DNA of 51,252 bases from Zoogloea oleivorans (GTDB taxonomy: Bacteria > Pseudomonadota > Gammaproteobacteria > Burkholderiales > Rhodocyclaceae): positions 1-51,252 of the forward strand of contig NZ_SDKK01000030.1 in assembly GCF_008107625.1 (NCBI RefSeq), read 5' to 3'. A program made the position numbers and the translations under genes. Shown here in pieces: positions 1-51,252 of the stretch. Below the pieces are notes generated by a model. That model saw only the letters and a list, made by a program, of their open reading frames with translations. It did not search any database and had not been told where the DNA came from. Position 1 is the stretch's first letter; each line of letters begins with the position of its first letter.

Positions 1-141
1 TGTATAAAAATAATAAAGTTGTATCCCAAATAAAACATAAGCACTTGATTTATATAAGACGTTGACTGCAACCAAAAAAATTAAGTTGTGCTCTTTTCAA
101 GAACTAGAACCCGCAATCGGGATCAACGACTAATAATAAAG
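1..141. repeat. Left end of outer element with spaced TnsB-type boxes
   Basis: ATAATAAAG occurs at 10-18 and again at 133-141, both in the same direction, and a degraded copy (AATTAAGTTGT) lies near 79-89. Three widely spaced boxes at the left end and tightly packed boxes at the right end is the known asymmetry of Tn7 ends, where TnsB binds. That these are TnsB sites is inferred from position and repetition. Confidence 0.75.
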
Positions 142-636
142 TACTCTCCTATAGCAAGCAAAGTTCATGCACTGCCGCTAACAGCGGTACACCAGCCCGA
201 GCGCCGCGCTGAGTTCGACATTTTCGCAGTCGTAGAGCCGGGAGCGCTCTCGATGCAGACGACCCGATTGGTTTCTATCAAGACCTGGGTCTCAAGGCGC
301 CCCCCCTGCAACACGGTCGTCCCTCGTTAGCTGCCGCGGAGAGCCGAGCCGCAGAAGCTGCGGTTTTGTGCCGATATGGAGAGTTCGTCGCTGACGATCA
401 GCCTGTTCGTCAAGCCTTTCAACCGGCCCGGATCGCGTGACCACTACTATCAGAGCAAGCACATCGAATGCACCCTCATCACCCGTTCATGCAGCCCACA
501 GTCGCTCGGGGAGCTTTCTGACTAAAGCACGGGTCATCTTCACACCGCCTCGATTGCTTAGATCTTCCGAGTTCTCAAGCTTCGATTTACCGCGATGAGA
601 TTGAAGTGGATGAGGCTACAATAGTTGAGGCTTGGG
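142..636. other. No clear gene between left end and cargo
   Basis: No open reading frame here resembles a known protein. A 48-codon frame starts at an ATG near 376 on the plus strand and ends near 525; I see no ribosome binding site and no family resemblance, so it may be a decayed gene remnant. GC content rises sharply after about 180, marking the change from AT-rich transposon end to cargo DNA. Confidence 0.4.
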
Positions 637-867
637 TCAGAACCACCCTTCGACCTTGCTTCTGGTCGGAACACCCCCTGCATGGACAACCTGACCATCG
701 ATCACCACGCCCGGCGTCGACATCACGCCGTAGCCCATGATCGCCGGCAGGTCTTCGACCTTTTCGAGGGCAATCTCAATGCCCTTCTCCTTGGCCACAG
801 CCTCAACCAAGGCAACGGTGCTGCGGCAGTTGGCACATCCTGTGCCGAGAACCTTGATGCTTTTCAT
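637..867 (-). CDS. Thioredoxin-like small redox protein
   Basis: The product is 76 residues and matches the small thioredoxin-fold family often annotated as redox-active disulfide protein 2. The start MKSIKVLGTGCANC carries the CxxC pair (Cys-Ala-Asn-Cys) after the first beta strand, and a cis-proline-type segment (STPGVVIDG) follows near residue 50. It lies 92 bases downstream of the ArsP-like permease on the same strand; this pairing is common in arsenic and related gene clusters, where the protein is thought to supply or reduce thiols for the permease. The longer in-frame ORF to 1317 overlaps the permease and is rejected; the ATG at 867 follows an AAAGGAAT ribosome binding site. Confidence 0.85.
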   Translation of the reverse strand: MKSIKVLGTGCANCRSTVALVEAVAKEKGIEIALEKVEDLPAIMGYGVMSTPGVVIDGQVVHAGGVPTRSKVEGWF

Positions 868-959
868 GGAAATTCCTTTCGTGAAAATGACAAAGCGGGA
901 TAAAGCGTTTTTAACTTTCAGGGCCAAATGTCCGACAGGCAGGACACGGATCGAAAACC

Positions 960-2012
960 TCACAGCACGAGGTTGAAGACGTAGCCCACGATCAGGATTC
1001 CGCAGGCCACCACGCCGGCAAAAGTCGCAATAAGCTGGGGCTTGAGCGCCTTGCGCAGGATGATCATCTCGGGCGCAGACAATGCAATCACACTCATCAT
1101 GAAAGCCAACACGGTGCCCAGTGCCGCCCCCTTGCCGATCAGTGCTTCGACAATCGGAATGACGCCAGCCGCGTTGGTGTACATCGGCACCCCCAGCACC
1201 ACCGCGGCAGGCACGGCCCACCAGACGTCCTTGCCCATGAAGGACGCCATGAAGTCTTCCGGCACGAAGCCGTGGATGGCGGCCCCCAGTCCGATGCCCG
1301 CCAGAATGTAGGGCCACACCTTGCCGACGATTTCCTTGACGTGGGCGCCCCCCGCTTCAAAGCGCTCCACCCAGGAAATACGCTCACCGACGTGATGGGC
1401 CGTGCTGCCGGCCTGGATCTTCTGCACCCAGTCCTCCAGGTAGCGCTCCATCTTCAACTTGCCTATCACGAGGCCTGACACGATGGCCACCAGCAGCCCC
1501 ATCCCGAGGTAAAGCGCAGCGATCTTCCAGCCAAACATCCCGAACAGCAGCACCAAGGCAACCTCATTAACCATCGGCGCCGAGATCAGAAAGGAGAAGG
1601 TCACCCCCAAAGGCACGCCTGCAGACAGGAAGCCAATGAACAAGGGCACCGCCGAGCAGGAGCAGAAAGGCGTCACGATCCCCAGGGATGCAGCGAGAAC
1701 ATTGCCGACTCCCTCCCGCTTGCCCGACAGCAGCGCGCGGGTGCGCTCAGGTGAGAAGAAGGTCTGGACGATGCCCATGACGAAGACGATCCCGGTCAGG
1801 AGCAGCAACACCTTCGGGGTGTCGTAAAAAAAGAAATGCACCGCCTCGCCGAAGTGAGTTTGCCGCGAGAGGCCCAGAGTCTCGACCACGCCGTCGGCAA
1901 AAGCGGTGAGCTGGCTGTAAGCAAGGAGCCAGGCAACGGTGGCAACGGCAATGCCGAGCAACCAGCGGCCAAGCTTGTTGCGGTCAGGGGCAGCTAAGGG
2001 AACGGCAGGCAT
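960..2012 (-). CDS. ArsP-like membrane permease (DUF318 family)
   Basis: This 350-residue protein is very hydrophobic, with about eight to ten membrane segments. The signature TPFCSCSAVP lies in the first half, and a related half-repeat (GVPMYTNAAG) in the second, as in the two-fold organised permease family that includes the organoarsenical exporter ArsP. I chose the ATG at 2012 because GGAG stands just before it; the frame stays open to 2108. It is followed by the thioredoxin-like gene and preceded by the FmdE-like gene. Substrate is not certain: ArsP itself exports trivalent organoarsenicals, but many family members have no known substrate. Confidence 0.8.
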   Translation of the reverse strand: MPAVPLAAPDRNKLGRWLLGIAVATVAWLLAYSQLTAFADGVVETLGLSRQTHFGEAVHFFFYDTPKVLLLLTGIVFVMGIVQTFFSPERTRALLSGKREGVGNVLAASLGIVTPFCSCSAVPLFIGFLSAGVPLGVTFSFLISAPMVNEVALVLLFGMFGWKIAALYLGMGLLVAIVSGLVIGKLKMERYLEDWVQKIQAGSTAHHVGERISWVERFEAGGAHVKEIVGKVWPYILAGIGLGAAIHGFVPEDFMASFMGKDVWWAVPAAVVLGVPMYTNAAGVIPIVEALIGKGAALGTVLAFMMSVIALSAPEMIILRKALKPQLIATFAGVVACGILIVGYVFNLVL

Positions 2013-2143
2013 GGTGCATCTCCGAAACGGGGTCTTGTCTTGGAAGACGATCCATCCAGAAAAAGGATGCAGTCTTTGTGCTGCATTTTCCGGTAGCGCG
2101 CACGGCATCTGGAGCCATGTCGGACGATTCGGGATGGCTTAAC

Positions 2144-2740
2144 TCAGTAGCCCGAGCACGGAATGCAGACCGGCTGTCCATCCTTGGTACGAACATAGCG
2201 CTCAAAAACGTATTCACCGCAAACGTAGCACTTCGTCTTGTTGAAGGAGCCCTTGACCGGCGTGTACTTGAAGTCCGGCTTCGCCTCGACCTTGAACAGC
2301 ACATCATCGGCTTGTTCGTAAACCCACTTCAGGATCTCCTCTTGGGCTTCAACAGGAATCTGGGACGGCTCCATTCCCTTCTTCCGATAAGCGAAGAACT
2401 GGAATTCCCCCATTGCATCGATGAAATCGGGCTGCAAGGAGAGACGGATCGCGCCCTTCTGAGGGTGGTAGAAAACTGCGGCCAATTTGCCGTAGAAGGT
2501 CTTGGCCATCAGAACCTTGCCATAGGTGGCGCCGGTAGCCACCTGGATGCCGTCCATCAGGCAGGTCTGGGGGTGGCCTTCACCGAGTTCGGGGAAGACG
2601 AAAAATCCATGGTCTTTCTCGCGCTCGACACCGAGCTTTTCCATTGCAAGGCGGCCCATTCGGTAGCCCAAAGGCATGAATGGACACTGGTGGCCGTGAA
2701 ATTCAAAGGCCCATTCCGGGGGGATGTACTGGGTGGTCAT
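2144..2740 (-). CDS. FmdE-like protein with C-terminal zinc ribbon
   Basis: The product of 198 residues starts MTTQYIPPEWAFEFHGHQCP, the His/Cys-containing opening of the FmdE family, and ends with two cysteine pairs (KCYVCGEY and PVCIPCSG) that would bind zinc. FmdE proteins were named from the formylmethanofuran dehydrogenase operon but occur widely in bacteria without that pathway, and their function is unknown. The ATG at 2740 has AAGGAG seven bases upstream, so the ten codons before it are not used. It stands between the CDF exporter and the ArsP-like permease on the same strand, suggesting a metal- or metalloid-related task. Confidence 0.8.
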   Translation of the reverse strand: MTTQYIPPEWAFEFHGHQCPFMPLGYRMGRLAMEKLGVEREKDHGFFVFPELGEGHPQTCLMDGIQVATGATYGKVLMAKTFYGKLAAVFYHPQKGAIRLSLQPDFIDAMGEFQFFAYRKKGMEPSQIPVEAQEEILKWVYEQADDVLFKVEAKPDFKYTPVKGSFNKTKCYVCGEYVFERYVRTKDGQPVCIPCSGY

Positions 2741-2880
2741 GATGCTCTCCTTGAAAAGTGCTGCTGACACTCAGGTAGACGGAAGAGCCCTCAGAAAGAT
2801 GCACCGGCTTCCAGGCATGATTGAACGCTCCGAGCCTGCCGGCACGCACGATTGCTCCATAAACCGGTCAGGAGCGGAAT

Positions 2881-3840
2881 TTACCGCTGTGTCTTCTGCC
2901 AACCTGCAGGAACAAACTGGACGGGATGTATCACAGGCACATCCTCCGGCTGAAACGTGACATGTCCGATGCCGAGCTTGGCAGCCTCCGCCGTCAGCGC
3001 TTTAAGTGTCTGTGGCCACGCGGTAAGGTTTTCCACCCGCACATGTGCCGACAGCGCCAGGCGTTCAGCAGCGATCGGCCAGACGTGCAGATCATGCACT
3101 TCCCTGACGCCCGACACACCTGCCAGTGCCCGACCGACTTGCTCGATATCCATGGCAAAAGGCACCCCGTCCAGGGTGGCATGCAAGGCTTCTCGCAACA
3201 GACGCACGCTGGAGGCGAGGATCAGGCCCCCGATGAGAATCGACAGCAACGGGTCAATGGGCGTCCAGCTGGTGAACCAGATGACGGCACCGGCAACAAT
3301 GGCCGCGACCGAACCCAACGCATCGCCCATGACGTGCAGCAATGCGGCCCGAACATTCAGGTTCCGCTCACCACGGGAAAGTACCCAGGCCACAACAAGG
3401 TTGATCACGAGCCCGAGCACCGCAACAACACTGACGGTTGCGCCATCAATCTGGCCCGGGCTTTGCAGACGATGCCAGGCCTCGGTGGCAATCACGAAAA
3501 CCACGGCCAGCATGGACAACGCATTGACCAGTGCCGCGAGGAGTTCAGCCCGCCCAAGCCCATAGGTATGCCGCCGGCTGGGCGGCCGAGCGGCCAGCCA
3601 AGCAGCCAAAGCCGAAATCCCCAGGGAAGCGCCATCAGTAACCATATGGCCAGCGTCGGCCAGCAGGGCCAGTGATCCGGAACGCCAGCCGGCAAGCAGT
3701 TCGACAACCGAGAAGCCGAGCGTCAACACCAAGGCAAGCAAAAGGGTTCTTCCCGCTGCCGAATGGGTGTGGGCGTGGTCACGCGCCGAATCGGGCGTCT
3801 GCGCGACTTCGTGATCGTGGTTGTGGTCATGTGCCGTCAT
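2881..3840 (-). CDS. czcD: Cation diffusion facilitator (CzcD/ZitB-type metal exporter)
   Basis: The 319-residue protein opens with a histidine-rich tail (MTAHDHNHDHEV and a later DHAHTHS) followed by six membrane segments and a soluble C-terminal domain. The metal site of segment II is visible as ALLADAGHMVTD, and that of segment V as ALLHVMGDALGS, both with the HxxxD spacing of CDF zinc/cobalt/cadmium exporters. It exchanges cytoplasmic Zn2+ or Cd2+ for protons in characterised relatives. Its ATG overlaps the TGA of the upstream TauE/SafE gene (ATGA), so the two are translationally coupled. Metal specificity cannot be read from sequence alone. Confidence 0.88.
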   Translation of the reverse strand: MTAHDHNHDHEVAQTPDSARDHAHTHSAAGRTLLLALVLTLGFSVVELLAGWRSGSLALLADAGHMVTDGASLGISALAAWLAARPPSRRHTYGLGRAELLAALVNALSMLAVVFVIATEAWHRLQSPGQIDGATVSVVAVLGLVINLVVAWVLSRGERNLNVRAALLHVMGDALGSVAAIVAGAVIWFTSWTPIDPLLSILIGGLILASSVRLLREALHATLDGVPFAMDIEQVGRALAGVSGVREVHDLHVWPIAAERLALSAHVRVENLTAWPQTLKALTAEAAKLGIGHVTFQPEDVPVIHPVQFVPAGWQKTQR

Positions 3841-4577
3841 AGCAATCCCCAGGCAGTCTTGATGGCGACGGCCAGCAACACCAGCGCGATGATCCGCTTG
3901 AGCTGATCAGCACGTAATTTTTCGGTGGCCATCCAGGCACCGAGAGCCGCGCCACCTGCTGTTGCCAGGGCCGTCGCTCCAAGTAGCGCCGGCCCGAGAT
4001 CGGCAACTTGAATGTGGGCCAGAAAACCCGACAGGGAGGCAAATATCACCACGAATGAAGCACTGGCCGAGGCCCGCTTTGGCTCCAGCCCAGCCGCGAC
4101 CAACGCAGGGACGATGATGTTGCCGCCGCCGACTCCCAGCAAGCCACCAACAAAACCCGCCGCGGCTCCCACGGGCAGTCCGAGCAGCAGGCCACTCTTC
4201 ACCGAGCCTCCCATCACACGCGGCTTCGGCTTATAAAACAGCATCATCAAGCTGGCAAAAAGTAAAAAAGCGACGAACAGCCAGAGCAATAGGCTGCGAT
4301 CCAGCCCCCGACCTAGCTGCACCCCAAGCGGCGAGGCGATGACGGCAGTAACCAGCATCGGCACCACCATGCGCCACTCGACCAAACCCTTGCGAATGAA
4401 GGTGGCCGACGCGATGGCCATGGCGATCGCGTTGAGCAGCAAGGCGGTTGCCATGGCCGAGTGCAGTTCGACCCCGAGGGCCAGAAAGACGGGGATCAAC
4501 ACAAAAGCCGCACCGACTCCCGCCATGGAAAGCACCGTGGTCAGTACGAATGTGACGACTGCGGCAATGACAAGCAT
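3837..4577 (-). CDS. TauE/SafE-family membrane exporter
   Basis: The 246-residue product has about eight membrane helices and the family's repeated glycine-rich loops, here SMAGVGAAFVLIP near the N-terminus and GLLGVGGGNIIVPAL near residue 145. Members move sulfite, sulfonates or related anions out of, or sometimes into, the cell. The stop codon overlaps the start of the CDF gene, indicating one transcript. The gene starts 81 bases after the end of the ATPase gamma gene, so it may belong to the tail of that operon. A sulfur-compound role is family knowledge; no substrate is shown here. Confidence 0.82.
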   Translation of the reverse strand: MLVIAAVVTFVLTTVLSMAGVGAAFVLIPVFLALGVELHSAMATALLLNAIAMAIASATFIRKGLVEWRMVVPMLVTAVIASPLGVQLGRGLDRSLLLWLFVAFLLFASLMMLFYKPKPRVMGGSVKSGLLLGLPVGAAAGFVGGLLGVGGGNIIVPALVAAGLEPKRASASASFVVIFASLSGFLAHIQVADLGPALLGATALATAGGAALGAWMATEKLRADQLKRIIALVLLAVAIKTAWGLL

Positions 4578-4657
4578 GGAAACCCTGACCTTTCGCTCAT
4601 GTTGTTTTCGGGTGCGTCCTTACCTTGATGACGCACGTCCGAGCAAAAGGACGCAGC

Positions 4658-5512
4658 TCACCCTCCGTAATCCGCTTCTTTCTGCATGTCGGCCGAAAGC
4701 AGGATTACCTCGATTTCCTCGGTGATTTCCTCCTGGCGCTGGGTGTTGTAGGTGAGTTTGAGGCGGGCACTGTCTTCATCGAGGCGCTGCAGCGCGCGGT
4801 CCATGTGCGTCTGGCGCTGACGGTTCTCGGCCATGAGGGAGCTGTAAAGCACTTCGTTGAGGGCTGCATGGAGATAGTGCCCGGTCAGCCCGCGCAAAAA
4901 ATCTGCGGGTGGGAGATTCAACTCCGGGGCGTGCGACTGCACGCCGGGCTGCGGCAAGTCACGCAGGGGCAGCAGGCGCCGCATGCGCACTTCGCCGGTG
5001 GCATCGCAATGGTAGAGCGCGGAAAGTCCGTAGCCAGCCAGTTCGGGCAGATCCAGCAGGCGACCCAGCTCACGCGTCAGTCGCAGCAGAACCGCGGGTA
5101 CCTCGTCGGCGACGATGGCACCCGGTAGCGCCAGTTCAACACAGGCCCGCTCACCGACCCGGCCCTCTACCCGTCGCCCGACCAGCACCCAACGGACGGG
5201 GGCAGCTTGCGTCTTGCACACGCATTCCAGGTGAGCCAGCAAGGCTTCGTTGAAGTCTCCGCAGAAGCCTTGTTCTGATCCGACCAGCACGCACAACTCA
5301 TGCCCCTCGACCGGCTTCGTAACCAGCTGCGGATGCCAGGCGAGGAAGTCTGCGGCCGCCTTCTCGATACCAGCCACCATGCGCCGCTGACTGGCGATGA
5401 ATTCGGCGAGAATGCGGGTTTCCATCAACGCCAGCCCTTTCATCGCCGACATGATGCCGGCGATGTCGGAAAGCGCCTCAAGCCGCGTGGCAATCTCACG
5501 CCGGCGGCTCAT
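4658..5512 (-). CDS. atpG: N-type ATPase gamma subunit
   Basis: At 284 residues it has the family's two long coiled-coil ends: [20 protein letters not shown] at the N-terminus and a C-terminal helix containing [19 protein letters not shown]. It forms the central rotor stalk. The [10 protein letters not shown] segment matches the conserved GLCGxFN region of gamma subunits. It is the last gene of the ATPase operon and its start overlaps the atpA stop by 17 bases. Divergence from housekeeping gamma subunits and the operon order point to the laterally transferred N-ATPase type. Confidence 0.88.
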
Positions 5513-7004
5513 GGCCCTTCTCCCGCAACAGCCCGCTCACCGCGTCGCGCCAGTCCTCACGCGGCGCGGCAAGCCCGGGGCCACCCGCAAGCGCCCATCG
5601 CAGCAGCTCGGCCAGGCTGGACTGCAGCGCAGTGCCCACCAGATGGTCAAGGAAGCCCTCGTTGTAGGCCACCAGCCAGGCCATCTGCTGCTCTGGCGAG
5701 AGGGGCGCCAGGCGGTCCTGCTTGAGAAATTCCCGGAGCAGCCGACCGCGCTTGATCTTGGCTTCGACGCTCGCTTCGAGGCGCGAACCGAAGCGGGTAA
5801 ATACTTCGAGTTCGAGAAACTGCAGGAAATCGAGTTTCATCCGACCCGCTTCAGCCTTGATGGCTGGTACCTGGGCCTTGCCACCAATCCGCGACACCGA
5901 CCGAGTGATGTCGATGGCTGGCAGAAAGCCGCGGGCGTAGAGGGCCGGGTCGAGATAAATCTGACCGTCGGTGATGGAAATCAGGTTCGTCGGGATGTAC
6001 GCGGATATCTCACCCTGCTCGGTCTCAACGATGGGCAGGGCCGTCATGCTGCCACCGCCATAGCGGGCCGACAGGCAGGTGGAGCGCTCCAGCAGGCGTG
6101 AATGGAGATAGAAAATATCGCCCGGATAGGCCTCCCGTCCCGGTGGCCGGCGCAGCAACAGCGAAAGCTCCCGGTATGCCCGCGCATGGGTGGTGAGGTC
6201 GTCATAGACCACCAGCACATCCCGCCCGGCGCCCATCCACTCCTCAGCCAAGGCGCAGCCCGCAAAGGGTGCGAGGAACTTGAGTCCGGGCGTGGTCGTG
6301 GCCTCGGCAACCACGATGCACGTGATGTCGAGCACCCCGGCCTGACGCAAGGTCTCGATGGTGGCAACAACCGCGGAGCGTTTCTGGCTGATCAGCACAT
6401 AGACGCACAGGACATTGCGGTTCTTCTGGGCAATGATCGTGTCGACGGCGAGCGAGCTCTTGCCGGTTCCCGCATCACCGATGATGAGTTGGCGCTGGCC
6501 TTTGCCGATGGGGATCATGGTGTCCACCATCTTGTTGCCGCTGAGCAAGGGGCGCTCGACGAAATCCCGCGCAGTGATGGGCGGTGAAGCGGCTTCAAGA
6601 CGCCGCCGACGAATGGACATCGGAGCGGGCGCTCCATCGAGGGGACGCCCCAGCGGATCAACAACCCGGCCGAGAAACCCGTCGCCGACGCCGATATCCA
6701 GGCGCCGCCCGGTCAAATGCGCCGACAGCCCGGCGAAGAGTCCTTCCTTCTGGCTGAGTAGAATCGCACCAATGCGCTTGCTTCCCAGATGGAAGACCAA
6801 GGCCTCGCTGCCGTCCCCGAAGCGCAGGATTTCATCCATGGCTGCCGAGGGCAAGCCTTCGACCCAGGCAATGCCGTCGCCGATGGCAGCTAATTTGCCG
6901 ACTTCACTGATGCGCAGTTGCGGCCGGTAGTCGTCCAGCCACCGAACTGACTTTGGGTCAGCACTTTCTATGGGTGGCACATCCGGCAAAAACTCAGTTG
7001 GCAA
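5496..7004 (-). CDS. atpA: N-type ATPase alpha subunit
   Basis: The protein carries the nucleotide-binding loop [16 protein letters not shown] and the alpha-subunit C-terminal core ([13 protein letters not shown]). It is the non-catalytic subunit of the F1 hexamer. The frame is open to 7217, but that region is the upstream b-subunit gene in another frame. Two starts fit better: TTG at 7004, nine bases after GGAGG, or GTG at 6980. I list the TTG; both overlap or abut the b-subunit stop at 6994. No ATG lies in this region. The C-terminal stop overlaps atpG. Confidence 0.88.
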
Positions 7005-7740
7005 AAGACGGAGCCTCCGCAAAGACGCCCAACTCACCCGCCAGACTGCAGTCCAGCTGCCATGCACCCAGGGATACCCGAAGCCCGGCAAGCAAGGAGG
7101 CGTCAAGCCCGAACTCGACGCGCCCGGGAAGTTCGAGGCGAGCCCCAATGGTGCTGGCGATGCGCTCCCGCTGCGCGTCGGAAAGCGGATAGGCACTGGT
7201 AACGACAGCCGGCCCATGTCCGTTATGGGCTGCCTTCAAGGTCGCCAGACGCGCATCGGGCAAACCAGCCAGTTCTTCAATAAAGACATCCACCAGCCTT
7301 GCCTCCAGCTCCGGGCAGGCAAGCCGTGTGAGCAAGGCACTGGCGAACTGCCGGGCCTCTTTGTCGGCCTGGGCCGCCAGTTCGCGCCTCAGGGTTTCCC
7401 GGGCATGCGCTTCCACGGCAGCCCCTCGATCGCGCTCGGCGGCCAGATCGTGGCTTAGCAGATCGAGTTGCCGCACGCGCTCGGCAGCCATCTCTGCATC
7501 GAAAGCGCTGCGGGCAGCGGCCTTTTCCTGTTCCCAGTCGGCCAGACGGCTTTCAAACTGACTTTGCAGTGTCGTCGCACGGGCTTCCTTGTCACTGGCT
7601 TCCCCGAGCGTCCGCGCGATGCCCGCCCGCCGCTCGGCCAGGGTTGCCAGCACCGGCTGGTAGAGAAAGCGTTTCAGTATCCACAGGAGCGCCAGGAAAT
7701 TGACGATTTCCAGCAGAAAGGTAGTCCAGTCGAGGCCCAT
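6994..7740 (-). CDS. atpF: N-type ATPase b subunit, long form with delta-like C-terminus
   Basis: One N-terminal membrane helix ([20 protein letters not shown]) is followed by a long charged coiled coil rich in Ala, Arg and Glu, then by a C-terminal globular part with [13 protein letters not shown] and a delta-like ending. At 248 residues it is longer than a housekeeping b subunit (about 156). N-type operons lack a separate delta gene, so this extension probably takes over stator attachment. That inference rests on the operon lacking any other delta candidate. It lies between atpE and atpA. Confidence 0.85.
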
Positions 7741-7749
7741 GAGCGCCTC

Positions 7750-8016
7750 CTACTTCAAGAGGTATTCGAGCAGCGGATTGCGGAACAGGATGATGAGGAC
7801 AATCACCAGAACGTAGATGGCCAGAGACTCGATCATCGCCAGACCGATGAACAGGGTCCGGGTGATGGACTTTTCCGCCTCCGGCTGGCGTGCCAGTGAC
7901 TCCAGCGCCTGGGTGATCGCGCGTCCCATGGCAATGGCCGGAAAAATGATACCCACGGCAATGGCCACCGCTGCCGCAACGGTAGAAATCAGTACAAACC
8001 AGTGCATGTCGCTCAT
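7750..8016 (-). CDS. atpE: N-type ATPase c subunit (rotor ring)
   Basis: Eighty-eight residues with two membrane helices joined by the polar loop ARQPEA. The ion-binding carboxylate is Glu63 in MIESLAIY; the following Ser64 and Tyr68 match the ES...Y pattern of sodium-binding c subunits such as that of Ilyobacter. The partner position on helix 1, Gln32 in Ilyobacter and usually a carboxylate in N-type rings, is a methionine here (Met30 in FPAIAMGRAIT). Ion choice is therefore uncertain. The start overlaps the atpB stop (ATGA). Confidence 0.9.
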   Translation of the reverse strand: MSDMHWFVLISTVAAAVAIAVGIIFPAIAMGRAITQALESLARQPEAEKSITRTLFIGLAMIESLAIYVLVIVLIILFRNPLLEYLLK

Positions 8017-8729
8017 GTCGAGCTTCCTTTCTTGTCCGGAGCGTTAGAGGACCTTGTATCGGAAGCGTGTGACGCTTCCTGGGATTGCATGCCCCCGGCG
8101 ATGTAGATCAGCGCCAGGGTGCCGAAGATGTAGGCCTGAACCAGGGCTTCGATGATGTGGAGCATGAGGATCGGCACCGGCACCAGCAGGCCGGCCACCA
8201 GCAACACCAGGAGTGCCGCCATCTCCAGGCTCATGATGTTGCCGAAAAGACGCACGGCCAGCGCCAACGTGCGGGACAGCTCCCCCAGCAGATGGAACGG
8301 CAGGAGGACCGGGCTGGGCGTCAGGTAGTGGTGCAGATAGGTTTTGAGGGAACTGCTGCAGATGCCGAACCAGTGCACCGACAGGAACACCAGGAATGCC
8401 AGCGCCGCCGTGGTCGACAGGTCACCGGTGGGCGCATGCAGTTCGGGGACGAGTCCAGTCAGGTTGGCAACGGCCACGAAGATCCACAGGGTGCCGACAA
8501 ATGGCAACAAGAGTGCGGAGCGACCTGGCAGGACTCCTTCGATGGCGGCCTCGATAGACTGGACCGCGCCCTCAAGTGCCGTTTGCACCAATCCGGGGGA
8601 TGCGACGGACAAGCTTCGGGTCGCCAGCCACGAGCCCACACCCAATAGAAGCAGGATGCCCCATGTCGTGATCACCGTTGAGGTGATCTGCAGGAAGCCC
8701 AACTGAAAGACGATGTGTGCCGCTTCCAT
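8013..8729 (-). CDS. atpB: N-type ATPase a subunit
   Basis: A 238-residue integral membrane protein with five or six helices. The essential arginine lies in the ELSRTLALAVRLFGN segment of the penultimate helix, followed by the conserved IIEALVQAYIFGTLALIYI. It forms the two ion half-channels against the c ring. Its ATG overlaps the stop of the atpQ-like gene (TAATG), and its stop overlaps atpE. The C-terminal tail is polar and unusually long (about 25 residues rich in Ser, Asp and Lys). Confidence 0.9.
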   Translation of the reverse strand: MEAAHIVFQLGFLQITSTVITTWGILLLLGVGSWLATRSLSVASPGLVQTALEGAVQSIEAAIEGVLPGRSALLLPFVGTLWIFVAVANLTGLVPELHAPTGDLSTTAALAFLVFLSVHWFGICSSSLKTYLHHYLTPSPVLLPFHLLGELSRTLALAVRLFGNIMSLEMAALLVLLVAGLLVPVPILMLHIIEALVQAYIFGTLALIYIAGGMQSQEASHASDTRSSNAPDKKGSST

Positions 8730-8997
8730 TACCAGTGCTTCCGGATGAACACGTAAACATTGATGACGCCAACAGCGAGACCCAACAGGATGCAGTTCAC
8801 CGTCCAGCGCACCGTATAGCCTTCGCCCATGCCATCGAGCCAGCGTCCCAGATAGGCGCCGCCCAGCAAGGGCGCTACAAACAGAGCCGAGAGGCTGCCC
8901 AGGAATACGGTCTGCGCCAGCAGCGAGCGGCGGCCACGCTCCGCCTCCTTCAGCCTTTCACTGTCCCGTGCCACATCACGGCGCCATTTTTCATCGT

Positions 8998-9001
<4 letters not shown>
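8729..9001 (-). CDS. atpQ: AtpQ/AtpI-like small membrane protein of N-type ATPase
   Basis: Ninety residues: a charged N-terminal part (MNDEKWRRDVARDSERLKEA) then two membrane helices with GGAYLGRWLD between them, the pattern of the ATPase gene 1 / AtpI family. In N-type operons the gene in this place, between epsilon and the a subunit, is called atpQ and is normally followed by atpR; no atpR is present here. The ATG at 9001 overlaps the epsilon stop (ATGA); a GTG at 9010 is also possible. AtpI-like proteins help assemble the c ring. Confidence 0.78.
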
Positions 9002-10838
<1,837 letters not shown>

Positions 10839-11231
10839 CTAAGTCCGGTCCTGCTCCTGCTCGGCCTCGAACAGCATCGTCGCCAGGGAAGTCAGCCCTT
10901 CCTTCTGCGCAGCCTCCGAGATTTCCTCCAGGCGTGCGCCGGAATCAATCAACTTGGCGGTTTCGCAGCCGGCCGGCAACTGCTGTCGGAACTCCTTCAG
11001 CCGCGCAGCCAGTTCCCCCTCCACCAGACCGGAAGGGTCGAGCGCGGCGTTGCCGGCACCGCCTTCCTCACAGGCCTCGAAGAGCGCACCGGCCAGCGCA
11101 TGCAAGCCCTCTGCCGTCGCACAGGCCGCAATCTCTTCCGGGCCGGCACCGCGACTGATCGCGGCAGCCGTTTCGCTGTCCTTCGGCAGGGTGCCGCTGA
11201 AGGACTCCAGAATCTGCTTGATGATGTCCAT
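10839..11231 (-). CDS. Unknown protein with tandem internal repeat, first gene of ATPase operon
   Basis: I do not recognise a family for this 130-residue acidic protein. It is made of two similar halves: residues about 14-53 (LPKDSETAAAISRGAGPEEI...) and about 85-122 (LPAGCETAKLIDSGARLEEI...), each ending in a GLxxLAxxLFEA helix. The repeat resembles the C-terminal helices of GspE/PilB-type ATPases, where a GA..EEI..AA...G...L pattern occurs, but no ATPase domain is present. AGAGGAG lies six bases before the ATG. It ends 15 bases before atpD and is probably co-transcribed with it. Confidence 0.7.
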   Translation of the reverse strand: MDIIKQILESFSGTLPKDSETAAAISRGAGPEEIAACATAEGLHALAGALFEACEEGGAGNAALDPSGLVEGELAARLKEFRQQLPAGCETAKLIDSGARLEEISEAAQKEGLTSLATMLFEAEQEQDRT

Positions 11232-11324
11232 GTCTCACTCCTCTTGATGACTTATCGATGGAGAAACAAGGGAATCGACCGCCTCGGCTCGACCGGCGTC
11301 TTTGGCGATACCTTCCCGGAAAAA

Positions 11325-11634
11325 TCAGAGCACTTCCAGCGCCAAGGCAATGCCTTGGCCGCCGCCGATACACAGGGTAACGATACCCTTCTTCAATCCA
11401 TCCCGTTGCAGCGAGTGCAGAGAAGACGTGTGGTGAGGACGGCACCCGAGGCGCCGATAGGATGGCCGTGGGCAATGGCCCCACCTTCTTTTCCGAAGAA
11501 AGTTGCGATCTCCGGAGGGTTTCGCGGATGACCGCTGCACCCAATACCGTTGCTGGCGTGGCCTTCAGGCTGCCACCGTACGTGCCAATGGGAGTTCGGA
11601 CGGGATGACACAGGACAACTTCGATTACGCTCAT
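11325..11634 (-). pseudogene. Acetyl-CoA acetyltransferase (thiolase) remnant
   Basis: The first 43 residues are an ordinary thiolase N-terminus (MSVIEVVLCHPVRTPIGTYG...). The frame then jumps directly to the C-terminal signature region, seen in another frame as GGAIAHGHPIGASGAVLTTR, and ends in yet another frame with IVTLCIGGGQGIALALEVL. About 300 central residues, including the nucleophile cysteine, are deleted, and at least two frameshifts follow. A complete thiolase has about 390 residues. It is a dead gene between the ATPase operon and the sigma factor and shows that cargo has been eroded here. Confidence 0.85.
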
Positions 11635-11739
11635 GAGCTGCCTCCAACGTGTGGGATGGAAACTGGCTGACCTCACATAGGGCCTTCATTAAACGTAGAC
11701 GAAACAGGGTCGAAAAGGATGCAGGCCTGAGCCCGTGAT

Positions 11740-12279
11740 TTAGCCAAGTGGTGGCCGGGGAACAAAGCAACAAACGTGGCCAGCTTCATCGAGACGGACC
11801 TGACACGCCTTTGACATCTGTGCCCGCAGACGCTGACGTGCCCGCTGGATGCGCGACTTGGCACCGGGCAGAGATAAGCCTTTCAGTTCCGCGAACAAAG
11901 CCTGGGGCATTCCCTCCAGATCACAGCGCTGGATGGCTTCGCGATCTTCCTCGGAGAGCTCCGAAAGTACCCTGGGCAGACAGTTGGCCAATCCATCTAT
12001 CGCAAAAAATTCGGGCTCGATTGCGGGTATGTCCTCGGGCAAAGTCACTTCATTACGGGTGCGACGGCTACGGTCGATCAGGGTGTTCCGTGCAACCTCA
12101 AACAGCCAGGCGCGCGCATTCACAACTGAACAGAAATTGTCACCCTGAGCCCAGGCTTTGAGGAACAGGTCGTGCAGAAGATCTTCGGCCTCTGACGGGT
12201 TATTCAGTCGGTGGCGCATGAAGTTCAGCAGCTCTGCTTCATGCGTGCGCCAGGCGGTGATCAGGCAGGAAACAGCCAT
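11740..12279 (-). CDS. ECF-type RNA polymerase sigma factor (SigZ-like)
   Basis: The 179-residue product has the sigma-70 region 2 helices (LLHDLFLKAWAQGDNF, then WLFEVARNTLIDRSRR) and region 4 (LSELSEEDREAIQRCDLEG followed by GLSLPGAKSRIQRARQRLR). This is the layout of small ECF sigma factors that redirect RNA polymerase to stress promoters. No anti-sigma gene is adjacent. A cysteine pair in the tail (HVCCFVP) might sense metals or metalloids as in some ECF factors, but this is a guess. It lies 128 bases beyond the arsH stop on the same strand. Confidence 0.85.
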   Translation of the reverse strand: MAVSCLITAWRTHEAELLNFMRHRLNNPSEAEDLLHDLFLKAWAQGDNFCSVVNARAWLFEVARNTLIDRSRRTRNEVTLPEDIPAIEPEFFAIDGLANCLPRVLSELSEEDREAIQRCDLEGMPQALFAELKGLSLPGAKSRIQRARQRLRAQMSKACQVRLDEAGHVCCFVPRPPLG

Positions 12280-12407
12280 CCCTCACTCCGGTATGCCCCG
12301 GCGTACGGTGCCGACCAACTCACACCCCGCCGCGACGGTATTGAAGACGATCCCGGGGCTTCCCTCACGATGACACACCACGCCATTCGCCCAGGGCAAC
12401 CTGGATC

Positions 12408-13130
12408 TCAAATCTTGTTCTGGTTCACGCGCCGGGACAGCTCCTCGGCGCTCTCCTTGCGTTCACTGTAGCGATCTACGAGATAAGGCGTGATATCCCG
12501 CGTCAAGAGAGTGAATTTGACCAGCTCCTCCATGACATCCACCACCCGGTCATAGTAAGCAGACGGCTTCATGCGGTCGTTATCATCAAACTCCTGAAAG
12601 GCCTTGGCGACTGACGACTGGTTGGGAATGGTCAACATCCGCATCCAGCGCCCCAGGACGCGCATCTGGTTAACCGCGTTGAACGACTGGGAGCCTCCAC
12701 TGACCTGCATCACTGCCAAGGTCTTACCCTGAGTCGGACGTACTGCGCCCGAGTTGAGGGGAATCCAGTCGATCTGCGCCTTCATGATCCCCGTCATGGC
12801 CCCATGGCGCTCCGGCGAGCACCACACCATGCCTTCGGCCCACTGCGTCAGTTCACGCAGCTCAGCCACCTTCGGGTGGGTTTCCGGTGCATCGTCAGGC
12901 AGCGGCAGGCCGCTCGGGTTGAAGATCCGGACGTCTCCTCCCATTGCGGTCAACAGCCGCGCCGCCTCCTCAACCATGAGGCGACTGAACGAACGCTGCC
13001 GCAAGGAGCCGTAGAGCAGCAGGAACCTTGGTGCATGGGTCGAGACCTGCGCGGGGCGCAAGGCAGCCTGGCCAGGCACCTGAAAGAGGTCGGCCCGCAG
13101 CTGAGGCATGGTGGAGAGGTTTTCGGACAT
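12408..13130 (-). CDS. arsH: ArsH NADPH-dependent FMN reductase / organoarsenical oxidase
   Basis: The 240-residue protein belongs to the flavodoxin-like ArsH family: the FMN phosphate loop is [13 protein letters not shown], and the conserved [20 protein letters not shown] and [10 protein letters not shown] segments follow. ArsH oxidises trivalent methylated arsenicals and some aromatic arsenicals to the less toxic pentavalent forms. It is the last gene of the ars operon. Because the inner transposon lies upstream in arsC, it is cut off from the arsR promoter by about 25 kb. Confidence 0.92.
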
Positions 13131-13203
13131 GGAGATACCTTTGAAAAGGCGGTCCCGGGATCAACTGCCTGGAGTCTTTCCCGGGACGATTTTTACTGCT
13201 CAA

Positions 13204-14256
13204 TCAGACCGCTTCAGCCTTGAAGTAGCGCTTCTGCAGCCACAGCGACACGTTAACCAGACCGATCATCACGGGCACTTCGACGAGTGGCCCGATGACC
13301 GCGGCAAACGCAGCCCCCGAGTTGATCCCGTAGACCGCCACCGCCACCGCAATCGCCAGTTCGAAGTTGTTGCTGGCCGCCGTGAAGGAGAGCGTCGCGC
13401 ACTTCTTGTAGTTGGCGCCCACCTTGCGGCTCATGAAGAAGGAGACGACGAACATGATCACGAAGTAGATGAGCAGCGGGATGGCAATGCGCACCACGTC
13501 CATCGGAATCGTGACGATCAGCTTTCCCTTCAGGCTGAACATGACCACGATGGTGAACAGCAGGGCGATCAGCGTGATAGGGCCGATCTTCGGTACAAAG
13601 TAAGTGTGATACCAGTCCTTCGAAACGAACCGCAGCATCACCACGCGTGTCAGGATACCGGCGATACAAGGGATGCCCAGATAGATCAGTACGCTTTCGG
13701 CGATCTGCCCGATGGAGATATCGACCACTGAACCGGACAACCCGAACAGCGGCGGCAGCACGGTGACAAAAAGCCAGGCATAGACGCTGTAGAAGAGCAC
13801 CTGGAAGATCGAGTTGAAGGCGACCAACCCCGCGGCATACTCGGTCGATCCTTTGGCAATCTCGTTCCACACGATGACCATGGCGATACAACGGGCCAGC
13901 CCGATCATGATCAGGCCGACCATGTACTCCGGCTTGTCAGGCAGGAAGATCACTGCCAGCGCAAACATCAGGATCGGCCCGATCACCCAGTTCTGGATCA
14001 GTGATAGCCCCAACACCTTCTTGTCGCGAAACACATCCGGCAATTCCTCGTACCGCACCTTTGCAAAGGGTGGGTACATCATCAGGATCAAACCGATCGC
14101 GATGGGAATGTTGGTCGTGCCGACCTGAAAACTGTTGATGAAATCCTCGACACCGGGCACCAGATAGCCCAGCGCCACACCCAGCGCCATGGCCGCGAAG
14201 ATCCAGACCGTCAGATACCGGTCCAGGAAAGAGAGTTTTTTCGTTACTTCACTCAC
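13204..14256 (-). CDS. acr3: ACR3-type arsenite efflux permease
   Basis: The 350-residue protein has ten membrane helices and the ACR3 family signatures: the [17 protein letters not shown] segment, [16 protein letters not shown] with the essential cysteine of helix 4, and [18 protein letters not shown] with the conserved glutamate of helix 9. It exports arsenite, As(OH)2O-, across the inner membrane. GTG at 14256 follows an AGAGG site and lies 32 bases after the arsC stop. Promoter supply is now doubtful because the inner element separates it from arsR. Confidence 0.93.
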
Positions 14257-14287
14257 AGCACACCTCTGCTCGAATCGTTAGATGCCT

Positions 14288-14552
14288 TCAGGCACCGGTC
14301 CCCAGCTCGTGACCGATCTGATCGAGTTCACGCTTGAGGGCCATGCCTTCGAGCTTCGCGATCGGCAGGCTCGCAAACAACGAAATCCGCCGATGCAACA
14401 GCATGAAAACCTGCGAAAAGGCGCGCTGCATCGCCTCAGTCGAACCTTCCACGGCGGCGGGATCTTCGACCCCCCAATGGGCGGTCATCGGTTGGCCCGG
14501 CCAGATGGGACAGACTTCACCGGCTGCGTTATCGCAAACCGTGAAGACGAAC
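14288..14552 (-). pseudogene. arsC: arsC 3' fragment (C-terminal part of arsenate reductase)
   Basis: This reads FVFTVCDNAAGEVCPIWPG and onward, the second half of a low-molecular-weight phosphatase-type arsenate reductase, with no start of its own. The coding sense stops at 14552, exactly where the inner element's CTGAGAC end begins. The missing first half, ending in SPHLDF, is at 39491-39739. Joining the two gives ...SPHLDF-VFTVCDNAAGE..., the normal family sequence. The fragment lacks the CxxxxxR catalytic loop, so it cannot work. Upstream codons to 14605 are transposon DNA. Confidence 0.93.
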
Positions 14553-14619
14553 TGAGACTGGCACCATAATTTTGCAGTGATTGCAAAGATATCGTTCCTG
14601 TACAAAGTGCAACGATATC
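14553..14619 (+). repeat. Left end of inner element with binding-site-like boxes
   Basis: After TGAGACTGG come TTTTGCAGTGATTGCAAAG (14571-14588) and ACAAAGTGCAACGATA (14602-14617), which differs by one base from the ACAAACTGCAACGAAATA box of the right end. A perfect 9-base inverted repeat, GATATCGTT at 14588-14596 and AACGATATC at 14611-14619, brackets the second box. These are probable TnsB sites of the inner element; the role of the dyad is not known. Confidence 0.65.
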
Positions 14620-14637
14620 GTTACCACAAGCCAACTC

Positions 14638-14675
14638 AAAAAAAGCCCACCAAAATTTGGTGGGCTTTTTCTTTT
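14638..14675. terminator. Bidirectional Rho-independent terminator
   Basis: A run of A is followed by GCCCACC, AAAATTT and GGTGGGC, then TTTTTCTTTT. The stem can end transcripts from either side. It stands just inside the left end and would insulate the KAP gene from acr3-side transcription and the reverse. Confidence 0.85.
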
Positions 14676-14873
14676 ACTGACTGTTCTTCGGCCTTTGCGG
14701 TCGTTGATGTTTTTGGCCAATTAGGACTGCTATGCAGTTAGAGAGCTGTCGTTCAGAGGAGCGATGAAACAGCACAACAGCATTACGACCTAACAAAATC
14801 GAACAATCGAGCCATTCCCTAGCCGCAATGCTGAATTGGGCTAGACTCACCAATATCTAATGAGGCTAATAAT

Positions 14874-17033
14874 ATGACAAAAGAAGAAAATATTGCAGAC
14901 CTTCGTCTGGATCGCCCTCTTCGGCCTGGAGGGGCACTCGCTGGCGACCTGTTAGATCGGGGAGGATTTGCAGCCCGAGTCACTGGTGTTTTATGTCGTA
15001 TTTCTCCCGAGGCGGGGCTTGTAGTGTCCGTTGAGGGGGCTTGGGGAAGTGGCAAAACGTCGTTGCTGGCAATGCTTGAAGAGTTGCTGAATGCAGAGCC
15101 CGAAAACCAACGGGCGGTGGTTGTTCATTTCAATCCATGGCTAATCGGCGACCGCGATGCCTTGTTGCGACAGTTCTTGGCAAGTATTGCCAAAGCCGTC
15201 AAATTGACTGATCACGCAAAAGAGGGAAAGCGAGTCGCCAAAGAGCTAAAAACTTATTCAAAGGCGTTCGACGTTCTGAAGCTAATTCCCGGTGCAGAGC
15301 CGTGGGCCAGCATCATCAAATCGGTGGTGGAGTCTGTTGGTAATGCCAGCGAGGCGGTCTTCGACTACAAGACCCCCGACATTGAAGCGAGGAAGGTGGC
15401 GTTGGAAAACGCCCTGCGCAAGTTTCCTCAGCGAATCGTCGTTCTGCTCGACGACCTCGATCGTCTGTACCCAGCCGAAGCCTATGAGATGGTTCGCATC
15501 ATCAAGGCGGTAGGAGATTTGCCGAACGTGGGCTATGTACTGGCCTGGGATGAAAAGTACGTTAGTGCCGCGTTGGATAAGTTGAGTGTGCCTTTTGCTG
15601 CAACTTACCTAGACAAAGTAGTACAGGTGAGGTTGCCTGTGCCCCCACTGTCATTCCCTCAACGTGTTGCGCTCATGAACAAGGCATTGGGAAGGCTAGA
15701 AAAAGAGGCTCTTGAGCAACATTTTAAAAGCGGAGATGAACGCCTTGGCTCCCTGTTCCATCATGGATTGAGCGAGCTGATTGAGCAGCCGCGGGATGTT
15801 GTTCGATTGTTCGACGTCGTTTGCTCAATCGAGCCGGGCTTGCGTGGCGAAATCCATCTGGCTGATATCCTCGGTTTGGCAATCCTTATGATCAAGGCAC
15901 CCTCTGTCTTCGAACTCCTCAGTCGGATGCCGCAGGCGTTTGTCGGAAGACGCCCGGGATCTCGAACGGAGTTTCGAGACGTCAAAGAAGTAGTTGAACA
16001 CCATGCGGCAGAACGTGATCTAGCTATCGACAGATATCCGCATGCAAAAGCTGTTCGGGATGTCGTGCACTGGCTATTTCCGCAGACGGCCAAAGCGGAT
16101 GATGCATTCACCTTCGGACGGATTGAGCTTGGCGAAGGGCATTTGGCAGCCCCAGATCGCTTGCTTATTGCATTGCACCTTAGTACCCGACCGGATGATC
16201 TCAGTCTTGTACGCGTAAGGCAGTATCTCTTCACCCCTGCCAAGCGCGCCGAGATTGCCGCGTCGCTTCAGCCGGATAACTGCATTGATTTCGTTGCCCA
16301 ACTGGGCAATATGGCAGAGGGACTAGGTAGTGATGTGGCCATTGATGCCGAGAGTCTAGCAATAGCCATTGCTCGGCTTGTTGAAGGCGAGGTATTCATA
16401 CGCCGGGCAAGGGATCGCGACAATCTTTTTTCGATGAAAGCCGAGCGAGTTGCAGTGCAAGCGATTGGGCAACTGGAAAAACGCTTGCATGAATCGCCCG
16501 CCGTAAACTTGGCGAAACGAATTTTGAGCGATGAGCAGGCTTTGTCGGTGGCATCGAAGATCGCCATCATGAATTTCATTTCCGATGACTGCGACCAATT
16601 GGATTATCTCAAGGTGCCGGTAGAGCATCGTGAAGTAGCCTTGGAAGCCTTTGCCGATAATGTAAAAAGCACGGCTCAGAATGGCGATCTGTTTGCCAAG
16701 GCCACGCCTGACCTTACTCTGTGGGTTCTGACGCGATTAAAACCAGAACACTGCAAACTTGTGTTTGAGGCAATTCAGAAAGCGGACCCAACTTTGGATC
16801 GTTTCGTCGAAGCCATGTTGAAGGGGGCATTCGATAGTCACAAAGGGCAGAGTTATCGCTTACCAAAAAACCTCCAAGAGCTTGAGAATTTTGTCGCCAT
16901 CGACCTATTGAAGCAGCTCGCGGCGGAACGACTGAAAGATGAGACGCTGGCCTCTCACGTCAGAGCGGCTTGGCGGGCATTGCTTGAAGAGAAATGTATT
17001 TATGGGAAGGACGGATCAGAAAACCGCGACTAA
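14874..17033 (+). CDS. KAP-family P-loop NTPase
   Basis: The 719-residue protein has Walker A GAWGSGKTS at residues 55-63 and Walker B VVLLDDLDRL near residue 190, followed by a sensor-like segment VGYVLAWDEKYV. This is the KAP ATPase family, named from Kidins220/ARMS and PifA. The usual pair of membrane helices inserted in the P-loop domain is not evident, so it is probably a soluble form like PifA. PifA lets the F plasmid exclude phage T7, and KAP proteins occur often in defence regions; a defence role here is inference. The C-terminal 400 residues are helical with no recognised domain. Confidence 0.82.
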   Translation: MTKEENIADLRLDRPLRPGGALAGDLLDRGGFAARVTGVLCRISPEAGLVVSVEGAWGSGKTSLLAMLEELLNAEPENQRAVVVHFNPWLIGDRDALLRQFLASIAKAVKLTDHAKEGKRVAKELKTYSKAFDVLKLIPGAEPWASIIKSVVESVGNASEAVFDYKTPDIEARKVALENALRKFPQRIVVLLDDLDRLYPAEAYEMVRIIKAVGDLPNVGYVLAWDEKYVSAALDKLSVPFAATYLDKVVQVRLPVPPLSFPQRVALMNKALGRLEKEALEQHFKSGDERLGSLFHHGLSELIEQPRDVVRLFDVVCSIEPGLRGEIHLADILGLAILMIKAPSVFELLSRMPQAFVGRRPGSRTEFRDVKEVVEHHAAERDLAIDRYPHAKAVRDVVHWLFPQTAKADDAFTFGRIELGEGHLAAPDRLLIALHLSTRPDDLSLVRVRQYLFTPAKRAEIAASLQPDNCIDFVAQLGNMAEGLGSDVAIDAESLAIAIARLVEGEVFIRRARDRDNLFSMKAERVAVQAIGQLEKRLHESPAVNLAKRILSDEQALSVASKIAIMNFISDDCDQLDYLKVPVEHREVALEAFADNVKSTAQNGDLFAKATPDLTLWVLTRLKPEHCKLVFEAIQKADPTLDRFVEAMLKGAFDSHKGQSYRLPKNLQELENFVAIDLLKQLAAERLKDETLASHVRAAWRALLEEKCIYGKDGSENRD

Positions 17034-17435
17034 CTTCCAATGCGAAAATTCTTATTTTTTGCATCGCTGTTGCTGTTGCTGTTGCTCGCAACACTGAGGG
17101 GCGGATATTCACCACAACCAGCCGTTGGCGCCAAGGCGCGTGAATGACCGCTCCGGCCGAAGTCCGGCCTGTTGCTGCTGGCATGAGGCAGGATATCGGC
17201 CTTTGCCGTCGTTGGGGCAACTCTCGAGCAATGTCGGCAATGCGGAGGGCAGCCGACGGTTACGGAACTGGGTGGAAGCCGCTTAAGCAGACGAAACGAC
17301 AGGCAAAAAGCTGGCTAACACAGTTAGTTTGGTACTAGTCCGTAGCGCGCGAGATCAGCACGGTGCGTGGTAACATAAGTGATACCAATTGTACTAATAC
17401 AAAAGCATGGTCACCAACTCTAGAGGATTGCAGCC
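17034..17435. other. Non-coding stretch with dispersed repeat
   Basis: No convincing gene. 17143-17215 is a copy of a repeat also found inverted at 20532-20606: both begin AATGACCG, then share GTTGCT, TGGCATG, GGAT.TCGGCC and TGCCG.CGTTGG. Short frames through both copies give similar peptides (VAAGM...CRRW), but these are by-products of the repeat. Such junk-like repeats are widespread between genes in beta- and gammaproteobacterial islands. Confidence 0.55.
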
Positions 17436-17786
17436 ATGGCACTGACGCGCGATTTCAAAGAGACGGTTCTGGCCCGGATTCAAGCTGATCCAAGGTACGG
17501 GGACGCACTGCTGAATGAAGGTATCGAGTGCATGTTGGCAGGAGATGTTGATACTGGAAAGGCCATCCTGCGCGACTATATCAAGGCAACTTTGGGCTTC
17601 GCGAAGCTCGGGGCAGAAACAGGCGCGTCTCCTAAGAGCTTGATGCGGATGTTCAGCGCCGGTGGCAATCCGCAAGCGCGCAACCTCTTCGCTGTTATCG
17701 GGCACCTACAAACCCAGTCCGGCGTGACATTGCACGTGACTGCCCATCGGAACGCAAGGAAGCGACAGTCACACACCTTGCCATGA
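17436..17786 (+). CDS. HTH antitoxin-like protein (HigA/addiction-module family), orphan
   Basis: The 116-residue product resembles the addiction-module antidote family: an acidic N-terminal part (DFKETVLARIQADPRYGDAL), then an HTH with FAKLGAETGASPKSLMRMFS, and the closing motif FAVIGHLQTQSGVTLHVTAHR. The last 15 residues (NARKRQSHTLP) run past the usual family end, and this tail overlaps the truncated reverse-strand gene, suggesting a recombination joint near 17750-17785. No RelE/HigB toxin gene is next to it in the window, so it is an orphan. RBS GAGGA-like at 17423 fits the start. Confidence 0.72.
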   Translation: MALTRDFKETVLARIQADPRYGDALLNEGIECMLAGDVDTGKAILRDYIKATLGFAKLGAETGASPKSLMRMFSAGGNPQARNLFAVIGHLQTQSGVTLHVTAHRNARKRQSHTLP

Positions 17787-18143
17787 GCGCACTTTCGACA
17801 CGGGCTGGATTGGGCGACTTCAGAGCCATTTCAAGCACATCCACAACCGCACCGTAAAAGACCTCCCGGTTCGGTCTGTTTTCCCAATACGAGAGCGGTG
17901 AAGCATCCCATAGCATGTAGCAAACTTGATTCAGTGGATTGGCCCCTGGCTCATTCAGATGCCCCAAGACGGGAGCGCATCTTGGCGTAAAGCAATCTTG
18001 GTAAAGCGTCTTGATCGCCTCAATGGCACGAAGCCGTAATTGCACCGGAACCGACTCGTTCATGAGCGCGAAAACGGCATCGGAGCAGGAATTGTTGAAG
18101 ATGTATTCAAGGCCATAATTGACCTGCCGCTCAGAGAACCTAG
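17695..18143 (-). pseudogene. Truncated unknown gene interrupted by IS5-family element
   Basis: The coding part outside the insertion sequence starts at 18143 (RFSERQVNYGLEYIFNNS) and continues through helical, repeat-like sequence with LRLRAIEAIKTLYQDCF. I do not recognise the family; spacing of helices hints at HEAT-like repeats. The insertion element supplies a false start within its own end. Beyond the other side of the insertion the frame meets a stop within 19 codons, so the 5' part is lost or rearranged. The last codons overlap the antitoxin-like gene and probably are not native. Confidence 0.6.
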
Positions 18144-19308
18144 GGAACCCCTGATCAATTGACGTTTTGAGCACAACCACCCAAGCCAGCGATTTTGAGC
18201 CGACTTCGATGATCACCTTTTCCGCCCTTGCTGCCGCATTTCGAGGCCATTTCGGCCTTGATCACCCGTTTGCGGGTGCAGCGGGCGGATTGCTCGCGTC
18301 AATTCATCAGGGTTCCCCTTGCCAGGTAAAGATTGGTCAGTCCGATCAGCGAGAACACCTGCGCGGCGTTCTTGGCGATCCCCTTGTAGCGCACCTTCGT
18401 GTAGCCGAATTGGCGCTTGATCACCCGAAACACATGCTCGACCCGTGCGCGGATCGAGGACATTCGATGATTGAAGCGCTGGTTGGCGTCGCTCAGCGGG
18501 CGCTGTTTGCTGGCCTTGAGCGAGACGCCCCAGAACACACCGGCCTTCCGTGCGTGACGCTTCAGGTCATTGTTGACATAGCCCTTGTCGCCGAACACCG
18601 CGCGGTCGTCCTCGCGCAGCAGGTGCGGCAACTGACTGATATCGGAAGCGTTCGCCGGCGTCACCGAGACGGTATGCGCCAGCCCGGAATTGACGTCTGC
18701 GCCCACGTGGATCTTCATTCCGAAGAACCACTGGTTGCCCTTCTTCGTCTGGTGCATTTCCGGATCGCGCTGTTTTTGCTCGTTCTTCGTCGACGGAGGA
18801 GCATGGATGATCGTCGCGTCGACCATCGTGCCGCCCTTCAGAAGCAGGCCGCGATCCGCGAGCGTGTCGTTGATGATGTTCATCATCTGGGCCGTCAGGC
18901 CGTGCTTCTCGAGCAGGTGACGGAACTTGAGAATCGTCGTTTCGTCGGGCATCGCGTCGTCGGAGAGTTCCAGCCCGGCAAAGCGGCGCATCGACTCGAT
19001 CTCGTACAGCGCGTCCTCCATCGCCGGGTCCGACAACGCGTACCACTGCTGCATGAAGTAGATGCGCAGCATCGTCGCCAGTGGCCTCGGCGGGCGACCT
19101 CGCCGACCCGCCTTCGGGTAATGCGGTTCGATCGCTGCCAGCAAGGCGGCCCAGGGCACGACCGCCTCCATCTCGGTGAGGAAGCGTTCCCGGCGGGTCT
19201 GTTTCTTCTTTTGCTGGAAGGCCAGGGAGGCGAAGGTGGCTTGCTTCATGGGAGTACGATGCTTTATGGCTTTAGTATTTTACCGGCTCTGAATTGATCA
19301 GAGCTTCC
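18144..19308 (-). mobile_element. IS5-family insertion sequence, 1165 bp
   Basis: The terminal inverted repeats are GGAACCCCTGATCAATTGA (left) and GGAAGCTCTGATCAATTCA (right, minus strand). CTAG lies on both sides (18140-18143 and 19309-19312), the 4-base duplication IS5 relatives make at YTAR sites. One full transposase gene lies inside. Confidence 0.88.
18299..19249 (-). CDS. IS5-family transposase
   Basis: The 316-residue protein has the IS5 N-terminal domain (AIEPHYPKAGRRGRPPRPLA, MQQWYALSDPAMEDAL) and a DDE catalytic core: first Asp in GGTMVDATIIHAPPS, second Asp in AVFGDKGYVNN, and Glu in RARVEHVFRVIKRQFGY with the Y-(2)-R-(3)-E-(6)-K arrangement. The length is normal, with no frameshift, so the element may still be active. 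It reads on the minus strand. Confidence 0.93.
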   Translation of the reverse strand: MKQATFASLAFQQKKKQTRRERFLTEMEAVVPWAALLAAIEPHYPKAGRRGRPPRPLATMLRIYFMQQWYALSDPAMEDALYEIESMRRFAGLELSDDAMPDETTILKFRHLLEKHGLTAQMMNIINDTLADRGLLLKGGTMVDATIIHAPPSTKNEQKQRDPEMHQTKKGNQWFFGMKIHVGADVNSGLAHTVSVTPANASDISQLPHLLREDDRAVFGDKGYVNNDLKRHARKAGVFWGVSLKASKQRPLSDANQRFNHRMSSIRARVEHVFRVIKRQFGYTKVRYKGIAKNAAQVFSLIGLTNLYLARGTLMN

Positions 19309-19562
19309 CTAGCAAGGTCGCGACCGCAATGCTCAAGCGTGTATGGCTTCAACAGAAGTTTCTGCTAATCCAGAAATGGTGAATATCTTAGAATCATTGG
19401 ACTTTCGGCACTATGGGAAGCCTTGGAAGAGCACGATCCATGAGAACTTCCTCTGTTTATTTTTGAGATTTCGGTGCCCAGGCGGAATTCACGAAATGTT
19501 GTTGCATAAACGCGGATGGCATATTGTATACAGGGAGATAATTTCGTGGAGATAAGGTAGCC

Positions 19563-19805
19563 ATGCCAACACCTTTGTTGCTCTGCATTACTGGGCGCCA
19601 AGCTTACGATCTTCGACGACACCTGTTTCTAACCCAGGCCGAGTTTTGGTCGAAAATCGGCATCACTCAGTCAGGCGGATCCAGATACGAGAGAGGCCGT
19701 GAAATGGCCCCCCAATTGCAGTATTTGCTGCACTTGGCATATGGCTCTGATGAAGAAGCGAGTGAGTTGCTGCGATGGCTGCGACAACCAGCCGAAAGTA
19801 GATAG
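19563..19805 (+). CDS. Small XRE-type HTH regulator
   Basis: The 80-residue product has one helix-turn-helix: LRRHLFLTQAEFWSKIGITQSGGSRYERGR, similar to regulators that recognise DNA through the SG.SRYE.GR helix. AGATAAGG lies before the ATG. It stands alone between the IS5 copy and a non-coding stretch; nothing suggests its target. Confidence 0.72.
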   Translation: MPTPLLLCITGRQAYDLRRHLFLTQAEFWSKIGITQSGGSRYERGREMAPQLQYLLHLAYGSDEEASELLRWLRQPAESR

Positions 19806-20252
19806 TCTGTATTGAGGAATTGCCTAGAACGAAAGGTTAGGTATCTCTTCTCCCATTCGAAAATTGGATAGTGCGTCTTGGCGACCTAAACGGACATTGG
19901 GAACCGAAGCCGCATTCGTCCGAAATGAATCCAAGACCGGTCGTGTGTCAGCACGAGAAAAGCGCTCGATATCCGCTGTTTCGAGAATTCGGGACTCTGT
20001 AGATAATCCTTCCTGCAATCGTTCGAACAATCTAAAAAATACTAACCAATTGATTATTCGGAAATTATCCTTTTATCACCAAAATTTCAGAATAAAGGAT
20101 AATCCTCATGGAATCATACGCTTGGCTAAATTCTGTGTGCATGGGGGGGGCGACTAAGAGTTGCCCAAACCTCTCATCCGAGTCTATGAGTCTGAGGATT
20201 GATCGTTGCTTCAGAAAAATGCCTCTTGGTTAGGTGGGCATAGCGTTTGCAT
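19806..20252. other. No gene seen; AT-rich stretch with an inverted repeat
   Basis: The plus strand around 20060-20115 holds an imperfect inverted repeat (AAATTATCCTTTTATC against AATAAAGGATAATCC), which could be an operator or a remnant of an element end. No frame resembles a known protein. Confidence 0.4.
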
Positions 20253-20351
20253 TTATGAGTGTCTCTGGCGCTGACGGGATGCTCGAAGCACAAACAGTCC
20301 ACCGCTGATGCTCAATACGGCAATTATGGCGAGGGCGAGATAGTCAGTCAT
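20253..20351 (-). CDS. Possible 32-residue single-pass membrane peptide
   Basis: From an ATG at 20351 the frame reads MTDYLALAIIAVLSISGGLF followed by VLRASRQRQRHS and a TAA stop: one hydrophobic helix of about 18 residues followed by a basic tail, which would stay in the cytoplasm. No strong ribosome binding site is seen. The shape recalls small inner-membrane proteins such as KdpF-like peptides, but I see no match. Toxin-type or accessory function is open. Confidence 0.35.
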   Translation of the reverse strand: MTDYLALAIIAVLSISGGLFVLRASRQRQRHS

Positions 20352-20714
20352 ATGGAGATCTTATAGAGATTTTCCCCTTAGGGGCTGGTAGAGCACTTAG
20401 GCGAAGAGGCGGACCTTCCTCATTGAGGCTGGAGACGCACGCGGCCAGCGTAGTGAAGGAAGAGGCCATTCAGACAGGTTGCCGCCTTAACGGCGACAAT
20501 CTGCGCGACACCGACCATTAATCTAAAGCTGGGCCAACGGCGGCACTGGCCGAGATCCAGCCCCATGCCAGTAGCAACAGACAGTTGGTCGGCCTTAACG
20601 GTCATTGGTTGCGAGCAGATTTAGCGGCGGCTACAACCTCCATTGCCGCCATTCAAGTACGTCCAACAGAAAATTCTCGGCTGACGAATCTGAGCGGCTG
20701 CTTGTCGAATCTCG
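20352..20714. other. Non-coding stretch with inverted copy of dispersed repeat
   Basis: 20532-20606 is the inverted partner of the repeat at 17143-17215. Nothing else recognised. The phosphite regulator gene ends at 20715 on its right. Confidence 0.5.
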
Positions 20715-21644
20715 CTACACACCCAATGGCCAGCACGCTGGTTGAACCTGGACATTTTTTTGATGCGATAACGCTGCTGATTCAACCAGCCAAGTCCCGA
20801 ATCGACAAGCCGCATGCTCATCGCTGAGCGAATCCCGCCAAACCACCTGAAGGGCCTTGCGTGGTGGCGGGTTTCCTTCCAGCGGGATGGCGACTAGCTT
20901 CCCTGATCTTGTCTCATCATCGACAGTTCCGGCAAGTGCCAACGACACGCCCATCCCCGCTTTCACCCATTGCTTGACGGCATCGGTTGAACCCAGGCGT
21001 GCGCCGATTGACAGCTCTTCCAATTCGATACCCAGATACTCCGCTAGGAGCCGTCCAGTACCTGTACCTGGTTCGCCGCCAAGCATCGGCATCTCCCTTA
21101 ATTGTCTGCAACTCAAATAGGGCAATCTTGCCCAGGGGTGGTCCGGCGCAACGATGACAACCATTTCCTCTGTTCGCCAGATGCGGGAGACATAGCCTGG
21201 TCGCTCGTCCCACCATTCCATGAGGGCGACATCAATCTCGCCTTTGGCGAGTTGCTCGGCAACCACCGGATTTCGGCCAATTTGGATGTCTATGCTTGCC
21301 TCGCTTTGGTCGCCATAGGCCTTGAGATAAGGGTGAAGCAGATAGATGCCAATATTGCTGCTGGCGCCGATCACAAGGCGACGCTCGCGGAATGTGTTGA
21401 GCGCACTGGTGGCGAGCCTATGGAGATTTCGCGCATGACTTTCGAACTTCCGCCCCTCCACCGTCAGTCGACAGCCCTTGGGGTCCCGCTCAACAAGACG
21501 GGCGCCCAGAAGGTTCTCCAGCTTTTGTAATTGCTGTGAGATGGCCCCCTGGGAAATCCCCAGTTCTCGGGCCGCTGCACGAAAGCTTTCCAGTCGGGCG
21601 ATAGCGAGAAAACTCGCAACCTGGTCGAGGTTGAGTGTGTTCAG
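20715..21644 (-). CDS. ptxE: LysR-type regulator of the phosphite operon (PtxE-like), CTG start
   Basis: The N-terminal HTH ([40 protein letters not shown]) and the following effector domain are typical LysR-type features. No ATG, GTG or TTG precedes the HTH in frame after the nearest stop. A CTG at 21644-21642 overlaps the ptxD stop as CTGA, imitating the usual ATGA coupling, and is the best start. Position after ptxD matches ptxE of the Pseudomonas stutzeri ptxABCDE operon, whose role in control is not settled. The shorter frame from 21461 would lack the HTH. Confidence 0.8.
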
Positions 21645-22302
21645 GCTGCGACCTTTGTGACAGGGCGATTGAGTGCACCTTGCGGTTCTTGTCCAGCCAG
21701 CACCTGCAGGATGTTGGTCGTTGCCTCCATTTCAATCGCCAATCGAACCGAGTCCACGGCAGAGCCGATATGAGGTGTGAACAGCGTTCGCTCAGAATCC
21801 GCCAGCAGACGCGCGGATATATTCGTCGGTCGATCCGACCGGGCCCACTCTTCGAGTTCGAAGACATCCGCGGCATAACCGGCGAGCTTGCCGGCGGCAA
21901 GCGCATCAGCCACCGCCTCCTCATCGACGACGGAGCCACGACAGGCGTTGACGAGGAACGCCCCTGCTTTCATGGTTGTGATCGCATCGGCATCGATCAG
22001 GTGAAGCGTATCCTCGCTGATCGGAAGCATCGGAACGACATAGTCGCTTTCCGCCAGCAATTGATCCACTGCGACGCGGCGCAGGCCAAGGCGAGCCTCT
22101 ATCTCGGGGGGCAAAGGTCGGGGGTCGGCATACAACAGCTTTAGTTCATAGCCTTGCAAACGGGCGACGATGGCCTGTCCCACAGCACCCATGCCGATGA
22201 TGCCTAAGGTTCGGCCTGTCAGGCCGGCGCCGTAAAGCACAGGTCGCCATCCGTCGAAGGAACCGCTGCGGACCAGTTTATCGCCCTGAAGAATCTTCCT
22301 AG

Positions 22303-23829
22303 CAGCCTGTCGGACTAACGCAGCGCGAATGGGATAATGCGCACTTGCCCACCGAACTGATCCTGAGAAATGAGCCGCTTCCATCCTGTAGACCGCCAGA
22401 CCGGTTATCTGCTCCCGCCCTCGGTCGATGAATGGCTGCCGGAAGACCACCTTGCCCGGTTTATTGTTGAGGTGATTGATGGACTCGACGTCAGTGCCCT
22501 GGAGAAAGCCTACGCGGGTCGTGGCAGCGCGGCGTATCACCCCTCGGTATTATTGGCATTGCTGGTGTATGGCTACGCCAACGGCGTCTTCTCAAGCCGA
22601 AAGATAGAGCGGGCGACCTACGACTCGGTGGCGTTTCGCTTCATTGCGGCTGGCACCCACCCTGACCACGACACCCTGGCGAGCTTTCGTCGGCGCTTTC
22701 TCGACGAGTTGGCTGGCCTGTTCGTGCAAGTACTGGAGATGGCGCGGGAAATGAAGCTCCTGAAGCTGGGCACGATCAGTCTGGACGGTACCAAGATCAA
22801 GGCGAACGCCTCGCGCCACAGCGCTTTGTCACACGGGCATATCGAGCAACTGGAAATCCAGCTCAAGGCAGAAGTTGAGTCCTTGCTGGCGACGGCCGAA
22901 CAGGCCGACCAATCCGCCGTGCCGGATGGCATGAATCTGCCGGAGGAAATTGCTCGACGCCAGGCCCGACTGGGGGCTATGGCAGCCGCCAAGGCCAAGA
23001 TCGAAGAACGTGCGAAAGCCCGCTTTGAGAAAGAGCAAGCCGAGTACGAAGGCAAGTTGGCGCGTCGAGAAGCCAAGGCTAAGGAAAGCGGCAAGAAACC
23101 CGGTGGCAAGCCGCCGAAACCGCCGGTTGCCGGGCCGAAGGCGCAAGACCAGCTCAATTTGACGGATGAACAATCGCGCATCATGCCGGTTGCCGGCGGC
23201 GGCTTTGAGCAAGCGTATAACGCGCAGGCAGCGGTTGATACGGGCACGATGCTGGTTGTCTCACTAAACGTGACGCAAGCCTGCAATGACAAGGAACAGG
23301 TGGTGCCGATGCTTGAGCAACTGGCAGCGCTGCCGGCCTCACTGGGTCGGCCGCAGGCACTGGTGGCGGATACGGGTTTTTACAGCGCCAAGAATGTCAG
23401 TGCCTGCGAAGAGAGCAGTATTGAGCCGTTCATTGCGGTGAAGCGGGATGAGCATCATCCGGCGCCGACGGAACGCTTTACCGAGCCGGCTGCCTTGCCA
23501 GCTGATGCCACGCCCGCCCAGGCCATGGCGCACAAGCTGAAAACGAAGGCGGGCCGAGCCCTCTACGCGTTGCGCAAGCAAACCGTCGAGCCCGTGTTCG
23601 GCATCATCAAGTCCGTGCTGGGCTTTCGTCAGTTCTCCCTGCGCGGCCTGAAGAAAGTCACCGGTGAATGGACACTGGTTTGCCTCGCCTGGAATTTGAA
23701 GCGCATGGCCGTATTGCGTCCGCAGTAGCAAAAACAAGGGAAAATCGTGCGTCTTACGACAAAAATCAGCGAAATTCGGCCTTTCAGGCCCCATTTTATC
23801 GACCTGGCCGGTTCAAGACCGACAGGCTG
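22303..23829 (+). mobile_element. IS1182-family insertion sequence, 1527 bp
   Basis: Ends are CAGCCTGTCGG (left) and its inverse CCGACAGGCTG (right). CTAG occurs on both sides (22299-22302 and 23830-23833). It contains one full transposase gene on the plus strand and disrupts ptxD. Confidence 0.9.
22370..23728 (+). CDS. IS1182-family transposase
   Basis: The 452-residue protein starts with the family opening [20 protein letters not shown] and [18 protein letters not shown] residues are visible: Asp in [18 protein letters not shown], Asp in [14 protein letters not shown], Glu in [21 protein letters not shown] charged coiled-coil insert of about 120 residues (rich in Ala, Lys and Glu) lies between the first two, normal for this family. 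The gene is intact. Confidence 0.93.
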
Positions 23830-24190
23830 CTAGTAAGTCCGATCAACATGCCGATCGTCAGTTCCGCTGTCGGAATGGTCAGCAGATCGGGTACGTTGGT
23901 GATCCATATACCTCGCTGGGTACAGGCATTTACATCGTAGTTGTCATAGCCTTTCAAGGCGCAGCCGACGACTTGTAGGCGGGGACAGGCAGCCAGGAAC
24001 TCATCGTCCACGCTGTCGGTCATGAAGGTCATGATGGCCTCCGCATCCTTGGCGCGACTCAGGATTTCCTCCCGGGAGAGGCGCTCGCGCGTCGTATTGG
24101 GTACTACATCGCAATGTTCGGCCAGCCGGTTGATGACTTCCGGATGCACCCAACTGGTAAGGACGACTTTAGGTTTCATGTTTCCTCTAT

Positions 24191-24997
24191 TCATTTGAAG
24201 CGTTTTCTGAGCGTGCTGCTTAAGGTATCAACCAACGTAACCATAAGCAGGATGACGAGCAGGATGGCCGAGACCTCCTGATACTGCATGATGCGCAGGG
24301 AACCCATGAGCTCGAAGCCAATGCCGCCTGCACCCACCATGCCCATAACCGTTGAGGCACGGAAGTTGTATTCCCAGCGATAGATCGAGATGTCCGCCAT
24401 TTGCGGCAGCACTTGCGGGACAACACCGTGAAGGAGAACCTGGATAGGCGTGGCGCCAGCGGCGCGCGCTGCCTCAATGGGAGCTTCGTCGGCATGCTCG
24501 ATGGCTTCGGCAAAGAACTTGCCGATCATGCCCACAGAGTGCAAGCCCAAAGCCAGCACGCCAGGCAGCGCGCCAAAGCCGACCGCGGCAACGAAAATGA
24601 TGCCCAGGATCATTTCGGGAATCGAGCGCAGCGCATTCAGGGTGGCTCGGGCTACCTGATAGATCACCGCATGCGGCGTGGTGTTGCGGGCCGCGAGGAA
24701 GGCCAGGGGAATAGATAGCACGACCGCCAGGGCGGTACCGGCCACGCTCATGGCCAGCGTATCGATCAGCGGTTTGAGCCAACTGCGGGCGTTCTGAAAG
24801 TCCGGCGGGAACATTTCACTGAGTAAAAGGAGGATGGCAGGGCCTCCGTCAGCTAGGCGCTCCCCGTCGAACAGTCCGACATAGTGGATGCATAGGCCGA
24901 TGACAAGAAGAATCGTCACCAGTCGCAGCGCGCCGCTGTTCCAGGCGCGCTGCTGTTGATCAATGATCACATTGTGATCGAGGCTACGAGTATTCAT
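24191..24997 (-). CDS. ptxC: Phosphite ABC transporter permease
   Basis: The 268-residue protein is an inner-membrane permease of the phosphonate-type ABC family (PhnE-like) with about six helices. The ATPase contact loop reads [20 protein letters not shown]. It forms the channel for phosphite with PtxA and PtxB. The TGA overlaps a possible upstream ptxD start (ATGA at 24191-24194), although ptxD probably starts at 24179. It begins two bases after the ptxB stop. Confidence 0.9.
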
Positions 24998-24999
24998 GC

Positions 25000-25857
<858 letters not shown>

Positions 25858-26667
25858 TTAGTCCTCAATGATGGCTAGTTCAAGCGATGGATTGTTTAAC
25901 GGGAGGGTCTTTTCGCTGGGTGGCTTAGGCACAGACGGCGTCTGGTCGTAAATCATGTCAAGCACACCGTTTGTCAGCGCATCGGGGGCTCCATCGAAGA
26001 CGACGCGGCCTTGGGCCAGGCCGATCACCCGGTCGGCGTATTCCATGGCGAATTCGACCTGGTGCAGACTGACCACGGTAGTTATGCCGTCTTCGCGGCA
26101 AATCTGTTTAAGTTGGGAAAGAACCCGGCGCGAACTCGCGGGATCGAGGCTCGCAATCGGTTCGTCGGCCAGCATCAGGCGGGGTTGTTGTGCCAGGGCC
26201 CGGGCTATGCCTACTCGTTGCTGTTGCCCGCCGCTCAGTTGGTCTACCCGGTCCAGTGCCTTGTGCAGTAGACCGACCCGGCTCAGGCATTCCAGCGCTA
26301 TCTGGCGCTCGGCGCGTGGCAGCGGAAAGAGGCTGCGCCAGGTTGAGTGATAGCCGATGCGCCCGAGCAACACGTTGGCCAGGGCCGTATGGCGCTCGAT
26401 GAGTTGGTGTTGCTGGAAAACCATGCCGGTCTGGCGACGATGGGTCTGCAAGGCCGCGCTGTCCTCAATCGCCCCGATGCCATCCACATTGATCTGACCG
26501 GTGCTTGGCTTGTTGAGCAGATTGAGACAGCGCAGGAGGGTGGATTTGCCAGCACCGGAAGCACCCAGCAGTACAGTAAACTCACCGCGACCGAAACGTA
26601 GCGAGGTCGGCTGGAGGGCCACCAGATCGTCACGGTAACGGACGGATATGTCGTTCAGATGAATCAT
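25858..26667 (-). CDS. ptxA: Phosphite ABC transporter ATP-binding protein
   Basis: Walker A GASGAGKSTLLRCLN, ABC signature LSGGQQQRVGIARAL and Walker B RLMLADEPIASLD are all present in order. This PhnC-type ATPase powers phosphite import. Of two ATGs, the one at 26667 has AAGGGG at a normal distance and is preferred to 26682. It is the first gene of the ptx operon, and a large palindrome lies just upstream. Confidence 0.92.
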   Translation of the reverse strand: MIHLNDISVRYRDDLVALQPTSLRFGRGEFTVLLGASGAGKSTLLRCLNLLNKPSTGQINVDGIGAIEDSAALQTHRRQTGMVFQQHQLIERHTALANVLLGRIGYHSTWRSLFPLPRAERQIALECLSRVGLLHKALDRVDQLSGGQQQRVGIARALAQQPRLMLADEPIASLDPASSRRVLSQLKQICREDGITTVVSLHQVEFAMEYADRVIGLAQGRVVFDGAPDALTNGVLDMIYDQTPSVPKPPSEKTLPLNNPSLELAIIED

Positions 26668-26685
26668 GGGCACCCCTTCCATACC

Positions 26686-26720
26686 GCCGTTGTTGATTCG
26701 AGTTTCGAATCAACAACGGC
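26686..26720. promoter_or_regulatory. Perfect 16-bp inverted repeat before ptxA
   Basis: GCCGTTGTTGATTCGA at 26686-26701 and TCGAATCAACAACGGC at 26705-26720 are exact inverses around a 3-base loop. It ends 18 bases from the ptxA start. No T run follows on the minus strand, so a simple terminator is unlikely. It could be an operator or an mRNA hairpin just before the ribosome binding site. Confidence 0.7.
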
Positions 26721-26768
26721 ATGTAATAAAGCAAATAAAATCGGAAGGGCGACATTAATCGCCGACGG

Positions 26769-26786
26769 TTACTGTCGTGTTACTGC
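26769..26786 (-). promoter_or_regulatory. Candidate Pho box for the ptx operon
   Basis: On the minus strand, CAGTAAC-ACGA-CAGTAAC: two exact 7-base direct repeats with a 4-base spacer, the geometry of PhoB binding sites (consensus CTGTCAT, four bases, CTGTCAT). A -10-like TAATGT lies about ten bases downstream (near 26755). Phosphite operons are phosphate-starvation controlled in Pseudomonas stutzeri. Sequence match to the consensus is only partial. Confidence 0.5.
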
Positions 26787-27220
26787 TTTGTGAAGAATCG
26801 GCTACGCGGACCAAGCGTCAGGTTCCATGTCTGACTCCTTCCTTTTTCAATCGGAGCCTGATTGTTATCCTGCGCTGTGTATGGCGGCTTTCGGTTTAGT
26901 GCTGTGAGCGTACTTTCGGCCACAACCGGACTGCCATCAACTCTCGACAATTGTCATTCAGGCGACAGCTCCGCTCCGAAACAGGACGGACTACCTACGC
27001 GAACTCATCGGCCATTGCAGCCGTTTAGCCTCTCCTTTGTGAACGGCAGTAGAAGTGCTCAAAGCTGACTGTGCCGTATCTACAAGATCAGGGACGATTT
27101 ATCGCTCTCGTTTAAATCAATGTAAAATGCATGAAATTTACCGTCAAGTCTCTTTTCAAGGCACTAAAAGCATTTGAATGCTAGTGTCTGGGGGTCTCAA
27201 GGCGGAGACTCATCAAGCTA
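26787..27220. other. Intergenic region between divergent ptx operon and GHKL gene
   Basis: No gene recognised. The stretch 26870-27050 looks like the common non-coding filler found between genes in proteobacterial islands. It must hold the rightward promoter for 27221 onward; an AT-rich part at 27100-27180 is the likely place, but I cannot mark the boxes with confidence. Confidence 0.35.
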
Positions 27221-28321
27221 ATGCGTCAAATGCGCGAAAAGATAAAAGCCATTCTAGAACGGCAGCCTGGTCTGAAAGCCAAGGCTATAGCCGATCAGCT
27301 TCGACTAGATAAAACCGAAGTGAACCAGGTCCTGTACGCCAACAAAAATCTCTTTGTCCGAGACGAAGCGTTCGCATGGTCACTAAGCGAGTTACGCGTA
27401 AACCTCGGCAGCCTGCGCTGGCTTAATGCCGATTTGTTCGAGGACGCTTTACTGGTATCGGGCTCGCCACTGGATTCAACAGCATGCTGTGTGACATTTG
27501 TGATTGGCGAGGGCTGCAAGCCGTTGCTTGAAGCCCTTGCACGACTGCTTGCCATATGTAATCAACTGGTAAGCAGCGGGAAGTCGGTCTCGCTGGATTT
27601 CTCTGCATCCAAGTCGACCCTGAGCTACTTGAACCGTATCGGCTTCATCGACCTTCTGCATGAGCACGTTCAGATCCTACCCAAAAGACCCAAGCGCTCG
27701 ACAGCCGCTACCTACGAAGGTAACAACGATGGGGTGGTGGAGCTACGCAGGATTGACCATATAGATCCCGACAACGATATTCCAACTCTTTTAAGAAGAA
27801 GCTTTGTGTCGTGCGTAGGCGATAGTTATGACGTAGCAGCCCATACTGTACTGTCCGAACTATATGGCAACGTCACAGAGCACTCAGAAGCTCAAACGGC
27901 TGGCTTTGCAGGCCTGCAATACTATGCAAAGGGAATTCCTCCGCACATACAGACGGTCATTTCTGACAATGGACGAGGAATTGTTGGAACGTTAATGCCT
28001 GTTGTGGCGCAGCGCTACCCTAGCGTAGCGCGAAAAATTTCCGCCTCCAAGGAGCCACAGGTCGAGCTTCTTAAAGAGGTTTTCTCAACTGGCGGCATCA
28101 GTCAAGTCGATGAATCAGGTAGGGGGCTAGGACTGAAGCGATCCGGACAGTTTGCAACAAAATACAACGCGATCATTTCTGTCCGGCAGGAGACCTTTGC
28201 GCTAACAGCCAAGTACAAGGGCAGCAAGCTAGACTTCACTCACCGTACGAACTTGGCTCGCATAGCGGGGACACACATCTGCTTCGACTTCGTCCTTGAC
28301 CAATCAGCGCCGCCCGCTTAA
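27221..28321 (+). CDS. GHKL-type ATPase with N-terminal HTH and STAS-like region
   Basis: The 366-residue protein has three parts. Residues about 5-50 look like a winged helix (LKAKAIADQLRLDKTEVNQVL). Residues about 95-150 resemble a STAS/anti-anti-sigma fold (SGKSVSLDFSASKSTLSYLN, RIGFIDLL). The C-terminal part is a histidine-kinase-like ATPase: N-box ELYGNVTEHSEA, G1 box ISDNGRGI, and a later glycine-rich SGRGLGLKR. No dimerisation histidine is seen, so it is more like an RsbW-type ATPase than a sensor kinase. The next gene begins nine bases after its stop. Function unknown. Confidence 0.72.
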   Translation: MRQMREKIKAILERQPGLKAKAIADQLRLDKTEVNQVLYANKNLFVRDEAFAWSLSELRVNLGSLRWLNADLFEDALLVSGSPLDSTACCVTFVIGEGCKPLLEALARLLAICNQLVSSGKSVSLDFSASKSTLSYLNRIGFIDLLHEHVQILPKRPKRSTAATYEGNNDGVVELRRIDHIDPDNDIPTLLRRSFVSCVGDSYDVAAHTVLSELYGNVTEHSEAQTAGFAGLQYYAKGIPPHIQTVISDNGRGIVGTLMPVVAQRYPSVARKISASKEPQVELLKEVFSTGGISQVDESGRGLGLKRSGQFATKYNAIISVRQETFALTAKYKGSKLDFTHRTNLARIAGTHICFDFVLDQSAPPA

Positions 28322-28330
28322 ATTAACGAA

Positions 28331-28891
28331 ATGAACCGGAAATCCAAAGTCATAGTCTTACGAGATCTTACGAGAACCCCTCACCCATTCGGCAACATTG
28401 AGGGCAAAGAGGTTTTCCGAAAACTCTTGGATCTTGTCGACCAAAACCCTGGCACAGTGGTGTTCGGCATCTCGCTCAACGGAATTGAAGCGACTGATGC
28501 CTCGTTCCCTCGTGAGAGTGTTATCTCTGTAGCAAAGCAACTCAGAGGGGAAAAGGGCTTCTATCTCGCTGATTTGGTCAATCGGGACCTGATCGACAAC
28601 TGGAGCTATGCTGCGCGTGCCAAAGAGCAGCCCTTGGTGATCTGGGATAAAGAGGCTTTCGAGATCATCGGCCCCGAATTAAACGCCTCCACTCGAGAGC
28701 TCGTCGAATACGTGCTGTCGAAGAAGTCCGTGTTGGCGTCCCAAGCAGCCGGCGATCTTGGCTTATCCGTGCCCAATGCTAGTACCCGTCTGAAGAATCT
28801 TGTGCAGCAAGGCTTCATACTCCGAACAGAAGACATAGCAGACACCGGCGGTATCGAGTACCACTACACTGCCATCAGAGAATCTGCTTAA
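28331..28891 (+). CDS. STAS-like (DUF4325-type) protein with C-terminal winged helix
   Basis: The 186-residue product starts with a STAS-like domain (EGKEVFRKLLDLVDQNPGTV, VVFGISLNGIEATDASFPRE), where ATDASF sits at the place of the phosphorylated serine loop in anti-anti-sigma factors. Residues about 120-180 form a MarR/ArsR-like winged helix (LGLSVPNASTRLKNLVQQGF). It forms a pair with the GHKL ATPase upstream, and by analogy with RsbV/RsbW may be switched by it. Homologous pairs of GHKL ATPase and DUF4325 are common in bacterial islands but not understood to my knowledge. Confidence 0.72.
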   Translation: MNRKSKVIVLRDLTRTPHPFGNIEGKEVFRKLLDLVDQNPGTVVFGISLNGIEATDASFPRESVISVAKQLRGEKGFYLADLVNRDLIDNWSYAARAKEQPLVIWDKEAFEIIGPELNASTRELVEYVLSKKSVLASQAAGDLGLSVPNASTRLKNLVQQGFILRTEDIADTGGIEYHYTAIRESA

Positions 28892-29000
28892 ACCCATTGC
28901 TTTAACCAGAAACATCCTCTACACTGAACTCAGTCCGTCGGGCGCCTCACTCCAAGTGGCGTTAAACAGGATAATTTAATCAGACTAAAGGAGTTTCAAA

Positions 29001-29735
29001 ATGAGCAGCAATCAGCAACTGCATGATGAAGCCGTCGCTCGAGGACACGACTCGCGAGAGTCGGGCGCCTACCGCATCAGCTTCGGCCTGGAAGGGCTAA
29101 CTTTTCGCGATATCGACATGCTGGATCCGGTGCCCACAGGTCGGCAAATCCTTGCCGGCGCGGGTCTAGACCACCGCGAGGACTACATTCTGTACGCCTA
29201 CCTGAATACTGGCGACTTTGAGGATGTTCGCCTCGACGAGGTCTTTGATCTGCGCAGCAAAGGCGCTGAGAGCTTCATCGCGTTCAAATCCGACCGGGAT
29301 TTCAAGTTTTCGCTGAACGATCGTCAGTTGGCGTGGGGCCATTCCGAAATGCTTGGCAGTGTCCTGTACGGCCTTGCCAACACTTCACCAGAAGAAGCTG
29401 TGTTTCTTGAGGTCAGGGGCGGAAAGGACCAACTGATCGAGCCGGACGAACGCGTGAACCTCGATGCGCCGGGCATCGAGCGATTCATCACCGCACCAAA
29501 GCCGCACCCGGTCCAGTACGAGATCTTCGTCAACGGCAAGCCGCGCAAGTACCACGACGAGCAGATTAGCTACGAGGATGTCGTTCGCTTGGCGTTCCCC
29601 GAGGGGCCCTTCGACATCCTGTACACGGTGGCCTTCGCCAACCTCCACGGCCACGATGGCACGCTCGCCCCGGGGCAGTCCACTGTCGTCCACAATGGGA
29701 TGGAATTCCGTGTCCGCAAGACCAATCGCTCCTGA
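29001..29735 (+). CDS. Multiubiquitin protein with three ubiquitin-like domains
   Basis: The 244-residue product contains three beta-grasp repeats at about residues 24-100, 101-168 and 172-242 (each opening YRISF, FKFSL and YEIFV). The last one ends EFRVRKTNRS with no terminal Gly-Gly. This is the multiubiquitin family found with E1-like and other ubiquitin-type genes in bacteria. A good AAAGGAG site lies before the ATG. It probably is the protein that becomes attached to targets or to itself. It leads a tight three-gene operon. Confidence 0.85.
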   Translation: MSSNQQLHDEAVARGHDSRESGAYRISFGLEGLTFRDIDMLDPVPTGRQILAGAGLDHREDYILYAYLNTGDFEDVRLDEVFDLRSKGAESFIAFKSDRDFKFSLNDRQLAWGHSEMLGSVLYGLANTSPEEAVFLEVRGGKDQLIEPDERVNLDAPGIERFITAPKPHPVQYEIFVNGKPRKYHDEQISYEDVVRLAFPEGPFDILYTVAFANLHGHDGTLAPGQSTVVHNGMEFRVRKTNRS

Positions 29736-31002
29736 TTCAGGACTCGCCGCCCTTCTGGAGCAGGGCTATGAGGTCGAAGTGCGCCAGCAGCATTTGCTGG
29801 TGCACTCCGTCCCCTACGTCGCCGCAAATGGCACGGTCGAGCGCGCGTCGGTTGTCTGCAAGTACGTGGAGGATGCCGGCACCATCCTGCCTCCCACGGC
29901 TGCCGGTGACGACCACCAGGTTTGGTGGACAGGCTCATTTCCGTGCCGCAGCGACGGTACGCTGATGGTGGCGGAACTCGTTGCCAACGCGCAGCCGTCG
30001 CCGTTCACGGTGTTCGAAGGTTGCAACTCTCAACATCGCTTTTCGAACAAGCCGGAGGAGTACAACCAGACCGGTTATCCGGACCATTTTGAGAAGGTCA
30101 CGCACTATGTGACCCTCATTCAGAGCCAGGCCAAGGTACTCGACGCGAACGTTGACGCGCGCACGCGCCGCGTCATCCCCCCCTCGGAACCGGACTCGGT
30201 TTTCCGATACGCAGACACGGCCAGCGTGCGCGCCGAAATCGTGGCCACATCGGCCAGGCTCAAGCTGCGTAAGGTCGCAATCGTGGGTCTCGGTGGTACC
30301 GGCAGTTACGTTTTCGACCAAGTAACGAAGACTCCAGTGTGGGAGATTCATCCGTTCGACGGGGATGACTTCAAGCAGCACAACGCCTTTCGCGCACCGG
30401 GTGCTGCGACAACGGAAGAGTTGCGTCGGCACATGAAGAAGGTTGACTACTTCATCGAGCGCTACAGTCCAATGCGAACAGGCTTAGTGCCCCATCCGTA
30501 CTTCCTGGATGAGGCAAACGTGTCCGAGCTTGCGGGCTTCGACTTCGTCTTCGTGTGCGTCGACAAGGGGCTGGCGCGCAAGACCATCTGCGGCTACCTG
30601 ACCGCGCAAGGCATCCCTTTTGTTGACGTTGGCATGGACGTTGCGATGGACGCCGAGACGCAGCAGCTTGACGGAACCTGCCGAGTCACGACCATTACGC
30701 CATTCAAGAACGACCACATCGCCGGCTCCATCCCGATGGACAACGACGAGTCGGACGCGCTCTACCGCCAGAACATCCAAGTGGCGGATCTGAACGCGCT
30801 GAACGCCCAGCTTGCGGTAATCAAATGGAAGCAGCTGTTCGGCTTCTACGAGGATCGTGCGAGGTCGCACCAGGCCACATATACGGTTGCGACACAGTCG
30901 CTGACTCGTGGCGAACTCGCAGCTCGCAGCCTTGGCCCCGAGCCTACCGTTCGTGGTGATACCGCGGTATCAGCGATCGAATGCGCGGGAGCGACTGGAT
31001 GA
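29710..31002 (+). CDS. E1-like (ThiF-fold) activating enzyme with N-terminal E2-like region
   Basis: The C-terminal half has the adenylation fold: nucleotide loop VAIVGLGGTGSYVFDQV, acidic FDGDDFKQHNAFR, and DFVFVCVDKGLARK; a possible catalytic cysteine is in LDGTCRVTT. The N-terminal 150 residues (LEQGYEVEVRQQHLLVHSVP...) look like the E2-like or accessory domain fused in such systems, without an obvious catalytic Cys motif. Start GTG at 29710 or ATG at 29695 overlap the multiubiquitin gene; the frame extending to 29464 is a shadow. Its stop overlaps the next gene (ATGA). It would activate the multiubiquitin C-terminus with ATP. Confidence 0.8.
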   Translation: MSARPIAPDSGLAALLEQGYEVEVRQQHLLVHSVPYVAANGTVERASVVCKYVEDAGTILPPTAAGDDHQVWWTGSFPCRSDGTLMVAELVANAQPSPFTVFEGCNSQHRFSNKPEEYNQTGYPDHFEKVTHYVTLIQSQAKVLDANVDARTRRVIPPSEPDSVFRYADTASVRAEIVATSARLKLRKVAIVGLGGTGSYVFDQVTKTPVWEIHPFDGDDFKQHNAFRAPGAATTEELRRHMKKVDYFIERYSPMRTGLVPHPYFLDEANVSELAGFDFVFVCVDKGLARKTICGYLTAQGIPFVDVGMDVAMDAETQQLDGTCRVTTITPFKNDHIAGSIPMDNDESDALYRQNIQVADLNALNAQLAVIKWKQLFGFYEDRARSHQATYTVATQSLTRGELAARSLGPEPTVRGDTAVSAIECAGATG

Positions 31003-31496
31003 GACAGACGCACCTAAAGCCACAGTTCGTTGAGTTCATCCCTGACCAGTTAGACGACGGCGTGCTGTACATCAGCGAGCGGTTTCGGACCTGCTCCCAC
31101 AAGTGTTGTTGTGGATGTGGAGACGAGGTTGTCCTGCCCCTATCCCCGGCAGAGTGGCAGTTGAGTCGCGACGGCGACTTTGTCTCACTTTGGCCATCGG
31201 TGGGCAACTGGGACTACCCGTGTAGATCTCACTACGTGATTCGCCGAAATCAGGTGCGCTGGGCCGCTTCGATGACAGAGCATCAGATTAGGCGAGTCAA
31301 GCAACGAGACGAGGTCGCCCTGCGGTTGCAGATCAATGCCAACAACACTACGCGCGCCACCGGCGCCGTCGGAACATCGGCGCCATCCATCTCTGCCGAC
31401 GCATCAGGAGCGCCATCAGGCATATCGTTATCGAACACACCTAGCCTGAGCATCTGGAAGTGGATACGAAGCCTTTGGGGCTCTGGAAGCGGCTGA
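30999..31496 (+). CDS. DUF6527-like protein of ubiquitin-like operon
   Basis: The 165-residue product has a cysteine cluster (CSHKCCCGCGDEVVL), then LSPAEWQLSRDGDFVSLWPS and NWDYPCRSHYVIRRNQVRW, the pattern of DUF6527 proteins found next to multiubiquitin and E1 genes. Such proteins are proposed peptidases that process or remove the modifier; I cannot confirm catalytic residues. The ATG overlaps the E1 stop, so translation is coupled. The last 60 residues are low-complexity Ser/Thr/Ala followed by an amphipathic end (SIWKWIRSLWGS) that may bind membrane. Confidence 0.78.
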   Translation: MRQTHLKPQFVEFIPDQLDDGVLYISERFRTCSHKCCCGCGDEVVLPLSPAEWQLSRDGDFVSLWPSVGNWDYPCRSHYVIRRNQVRWAASMTEHQIRRVKQRDEVALRLQINANNTTRATGAVGTSAPSISADASGAPSGISLSNTPSLSIWKWIRSLWGSGSG

Positions 31497-31911
31497 TGGA
31501 TTCGCGGCGGGCCCAGCATCATTCGTCGTCGGTACCGCGGGCGTGAGGTCCGCTGGCCGATTCCGTCACACAGCGCCGGGGCGCTGAGGGCAGAGTCGGT
31601 TCCAGCTAATTCCGTCGTCGAGAATCGGTTGTTTAAGGAGCCACCGGGTGAGCATCACCGTCGAGTGACTGGTTGAATCCGCCCTGAGAAGCTGCCAGTC
31701 AGCCCACGAGAGCGCAGTAGCCGGTTTTGGCCGGGTGCTGTCCTTTACTCATGACAAATGCAGTCATTGAAGGCGATTAGCGGCTGACTACTTCTTGGAC
31801 ACGCTGTATAAGCCGTATCCCAACTATCCGAGTCAGAAAAACGCCATCCTCATTGACTGAGATCGGCTTTCAACCTGCCAGAAAATCCACCCCGTAGATA
31901 ATTGCTAACAA
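31497..31911. other. Non-coding stretch with a gene remnant
   Basis: 31771-31860 on the plus strand encodes ADYFLDTLYKPYPNYPSQ followed by KNAILID and a stop, a coherent C-terminal tail preceded at once by a stop codon. It looks like the last 28 codons of a lost gene of unknown family. The rest has no recognisable content. Confidence 0.4.
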
Positions 31912-32451
31912 ATGGAAGAATTAAAACCTTTTGATGAGCTGCTTCAGCCTGACGAGCGTTGGCAACACTTCGTGTTTCAAAATTCTAGTACAGGGAACAT
32001 AGAGCAGTCCTCGCTCAGAGCCCGCTATGACGTAATCGCATCCATCGAACTTCATTCTTTGGTTCCAGAAGACATTCAGAGCGAGTATGTCACTGCAAAA
32101 ATGCTTTGCGTGTATGCATGGCTTTATTACCCATTCCATCAGTCCGCAGAACAGAAGGCCTTCTCTACGCTAGAGATGGCACTAGCGCAAAAATATCCAG
32201 CAGCGAAGAAAGATGGGCTCAAAAAATTACTCATTCGAGCCATTAGCCAGGGAGTTATTTCAGATCAAGGTTTCAGTCACATTCAGCTGAATACTGATGA
32301 CCCAATGAAGTACACACGGATGCTCCCAGAGATCATTCCATCATTGCGGAACGCCATTGCTCACGGGGAACCCATCCTGCACCCAAATTCAGTATTTACT
32401 GTTCGAAACTGTGCAGAGATAATTAATCAGCTCTACGCTCAATCAACATGA
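31912..32451 (+). CDS. HEPN-like unknown protein
   Basis: I do not recognise a named family for this 179-residue helical protein. Near the C-terminus LRNAIAHGEPI has the R-N-(3)-H spacing that marks the active loop of HEPN-type ribonucleases, and helices before and after fit that fold. HEPN proteins act as RNA-cutting toxins or in phage defence, usually with a nucleotidyltransferase or antitoxin partner; none is adjacent. It is convergent with the inner TniQ gene, 116 bases away. Lower GC than its neighbours suggests separate origin. Confidence 0.55.
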   Translation: MEELKPFDELLQPDERWQHFVFQNSSTGNIEQSSLRARYDVIASIELHSLVPEDIQSEYVTAKMLCVYAWLYYPFHQSAEQKAFSTLEMALAQKYPAAKKDGLKKLLIRAISQGVISDQGFSHIQLNTDDPMKYTRMLPEIIPSLRNAIAHGEPILHPNSVFTVRNCAEIINQLYAQST

Positions 32452-32567
32452 TTGCTCTACTTTGTCTTGGGAGCAGCACCTCTCTAGGCGGAACGGCAGG
32501 TAAGCGATTGGAGCCCGATTGAGCTCCGCTGGCCAACGACCGATATGGCCGAGCAGCAGAACTATGC

Positions 32568-33932
32568 TTAAGTTTCAGCCTTTTTTTGATACTCCGCCAA
32601 TACGGTTTGTGTCGCGTGGCGAATCACAGGGTCTGCAAACGTAAGTCCATTTTTCTCCAGTTCAGCCCACATTTTCCTCCGGCTGATTGGTTTAAGTTCG
32701 GTAAGCATCTCTTGAACGATCTCCTTCGCTTTCGCAATCCTTGCCTCGCGTTTTGCGGTAACCCGGCTCGCAGAGGCACGTTTGTGCTTGTCCGATATTG
32801 CTCGGGTGAGTTCAGGAAAGTTATAGTTTAGAAATCTTCTATTGACTCCCAATAGTTCTGCAACTGATCTTTGAGTAGGTGCCGCATCACTATCAAGGCA
32901 GGCAATGAGGAAATTTTTGATCCCCGCCATTTCAGCCTCGCTACGTTTGACTTTCTTGCATCTATGAACCAGCGGGTAGTCCTCGATCTGATCCGCAATA
33001 TCTTTAGGGATGTCTCTACTCAGAAACTCCAGTGGCGAGGACTTTAGCCGAAAGCATAGCTCTAGAAACAGGTCGATCCTCGGCTTACTCTGCATGTCTG
33101 CCCAGCAGCAGATAACGTTTTTATTGAATCCTAGGCGCATCTCGAAGCGCTTCATATTGCCGTTGTTTACGGCGTTACAGTAGCTTTCCAGACGATTGGC
33201 GAAATGCTGCTGGGTTGCTTTCGAAGAAATGGTTGGGCCGGCAGCGATCATTTCTTCAAGTGCCATAGTTTTGAATTTATCGTGAAGGGAAATATGCGGT
33301 ACTTTATCCATCGTATCCTTGGAGGATGAAGTGCCTAGCCATCCACCGCAATGTGTGCAGTAGCCTAATGAAGCGTGTTGAGCGATAAAAAGTTGCTGTT
33401 TTTCGCAACGTGGACACCTTTGTTCAAGGGGGGCATGATGAGTTGTGCAAATGGTTGCGGAGCGAAGGAACCATATGAGCGGGTAGTAAATCCCTTCCTT
33501 TGACTTTTCAAAGGTGTCCAGACATTGGGGGCAAAAAGCGACATGGTCTCGCAGCAAGGCTGAACCTTTCGGGTCAAGGATGTCTTTCCAAGCAGTGAAG
33601 GTGAGGTTAAGCAGGTTTTTTTGAAGCGTTAGCCGTTCAAGAGCATGGCTGAATATAGCCGCGTAACTGGTGTATGAATTGATTGTCTTGGAATTGGTGT
33701 TGTTGAAGCTGGTGGCAGATGTGTCAAGGCGAATGCCTGTTATCGGAATAAGTACATCCCTTACCAGGTGAGCTGGTTTGACCACATGTTTGCCGGCAAG
33801 GCGGGTCAAATAGGAGATCAATGCTTCGCATTTTGTTGTTCCAACACCGATAGGATTTAGCGATACCAATTTTGAGCGTGCAGGTATCACTATCGATGGC
33901 ACCGCAAAGTCGTCCAGAAGTTCAAGCTGCAT
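32568..33932 (-). CDS. tniQ: TniQ-family targeting protein of inner transposon
   Basis: The 454-residue product carries the TniQ zinc finger in two parts: CPQCLDTFEKSKEGIYYPLI with CTTHHAPLEQRCPRC, then CTHCGGWLG. The C-terminal part has HTH-like segments (RSVAELLGVNRRFLNYNFPE). TniQ/TnsD proteins recognise target DNA and recruit TnsC. Length lies between short TniQ (about 350-400) and TnsD (about 500), so it may bind DNA by itself. The ATG at 33932 follows GGAGGAATTCCCT, overlapping the TnsC stop by 11 bases. Confidence 0.85.
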   Translation of the reverse strand: MQLELLDDFAVPSIVIPARSKLVSLNPIGVGTTKCEALISYLTRLAGKHVVKPAHLVRDVLIPITGIRLDTSATSFNNTNSKTINSYTSYAAIFSHALERLTLQKNLLNLTFTAWKDILDPKGSALLRDHVAFCPQCLDTFEKSKEGIYYPLIWFLRSATICTTHHAPLEQRCPRCEKQQLFIAQHASLGYCTHCGGWLGTSSSKDTMDKVPHISLHDKFKTMALEEMIAAGPTISSKATQQHFANRLESYCNAVNNGNMKRFEMRLGFNKNVICCWADMQSKPRIDLFLELCFRLKSSPLEFLSRDIPKDIADQIEDYPLVHRCKKVKRSEAEMAGIKNFLIACLDSDAAPTQRSVAELLGVNRRFLNYNFPELTRAISDKHKRASASRVTAKREARIAKAKEIVQEMLTELKPISRRKMWAELEKNGLTFADPVIRHATQTVLAEYQKKAET

Positions 33933-35097
33933 AGGGAATTCCTCCAACTCGGTCTCTACTTGGGCCTCGTTTGCCTGGCCGATTTGATCCCTTGCGTGAT
34001 TTCTGGCTCTTGGTTGAATTGCTGTCCCCGGTGGGGAAGTTGTCAGTTATTACAGTCAATGAAGGCGTGACGGATAGTCCAAGTTCTAACGTCAGTACGT
34101 CATCCTTGATGTCTTCAAGTTGCTTTTCACCCAGTTTGGCTTCTTCCAGCATGAGCTTTAACAGCTTGTTGGGAATCCGTGAGCCTTGAAGAATTTCTCG
34201 AGTAAGCACTTGCTCATCACTCATGAGCGCCCTCCACTGAGCGCGGTTGAACCACTTCTTCAGCAGGCCAATGTTCCCAAGGGAAAACTGATAGAAATAG
34301 TCGAGGTGATTGATGAGGCCATCTTCTTTGTCGATCGGCATTGCCTCGAGAAGGGTGTGAACGCTGTTTCGGAAGGAAATGCAATGAGGATTGGATGGGT
34401 CGAGCAGTTCCGAAACGAGGTATCTCGAAAAATGAGTTACCTCTGTTCGGCGAGTTAGTTGCCCGTTTAGCTGAAGGATTCCTAGCAGCGAGTAGTCTCC
34501 CGCCAAAATGATCGGGATTTTTAGCTCTTGTGCGACACTTTTGATCAGTTCGAACTGTACCCGGGGGGGGAGTGAGCTCTTGGTAATGAGCAAATGACCT
34601 GCTTCGTCCAGCAAAAGGAATTTTGTTTTTCTCGACGCAAAGGCATTGCGCACTGCTCTGCGGAGTTCCTCGCGGACAAGTGATCGTATGTTGAGAATAG
34701 TTTCTTCATCTAACATGGCCTCCGGGCGAAGAATTACTTTCTTCCGGATCAGGACATCGTTAAATTTCTCCAATAACCGGGAGAAGAAGTCTTTCCAGTT
34801 GAAGTTTCCATCTTGCGGGGCTGTTACCTGAGAGTAGATGACCGGGATGAACCCTGGGTCTTCCTCCATTTCCTTTGCGTAATGTGTGAGGATTTCAGCT
34901 TCGATTCGTTTCAGCAACGTTGATTTTCCGCAGCCGGATGGGCCTACCAGAATGTGTAACTCTTCAACGTTCTCGGGCTCTTGCTCAACGATCCACATCA
35001 GGCTGGTGTAGGCATCTGAGAGTTTCAGATGGGATATCCGTTTCTTTGCATATATGCGGATAGCTGCGATCGCCGCAGCCTTTTTTTCGTTATCCAT
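33922..35097 (-). CDS. tnsC: TnsC-type AAA+ ATPase of inner transposon
   Basis: The 391-residue protein has Walker A VGPSGCGKSTLLKRIEAEIL, Walker B KFLLLDEAGHLL and a sensor region IPIILAGDYSLL. TnsC/TniB proteins form filaments on target DNA and pass the insertion decision to the transposase. The start lies two bases after the TnsAB stop. The C-terminal tail is polar, rich in Ser, Lys and Arg. It is smaller than the outer TnsC (543 residues) and shares little sequence with it. Confidence 0.88.
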   Translation of the reverse strand: MDNEKKAAAIAAIRIYAKKRISHLKLSDAYTSLMWIVEQEPENVEELHILVGPSGCGKSTLLKRIEAEILTHYAKEMEEDPGFIPVIYSQVTAPQDGNFNWKDFFSRLLEKFNDVLIRKKVILRPEAMLDEETILNIRSLVREELRRAVRNAFASRKTKFLLLDEAGHLLITKSSLPPRVQFELIKSVAQELKIPIILAGDYSLLGILQLNGQLTRRTEVTHFSRYLVSELLDPSNPHCISFRNSVHTLLEAMPIDKEDGLINHLDYFYQFSLGNIGLLKKWFNRAQWRALMSDEQVLTREILQGSRIPNKLLKLMLEEAKLGEKQLEDIKDDVLTLELGLSVTPSLTVITDNFPTGDSNSTKSQKSRKGSNRPGKRGPSRDRVGGIPYAA

Positions 35098-35099
35098 GT

Positions 35100-37781
35100 T
35101 TAGAAATCCTCCAGCAGTTCCGCCGGTATATCCGGTGTGATGGAAATTGAAGTCACAGGGCGTTCAGGAAATTCCAATGTTTCTTGTTTCGTGCTTCCCT
35201 TCAGGTTGGTGGCTGCACGAACAGTTGCGCTTTCGTGATCCTGTAGCCGTTGCATATGAAGTACTTCCTCGGCTTCTGCGCTTTGCAGGAATGACGCGAG
35301 TGTCTTGGCATTGATTGGGATGGTTGTTCCGGTGAACTTCGCCTTCAGGCGAAGGTGATTCGTTGCGATCCGGATTTGCTTCTCGGTGTATTGCTGGAAA
35401 ATCGCGTAATACTCTGAGAAGCATTTCTGCCAGCAACCTTGGATAAAGGCATAGGCAATAGCGTAGTTGTCGGGGTCGTATCTGACATCAACGCGCGAAC
35501 GTAATACCCCCGGGGCATCCATGGCAGTACAGTGATACCAGAGGTAGTTGATCTTTACCCCTTGTGGCCCAACCTTTGCATCGCCTTTGTTGGTGCTTGG
35601 GCATGTCTCAATGATGAACTCTTCGTTGTAGACATAGAGTGCATGCTGGCGAGAGCCAAAGGTTTTCATCCCATTGATGAAGGCCGAGGCTGGGCTTTCC
35701 CCTAGTGTTGTGTGAACGTTGCCGTGGTAAATGTCATTGAAGTAGCTGTTCAGTCGGAGTGCCAGTCGTTCATAAGTCCAAATTGCTTTCAACGTGGGAT
35801 CCACATCGGCGCCAACGGAGCGCGGGTTCATGTCGTTCGTCGCGCCAGCGAGATTAGAGATGAACTGCTCAAACGTGGTGCCGAATAGCCTCTCTATGAC
35901 GGCCCCGAACTTGGCTTTTGACTTGGGGCGCGATTTTTTGTGGCTCTTTAGCAGCCCAAGTAGCTTTTCAAAATATGTTGAATTGAATTCGGATGCATTG
36001 TCGACGACAGTAACGTGTGGGATTCGACCATGCCGTCTCACGCACTCGCGTATCACCATCATGCAGCTACGATACGAGGGAGGATCGAAACTGAGATAAA
36101 AGGCTAGTACATACCTACTGTAGGCATCTATCAGTAGAGTGAGCCACACCGTTTCAAGGAGATATTTCCCGGATTTGTCCTTAACCTTGATCGGAAGCGG
36201 ACTGTGATCAATGTGCCCGATATGAAATGGCCGATTGCCGTGTCGAGGGGTGGTGTATTCAAGTACGAGATAAGGTGGCTCATCGGTATATGCTGCTTTT
36301 TCACCAACGCGCTTCTTTGTCTGCGCATGAGACTCGTGCTGTTTGATGATTTTTTGAAACGTCTTGAGGCTTACAGGAGTAACCCCCTCGGCCTCACAAT
36401 CATTGGCATACATCCCATGGCACAGAACGGCTGATCGCTGTGCGTCATTCTCCCAGTAGTCCTCGTATGCTTTGATCGCCAAGTCATATGCTCGCGGGTC
36501 ACATTTTTGTGAGTGATTTCCCTGCGTGCCGTTCAGATTGTGGATCAGTCCGATATACCCGTTGCCGAACTTCTGTTCTGCGGCCCTGTAATTTGCAAGC
36601 CAGTATGCTTTGGCCCGATTAGAACGACTGATAAAAGGGTTTTTCTTGTCTGGTGTACCAAATAAAATTTGGAAGCAGTAGTTGGCGATTTTTAGACGGG
36701 ACGTAGGGGTGGTTCTAAGGATTTCAGCCACCAAGGTAGCGCGTTCGTCTTCGTCATCATTTCCTGGTACCAATTTTCCAGTACGGGCGAGTTCCGTTAG
36801 TTGGTCTTCATTGAGTTCAACGATGATGGGGGAGCTCTCATCAGTCATGGGCATGGCGCTGATGCCATGATCGCCAATATTTACCACTCGCCAGGGCCGG
36901 CCATCCCAGCTAAACGTTCGGCCCGGTATGGCCTTAAATCCGGTAATTCCAGGGGTTCTTAAACCCACGCTGGTTCTGGCAACTACTTGATACGCTTGGG
37001 CGTTGATCGCATTTGCGAAGAGAAGGGCCTTATCGGGGTCAGAAATTCGGTTTTTCAGGAAATCAAAGTAGATTTTCTTTGTGACGATGAGTCCGTAAAG
37101 GCTGTCGGAATCCACTGCATCTTCGCCTTCAAGGAGTTCGCTCACTGTTAGCCAATTGCTTTTTGCGAGACGCTTTTCAAGCTTGCTTTGCGCATCCGGT
37201 GCGATACGCAAATTTTTTGGATCGACAATTAGGTAGTCGGCGAAAAACTCGTAGTTCTCAAGTGCGATCCAGTTGTTCTCACTGCTGGAGCGAACAATGA
37301 ATCGGCAGCCCAGCTTTTCAGCGGCGGCTTCCCCGGGGGGGCTGCGCCATCTACCTTGTCCATCCAGTTGGTAACGATTGGGTTGTGCCTCAGCAAGCTT
37401 GAGGAGTTCTTCCTCTGTTTTGCACTCAACGAAGGCAAAGTAATCCCTACAAACCTGAAAAATGTCAGGGGTTATGTCTGGGTGAACAAGTTTCCCATTT
37501 GCGTTGATGTAACTGATTCGAAGCTTGCAAGGTTGCGGGTAAAACTCAAGAACTTGGTCATTGTTGTCATAGTCCTCAAAGGTCGCGTACTCGGTGTTGA
37601 ACGCTTCCGCTTCAAGTACAAAGCCCATCTTTCGCGAGCAAAATCGGCAGGGAGTGTTCTTGATGCCGGTGTTAACCGACCGGGTAGGTGCGTTCGCACG
37701 TATCCATCGAATGCGCGCGCGCGCTTCCGGTTTAATCCCGAGTCGATCGAAATGTTCCTCAAGCAAATTGTCATCCAACAT
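35100..37781 (-). CDS. tnsAB: TnsA-TnsB fusion transposase of inner transposon
   Basis: Residues about 45-190 (from the ATG at 37781) form a TnsA-type endonuclease: Glu64 in AFNTEYATFEDY, Asp106 in HPDITPDIF, and E-x-K at 119-121 in FAFVECKT. A TnsB-type DDE integrase follows, with first Asp in HIGHIDHSP, second in TVVDNASEFNSTYF and Glu in KFGAVIERLFGTTFEQF. Fused TnsAB occurs in some Tn7-like groups, including type I-B CRISPR-associated ones; fusion permits cut-and-paste in one protein. A TTG start at 37847 would add 22 residues including a CAKC pair, but lacks a ribosome binding site. Confidence 0.87.
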   Translation of the reverse strand: MLDDNLLEEHFDRLGIKPEARARIRWIRANAPTRSVNTGIKNTPCRFCSRKMGFVLEAEAFNTEYATFEDYDNNDQVLEFYPQPCKLRISYINANGKLVHPDITPDIFQVCRDYFAFVECKTEEELLKLAEAQPNRYQLDGQGRWRSPPGEAAAEKLGCRFIVRSSSENNWIALENYEFFADYLIVDPKNLRIAPDAQSKLEKRLAKSNWLTVSELLEGEDAVDSDSLYGLIVTKKIYFDFLKNRISDPDKALLFANAINAQAYQVVARTSVGLRTPGITGFKAIPGRTFSWDGRPWRVVNIGDHGISAMPMTDESSPIIVELNEDQLTELARTGKLVPGNDDEDERATLVAEILRTTPTSRLKIANYCFQILFGTPDKKNPFISRSNRAKAYWLANYRAAEQKFGNGYIGLIHNLNGTQGNHSQKCDPRAYDLAIKAYEDYWENDAQRSAVLCHGMYANDCEAEGVTPVSLKTFQKIIKQHESHAQTKKRVGEKAAYTDEPPYLVLEYTTPRHGNRPFHIGHIDHSPLPIKVKDKSGKYLLETVWLTLLIDAYSRYVLAFYLSFDPPSYRSCMMVIRECVRRHGRIPHVTVVDNASEFNSTYFEKLLGLLKSHKKSRPKSKAKFGAVIERLFGTTFEQFISNLAGATNDMNPRSVGADVDPTLKAIWTYERLALRLNSYFNDIYHGNVHTTLGESPASAFINGMKTFGSRQHALYVYNEEFIIETCPSTNKGDAKVGPQGVKINYLWYHCTAMDAPGVLRSRVDVRYDPDNYAIAYAFIQGCWQKCFSEYYAIFQQYTEKQIRIATNHLRLKAKFTGTTIPINAKTLASFLQSAEAEEVLHMQRLQDHESATVRAATNLKGSTKQETLEFPERPVTSISITPDIPAELLEDF

Positions 37782-37855
37782 CTCTGGTATTTCCCTCTCA
37801 AGCGCCAAGTTCAACGAACATTTGGCGCAGTGAACAAATTTGAACAAAGAGGGAA

Positions 37856-37884
37856 TTGACGGGCCGCGTGGCGACTCGTAGACT
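37856..37884 (+). promoter_or_regulatory. Strong sigma-70-type promoter reading away from tnsAB
   Basis: TTGACG at 37856-37861 and TAGACT at 37879-37884 stand 17 bases apart, an ideal spacing. It points rightward, opposite to tnsAB, and no protein gene lies downstream before a terminator 40 bases on. Confidence 0.55.
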
Positions 37885-37890
37885 TGATCC

Positions 37891-37959
37891 GTGTAAAGAG
37901 AAGTCTTGGTACCCCCAAGTCAAGAAGCGCCATGGCCTGCCAGCCTTGGCGCTTTTTTT
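37891..37959 (+). ncRNA. Candidate small RNA of inner transposon, about 69 nt
   Basis: Between the promoter at 37856 and the terminator ending at 37959 a transcript of about 69 bases is predicted. It has one internal hairpin (CTTGG-TACCC-CCAAG near 37905-37920) before the terminator stem. No ribosome binding site and start codon with a reasonable frame occur. It lies between the divergent-side Gp16-like gene and tnsAB. No known family is recognised. Confidence 0.45.
37925..37959 (+). terminator. Rho-independent terminator reading rightward
   Basis: AAGCGCCA at 37925-37932 pairs with TGGCGCTT at 37947-37954, followed by a run of seven T. On the opposite strand there is no T run, so it acts for rightward transcripts only. 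Confidence 0.75.
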
Positions 37960-38018
37960 CTATTCCTTCATTGTTGTTTCCTTAGGTCGGTTGAAATTGG
38001 CTGTTTCAAGATTGCTGG

Positions 38019-38201
38019 CTAAGTCTTTTTCAGCCCGAGTGCCACCGCGATTAAGTGGGATTGCCCGCGCAAACACTTCCGTTTTCCTTGGGTCACTTGA
38101 TAAACGAGGCCTGGGCTGAAGCCATGGTCGTGCGCCCAGCGGACGATGGTGATTCCGTTGTCGCGAAACCACTCGCGTACTTGATTTGCGTTCAGCACCA
38201 T
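38019..38201 (-). CDS. Gp16-like (BcepMu gp16 family) HTH protein
   Basis: The 60-residue product matches the BcepMu gp16-type DNA-binding family: QVREWFRDNGITIVRWAHDH, then GFSPGLVYQVTQGKRKCLRG and QSHLIAVALGLK. These occur in transposable phages and Tn7-like elements as likely regulators of the transposase operon. It is on the same strand as tnsAB, 170 bases upstream, with the candidate small RNA between them. Confidence 0.75.
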   Translation of the reverse strand: MVLNANQVREWFRDNGITIVRWAHDHGFSPGLVYQVTQGKRKCLRGQSHLIAVALGLKKT

Positions 38202-38398
38202 GTTTTTGGACCCCGTGATGCCGGTCGCAAATGCCTTGCTCCTGTCCCTGATCCTAGGCCAAGGCAGCTATCCGAATCCCGTATTTCGTTTGCGCAACAG
38301 GCCACGCCAAAAACCTCATGCAACTCGAACAACCTATGTTTTAGCGGTTGCACAGGTATCATTCAACGCCATTGCAATACGTTATTTCATGACACCTG

Positions 38399-39274
38399 AT
38401 GGTCAAAACTCGAACGACTCTTGATAAATCAATAAAAAAGAGGCGGCCTGGTGGGGGTAACAAGCCCAAGGACCAGCTGGACCGATTTATTCCGAAGCTC
38501 TGGTACTGGATCGTGAAATCCCGATGCGACTGGAGCGATTCGGACCTAAATATTGCGTTTATCCCAGACAAGGACGGCAATCCTCGTGATCGCACGAATC
38601 GAACGCGAACATTCGAAGGAATCAGAAAACGCGGTGTAGCTCCGTCCTCGGCAAAGAAGAAGCATCACTCGCGTGACTTTGATCTTGTGGAGAGCGTCGA
38701 TGCACACCCATTTTTCCGAGGTACTGCCCGGGTAATGAGTAGCCCTTTCTGGCGATTGCTCAAGGAAGCGCCTGGAGATACAAGCGCATCTATTAGGCTC
38801 GTTGATGAGTGCCTTGCCCATTTCGCACTCGAGCGTGTTTCGGCATGGGAGGCGCTGATATTGCTTGTCGGGTGCGAAAGAACTGACCCTGTCGAAAAGC
38901 GCCATGGACTCAAAGAGGGCGATGTAAGTGCGTTTGAAGTTCTTATGCAAAGGGCCACTTCAACGTTGCTGATCGACCTTGATCTTCTGTGCTTATTTGG
39001 CGCTATGTATCGCGAGGCCTGCCTCAGCTTTCTTCCTGCTGAAGCCGAGTTACTCGGTCACTATTTTGAAATCACTCTGCAGCAATTTTGCGATCAGAAA
39101 TTTCCTCCGGAAATACTGGATTGGCTCGCCGATATAGCTCGAAATCGGGTGCTCTATGGGAAGCGTGATTACTTCCCGCCAACAGGTGGCGTCGATGTGG
39201 TTTCCGAAATATGGAAAGGAAAGTCGTTAGTCATCCGGCCTTGTGCACGTGGTACAACAGTTGAGACGCCGTAA
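38399..39274 (+). CDS. Unknown 291-residue protein near right end of inner transposon
   Basis: I do not recognise a family. The N-terminus is strongly basic (KTRTTLDKSIKKRRPGGGNK), suggesting nucleic acid binding, and is followed by FIPKLWYWIVKSRCDWSDSDLN. The rest is mainly helical (ECLAHFALERVSAWEALILLVG, LLCLFGAMYREACLSFLPAE). It reads toward the right end, divergent from the transposition operon, and stops 216 bases from the end. Genes in this position in Tn7 relatives may serve regulation or targeting; no function is claimed. Confidence 0.65.
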   Translation: MVKTRTTLDKSIKKRRPGGGNKPKDQLDRFIPKLWYWIVKSRCDWSDSDLNIAFIPDKDGNPRDRTNRTRTFEGIRKRGVAPSSAKKKHHSRDFDLVESVDAHPFFRGTARVMSSPFWRLLKEAPGDTSASIRLVDECLAHFALERVSAWEALILLVGCERTDPVEKRHGLKEGDVSAFEVLMQRATSTLLIDLDLLCLFGAMYREACLSFLPAEAELLGHYFEITLQQFCDQKFPPEILDWLADIARNRVLYGKRDYFPPTGGVDVVSEIWKGKSLVIRPCARGTTVETP

Positions 39275-39329
39275 AGTCATTCCAGACAACGCATACGCCT
39301 AACTTGAAGGGAGTGGTTCGGAAAGGCCC

Positions 39330-39490
39330 GTCTCACATTGCGACAAACTGCAACGAAATACCGTTGGTTTTGACAAACTGCAATTTATTGATAAAGTGGT
39401 CCGCAAATAGCCAAGACAAAAGCGCAGGATTACACTGAAAACTGCAAGGAATTGATTCCGAATCGATGCAAAACAATGCTTCCTGTCTCA
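39330..39490 (-). repeat. Right end of inner element with repeated boxes
   Basis: ACAAACTGCAA occurs at 39343-39353 and again at 39373-39383, with a weaker copy (AAAACTGCAA) at 39438-39447 and ATGCAAAAC at 39466-39474. The end itself is CCTGTCTCA. These match the TTGCAGT boxes of the left end in inverted direction and are likely TnsB sites. An extra GTCTCA at 39330-39335, directly before the first box, imitates a second terminus. Confidence 0.7.
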
Positions 39491-39739
39491 GAAATCAAGA
39501 TGCGGGGAGTCCGGTGTGGCGAACTCGTCCCAACTCTTGCTGCGCAGCCCTTCGGTGCTCATGTGGTTACGCTGCAGGAGCTCGATGGCCAGAGGATTGA
39601 CCTGGCCAGCCGGGTGGCTGCCAGCGCTAAAAGCCCGAAAACGCCCCTTGCCGATCTCATTAAGGATGGACTCGCCCAGGATGCTGCGGGCTGAGTTTCC
39701 GGTGCACAGGAAAAGTACGTTGTAGATCTTGTCGGACAT
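39491..39739 (-). pseudogene. arsC: arsC 5' fragment (N-terminal part of arsenate reductase)
   Basis: It starts [20 protein letters not shown], containing the phosphatase-type catalytic loop CTGNSAR, and runs to SPHLDF, where the inner transposon begins; a stop follows at once in transposon DNA. GGAG lies eight bases before the ATG, next to the arsA stop. The second half is at 14288-14552. A peptide of about 83 residues could be made but lacks the catalytic Asp region, so it is not expected to work. Confidence 0.93.
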
Positions 39740-39740
39740 A

Positions 39741-41513
39741 TCAAACTCCCTGAGTAGTTTGGCCTTGATTGGCCAGTTCGAGCAGGCGTTCAACGCCAAT
39801 GGGTTCTTCTTTGAGCATCGGTACGACGGCGTAGCGAATCGCATGACGGCTGGCAACGGCCTCGATCTCGATCAGTTCGTTGCAGGCGCGCCGACGTAGC
39901 AGCGGTGAATGAGGGCGTGCGGCTGCCACACTGTTATTGATGACCCATGCCCAAGGCGCGATGCCTGCCCGGCGCAGATCTGCCTGGAGATTGGCGGCTT
40001 CGAGGACCGGCGTGGTTTCTGCCAGGGTCGTGATCAGTACCTTGGTCTGCTTCGGGTCCTGCAGTTGCATCATCGGCGTCGTGAAGTGCATACCCTTGTT
40101 CCCCATCTGCCGGGCAATCTCCCGGTGATAGGCGCCGGTTGCATCGAGCAACAGCAAGGTGTGGCCAGTCGGTGCGGTATCCATGACCACGAATTTCTTG
40201 CCGGCCTCGCGGATGATTCGGGAGAAGGCCTGGAAGACAGCAATCTCCTCGGTGCAAGGCGAACGCAGATCCTCTTCCAGCAGCGCGCGACCCTGCGCAT
40301 CAAGTTGGGCGCCCTTGGTCTTGAGCACCTGCTCCCGATAACGCTCGGTCTCGGCATGCGGATCGATACGGCTGACGGTCAGATTCTCCAGCGAACCATC
40401 GAGGGTTTCCGAAAGATGGGCCGCGGGATCGGAGGTCGTGAGATGCACCGGCAGGCCGCGATGCGCGAGTTCGACGGCAATCGCAGCAGCAATCGTCGTC
40501 TTGCCGACTCCGCCTTTACCCATCAGCATCACCAGCCCGTGACCATCCGCAGCAATGCCATCGACCAGCGTGGCGAGGCTCGGCGCATCCAGGTAGGGAG
40601 CGGCGGAGTCTTGCGCGGCATCGGCTGCGACGTCCGTAAACAGGCTGCGCAGCGCATCCAACCCCACAAGGTTGAAAGGCTTCAGCGCCAGGATGTCGCA
40701 GGGCAAGGAAGCCAGCACGGGCGGAATCGCCGCAAGTGCAACTTGCTCACGGTCGAAAATCGCTTTTGCCAGCGCGTCCTGCGCCGCCTCTTCAGCAGGC
40801 AGCACCCCGTTGATAACGAGGTACTGACGCGTCAACCCAATCGCCGCAAGCTCCTCATGGGTACGTGCAACTTCGCGTAGCGTGGCCTGCTGTGCACGGG
40901 CAACCAGAACGAGCCGGGTCCGCTGCGGGTCCGCCAGGGCATCAACGGCCGCCTTGTACTGGCTGCGTTGTTTCTCAAGGCCTGCAAGCGGTCCGAGGCA
41001 GGACGCATCACCTTTGCCTTCTTCAAGAAAGCCACTCCACGCCCCGGGGAGTTGCAGCAATCGGATCGTGTGTCCGGTCGGTGCGGTATCGAAGATGATG
41101 TGCTCGTAGTCGGCAGTCAGGCTCGAATCCACCAGAAGCGCCGTGAACTCATCGAAGGCTGCAATTTCGGTCGTGCAGGCACCGGAAAGTTGCTCCTCGA
41201 TGCCACGCACCACGTCGTCCGGCAACAATCCGCGCACCGGACCGACAATCCGGTCCCGGTAGGCCTGAGCGGCTGCCTGCGGATCGATTTCCAGCGCAGC
41301 AAGGTTCGGCACCGCAGGAATTGGCGTAACCCGATTGCCAATCTCGATCCCGAAAACCTGGCCTACATTGGAAGCCGGGTCGGTACTCACCAGCAACACG
41401 CGGCGCCCCTGCGCGGCGAGTTCAATTGCCGTTGCGCAGGCAATCGACGTTTTACCGACACCACCCTTGCCGGTAAAAAACAGAAAGTGCGGCGGCTGTT
41501 CGAGGAATTTCAT
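39741..41513 (-). CDS. arsA: ArsA arsenite-stimulated ATPase
   Basis: The 590-residue protein is the usual duplicated form: P-loops [13 protein letters not shown] near residue 15 and [13 protein letters not shown] near residue 330, and two DTAPTGHT signatures. The metal-site cysteines (for example in [10 protein letters not shown] and [11 protein letters not shown]) are present. It drives arsenite export together with a membrane pump, ArsB or Acr3. The ATG at 41513 follows GGGAG; codons from 41543 belong to the arsD overlap. It is directly upstream of the split arsC. Confidence 0.93.
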
Positions 41514-41533
41514 GGTCGTCTCCCGAGGAGATC

Positions 41534-41893
41534 TCAGCAGCACTTGCTGCCACTACAGCAGCCGCCCTTGGGAGCGTCGGCCTGGACCACAAGAACACCC
41601 AGCCAGCGAGCAAGTTCGTTGCGGTTGGGGTAACGTCCGGCCAGGGCTACCTCGCCATCGAGGAGAATCAGCGGCAGGGCTTCCTGCCCGGAGCGCTCCA
41701 GGTAACCGCGCACGATAGCGTTTTCGGCAAAGACGAGAGGCTGCTGGGACAGGTTGAAGCGCTCGACCGTCGCCCCCTGCTGCTTCGCCCAGTCCACGTC
41801 AGCTGAAAATTGCACGAGGGCCTGATCGACGTCGACGCCACACACTCCGGTGCTGCAACACAGGGCCGGATCAAAAATCTGAATGGTTTTCAT
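41534..41893 (-). CDS. arsD: ArsD arsenic metallochaperone
   Basis: The 119-residue protein starts MKTIQIFDPALCCSTGVCG, holding the Cys-Cys...Cys arsenite site of ArsD, and ends with two cysteine pairs (GGCCSGSKCC). It hands arsenite to ArsA, whose gene follows. The order arsD-arsA is the standard one. No oddity. Confidence 0.93.
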   Translation of the reverse strand: MKTIQIFDPALCCSTGVCGVDVDQALVQFSADVDWAKQQGATVERFNLSQQPLVFAENAIVRGYLERSGQEALPLILLDGEVALAGRYPNRNELARWLGVLVVQADAPKGGCCSGSKCC

Positions 41894-41924
41894 TTTGACT
41901 CTCCAACGAAAGTTGAAATATTTA

Positions 41925-42404
41925 TTACGGCAAAAGCGTGCCGATGCGATCGAGCTCAGCCTTCAGGCGGGCGCGATCACCCTGCAGCTCACTCAGCGGC
42001 AAAGCCAGGAATGCTTGAATCCGGGTACGGAGAATCTGGTAGGCGGTCATGAAAGCGGCGTCGATTTCTTCGTCAGTGCCTGTCGCATGGGCCGGGTCTT
42101 CAACGCCCCAATGGGTGCGAAGAACGGGACCGAGATAAACCGGGCAGGTTTCACCGGCAGCGCTGGCACAGACGGTCACGACGACATCGGGGGTGACAGG
42201 GAGGTCGTCCCAGGACTTGCTGTGATAGCCCTCGGTGGCGATGCCTTCCCGCGCTAGAAGCGCCAGCGAACGCGGATGGACATAACCGGCGGGCTTGCTG
42301 CCGGCACTGACCGCATGCCAAGCCATCGGAGCCAGATGGTTGAAAGTCGCTTCGGCGAGAATCGAACGACAAGAGTTGCCAGTACAGAGGAAGAGAACGT
42401 TCAT
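41925..42404 (-). CDS. arsC: Second arsenate reductase (thioredoxin/glutaredoxin phosphatase-type)
   Basis: The 159-residue protein has the catalytic loop CTGNSCRSI, VTVCASAAGETCP in the centre and THWGVEDPA, all family hallmarks. It reduces arsenate to arsenite. Being complete, it can compensate for the arsC broken by the inner transposon, to which it is clearly related but not identical. It lies two bases after arsR. Confidence 0.92.
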   Translation of the reverse strand: MNVLFLCTGNSCRSILAEATFNHLAPMAWHAVSAGSKPAGYVHPRSLALLAREGIATEGYHSKSWDDLPVTPDVVVTVCASAAGETCPVYLGPVLRTHWGVEDPAHATGTDEEIDAAFMTAYQILRTRIQAFLALPLSELQGDRARLKAELDRIGTLLP

Positions 42405-42406
42405 GG

Positions 42407-42778
42407 TCAGGACTTCGCTTGCTTAGGGAGAATCGGGGGAAGCAGTGCATCGGCGCAGGACGATGCTGCGCGTAGATCAACGCACTTTCCGGGGTTGCCG
42501 GAACAGCATTCTTCGGTGAGGTAGGCGATCAAATCCAGCATCAGCGGGATGTTCGCCCGGTAGCGCTGGAACCGACCTTCCTGTTCAACTGTCACCATGC
42601 CTGCATGGGCCAACGCCTTGAGGTGAAAGGACAGACTGGAAGGTGCGATGTCGAGGGCAGACGCGATATCACCGGCGACCATGCCTTCCGGGCCTTGCTT
42701 GACCAGCAGACGGAAGGCCTCCAGGCGCCAGCTGGATGACAGGGATTCGAAAATCGAGGTTGCGGCTTTGGTTTCCAT
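42407..42778 (-). CDS. arsR: ArsR arsenic-responsive repressor
   Basis: The 123-residue winged-helix protein has DIASALDIAPSSLSFHLKAL as recognition region. Cysteines at ECCSGNPGKC near the C-terminus would bind arsenite, a site position different from the ELCVCDL type of E. coli and like that of other environmental ArsR proteins. ATG at 42778 follows GTGAGG and is preferred over 42793. First gene of the ars operon. Confidence 0.9.
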   Translation of the reverse strand: METKAATSIFESLSSSWRLEAFRLLVKQGPEGMVAGDIASALDIAPSSLSFHLKALAHAGMVTVEQEGRFQRYRANIPLMLDLIAYLTEECCSGNPGKCVDLRAASSCADALLPPILPKQAKS

Positions 42779-42780
42779 CG

Positions 42781-42832
42781 CCTCACTATACAACTATTCA
42801 ACAATTATGGAAACGATGCCTGGTCCCGTAAA
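42781..42832 (-). promoter_or_regulatory. Candidate ars operon promoter and operator
   Basis: On the minus strand TTTACG (42832-42827) and CATAAT (42809-42804) are 17 bases apart. TTGTTGAATAGTTGTATAG follows over the expected transcription start, similar in nature to ArsR operators with TTGAAT half-sites. Leader length would be about 19 bases. Confidence 0.45.
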
Positions 42833-43011
42833 ACGGAGCTTTACATGAGCAGTTGGCGACCAAAGGGTCTGGAGCATTTCCGGCTCATTCCCCCTCATAT
42901 GATCAAAGTGATCTTGTGCGATTTGTTCAGTACGCGGGGCGAGATCGAAAACCCTACTGCTGACTTCTTACGAAACGCCTCATGGATCAGAGGTCTTCCT
43001 CGCGGTAATGC

Positions 43012-44706
43012 CTAAAATCCGTCTGGGGTTGGGGCTACTTCGCCTGAATCAGAGTTACGCAACAACGTCTTTTCCGCCCCAGAAAATGGTAAGCCTAGCT
43101 TGATAGCCAGGCGGTAGGCCCAAGTCGCGCGATAACGGCTCTCTTCCTTGCCACCCCGCTTGGGCAAGATTTTTGGTAATCGACGGCACGCGCAAACTTC
43201 GCTCAGGGCACTGTGAGCACAAGAATCCCAATGCCCACCGTTGTCGACCATGCTATCCAGGACTGTCTTCACGTGCGCATCAATGTCGGCGAAGGGGGCC
43301 GGAGCCAAGAATGAAAGTACCATTGTAGATAACGCCCATTCGCCGCCCCGATCCACGTCGACTAACACCACCGGCGGCTTGTCTATGACGTTTATGAGGA
43401 CGACCAAACAGCAACGCGGACGACGACCGATCGTGGAGAATGCGCGGCCCGGCTTCAGCCGGCACAAAGACATGGATATCTCTGTGTCGCTTATTAAATC
43501 CGCCATCATTTCGATGGTTTCCGCCAACGCTTGAAGATCGCCCGTAAGATCCCAAGGGTAGGACTCAAGCGTACGGAATTCGAGGGGATGGATGCGCGCG
43601 CCTCGGCTTTCTCGGCTGACTCCGCCTGTAAATAAAGGTTTTTTCGTCACCGGACTTCCAGTTACTACTTTTTCTTCGGTCGGAGAGTTGTCGTTGACGC
43701 GATGTCGCGACATCCCCCTCTCGCGCCAAATTTTTTTTATTGGCACTTCAATCGTGAATTCCCGAGACTTTGTCCCTACCTCAACGGCCAGTTGACCTGC
43801 CGCCACGCGAGTCCCCCCTTCAGCAGTTGAAATTTCCACGTCAGGCTCCTCTTGGCTTACTTTTGGCTTTCTGGCACCACCTTCGGGAGTAACTAGAACT
43901 GTGTCACTAGGCCTCTGAAAACTGGGGTGTCCATAGCGTAATCGCAAGCATGGAGACGAGCGCCCGGTGAGATGGATGATCTCTAGCACCAGCCAATCTG
44001 ATCCCTGTCTGACCCCACGAAACACCAGTTGTGCCTCAGGAACGTCGGGCAAATCTAAACTGACATACTGTTGCCCAGCGGATTTCGTATAAACGCTATC
44101 CCATGTTCGACGACCTTCGGGGTGGATCGCGAGCCAAGCGAATTCCAAAGCAAGACTCTTGGAAATCGACCGCACGGGCATGTCGGAGGTAAATCTGAGC
44201 GTCAGTTCTTCGTAGATACCAAGAGGCTCGAATTGGTACAAAGTCATCAGCTGGCCCGGCACCATGACCGCGTTGGCCAGCGTTTTGTTGTGCAAGAGTA
44301 GATAACGCACTAGCTCCATCGTCGGAACAAAGATCTCCCCGCAGTCGGTCTCGTATCGAACTATCCTCTGCACCCCGCCTTGGTGCCCAAAAAACGTATA
44401 TAAGCCAGTTGGAATGTCGGCGGAAGTCACTTCCACCCCATTTGCCAAGTTGGAAATGAATGCAGTCTGAATTCCTCCGCGCGACTGCGTATCCAACAGC
44501 AACCCATCTTCAAAGCGCAGCCCTGGAGAAAGCAACGGAAATAGTCCGATGGGCAGCGGCCACATTCTCACCAGCCCGGATCGCAAGCCGTGGGTGACCA
44601 CCCTCAGGAGCCAACTTCCATCCGCGTCCTGCTCCAATCCAACAAGCCAATGAATTTCAAGCGGCTCATCCACCTCGCAGAAGGCGCTGACTGTCAGACG
44701 CCTCAT
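43012..44706 (-). CDS. tnsE: TnsE-like targeting protein of outer transposon
   Basis: The 564-residue product stands where tnsE lies in Tn7, after tnsD, and has similar length (538 in Tn7). Similar blocks are seen: FVPTMELVRYLLLHNKTLAN against the Tn7 IPQLELARSLFL region, followed by EFAWLAIHPEG and YVSLDLPDVP, and a C-terminal part (FADIDAHVKTVLDSM...HWDSC) matching the DNA-binding region. The middle is a low-complexity linker (residues 270-370). TnsE steers insertion into replicating, often conjugating DNA by contact with the sliding clamp. The start overlaps the tnsD stop (ATGA). Confidence 0.75.
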   Translation of the reverse strand: MRRLTVSAFCEVDEPLEIHWLVGLEQDADGSWLLRVVTHGLRSGLVRMWPLPIGLFPLLSPGLRFEDGLLLDTQSRGGIQTAFISNLANGVEVTSADIPTGLYTFFGHQGGVQRIVRYETDCGEIFVPTMELVRYLLLHNKTLANAVMVPGQLMTLYQFEPLGIYEELTLRFTSDMPVRSISKSLALEFAWLAIHPEGRRTWDSVYTKSAGQQYVSLDLPDVPEAQLVFRGVRQGSDWLVLEIIHLTGRSSPCLRLRYGHPSFQRPSDTVLVTPEGGARKPKVSQEEPDVEISTAEGGTRVAAGQLAVEVGTKSREFTIEVPIKKIWRERGMSRHRVNDNSPTEEKVVTGSPVTKKPLFTGGVSRESRGARIHPLEFRTLESYPWDLTGDLQALAETIEMMADLISDTEISMSLCRLKPGRAFSTIGRRPRCCLVVLINVIDKPPVVLVDVDRGGEWALSTMVLSFLAPAPFADIDAHVKTVLDSMVDNGGHWDSCAHSALSEVCACRRLPKILPKRGGKEESRYRATWAYRLAIKLGLPFSGAEKTLLRNSDSGEVAPTPDGF

Positions 44707-46523
44707 GGCAGAGGCACTCTTGGCGAAACGGCCAACTCAAGGGCCGCCTTGACCTCCATCGCCACTTGGCGCGACAAACCGGCTTTGCGCCGTATCCGCC
44801 ACACAGCTAAGCATTGACCGGCATTTTCAAGCTCATGGGCAGCCCAAGCAACGCGGCGCACCTGGAAGCTCGCGGTCGTATCTCGCAAGCGACCAAGTAA
44901 CACCGCCGTATTGGGAAGACGACGAAGATGGCTCGAAAGCCAAATTGGATCTGCGGTCCTGCGGCAGATTTCCGCCAAAGTGACTTTGCGAGGCGGAAGT
45001 TCCTGACGGATTTCTTCGGCCAGATCTGCGACACGCTGCATCCATTCAAGGTCAAGACTTGCCCAAGGGCTGACGACTCGAACTCGGCGGGAGACTTTTG
45101 CCGCAGGCTGATTTGTCACCAACCATTCTTTGTCATGGCGATACAGCCACATGAACAGCGCCGGCTCTAACTTGGATAAAGCGTTGCGACCCAAGTTGGG
45201 GTACTTCTGCTGCAGGTCCATCCATGCCTTGCGGCGTCCTCCTGAATCACAGACCACGGGCATCGATACACTTGCCGCGGCCCAAATAGCATTCAGATTC
45301 AGTTTTGCGGCATGCAGCCGGACCGTGCGGGGATCCACATGCAGCCACCGCGCGGCCTGACGAATGCCGATTTGATCATCAACTAATTGTCGGATCTGCC
45401 GATCGAACTCGGCCCCAAAACGCAAAGGGCGGGGACGGCTTAGGGTGCCAGACGACTGATCAACATTACGAGCATAGGCGTAGCCACAAGCGCATTCGAA
45501 CACGCCCACGATACGGCCACGATTGCGGTGGGTGGCCACCCGCTCGACTAGCAGTTCGCCCTGATGACCGCTCAAAGGGTTGAGACAGGGCCAGGGGCCA
45601 GTCCCAAAGGGTTCGTCACTCACCAAGCCCTTTAAGAATTTCTGAAGCAATATGTTCAGCAAGGGATGTAGTGCCCGGCTAGGCCGCTGTGTGAGCGCGA
45701 CAAGCCAACTCATGTCAGCCAACCCAACATCGGCGAGTAGCGGCTGCAAGGCCAGACCAAAATGGTCCCGAAACCTCTCCTCCAGTTCATTCAGTTTCAC
45801 CCTGCCGGAGGATGACGACAGACCAGCCCTGATCAAGCCGTTCCGATACCAGGTCGCCCATGTCTCCCGATTTCGCGCTTGCGGCATGAACTCCAGCGCT
45901 TGTCGGCAAGCTCGTGCTACCGAAAGCAAGGTCTCATCGTTCTCCAAGGACGTCGGTGCGACCTCCCGGCCACAGTCACAATTCGCGCTGGTTGCCGCAA
46001 TGAAGGCATGTCGGTTTCCAAGTGCAGAAGGGATGCCACTCGATCTCAAGATGACGCCGTGATCCGGGCACAGCAGGGCACCCGGTAACTGATGCGTCCG
46101 TCGCCAATAAGGCTCCCCATGCGTGTTCTCCATCTCAAGCACGCATACTGGGCAGAACCGCAATTGCCTGATACGAGATGCTGCCGATGCAAGACCCAGA
46201 AGCAGATGAAGCCCCGCAAGGGAGCCACCGATCAAAGCCCCCAGCACCCGGCCCCGTATGCCCGCCGGCTGAAATGCCAGGTAGTACGGAAACAGCGTGT
46301 AGTCCACAGCCAATCGCTCTGGACTCATTCCCCATCCAGGAGGTAGGTGTGTAGATAAGTGACCAAGGCTCCCCTGCAGATCCAGCCTTGCAATCACTCC
46401 ACGGCAACCAAATAGATCATCCAAGGTCTGCTTGGGGCTGCTAGAACCAACATGTCGATGGTATCTTGCAAGAAGACTGTAGAGCAACTCGTCGCGATAG
46501 GGCTCGGGGAAATAGACGAGCAT
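44703..46523 (-). CDS. tnsD: TnsD/TniQ targeting protein of outer transposon
   Basis: The 606-residue protein starts MLVYFPEPYRDELLYSLLAR, the TniQ opening, and carries zinc-finger cysteines in RFCPVCVLEMENTHGEPYW with LLCPDHGV. Further C-terminal are HTH-like segments (IGIRQAARWLHVDPRTVRLH). TnsD of Tn7 binds the attTn7 site downstream of glmS; this length fits a TnsD-type sequence-specific protein. Target site is unknown since no flank is present. ATG at 46523 is preferred to TTG at 46532. Confidence 0.85.
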   Translation of the reverse strand: MLVYFPEPYRDELLYSLLARYHRHVGSSSPKQTLDDLFGCRGVIARLDLQGSLGHLSTHLPPGWGMSPERLAVDYTLFPYYLAFQPAGIRGRVLGALIGGSLAGLHLLLGLASAASRIRQLRFCPVCVLEMENTHGEPYWRRTHQLPGALLCPDHGVILRSSGIPSALGNRHAFIAATSANCDCGREVAPTSLENDETLLSVARACRQALEFMPQARNRETWATWYRNGLIRAGLSSSSGRVKLNELEERFRDHFGLALQPLLADVGLADMSWLVALTQRPSRALHPLLNILLQKFLKGLVSDEPFGTGPWPCLNPLSGHQGELLVERVATHRNRGRIVGVFECACGYAYARNVDQSSGTLSRPRPLRFGAEFDRQIRQLVDDQIGIRQAARWLHVDPRTVRLHAAKLNLNAIWAAASVSMPVVCDSGGRRKAWMDLQQKYPNLGRNALSKLEPALFMWLYRHDKEWLVTNQPAAKVSRRVRVVSPWASLDLEWMQRVADLAEEIRQELPPRKVTLAEICRRTADPIWLSSHLRRLPNTAVLLGRLRDTTASFQVRRVAWAAHELENAGQCLAVWRIRRKAGLSRQVAMEVKAALELAVSPRVPLP

Positions 46524-46535
46524 ACAGAGCAATCT

Positions 46536-48167
46536 TCATGCAGCTTCAGGCAGCGCGCCAACGGCGCCGGACGCCCTCAGGGAATCGTATGCTGTCAGAC
46601 CTTGCGGCTTGCCTTCGCTGACAATCCTTCTCAAATCGCCAAGAGGCCATTCGGCCTGCTCCGCCTTCGGAACCTTCTTTGGTCGCCTTGGCTTGGGTGT
46701 TTCTGCCGGAGCCTTCAGTTTTACGCTGATGGCGGCAACTAACTGCAGCGCATCCAACGTGAGATCTTCCGCCAGGGCGTCGCGAAGCATCACTTCGACA
46801 ACGTCAGGTGCCAAACCCAATGCGCCCATTGCCGCACGAACCGATCCAAGCGCGTCGCTAGTCCCTTGCGCACCGTTTTGCACATCTGTTGCCGGCAAGG
46901 CTGGTGGAACCGCCTTACTAAGGTCATTATTCGTCACCGCATCGCCAAAAATTCGAATCACATGCTCTCGGAAAGGCAGCAGATCATCAAACGCGTTAAG
47001 CGCTGCGGTGTCGTTCCTCCTGCACGCATCGATCATGGGTTCGATCAGCTTAAAGTCATCCTTAACGACTTGCCGAAGCAGTGAAGGGTCCAAGGTCTCA
47101 GGGCGTTTCCGGACTACCCGCAACCGGATAGCCTTCATTTGGGCCAACATGAATAACTTGACGACCACATCGATAATTCCTTGGGACGCAACGTAGAGCT
47201 CCTCGCGTAAGTCCTGATCTAGCGGCGTAAATTCCCGCGTCCACTGATATTTCCATAGTCGGTCGACAAAATACCGCCATGTCTGATCGTCCGGCATCCG
47301 CTCCCAGATCATAGAGCCGATGCCGCTTGCCCGTCTCGCCTGCCGAAACTTTCCCTGAAGCAGGCTGACGGCATTATTTGTTCCAATAGCGATCACTGGC
47401 ACGCTAATAGTATTGACCAAGGTAACGAGAAAATTCAGGATGTCCTCAGCATCCATTCCATGCGTGCGCAGCAGATGCTGAATCTCGTCGACAACTAGGA
47501 CACCCAGAGCATGAATGCTTGCGAGGTGCGCCATGCGCTGCATGGCCAGGCCGACAGTGCGAGTGGAAGATCCGTATTTGTCCAGATAGTTCGTGCCCAG
47601 CACACGATCAAGTTCGGCGAAGAAATTTATGCACAACTGAATGGGACCACCCTTTTGAGGGCATTCCACCTTCAGCCAAGTTAGTTGGTGCAAACTGAAA
47701 GGTTTATCGTGGTAAATAACTTGCGGATACTGGGCTAGCGTGCGCTCAATGGCTGTCGACTTACCGATCCCTGAGTCTCCAAGTAACGCAAAACTAGCAG
47801 CACTATTGGGCACAGCGAATCGCCGCGTTGCTAGGTTACCTGTCTCCATGCGCGCAACGCTATTTTGAAGATGGCGCTGGTAATCTCCCTGTGTAGGATT
47901 GCGACCGATGTATCCTTGCCGCACAAGCATGCCAAATCGACTGGCGAGGGTCAGGTGCTGCTCAAGGGGATCAAAATACCTAAAAAGCCGCATGATGCAA
48001 TGCGGCCGCACATGATCGGGAAACTGCCGCTCCCTGGGATCAAAGACCGGCTGCAACAGCAGCCGATCGTAGGTTTCCTTTGTCGACCACAACGGCGGCA
48101 GGGCCGCGATGAATGGATTGTCCTGATACTCCGGCAATACGGCTGGCTGCGCATCACTGTTGGTCAT
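46536..48167 (-). CDS. tnsC: TnsC AAA+ ATPase of outer transposon
   Basis: The 543-residue protein has Walker A LLGDSGIGKSTAIERT, Walker B LGVLVVDEIQHLL and a sensor ISVPVIAIGTNNAVSLL. Its length agrees with Tn7 TnsC (555). It regulates the TnsAB transposase and receives signals from TnsD or TnsE. The start overlaps the tnsB stop by 14 bases. It differs from the inner TnsC in length and sequence. Confidence 0.92.
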   Translation of the reverse strand: MTNSDAQPAVLPEYQDNPFIAALPPLWSTKETYDRLLLQPVFDPRERQFPDHVRPHCIMRLFRYFDPLEQHLTLASRFGMLVRQGYIGRNPTQGDYQRHLQNSVARMETGNLATRRFAVPNSAASFALLGDSGIGKSTAIERTLAQYPQVIYHDKPFSLHQLTWLKVECPQKGGPIQLCINFFAELDRVLGTNYLDKYGSSTRTVGLAMQRMAHLASIHALGVLVVDEIQHLLRTHGMDAEDILNFLVTLVNTISVPVIAIGTNNAVSLLQGKFRQARRASGIGSMIWERMPDDQTWRYFVDRLWKYQWTREFTPLDQDLREELYVASQGIIDVVVKLFMLAQMKAIRLRVVRKRPETLDPSLLRQVVKDDFKLIEPMIDACRRNDTAALNAFDDLLPFREHVIRIFGDAVTNNDLSKAVPPALPATDVQNGAQGTSDALGSVRAAMGALGLAPDVVEVMLRDALAEDLTLDALQLVAAISVKLKAPAETPKPRRPKKVPKAEQAEWPLGDLRRIVSEGKPQGLTAYDSLRASGAVGALPEAA

Positions 48168-50298
48168 CGTCTAGGCTCCCCAATATCTCGGTGATGTCGG
48201 GCTCCGAATAGTCGGACTTCGGTCGTAGTGGAATCACATCCGCAACCTTCGGCGGAGTGCGGTCGCCTAAACGGAACACCTCAGTCTGTCGATTCGCTAA
48301 CTTTTCTTCTGCCCGGTTGGAGCGGATGTCTTTCGTTCTAGCACGGTCACTGGCCGTGGTTAAAGGCTGCGTAGAAATTGCTTCGCTGACGGTGCTTTCA
48401 ATCTTCGCGGCAAGATCAGCCTGCTTGAACTGCTGGCTTGGGGCACGGTTGGCAGCTTGATCCTTCTCGAAGAATTGCCTCTGCCCAATCTCCCAGGATG
48501 ACATGCCTCGGTCCACTCGACTCCGATCCGTCATGTGACACACAATAAACCCTTGTGCGGAGTCCGGGGCGTGGAGATAAATATCGTCTAGGCAGCGCGG
48601 GTCGTAACTGATTGATACACGCTGACGCCCATTCTGCCTGGCCTTGTCGAACCAGCGTTGTTCGACCGCCTCGGCGCAGCTGTAGAAGCATCCATCGAAA
48701 TTAATTCCGTGCATAGTGATGCTTGCGGCACCTACCGGAAGCAGACTAAAACGAACACGGTCTTCAGGATAAGAACGTAATTGGCCGCTCCTTAGAGCAA
48801 TACCCCAGTTCCATAACTCGATGGGAATGGCCGGGACATCATCGGTCGCCATGCCTTGGGTCTTGTCGTAGCCTTTGATCTCATGATGGTTGTTGTAATG
48901 TAGCGCGCAGTCGATGACGATGCGCGTAAACTGGTGGAGATCCAAGACGGCATCAAGACGGTAGTCCTTCCCGCCCCGCTCTCGAAAATCGCATTGGATA
49001 TAGCCGGGGACATAAGGCTTGAACTTGGCCGGCAAAAGGCGGAACCGTTGCTCGACGATTCCTTTCCAGTCCGCACGATAGGGAGCGGTGTTTTCGACAT
49101 TGACACGGTAGTTATTCGCCAACGTCTCAATGTAACGACCCTCGATCTCCCCACGGTCACCCAACAGCGCGGCTGGCAGGTGATGGCAGGGCCAATCTTC
49201 CAGTTCGATCTCCCGCCCAAACTGCCGACAATAGGCGACCTTGTCTGCTGCGGTGTTAGCCAAGGCCATCATCGCGCCCACCCAAGAGGGACCTTCCAGC
49301 CCGACATAGATTCCAACAATCATCCGGCTGAAGACATCGATGACGATGTAAAGGACGGGGCGCCCGATGATACGGTCCCGTTTCAGGCGGGATACTAGAT
49401 ATACGTCGGCTAAGGTGGCATCAATCTGATATCGGGCTCCCGGCCCCCACGTCTCTGCTGCAGAGGTAGAAAGCAGACCGCGCATATCTTTATCGTAGGA
49501 CCTGGGCCCAACCCGGCGCCGCTTGACGTCCAGGGTGTCCTGATCCCTCTCAAACCAATAGCGGAACTGGGTATCCGTAGGCAGACCGTCTTGAGCATAG
49601 TCGGCTTGGGGTACGTGAATGACGTCGCCTGACTCGGGATCGATGCGCTTTTCGCAGAAGAACGTCCGAATCATTTCGTCATATGCACCCTTCAGCGTAA
49701 ACTTGCTGCCGACTTCGGCGTAGTACCTGTCAATGGCGACCCGGAAAATCCTTCGGATGTCGGGCGTGACGTTGATGCCCTTCTGACTACCATAGATGCG
49801 CGGCCGTCCACGCTTCTTCCCTGTGCCCTGGCGCTCCTTGCCCCGCCCGCCGGAATTTGCGTAGTCAGGTAGCAAGGCATTCGGCGTTTGGCCCCTCTGC
49901 CAGTAACGACGAAGGTAACGGTACAGCGTACTGAGCGTGATCTTGTGCTCAGCTATCGCGGCCTTTAAGATTTTACCTCGCTTATCCCTTTGATATATTT
50001 CAGGCTCTTTTTCGACAAGATTCTTGATAATGGACCAAGCATCGTCCCGAATGCTCTTGTGACTCGGAGGGATTGAGGCTTCGATAACGAGCACGAGATA
50101 AGGATCGGGATTCAACAGACGTGCCCGCTTCTCTCGCACATCTTCGATTAGCCCGTCCAGCCGCACGATGATGGGTAGCGCCTTTTCGCCACAGACGTCG
50201 ATGATCGCTGCGCCTGCGCTGTCGGGACTAAACCAGAGGACTCTAACGGTACGCCCTTCGTCCTCTTCGTAGTGCAACAAGTCGTTCCTAAGCAGCAT
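48154..50298 (-). CDS. tnsB: TnsB DDE transposase of outer transposon
   Basis: The 714-residue protein (Tn7 TnsB is 702) shows the DDE core: Asp in RYQIDATLADVYLV, Asp in ALLGDRGEIEGRYIE and Glu in WKGIVEQRFRLLP. N-terminal HTH segments (ITLSTLYRYLRRYWQRGQ) bind the end boxes. It cuts and joins the 3' ends. It begins one base after the tnsA stop. Confidence 0.93.
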   Translation of the reverse strand: MLLRNDLLHYEEDEGRTVRVLWFSPDSAGAAIIDVCGEKALPIIVRLDGLIEDVREKRARLLNPDPYLVLVIEASIPPSHKSIRDDAWSIIKNLVEKEPEIYQRDKRGKILKAAIAEHKITLSTLYRYLRRYWQRGQTPNALLPDYANSGGRGKERQGTGKKRGRPRIYGSQKGINVTPDIRRIFRVAIDRYYAEVGSKFTLKGAYDEMIRTFFCEKRIDPESGDVIHVPQADYAQDGLPTDTQFRYWFERDQDTLDVKRRRVGPRSYDKDMRGLLSTSAAETWGPGARYQIDATLADVYLVSRLKRDRIIGRPVLYIVIDVFSRMIVGIYVGLEGPSWVGAMMALANTAADKVAYCRQFGREIELEDWPCHHLPAALLGDRGEIEGRYIETLANNYRVNVENTAPYRADWKGIVEQRFRLLPAKFKPYVPGYIQCDFRERGGKDYRLDAVLDLHQFTRIVIDCALHYNNHHEIKGYDKTQGMATDDVPAIPIELWNWGIALRSGQLRSYPEDRVRFSLLPVGAASITMHGINFDGCFYSCAEAVEQRWFDKARQNGRQRVSISYDPRCLDDIYLHAPDSAQGFIVCHMTDRSRVDRGMSSWEIGQRQFFEKDQAANRAPSQQFKQADLAAKIESTVSEAISTQPLTTASDRARTKDIRSNRAEEKLANRQTEVFRLGDRTPPKVADVIPLRPKSDYSEPDITEILGSLDDDQQ

Positions 50299-50299
50299 T

Positions 50300-51136
50300 T
50301 CACGCCCTCCGCCTTACTTCGCCACCGCCTTTGCGCGTTAGCGCTTGGGCAAGGACTGCCGAGGTGTCGAACGGACGATCCATGTCGATCAGCAGTATCT
50401 TGGTTGCGATCAAGTGACGGATCACGGTAAGTCCCTCGCCGGAACCAAACCCCTGGGTGCTCTCCAGCCAACGGAGAAACTGTTTGATCGTCATCTCGCC
50501 ACATATCGCTATGCTGTCAAGCAGAGCACGGCACCGGTCTTGCCAGTACCCTGGGTAGGGTACTTCTAACCCCTCAAGGGTATGCATCTCATGAACCCAG
50601 CGGACATTGCCAACACGATCTTTGTTCATGTCCCGCTCGGTAACGATGATCCACTCAGCTTCACCTTGCCAATACCGACGATCGATTTCCAACTTCTCGA
50701 TCGTCCGAGCATCGTCGAGGTCATCACTTTTCTTTACCGGGATAGCCAGGGTCTTTCGTCCTTGAGCAGTCTGGATATCGACCAAGAAGTCAGTGGTCAT
50801 CACGATGTCCACTTTGGTCTTAACGTCAGACGGATGGACAACCCCCATCTCGGATGCGATCTGCCGCGTTTTCTCCCGATCAAGCGGAAATTGCTCCCGA
50901 ATGTCCAGGACGTGATCTTCCCAGTCGAGTAGGTAGAAGAGTGCCGTTTCGATGTTGGAGAGAAGGTGGTGCAGCCTGCCAGTTTTCCAGCCTGTGGGCC
51001 GTGCTGTTCGGCCCTGTGACGGGACATCCTGGATAGTTAGCCAAGGCTTATAGTTTCCGCCTGCTCCTTGGCCCCGTCCTTCCTTCAGGAATCGCGCCAG
51101 TTTGTCTTCATCGAAGCTATAGCGGCGCTTGGCCAT
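50300..51136 (-). CDS. tnsA: TnsA endonuclease of outer transposon
   Basis: The 278-residue protein matches Tn7 TnsA (273) along its length, from KEGRGQGAGGNYKPWLTIQD to the KLEIDRRYW region. Catalytic residues are Glu63 (NIETALF), Asp116 (MTTDFLVD) and Lys135 (AIPVKKS). The residue equivalent to Gln130 of Tn7 is Pro133. TnsA cuts the 5' ends so that the element leaves by cut-and-paste. First gene of the tns operon, beginning 58 bases from the nearest end box. Confidence 0.95.
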   Translation of the reverse strand: MAKRRYSFDEDKLARFLKEGRGQGAGGNYKPWLTIQDVPSQGRTARPTGWKTGRLHHLLSNIETALFYLLDWEDHVLDIREQFPLDREKTRQIASEMGVVHPSDVKTKVDIVMTTDFLVDIQTAQGRKTLAIPVKKSDDLDDARTIEKLEIDRRYWQGEAEWIIVTERDMNKDRVGNVRWVHEMHTLEGLEVPYPGYWQDRCRALLDSIAICGEMTIKQFLRWLESTQGFGSGEGLTVIRHLIATKILLIDMDRPFDTSAVLAQALTRKGGGEVRRRA

Positions 51137-51193
51137 GAAAAAGCCCCCAGTGTTCAGATGATCTCATCTTAGTCACTGGGAGCTAAATTACAA

Positions 51194-51251
51194 CTTTATT
51201 ATCTGAGATACTTCTTTATTACTTAGGTTATATCTTTATTATTTTTCAACA
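51194..51251 (-). repeat. Right end of outer element with three phased TnsB-type boxes
   Basis: CTTTATTAT or CTTTATTAC begins at 51194, 51214 and 51234, exactly 20 bases apart. The last runs into the terminus CTTTATTATTTTTCAACA. Tight packing on the tnsA side is the Tn7 right-end pattern. The same region must carry the tnsA promoter, so TnsB binding may repress it. Confidence 0.85.
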
Positions 51252-51252
51252 C

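Follow-up and report, generated by a model that had tools for sequence, protein, structure and literature searches.

Closest described systems

PmcCAST (Tn7744, type I-B2) and the type I-D CASTs are Tn7-like elements that carry a TnsAB fusion transposase together with a TnsD. PmcCAST has its own end 31 nt past a tRNA gene, and members of the family lie at 25-32 nt. A 2024 review (PMC11406308) describes the non-CRISPR targeting systems of the I-B2/I-D branch as unstudied and likely to be informative on CRISPR uptake, and gives a 5-bp target duplication as the rule for Tn7 and all related elements. The literature that we searched, which covered few subscription papers, contained nested insertion sequences and Tn3-type elements and no Tn7-like element inside another.

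The sequence analysed here, referred to as the window, is the whole 51.25 kb contig NZ_SDKK01000030.1 of Zoogloea oleivorans, all of which is one Tn7-type element. A second complete Tn7-like element of 24.9 kb, occupying exactly 14553-39490, lies inside the second arsC gene of the first, and the nesting is confirmed by the evidence given below. We consider it very probable that the locus consists of a Tn7-type element at attTn7 (the outer element) and a separate, complete cut-and-paste Tn7-like element (the inner element) inserted in its second arsC.

The outer element

The features that define the outer element are as follows.

1-41, plus strand: left end, TGTATAAAAATAATAAAG..., an inverted repeat with 51211-51251 (76% over 41 nt)
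39741-41543, minus strand: arsA, cargo (ArsA_ATPase, E 2e-94)
41925-42404, minus strand: unbroken first arsC-like gene, cargo (LMWPc)
43012-44706, minus strand: fifth gene, 564 aa, in the tnsE position; two Azospirillum plasmid matches (35-38%)
44703-46532, minus strand: TnsD (Pfam TnsD and TniQ; PDB 8glu, Tn7 TnsD)
46536-48167, minus strand: TnsC (AAA_22/TniB)
48154-50298, minus strand: TnsB (PDB 7pik, Tn7 TnsB, E 6.8e-142, residues 37-693)
50300-51136, minus strand: TnsA (Pfam TnsA N and C domains)
51211-51251, minus strand: right end, TGTTGAAAAATAATAAAG..., an inverted repeat with 1-41

With separate TnsA, TnsB, TnsC and TnsD akin to those of Tn7, TGT ends, and a tnsA-side end that adjoins glmS, the outer element fits the Tn7 family proper. 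On another contig of the genome (C50), glmS is followed after 25 bp by the initial 19 bases of the outer right end, and this insertion point is the classical attTn7 site. The outer element differs from Tn7 in its fifth gene, which is not recognisably TnsE and matches no family in Pfam, NCBIfam or PDB, and in its cargo, which comprises an arsenic operon, a permease, a cation-efflux gene and an ATP-synthase-like operon.

A 5-bp target duplication was looked for at the outer ends and the flanks do not match, the glmS side reading CCCTG and contig C84 reading CCTGA toward the element. C84 is the only other contig bearing the outer left end; it is cut inside an RND-pump-like gene, and its flank is therefore probably not the original one. 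Since C84 lacks the duplication that the glmS-side flank predicts, the surroundings of the outer element have been rearranged or are not fully assembled. Two copies of the outer element were rejected as an explanation because each outer end occurs just once besides the window.

A complete element within arsC

The junctions of the inner element with the second arsC are listed below.

14288-14551, minus strand: C-terminal part of the second arsC, reading FVFTVCDNAAGE...
14549-14552, no strand: left copy of the flanking direct duplication, GAAC, compared with the empty site GACGAAATC
14553-14693, plus strand: inner left end, TGAGACTGGCACCATAATTTTGCA..., 94.4% identical to the AG28 element's left end (142 columns)
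39325-39490, minus strand: inner right end, TGAGACAGGAAGCATTGTTTTGCA..., 84.4% identical to the AG28 element's right end (167 columns)
39491-39494, no strand: right copy of the duplication, GAAA, likewise compared with the empty site
39491-39739, minus strand: N-terminal part of the second arsC, ending ...SPHLDF (39739-39491)

The first-pass annotation had proposed that arsC is split between SPHLDF and its downstream half, to be checked in a relative of the outer element with an intact gene. Such a relative exists. A genome of the same genus (G004:C8) has outer cargo in common at 97-98% identity with arsC unbroken; it aligns continuously with window positions 4665-14551 (98.2%) and 39491-43493 (96.8%), the two alignments having 3 subject bases in common, and its ArsC reads in one frame across the predicted joint, SPHLDFVFTVCDNAAGE. 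The F of "LDF" appears on both sides because it falls in the duplicated target. The empty site is direct evidence that a complete Tn7-like element entered another, and attTn7 islands can therefore grow by stacking whole transposons. The stepwise growth suggested at first pass holds as far as the order is shown, with the outer cargo first and the inner element second.

That the nesting is an assembly artefact fusing two elements is exceedingly improbable. The contig does stop precisely where the outer element ends, which points to hard assembly there, but both inner junctions have coherent ends bordered by a duplication, and the sequence on either side runs collinear with G004:C8; we take the artefact to be ruled out by the empty-site relative and by ends that the inner element has in common with its relatives.

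The inner element is bounded by 24-bp terminal inverted repeats at 14553-14576 (plus strand) and 39467-39490 (minus strand), which follow one pattern, TGAGACWGGNANNATNNTTTTGC, with 0 mismatches. Of the end CTGAGAC given at first pass, TGAGAC stands; the leading C (14552) is flank and the terminal base is T. Allowing up to 3 mismatches, the pattern matches the window at just these two places (shuffled windows averaged 0.15 matches, and 2 of 100 shuffles reached 2). Across the whole Z. oleivorans genome it has 14 matches at the same threshold, two of them the real ends, against 5 for a reversed control. The proposed search for inner-type ends elsewhere showed the same ends bounding the element of the nearest relative, the Betaproteobacteria MAG AG28 (G565:C3:307451-336538), also with 0 mismatches.

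The window duplication is not clean, fitting 4 bp with one substitution (GAAC versus GAAA). Overlaps of 4 bp are also present at the elements of AG28 and Burkholderia LMG 13014, the latter from an inferred pairing of two contigs, and no 5-bp pair of copies was found in AG28, LMG 13014 or the window. The end pairs of PmcCAST, G574, G575 and L061, wider relatives whose ends were paired by motif alone, showed no duplication of at least 3 bp and weigh neither for nor against a length of 4 bp. From the two relatives and the window, the target duplication of the inner clade looks like 4 bp and not 5 bp. If true, this would break the rule as worded in the review (PMC11406308) and would make the geometry of strand joining testable.

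Transposition proteins and classification

The inner element encodes the following proteins.

32568-33947, minus strand: TnsD-type TniQ target selector (PDB 8v32_J, TnsD, E 4e-47, residues 8-412)
33922-35097, minus strand: TnsC (TniB/AAA_22; 68% to AG28)
35100-37847, minus strand: TnsAB fusion transposase (PDB 9bw1_M, E 9e-164, residues 30-876)
38399-39274, plus strand: 291-aa gene divergent from tnsAB, with one homologue, in the same relative place in locus L072

TnsA and TnsB are joined in one protein with the DDE residues (D547, D616 and E652) invariant in an alignment of 6 sequences, as in the TnsAB-fusion subfamily. The matching solved structure, 9bw1_M, shows the transposase encoded by the Peltigera cyanobiont 210A element (L039). 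The inner element takes its place among Tn7-like elements because its TnsAB, TnsC and TnsD are homologous to theirs, and judged by these proteins it is a member of the subfamily that also yielded the type I-B2 and I-D CASTs. Its identity to the AG28 element is 62% for TnsAB, 68% for TnsC and 47% over 451 aa for TnsD, and in the tree the window groups with AG28 (support 100) and with Burkholderia TSV86 (support 99).

The TnsAB fusion and TnsD of PmcCAST and the type I-D CASTs are homologous to those of the inner element, and the left-end sequences resemble each other as well. The inner element differs from them in having ends in TGAGAC rather than TGTGAC, no recognised CRISPR part, no second small TniQ that we could see, and a position inside a gene; its transposase is 36% identical to three aligned cyanobacterial plasmid members. 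No Cas domain was found by Pfam among 22 chosen inner ORFs and no CRISPR-like tandem repeat array in 14553-39490, and the inner element is therefore not filed as a CAST. CRISPR guidance was rejected in the absence of a repeat array.

The first pass had described two complete, unrelated Tns systems. Both systems are present, and "unrelated" is better worded as distant branches of one superfamily, since a TnsB-type transposase, a TnsC-type ATPase and a TniQ domain are common to the two.

Relatives at tRNA genes and the arsC site

The AG28 element lies 25 nt past a tRNA-Gly gene. Burkholderia TSV86 and LMG 13014 have similar termini with 1-2 mismatches to the inner pattern, and in all three relatives an element end lies downstream of a tRNA 3' end, at distances of 25, 25 and 26 nt. 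The tRNA-side contigs of TSV86 and LMG 13014 have no visible transposase gene, so the link to the transposase is through the genome and the end sequence; in LMG 13014 a tnsAB gene starts 1.4 kb after the right end, on the same contig. ARAGORN detected 13 tRNA genes in the 92 loci scanned across the wider family, and 11 of these are followed by an element end at 25-32 nt. For a CRISPR-free relative of the I-B2/I-D CASTs outside the cyanobacteria, the two ends and the tRNA site that it usually occupies are now defined.

The inner end pattern matches 5 of 399 genomes of the order, Z. oleivorans included; no element is evident in the two others that were examined (L200 and L203), the remaining matches being in L201 and L202. 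A search of 369 genomes from the class gave 2 matches at E 1e-40, namely Z. oleivorans and one distant relative. Single-protein scans of genome contigs and viral contigs found no relative; an alignment-based scan did. Plasmid searches with the left end and with the right end gave no further member of the clade. Two pattern matches in viral contigs look like chance, the 100 bases upstream, read by eye, containing nothing tRNA-like.

No tRNA gene was found in the window, and a tRNA-like site at arsC was rejected on both sides by a profile built from 12 attachment sites. The left-end side scored -9.1, equalled or exceeded by 92% of 5000 random window places, and the right-end side -0.8, equalled or exceeded by 26% of 5000; leave-one-out scores were 7.4 to 28.9, a range that is flattered because several of the 12 sites are nearly identical. 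With three relatives at tRNA 3' ends and a site that is not tRNA-like, the arsC insertion looks like an off-home event, a view of targeting that rests on one event since a single inner copy is known in a non-tRNA site.

It is very unlikely that the inner TnsD has drifted and that arsC is its proper attachment site. The tRNA genes beside family elements are varied (Gly, Ala, Val, Leu, Gln and Met), so that the family TnsDs pair with different genes and specificity does change; but the AG28 TnsD, at 47% identity, belongs to a tRNA-sited element, the insertion is within a gene and not at a fixed distance beyond its end, and no second arsC case was seen among the relatives found.

In the reading favoured here, TnsAB would recognise the repeats at the TGAGAC ends and carry out cutting and joining, TnsC would link the transposase to its target, and in the relatives the TnsD-type TniQ would steer insertion to a point 25-26 nt past tRNA genes. 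The inner proteins are probably active and the inner TnsD may still read tRNA genes, in which case the arsC insertion would have been TnsD-independent or relaxed. The outer element's target immunity presumably did not act because the inner ends are not sites that the outer transposase reads; the first-pass argument to this effect is a fair one to infer, given that both the ends and the transposases differ.

The off-home event could also reflect a second targeting route, comparable to TnsE of Tn7, that favours mobile or transferring DNA, with the 291-aa gene (38399-39274) as one candidate. We regard this as unlikely, although the sole non-tRNA insertion seen in the clade is within another mobile element and two-pathway lifestyles are called near universal among Tn7-like elements in the review (PMC11406308). 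The homologue of the 291-aa gene in L072 is also divergent from tnsAB, and L072 itself sits at a tRNA gene. On the other hand, a preference cannot follow from one insertion, and the 291-aa gene matched one locus among all those searched; homology to the AG28 gene at the same place was unsupported (pairwise E 0.012). We also regard it as unlikely that the inner element represents a CRISPR-free Betaproteobacterial branch with TGAGAC ends which combines a 4-bp stagger with a second route to mobile elements, independent of TnsE or CRISPR, that lets different Tn7-like branches stack despite target immunity.

Cargo of the inner element

The inner cargo includes the following.

14874-17033, plus strand: KAP-family NTPase (PADLOC PifA, 6.6e-66, and QatA profile matches)
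20715-26682, minus strand: phosphite/phosphonate-type cluster (part of a LysR regulator, split ptxD-like dehydrogenase, permease, binding protein, ATPase)
22295-23837, plus strand: insertion sequence that interrupts the ptxD-like gene, with inverted repeats of 22 nt and a DDE transposase at 22370-23728 (outer bases approximate)
29001-31496, plus strand: multiubiquitin, ThiF/DUF6791 (E1-like) and DUF6527 genes

The cargo of both elements had been described at first pass as defence or resistance, which is true in part. The outer element carries arsenic/metal-type transport and the ATP-synthase-like operon; the inner element carries phosphite/phosphonate-type uptake, a multiubiquitin-E1 operon and, with matches to the PifA and Qat defence profiles, a KAP NTPase. 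The literature searched held nothing to the point on phosphite genes or multiubiquitin in Tn7-like elements. The genes of the inner uptake cluster are presumably ptxA-E, names given from gene order. By eye, the cargo of the AG28 element is unlike that of the inner element and has restriction-type genes among others. The insertion sequence within the ptxD-like gene was absent from the first-pass annotation, as were the tRNA homing of the relatives and the likely 4-bp duplication.

Two nested transposition systems

The window holds one Tn7-like transposon inside another, as the first-pass annotation had proposed: an outer Tn7-type tns set lies at attTn7, and an inner set, made up of a TnsAB fusion, TnsC and a TnsD-type TniQ, is carried within 14553-39490. 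The boundaries of the two elements are as follows.

1-41 and 51211-51251: ends of the outer element, an imperfect inverted repeat
14553-39490: inner element, both termini beginning TGAGAC and fitting the pattern TGAGACNGGNNNNATNNTTTTGCA

The window is the entire contig C34 (51252 bases), and since 1-41 and 51211-51251 form an inverted repeat, the contig is bounded by the transposon's own ends. On contig C50 of the same genome, glmS is followed by 25 bases and then by 19 bases of the window's right end, where the contig stops; the outer element is therefore at attTn7 with its tnsA side adjoining glmS, an arrangement it has in common with Tn7. Outer TnsB matches the solved Tn7 TnsB (E = 6.8e-142), TnsD matches Tn7 TnsD, Pfam domains are present in TnsA and TnsC, and a fifth gene of 564 aa, with no match in any family searched, occupies the tnsE position. 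A second outer-type element lies beyond glmS in genome G018, with 70.8% identity over window 45310-51220. The outer left end (window 1-18) has a single other occurrence in the strain, at the terminus of a 4378-base contig (G000:C84:4359-4378), where it falls inside a gene named by eye as RND-pump-like (RND efflux-type). No target duplication matching the glmS side was found at this C84 end, and on its far side the outer element is thus rearranged or incompletely assembled. A larger composite island probably makes up the attTn7 region here.

The pattern TGAGACNGGNNNNATNNTTTTGCA, at up to three mismatches, has two matches in the window, namely the inner ends (shuffle mean 0.15). The inner TnsAB is 915 aa counted from the TTG start used here, and its residues D547, D616 and E652 are invariant in an alignment of six. 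Its best solved-structure match is 9bw1_M (E = 9e-164); that of the TnsD-type TniQ is TnsD chain 8v32_J (E = 4e-47). 9bw1_M is the transposase of PmcCAST, the type I-B2 CRISPR-associated transposon (CAST) of Peltigera membranacea cyanobiont 210A, because the transposase of that genome (L039) matches it over 850 residues with 1950 bits; the PmcCAST TnsABCD structure is described in the accessible part of PMC12585508. The window's own copy is the one match to the inner transposase in its genome.

Tn7-like elements hosting nested IS and Tn3-type elements have been reported (PMC8649781, accessible part). A Tn7-like element inside another is not described in the accessible parts of PMC6360697 and PMC7500258, and a search for nesting, tandem arrangement or repetition of Tn7-like elements, which covered few subscription journals, brought up no such case among partly accessible sources.

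The insertion in arsC

The inner element lies in the second arsC of the outer cargo, which reads on the minus strand, in order from the tns side:

unbroken arsC-like gene
arsA
second arsC, split
SBF/ACR3-type transporter
FMN reductase
sigma factor
ATP-synthase-like subunits
cation-efflux protein
ArsP-type permease

A Comamonas plasmid is annotated arsC, phosphatase, arsD, arsA, arsC and ACR3, and its second arsC is whole. The first-pass annotation had claimed that the insert splits arsC into halves joining in frame and had named an empty-site relative as the check; one was found in a contig of a same-genus genome (G004:C8), which carries the same outer cargo with an unbroken arsC. This contig aligns with window 4665-14551 at 98.2% and with 39491-43493 at 96.8%, both pieces overlapping in subject bases 4115-4117, and its arsC continues through SPHLDFVFTVCDNAAGE; the window's arsC reads ...SPHLDF ahead of the insertion and FVFTVC... 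after it. The insertion is the derived state, because a duplication flanks the insert in the window and none is present in G004. The G004 match runs only from window 635 to 43493, the latter position inside the fifth outer gene, so that G004 has the outer cargo without the outer ends.

The empty site is GACGAAATC, compared with GACGAAC on the left and GAAATC on the right of the insert. This would fit either a 4-bp duplication (GAAA) in which one base was substituted or a 3-bp duplication with an added base; a 5-bp duplication, the length that PMC11406308 states for Tn7 and its relatives, would require further changes.

At 4658-10829 the outer cargo includes an ATP-synthase-like operon (alpha, beta, gamma and A subunits), which, from its gene order, we take to resemble an N-ATPase.

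Relatives and target site of the inner element

Genome contigs, scanned with an alignment-based search, gave 176 places encoding a relative. Among the best 80 of these 176, which were kept, the nearest is AG28, a Betaproteobacteria MAG, with a 62% identical transposase. The inner ends, which the earlier annotation had suggested defining from copies in other genomes, bracket the AG28 tns genes at zero mismatches (G565:C3:307451, plus strand, and 336538, minus strand). End DNA is 94% identical on the left (142 columns; window 14553-14693) and 84% on the right (167 columns; window 39325-39490), above the 64.6% of tnsAB DNA. Such better conservation of the ends may reflect either strong constraint or exchange of ends. 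In Burkholderia TSV86 and LMG 13014, TnsAB is 41% identical and the ends fit at 1 to 2 mismatches; at 3 mismatches chance matches are common across whole genomes. On contig C286 of LMG 13014 the right end precedes by 1.4 kb the start of a tnsAB gene, which runs off the contig, and the contigs bearing the tRNA-side ends of TSV86 and LMG 13014 had no match to tns genes. A quick tree of 83 rows, in which the program flags long branches, joins the window and AG28 with support 100, then TSV86 with 99.

The AG28 flanks, ...GTTGAT[element]TGATC..., overlap in TGAT, and those of LMG 13014, ...GATCGCAA[element]GCAAGATC..., in GCAA. We infer that the two LMG 13014 contigs represent one site, because their flanks, once joined, form a terminator-like palindrome whose loop is GCAA. 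Four wider relatives, their ends paired by motif only, had no duplication of at least 3 bp.

The AG28 left end lies 25 nt beyond the CCA of a tRNA-Gly gene, the LMG 13014 end 26 nt beyond tRNA-Ala, and the TSV86 end 25 nt beyond a 36-nt stretch identical to the LMG 13014 tRNA-Ala 3' end, where ARAGORN called no whole tRNA. Across 92 loci, not all independent, an element end falls 25-32 nt downstream of 11 of the 13 tRNA genes found by ARAGORN; the remaining loci are uninformative, since many stop short of the element's ends. According to the accessible parts of PMC11406308 and PMC10293859, I-B2 and I-D CASTs have their origin in a subfamily that has a TnsAB fusion and a tRNA-reading TnsD and whose non-CRISPR targeting systems are unstudied; the tRNA sites of the relatives agree with this origin.

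No tRNA genes were found in the 51252-base window. At spacings 22-34, a 36-nt profile built from 12 tRNA sites scored the arsC flank at -9.1 beside the left end and at -0.8 beside the right end, values reached at 92% and 26%, respectively, of 5000 random window places. Real sites, each left out in turn, scored between 7.4 and 28.9, around the background 99% point (7.5) or higher, near-identical sites flattering these scores. Since the relatives sit at tRNA genes, the window has none and the arsC flanks score within background, the inner element, from a tRNA-homing clade, appears to have left its home site for a gene of another transposon.

In AG28, a second, distant tns set starts close past the first element's right end, from about 4040 of locus L184 (G565:C3:332500-341500), with TnsAB, TnsC and TnsD 29%, 27% and 27% identical to those of the window; by eye, an end-like TGTTGTG begins 5 bp beyond that end. 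The picture resembles tandem use of a single tRNA site by two branches.

Cargo of the inner element

Two features of the inner cargo are:

22295-23837: insertion sequence of DDE type with 22-nt inverted repeats, splitting a ptxD-like dehydrogenase gene
27221-32451: HATPase-type, winged-helix, multiubiquitin, E1-like DUF6791/ThiF and DUF6527 genes

Besides the split dehydrogenase, the cargo encodes an ABC transporter whose binding protein is of phosphonate type; for this phosphite-type cluster, we assume the names ptxA to ptxE from gene order and domains. The reading frame at 20715-21461 encodes a LysR substrate-binding domain, the N-terminal HTH being absent from the same ORF, and the regulator of the cluster may be broken. 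The multiubiquitin, E1-like and DUF6527 genes form an operon, and the genes at 27221-32451 are a candidate bacterial ubiquitin-like system carried by a transposon. A KAP NTPase, also in the inner cargo, matches PifA and Qat profiles.
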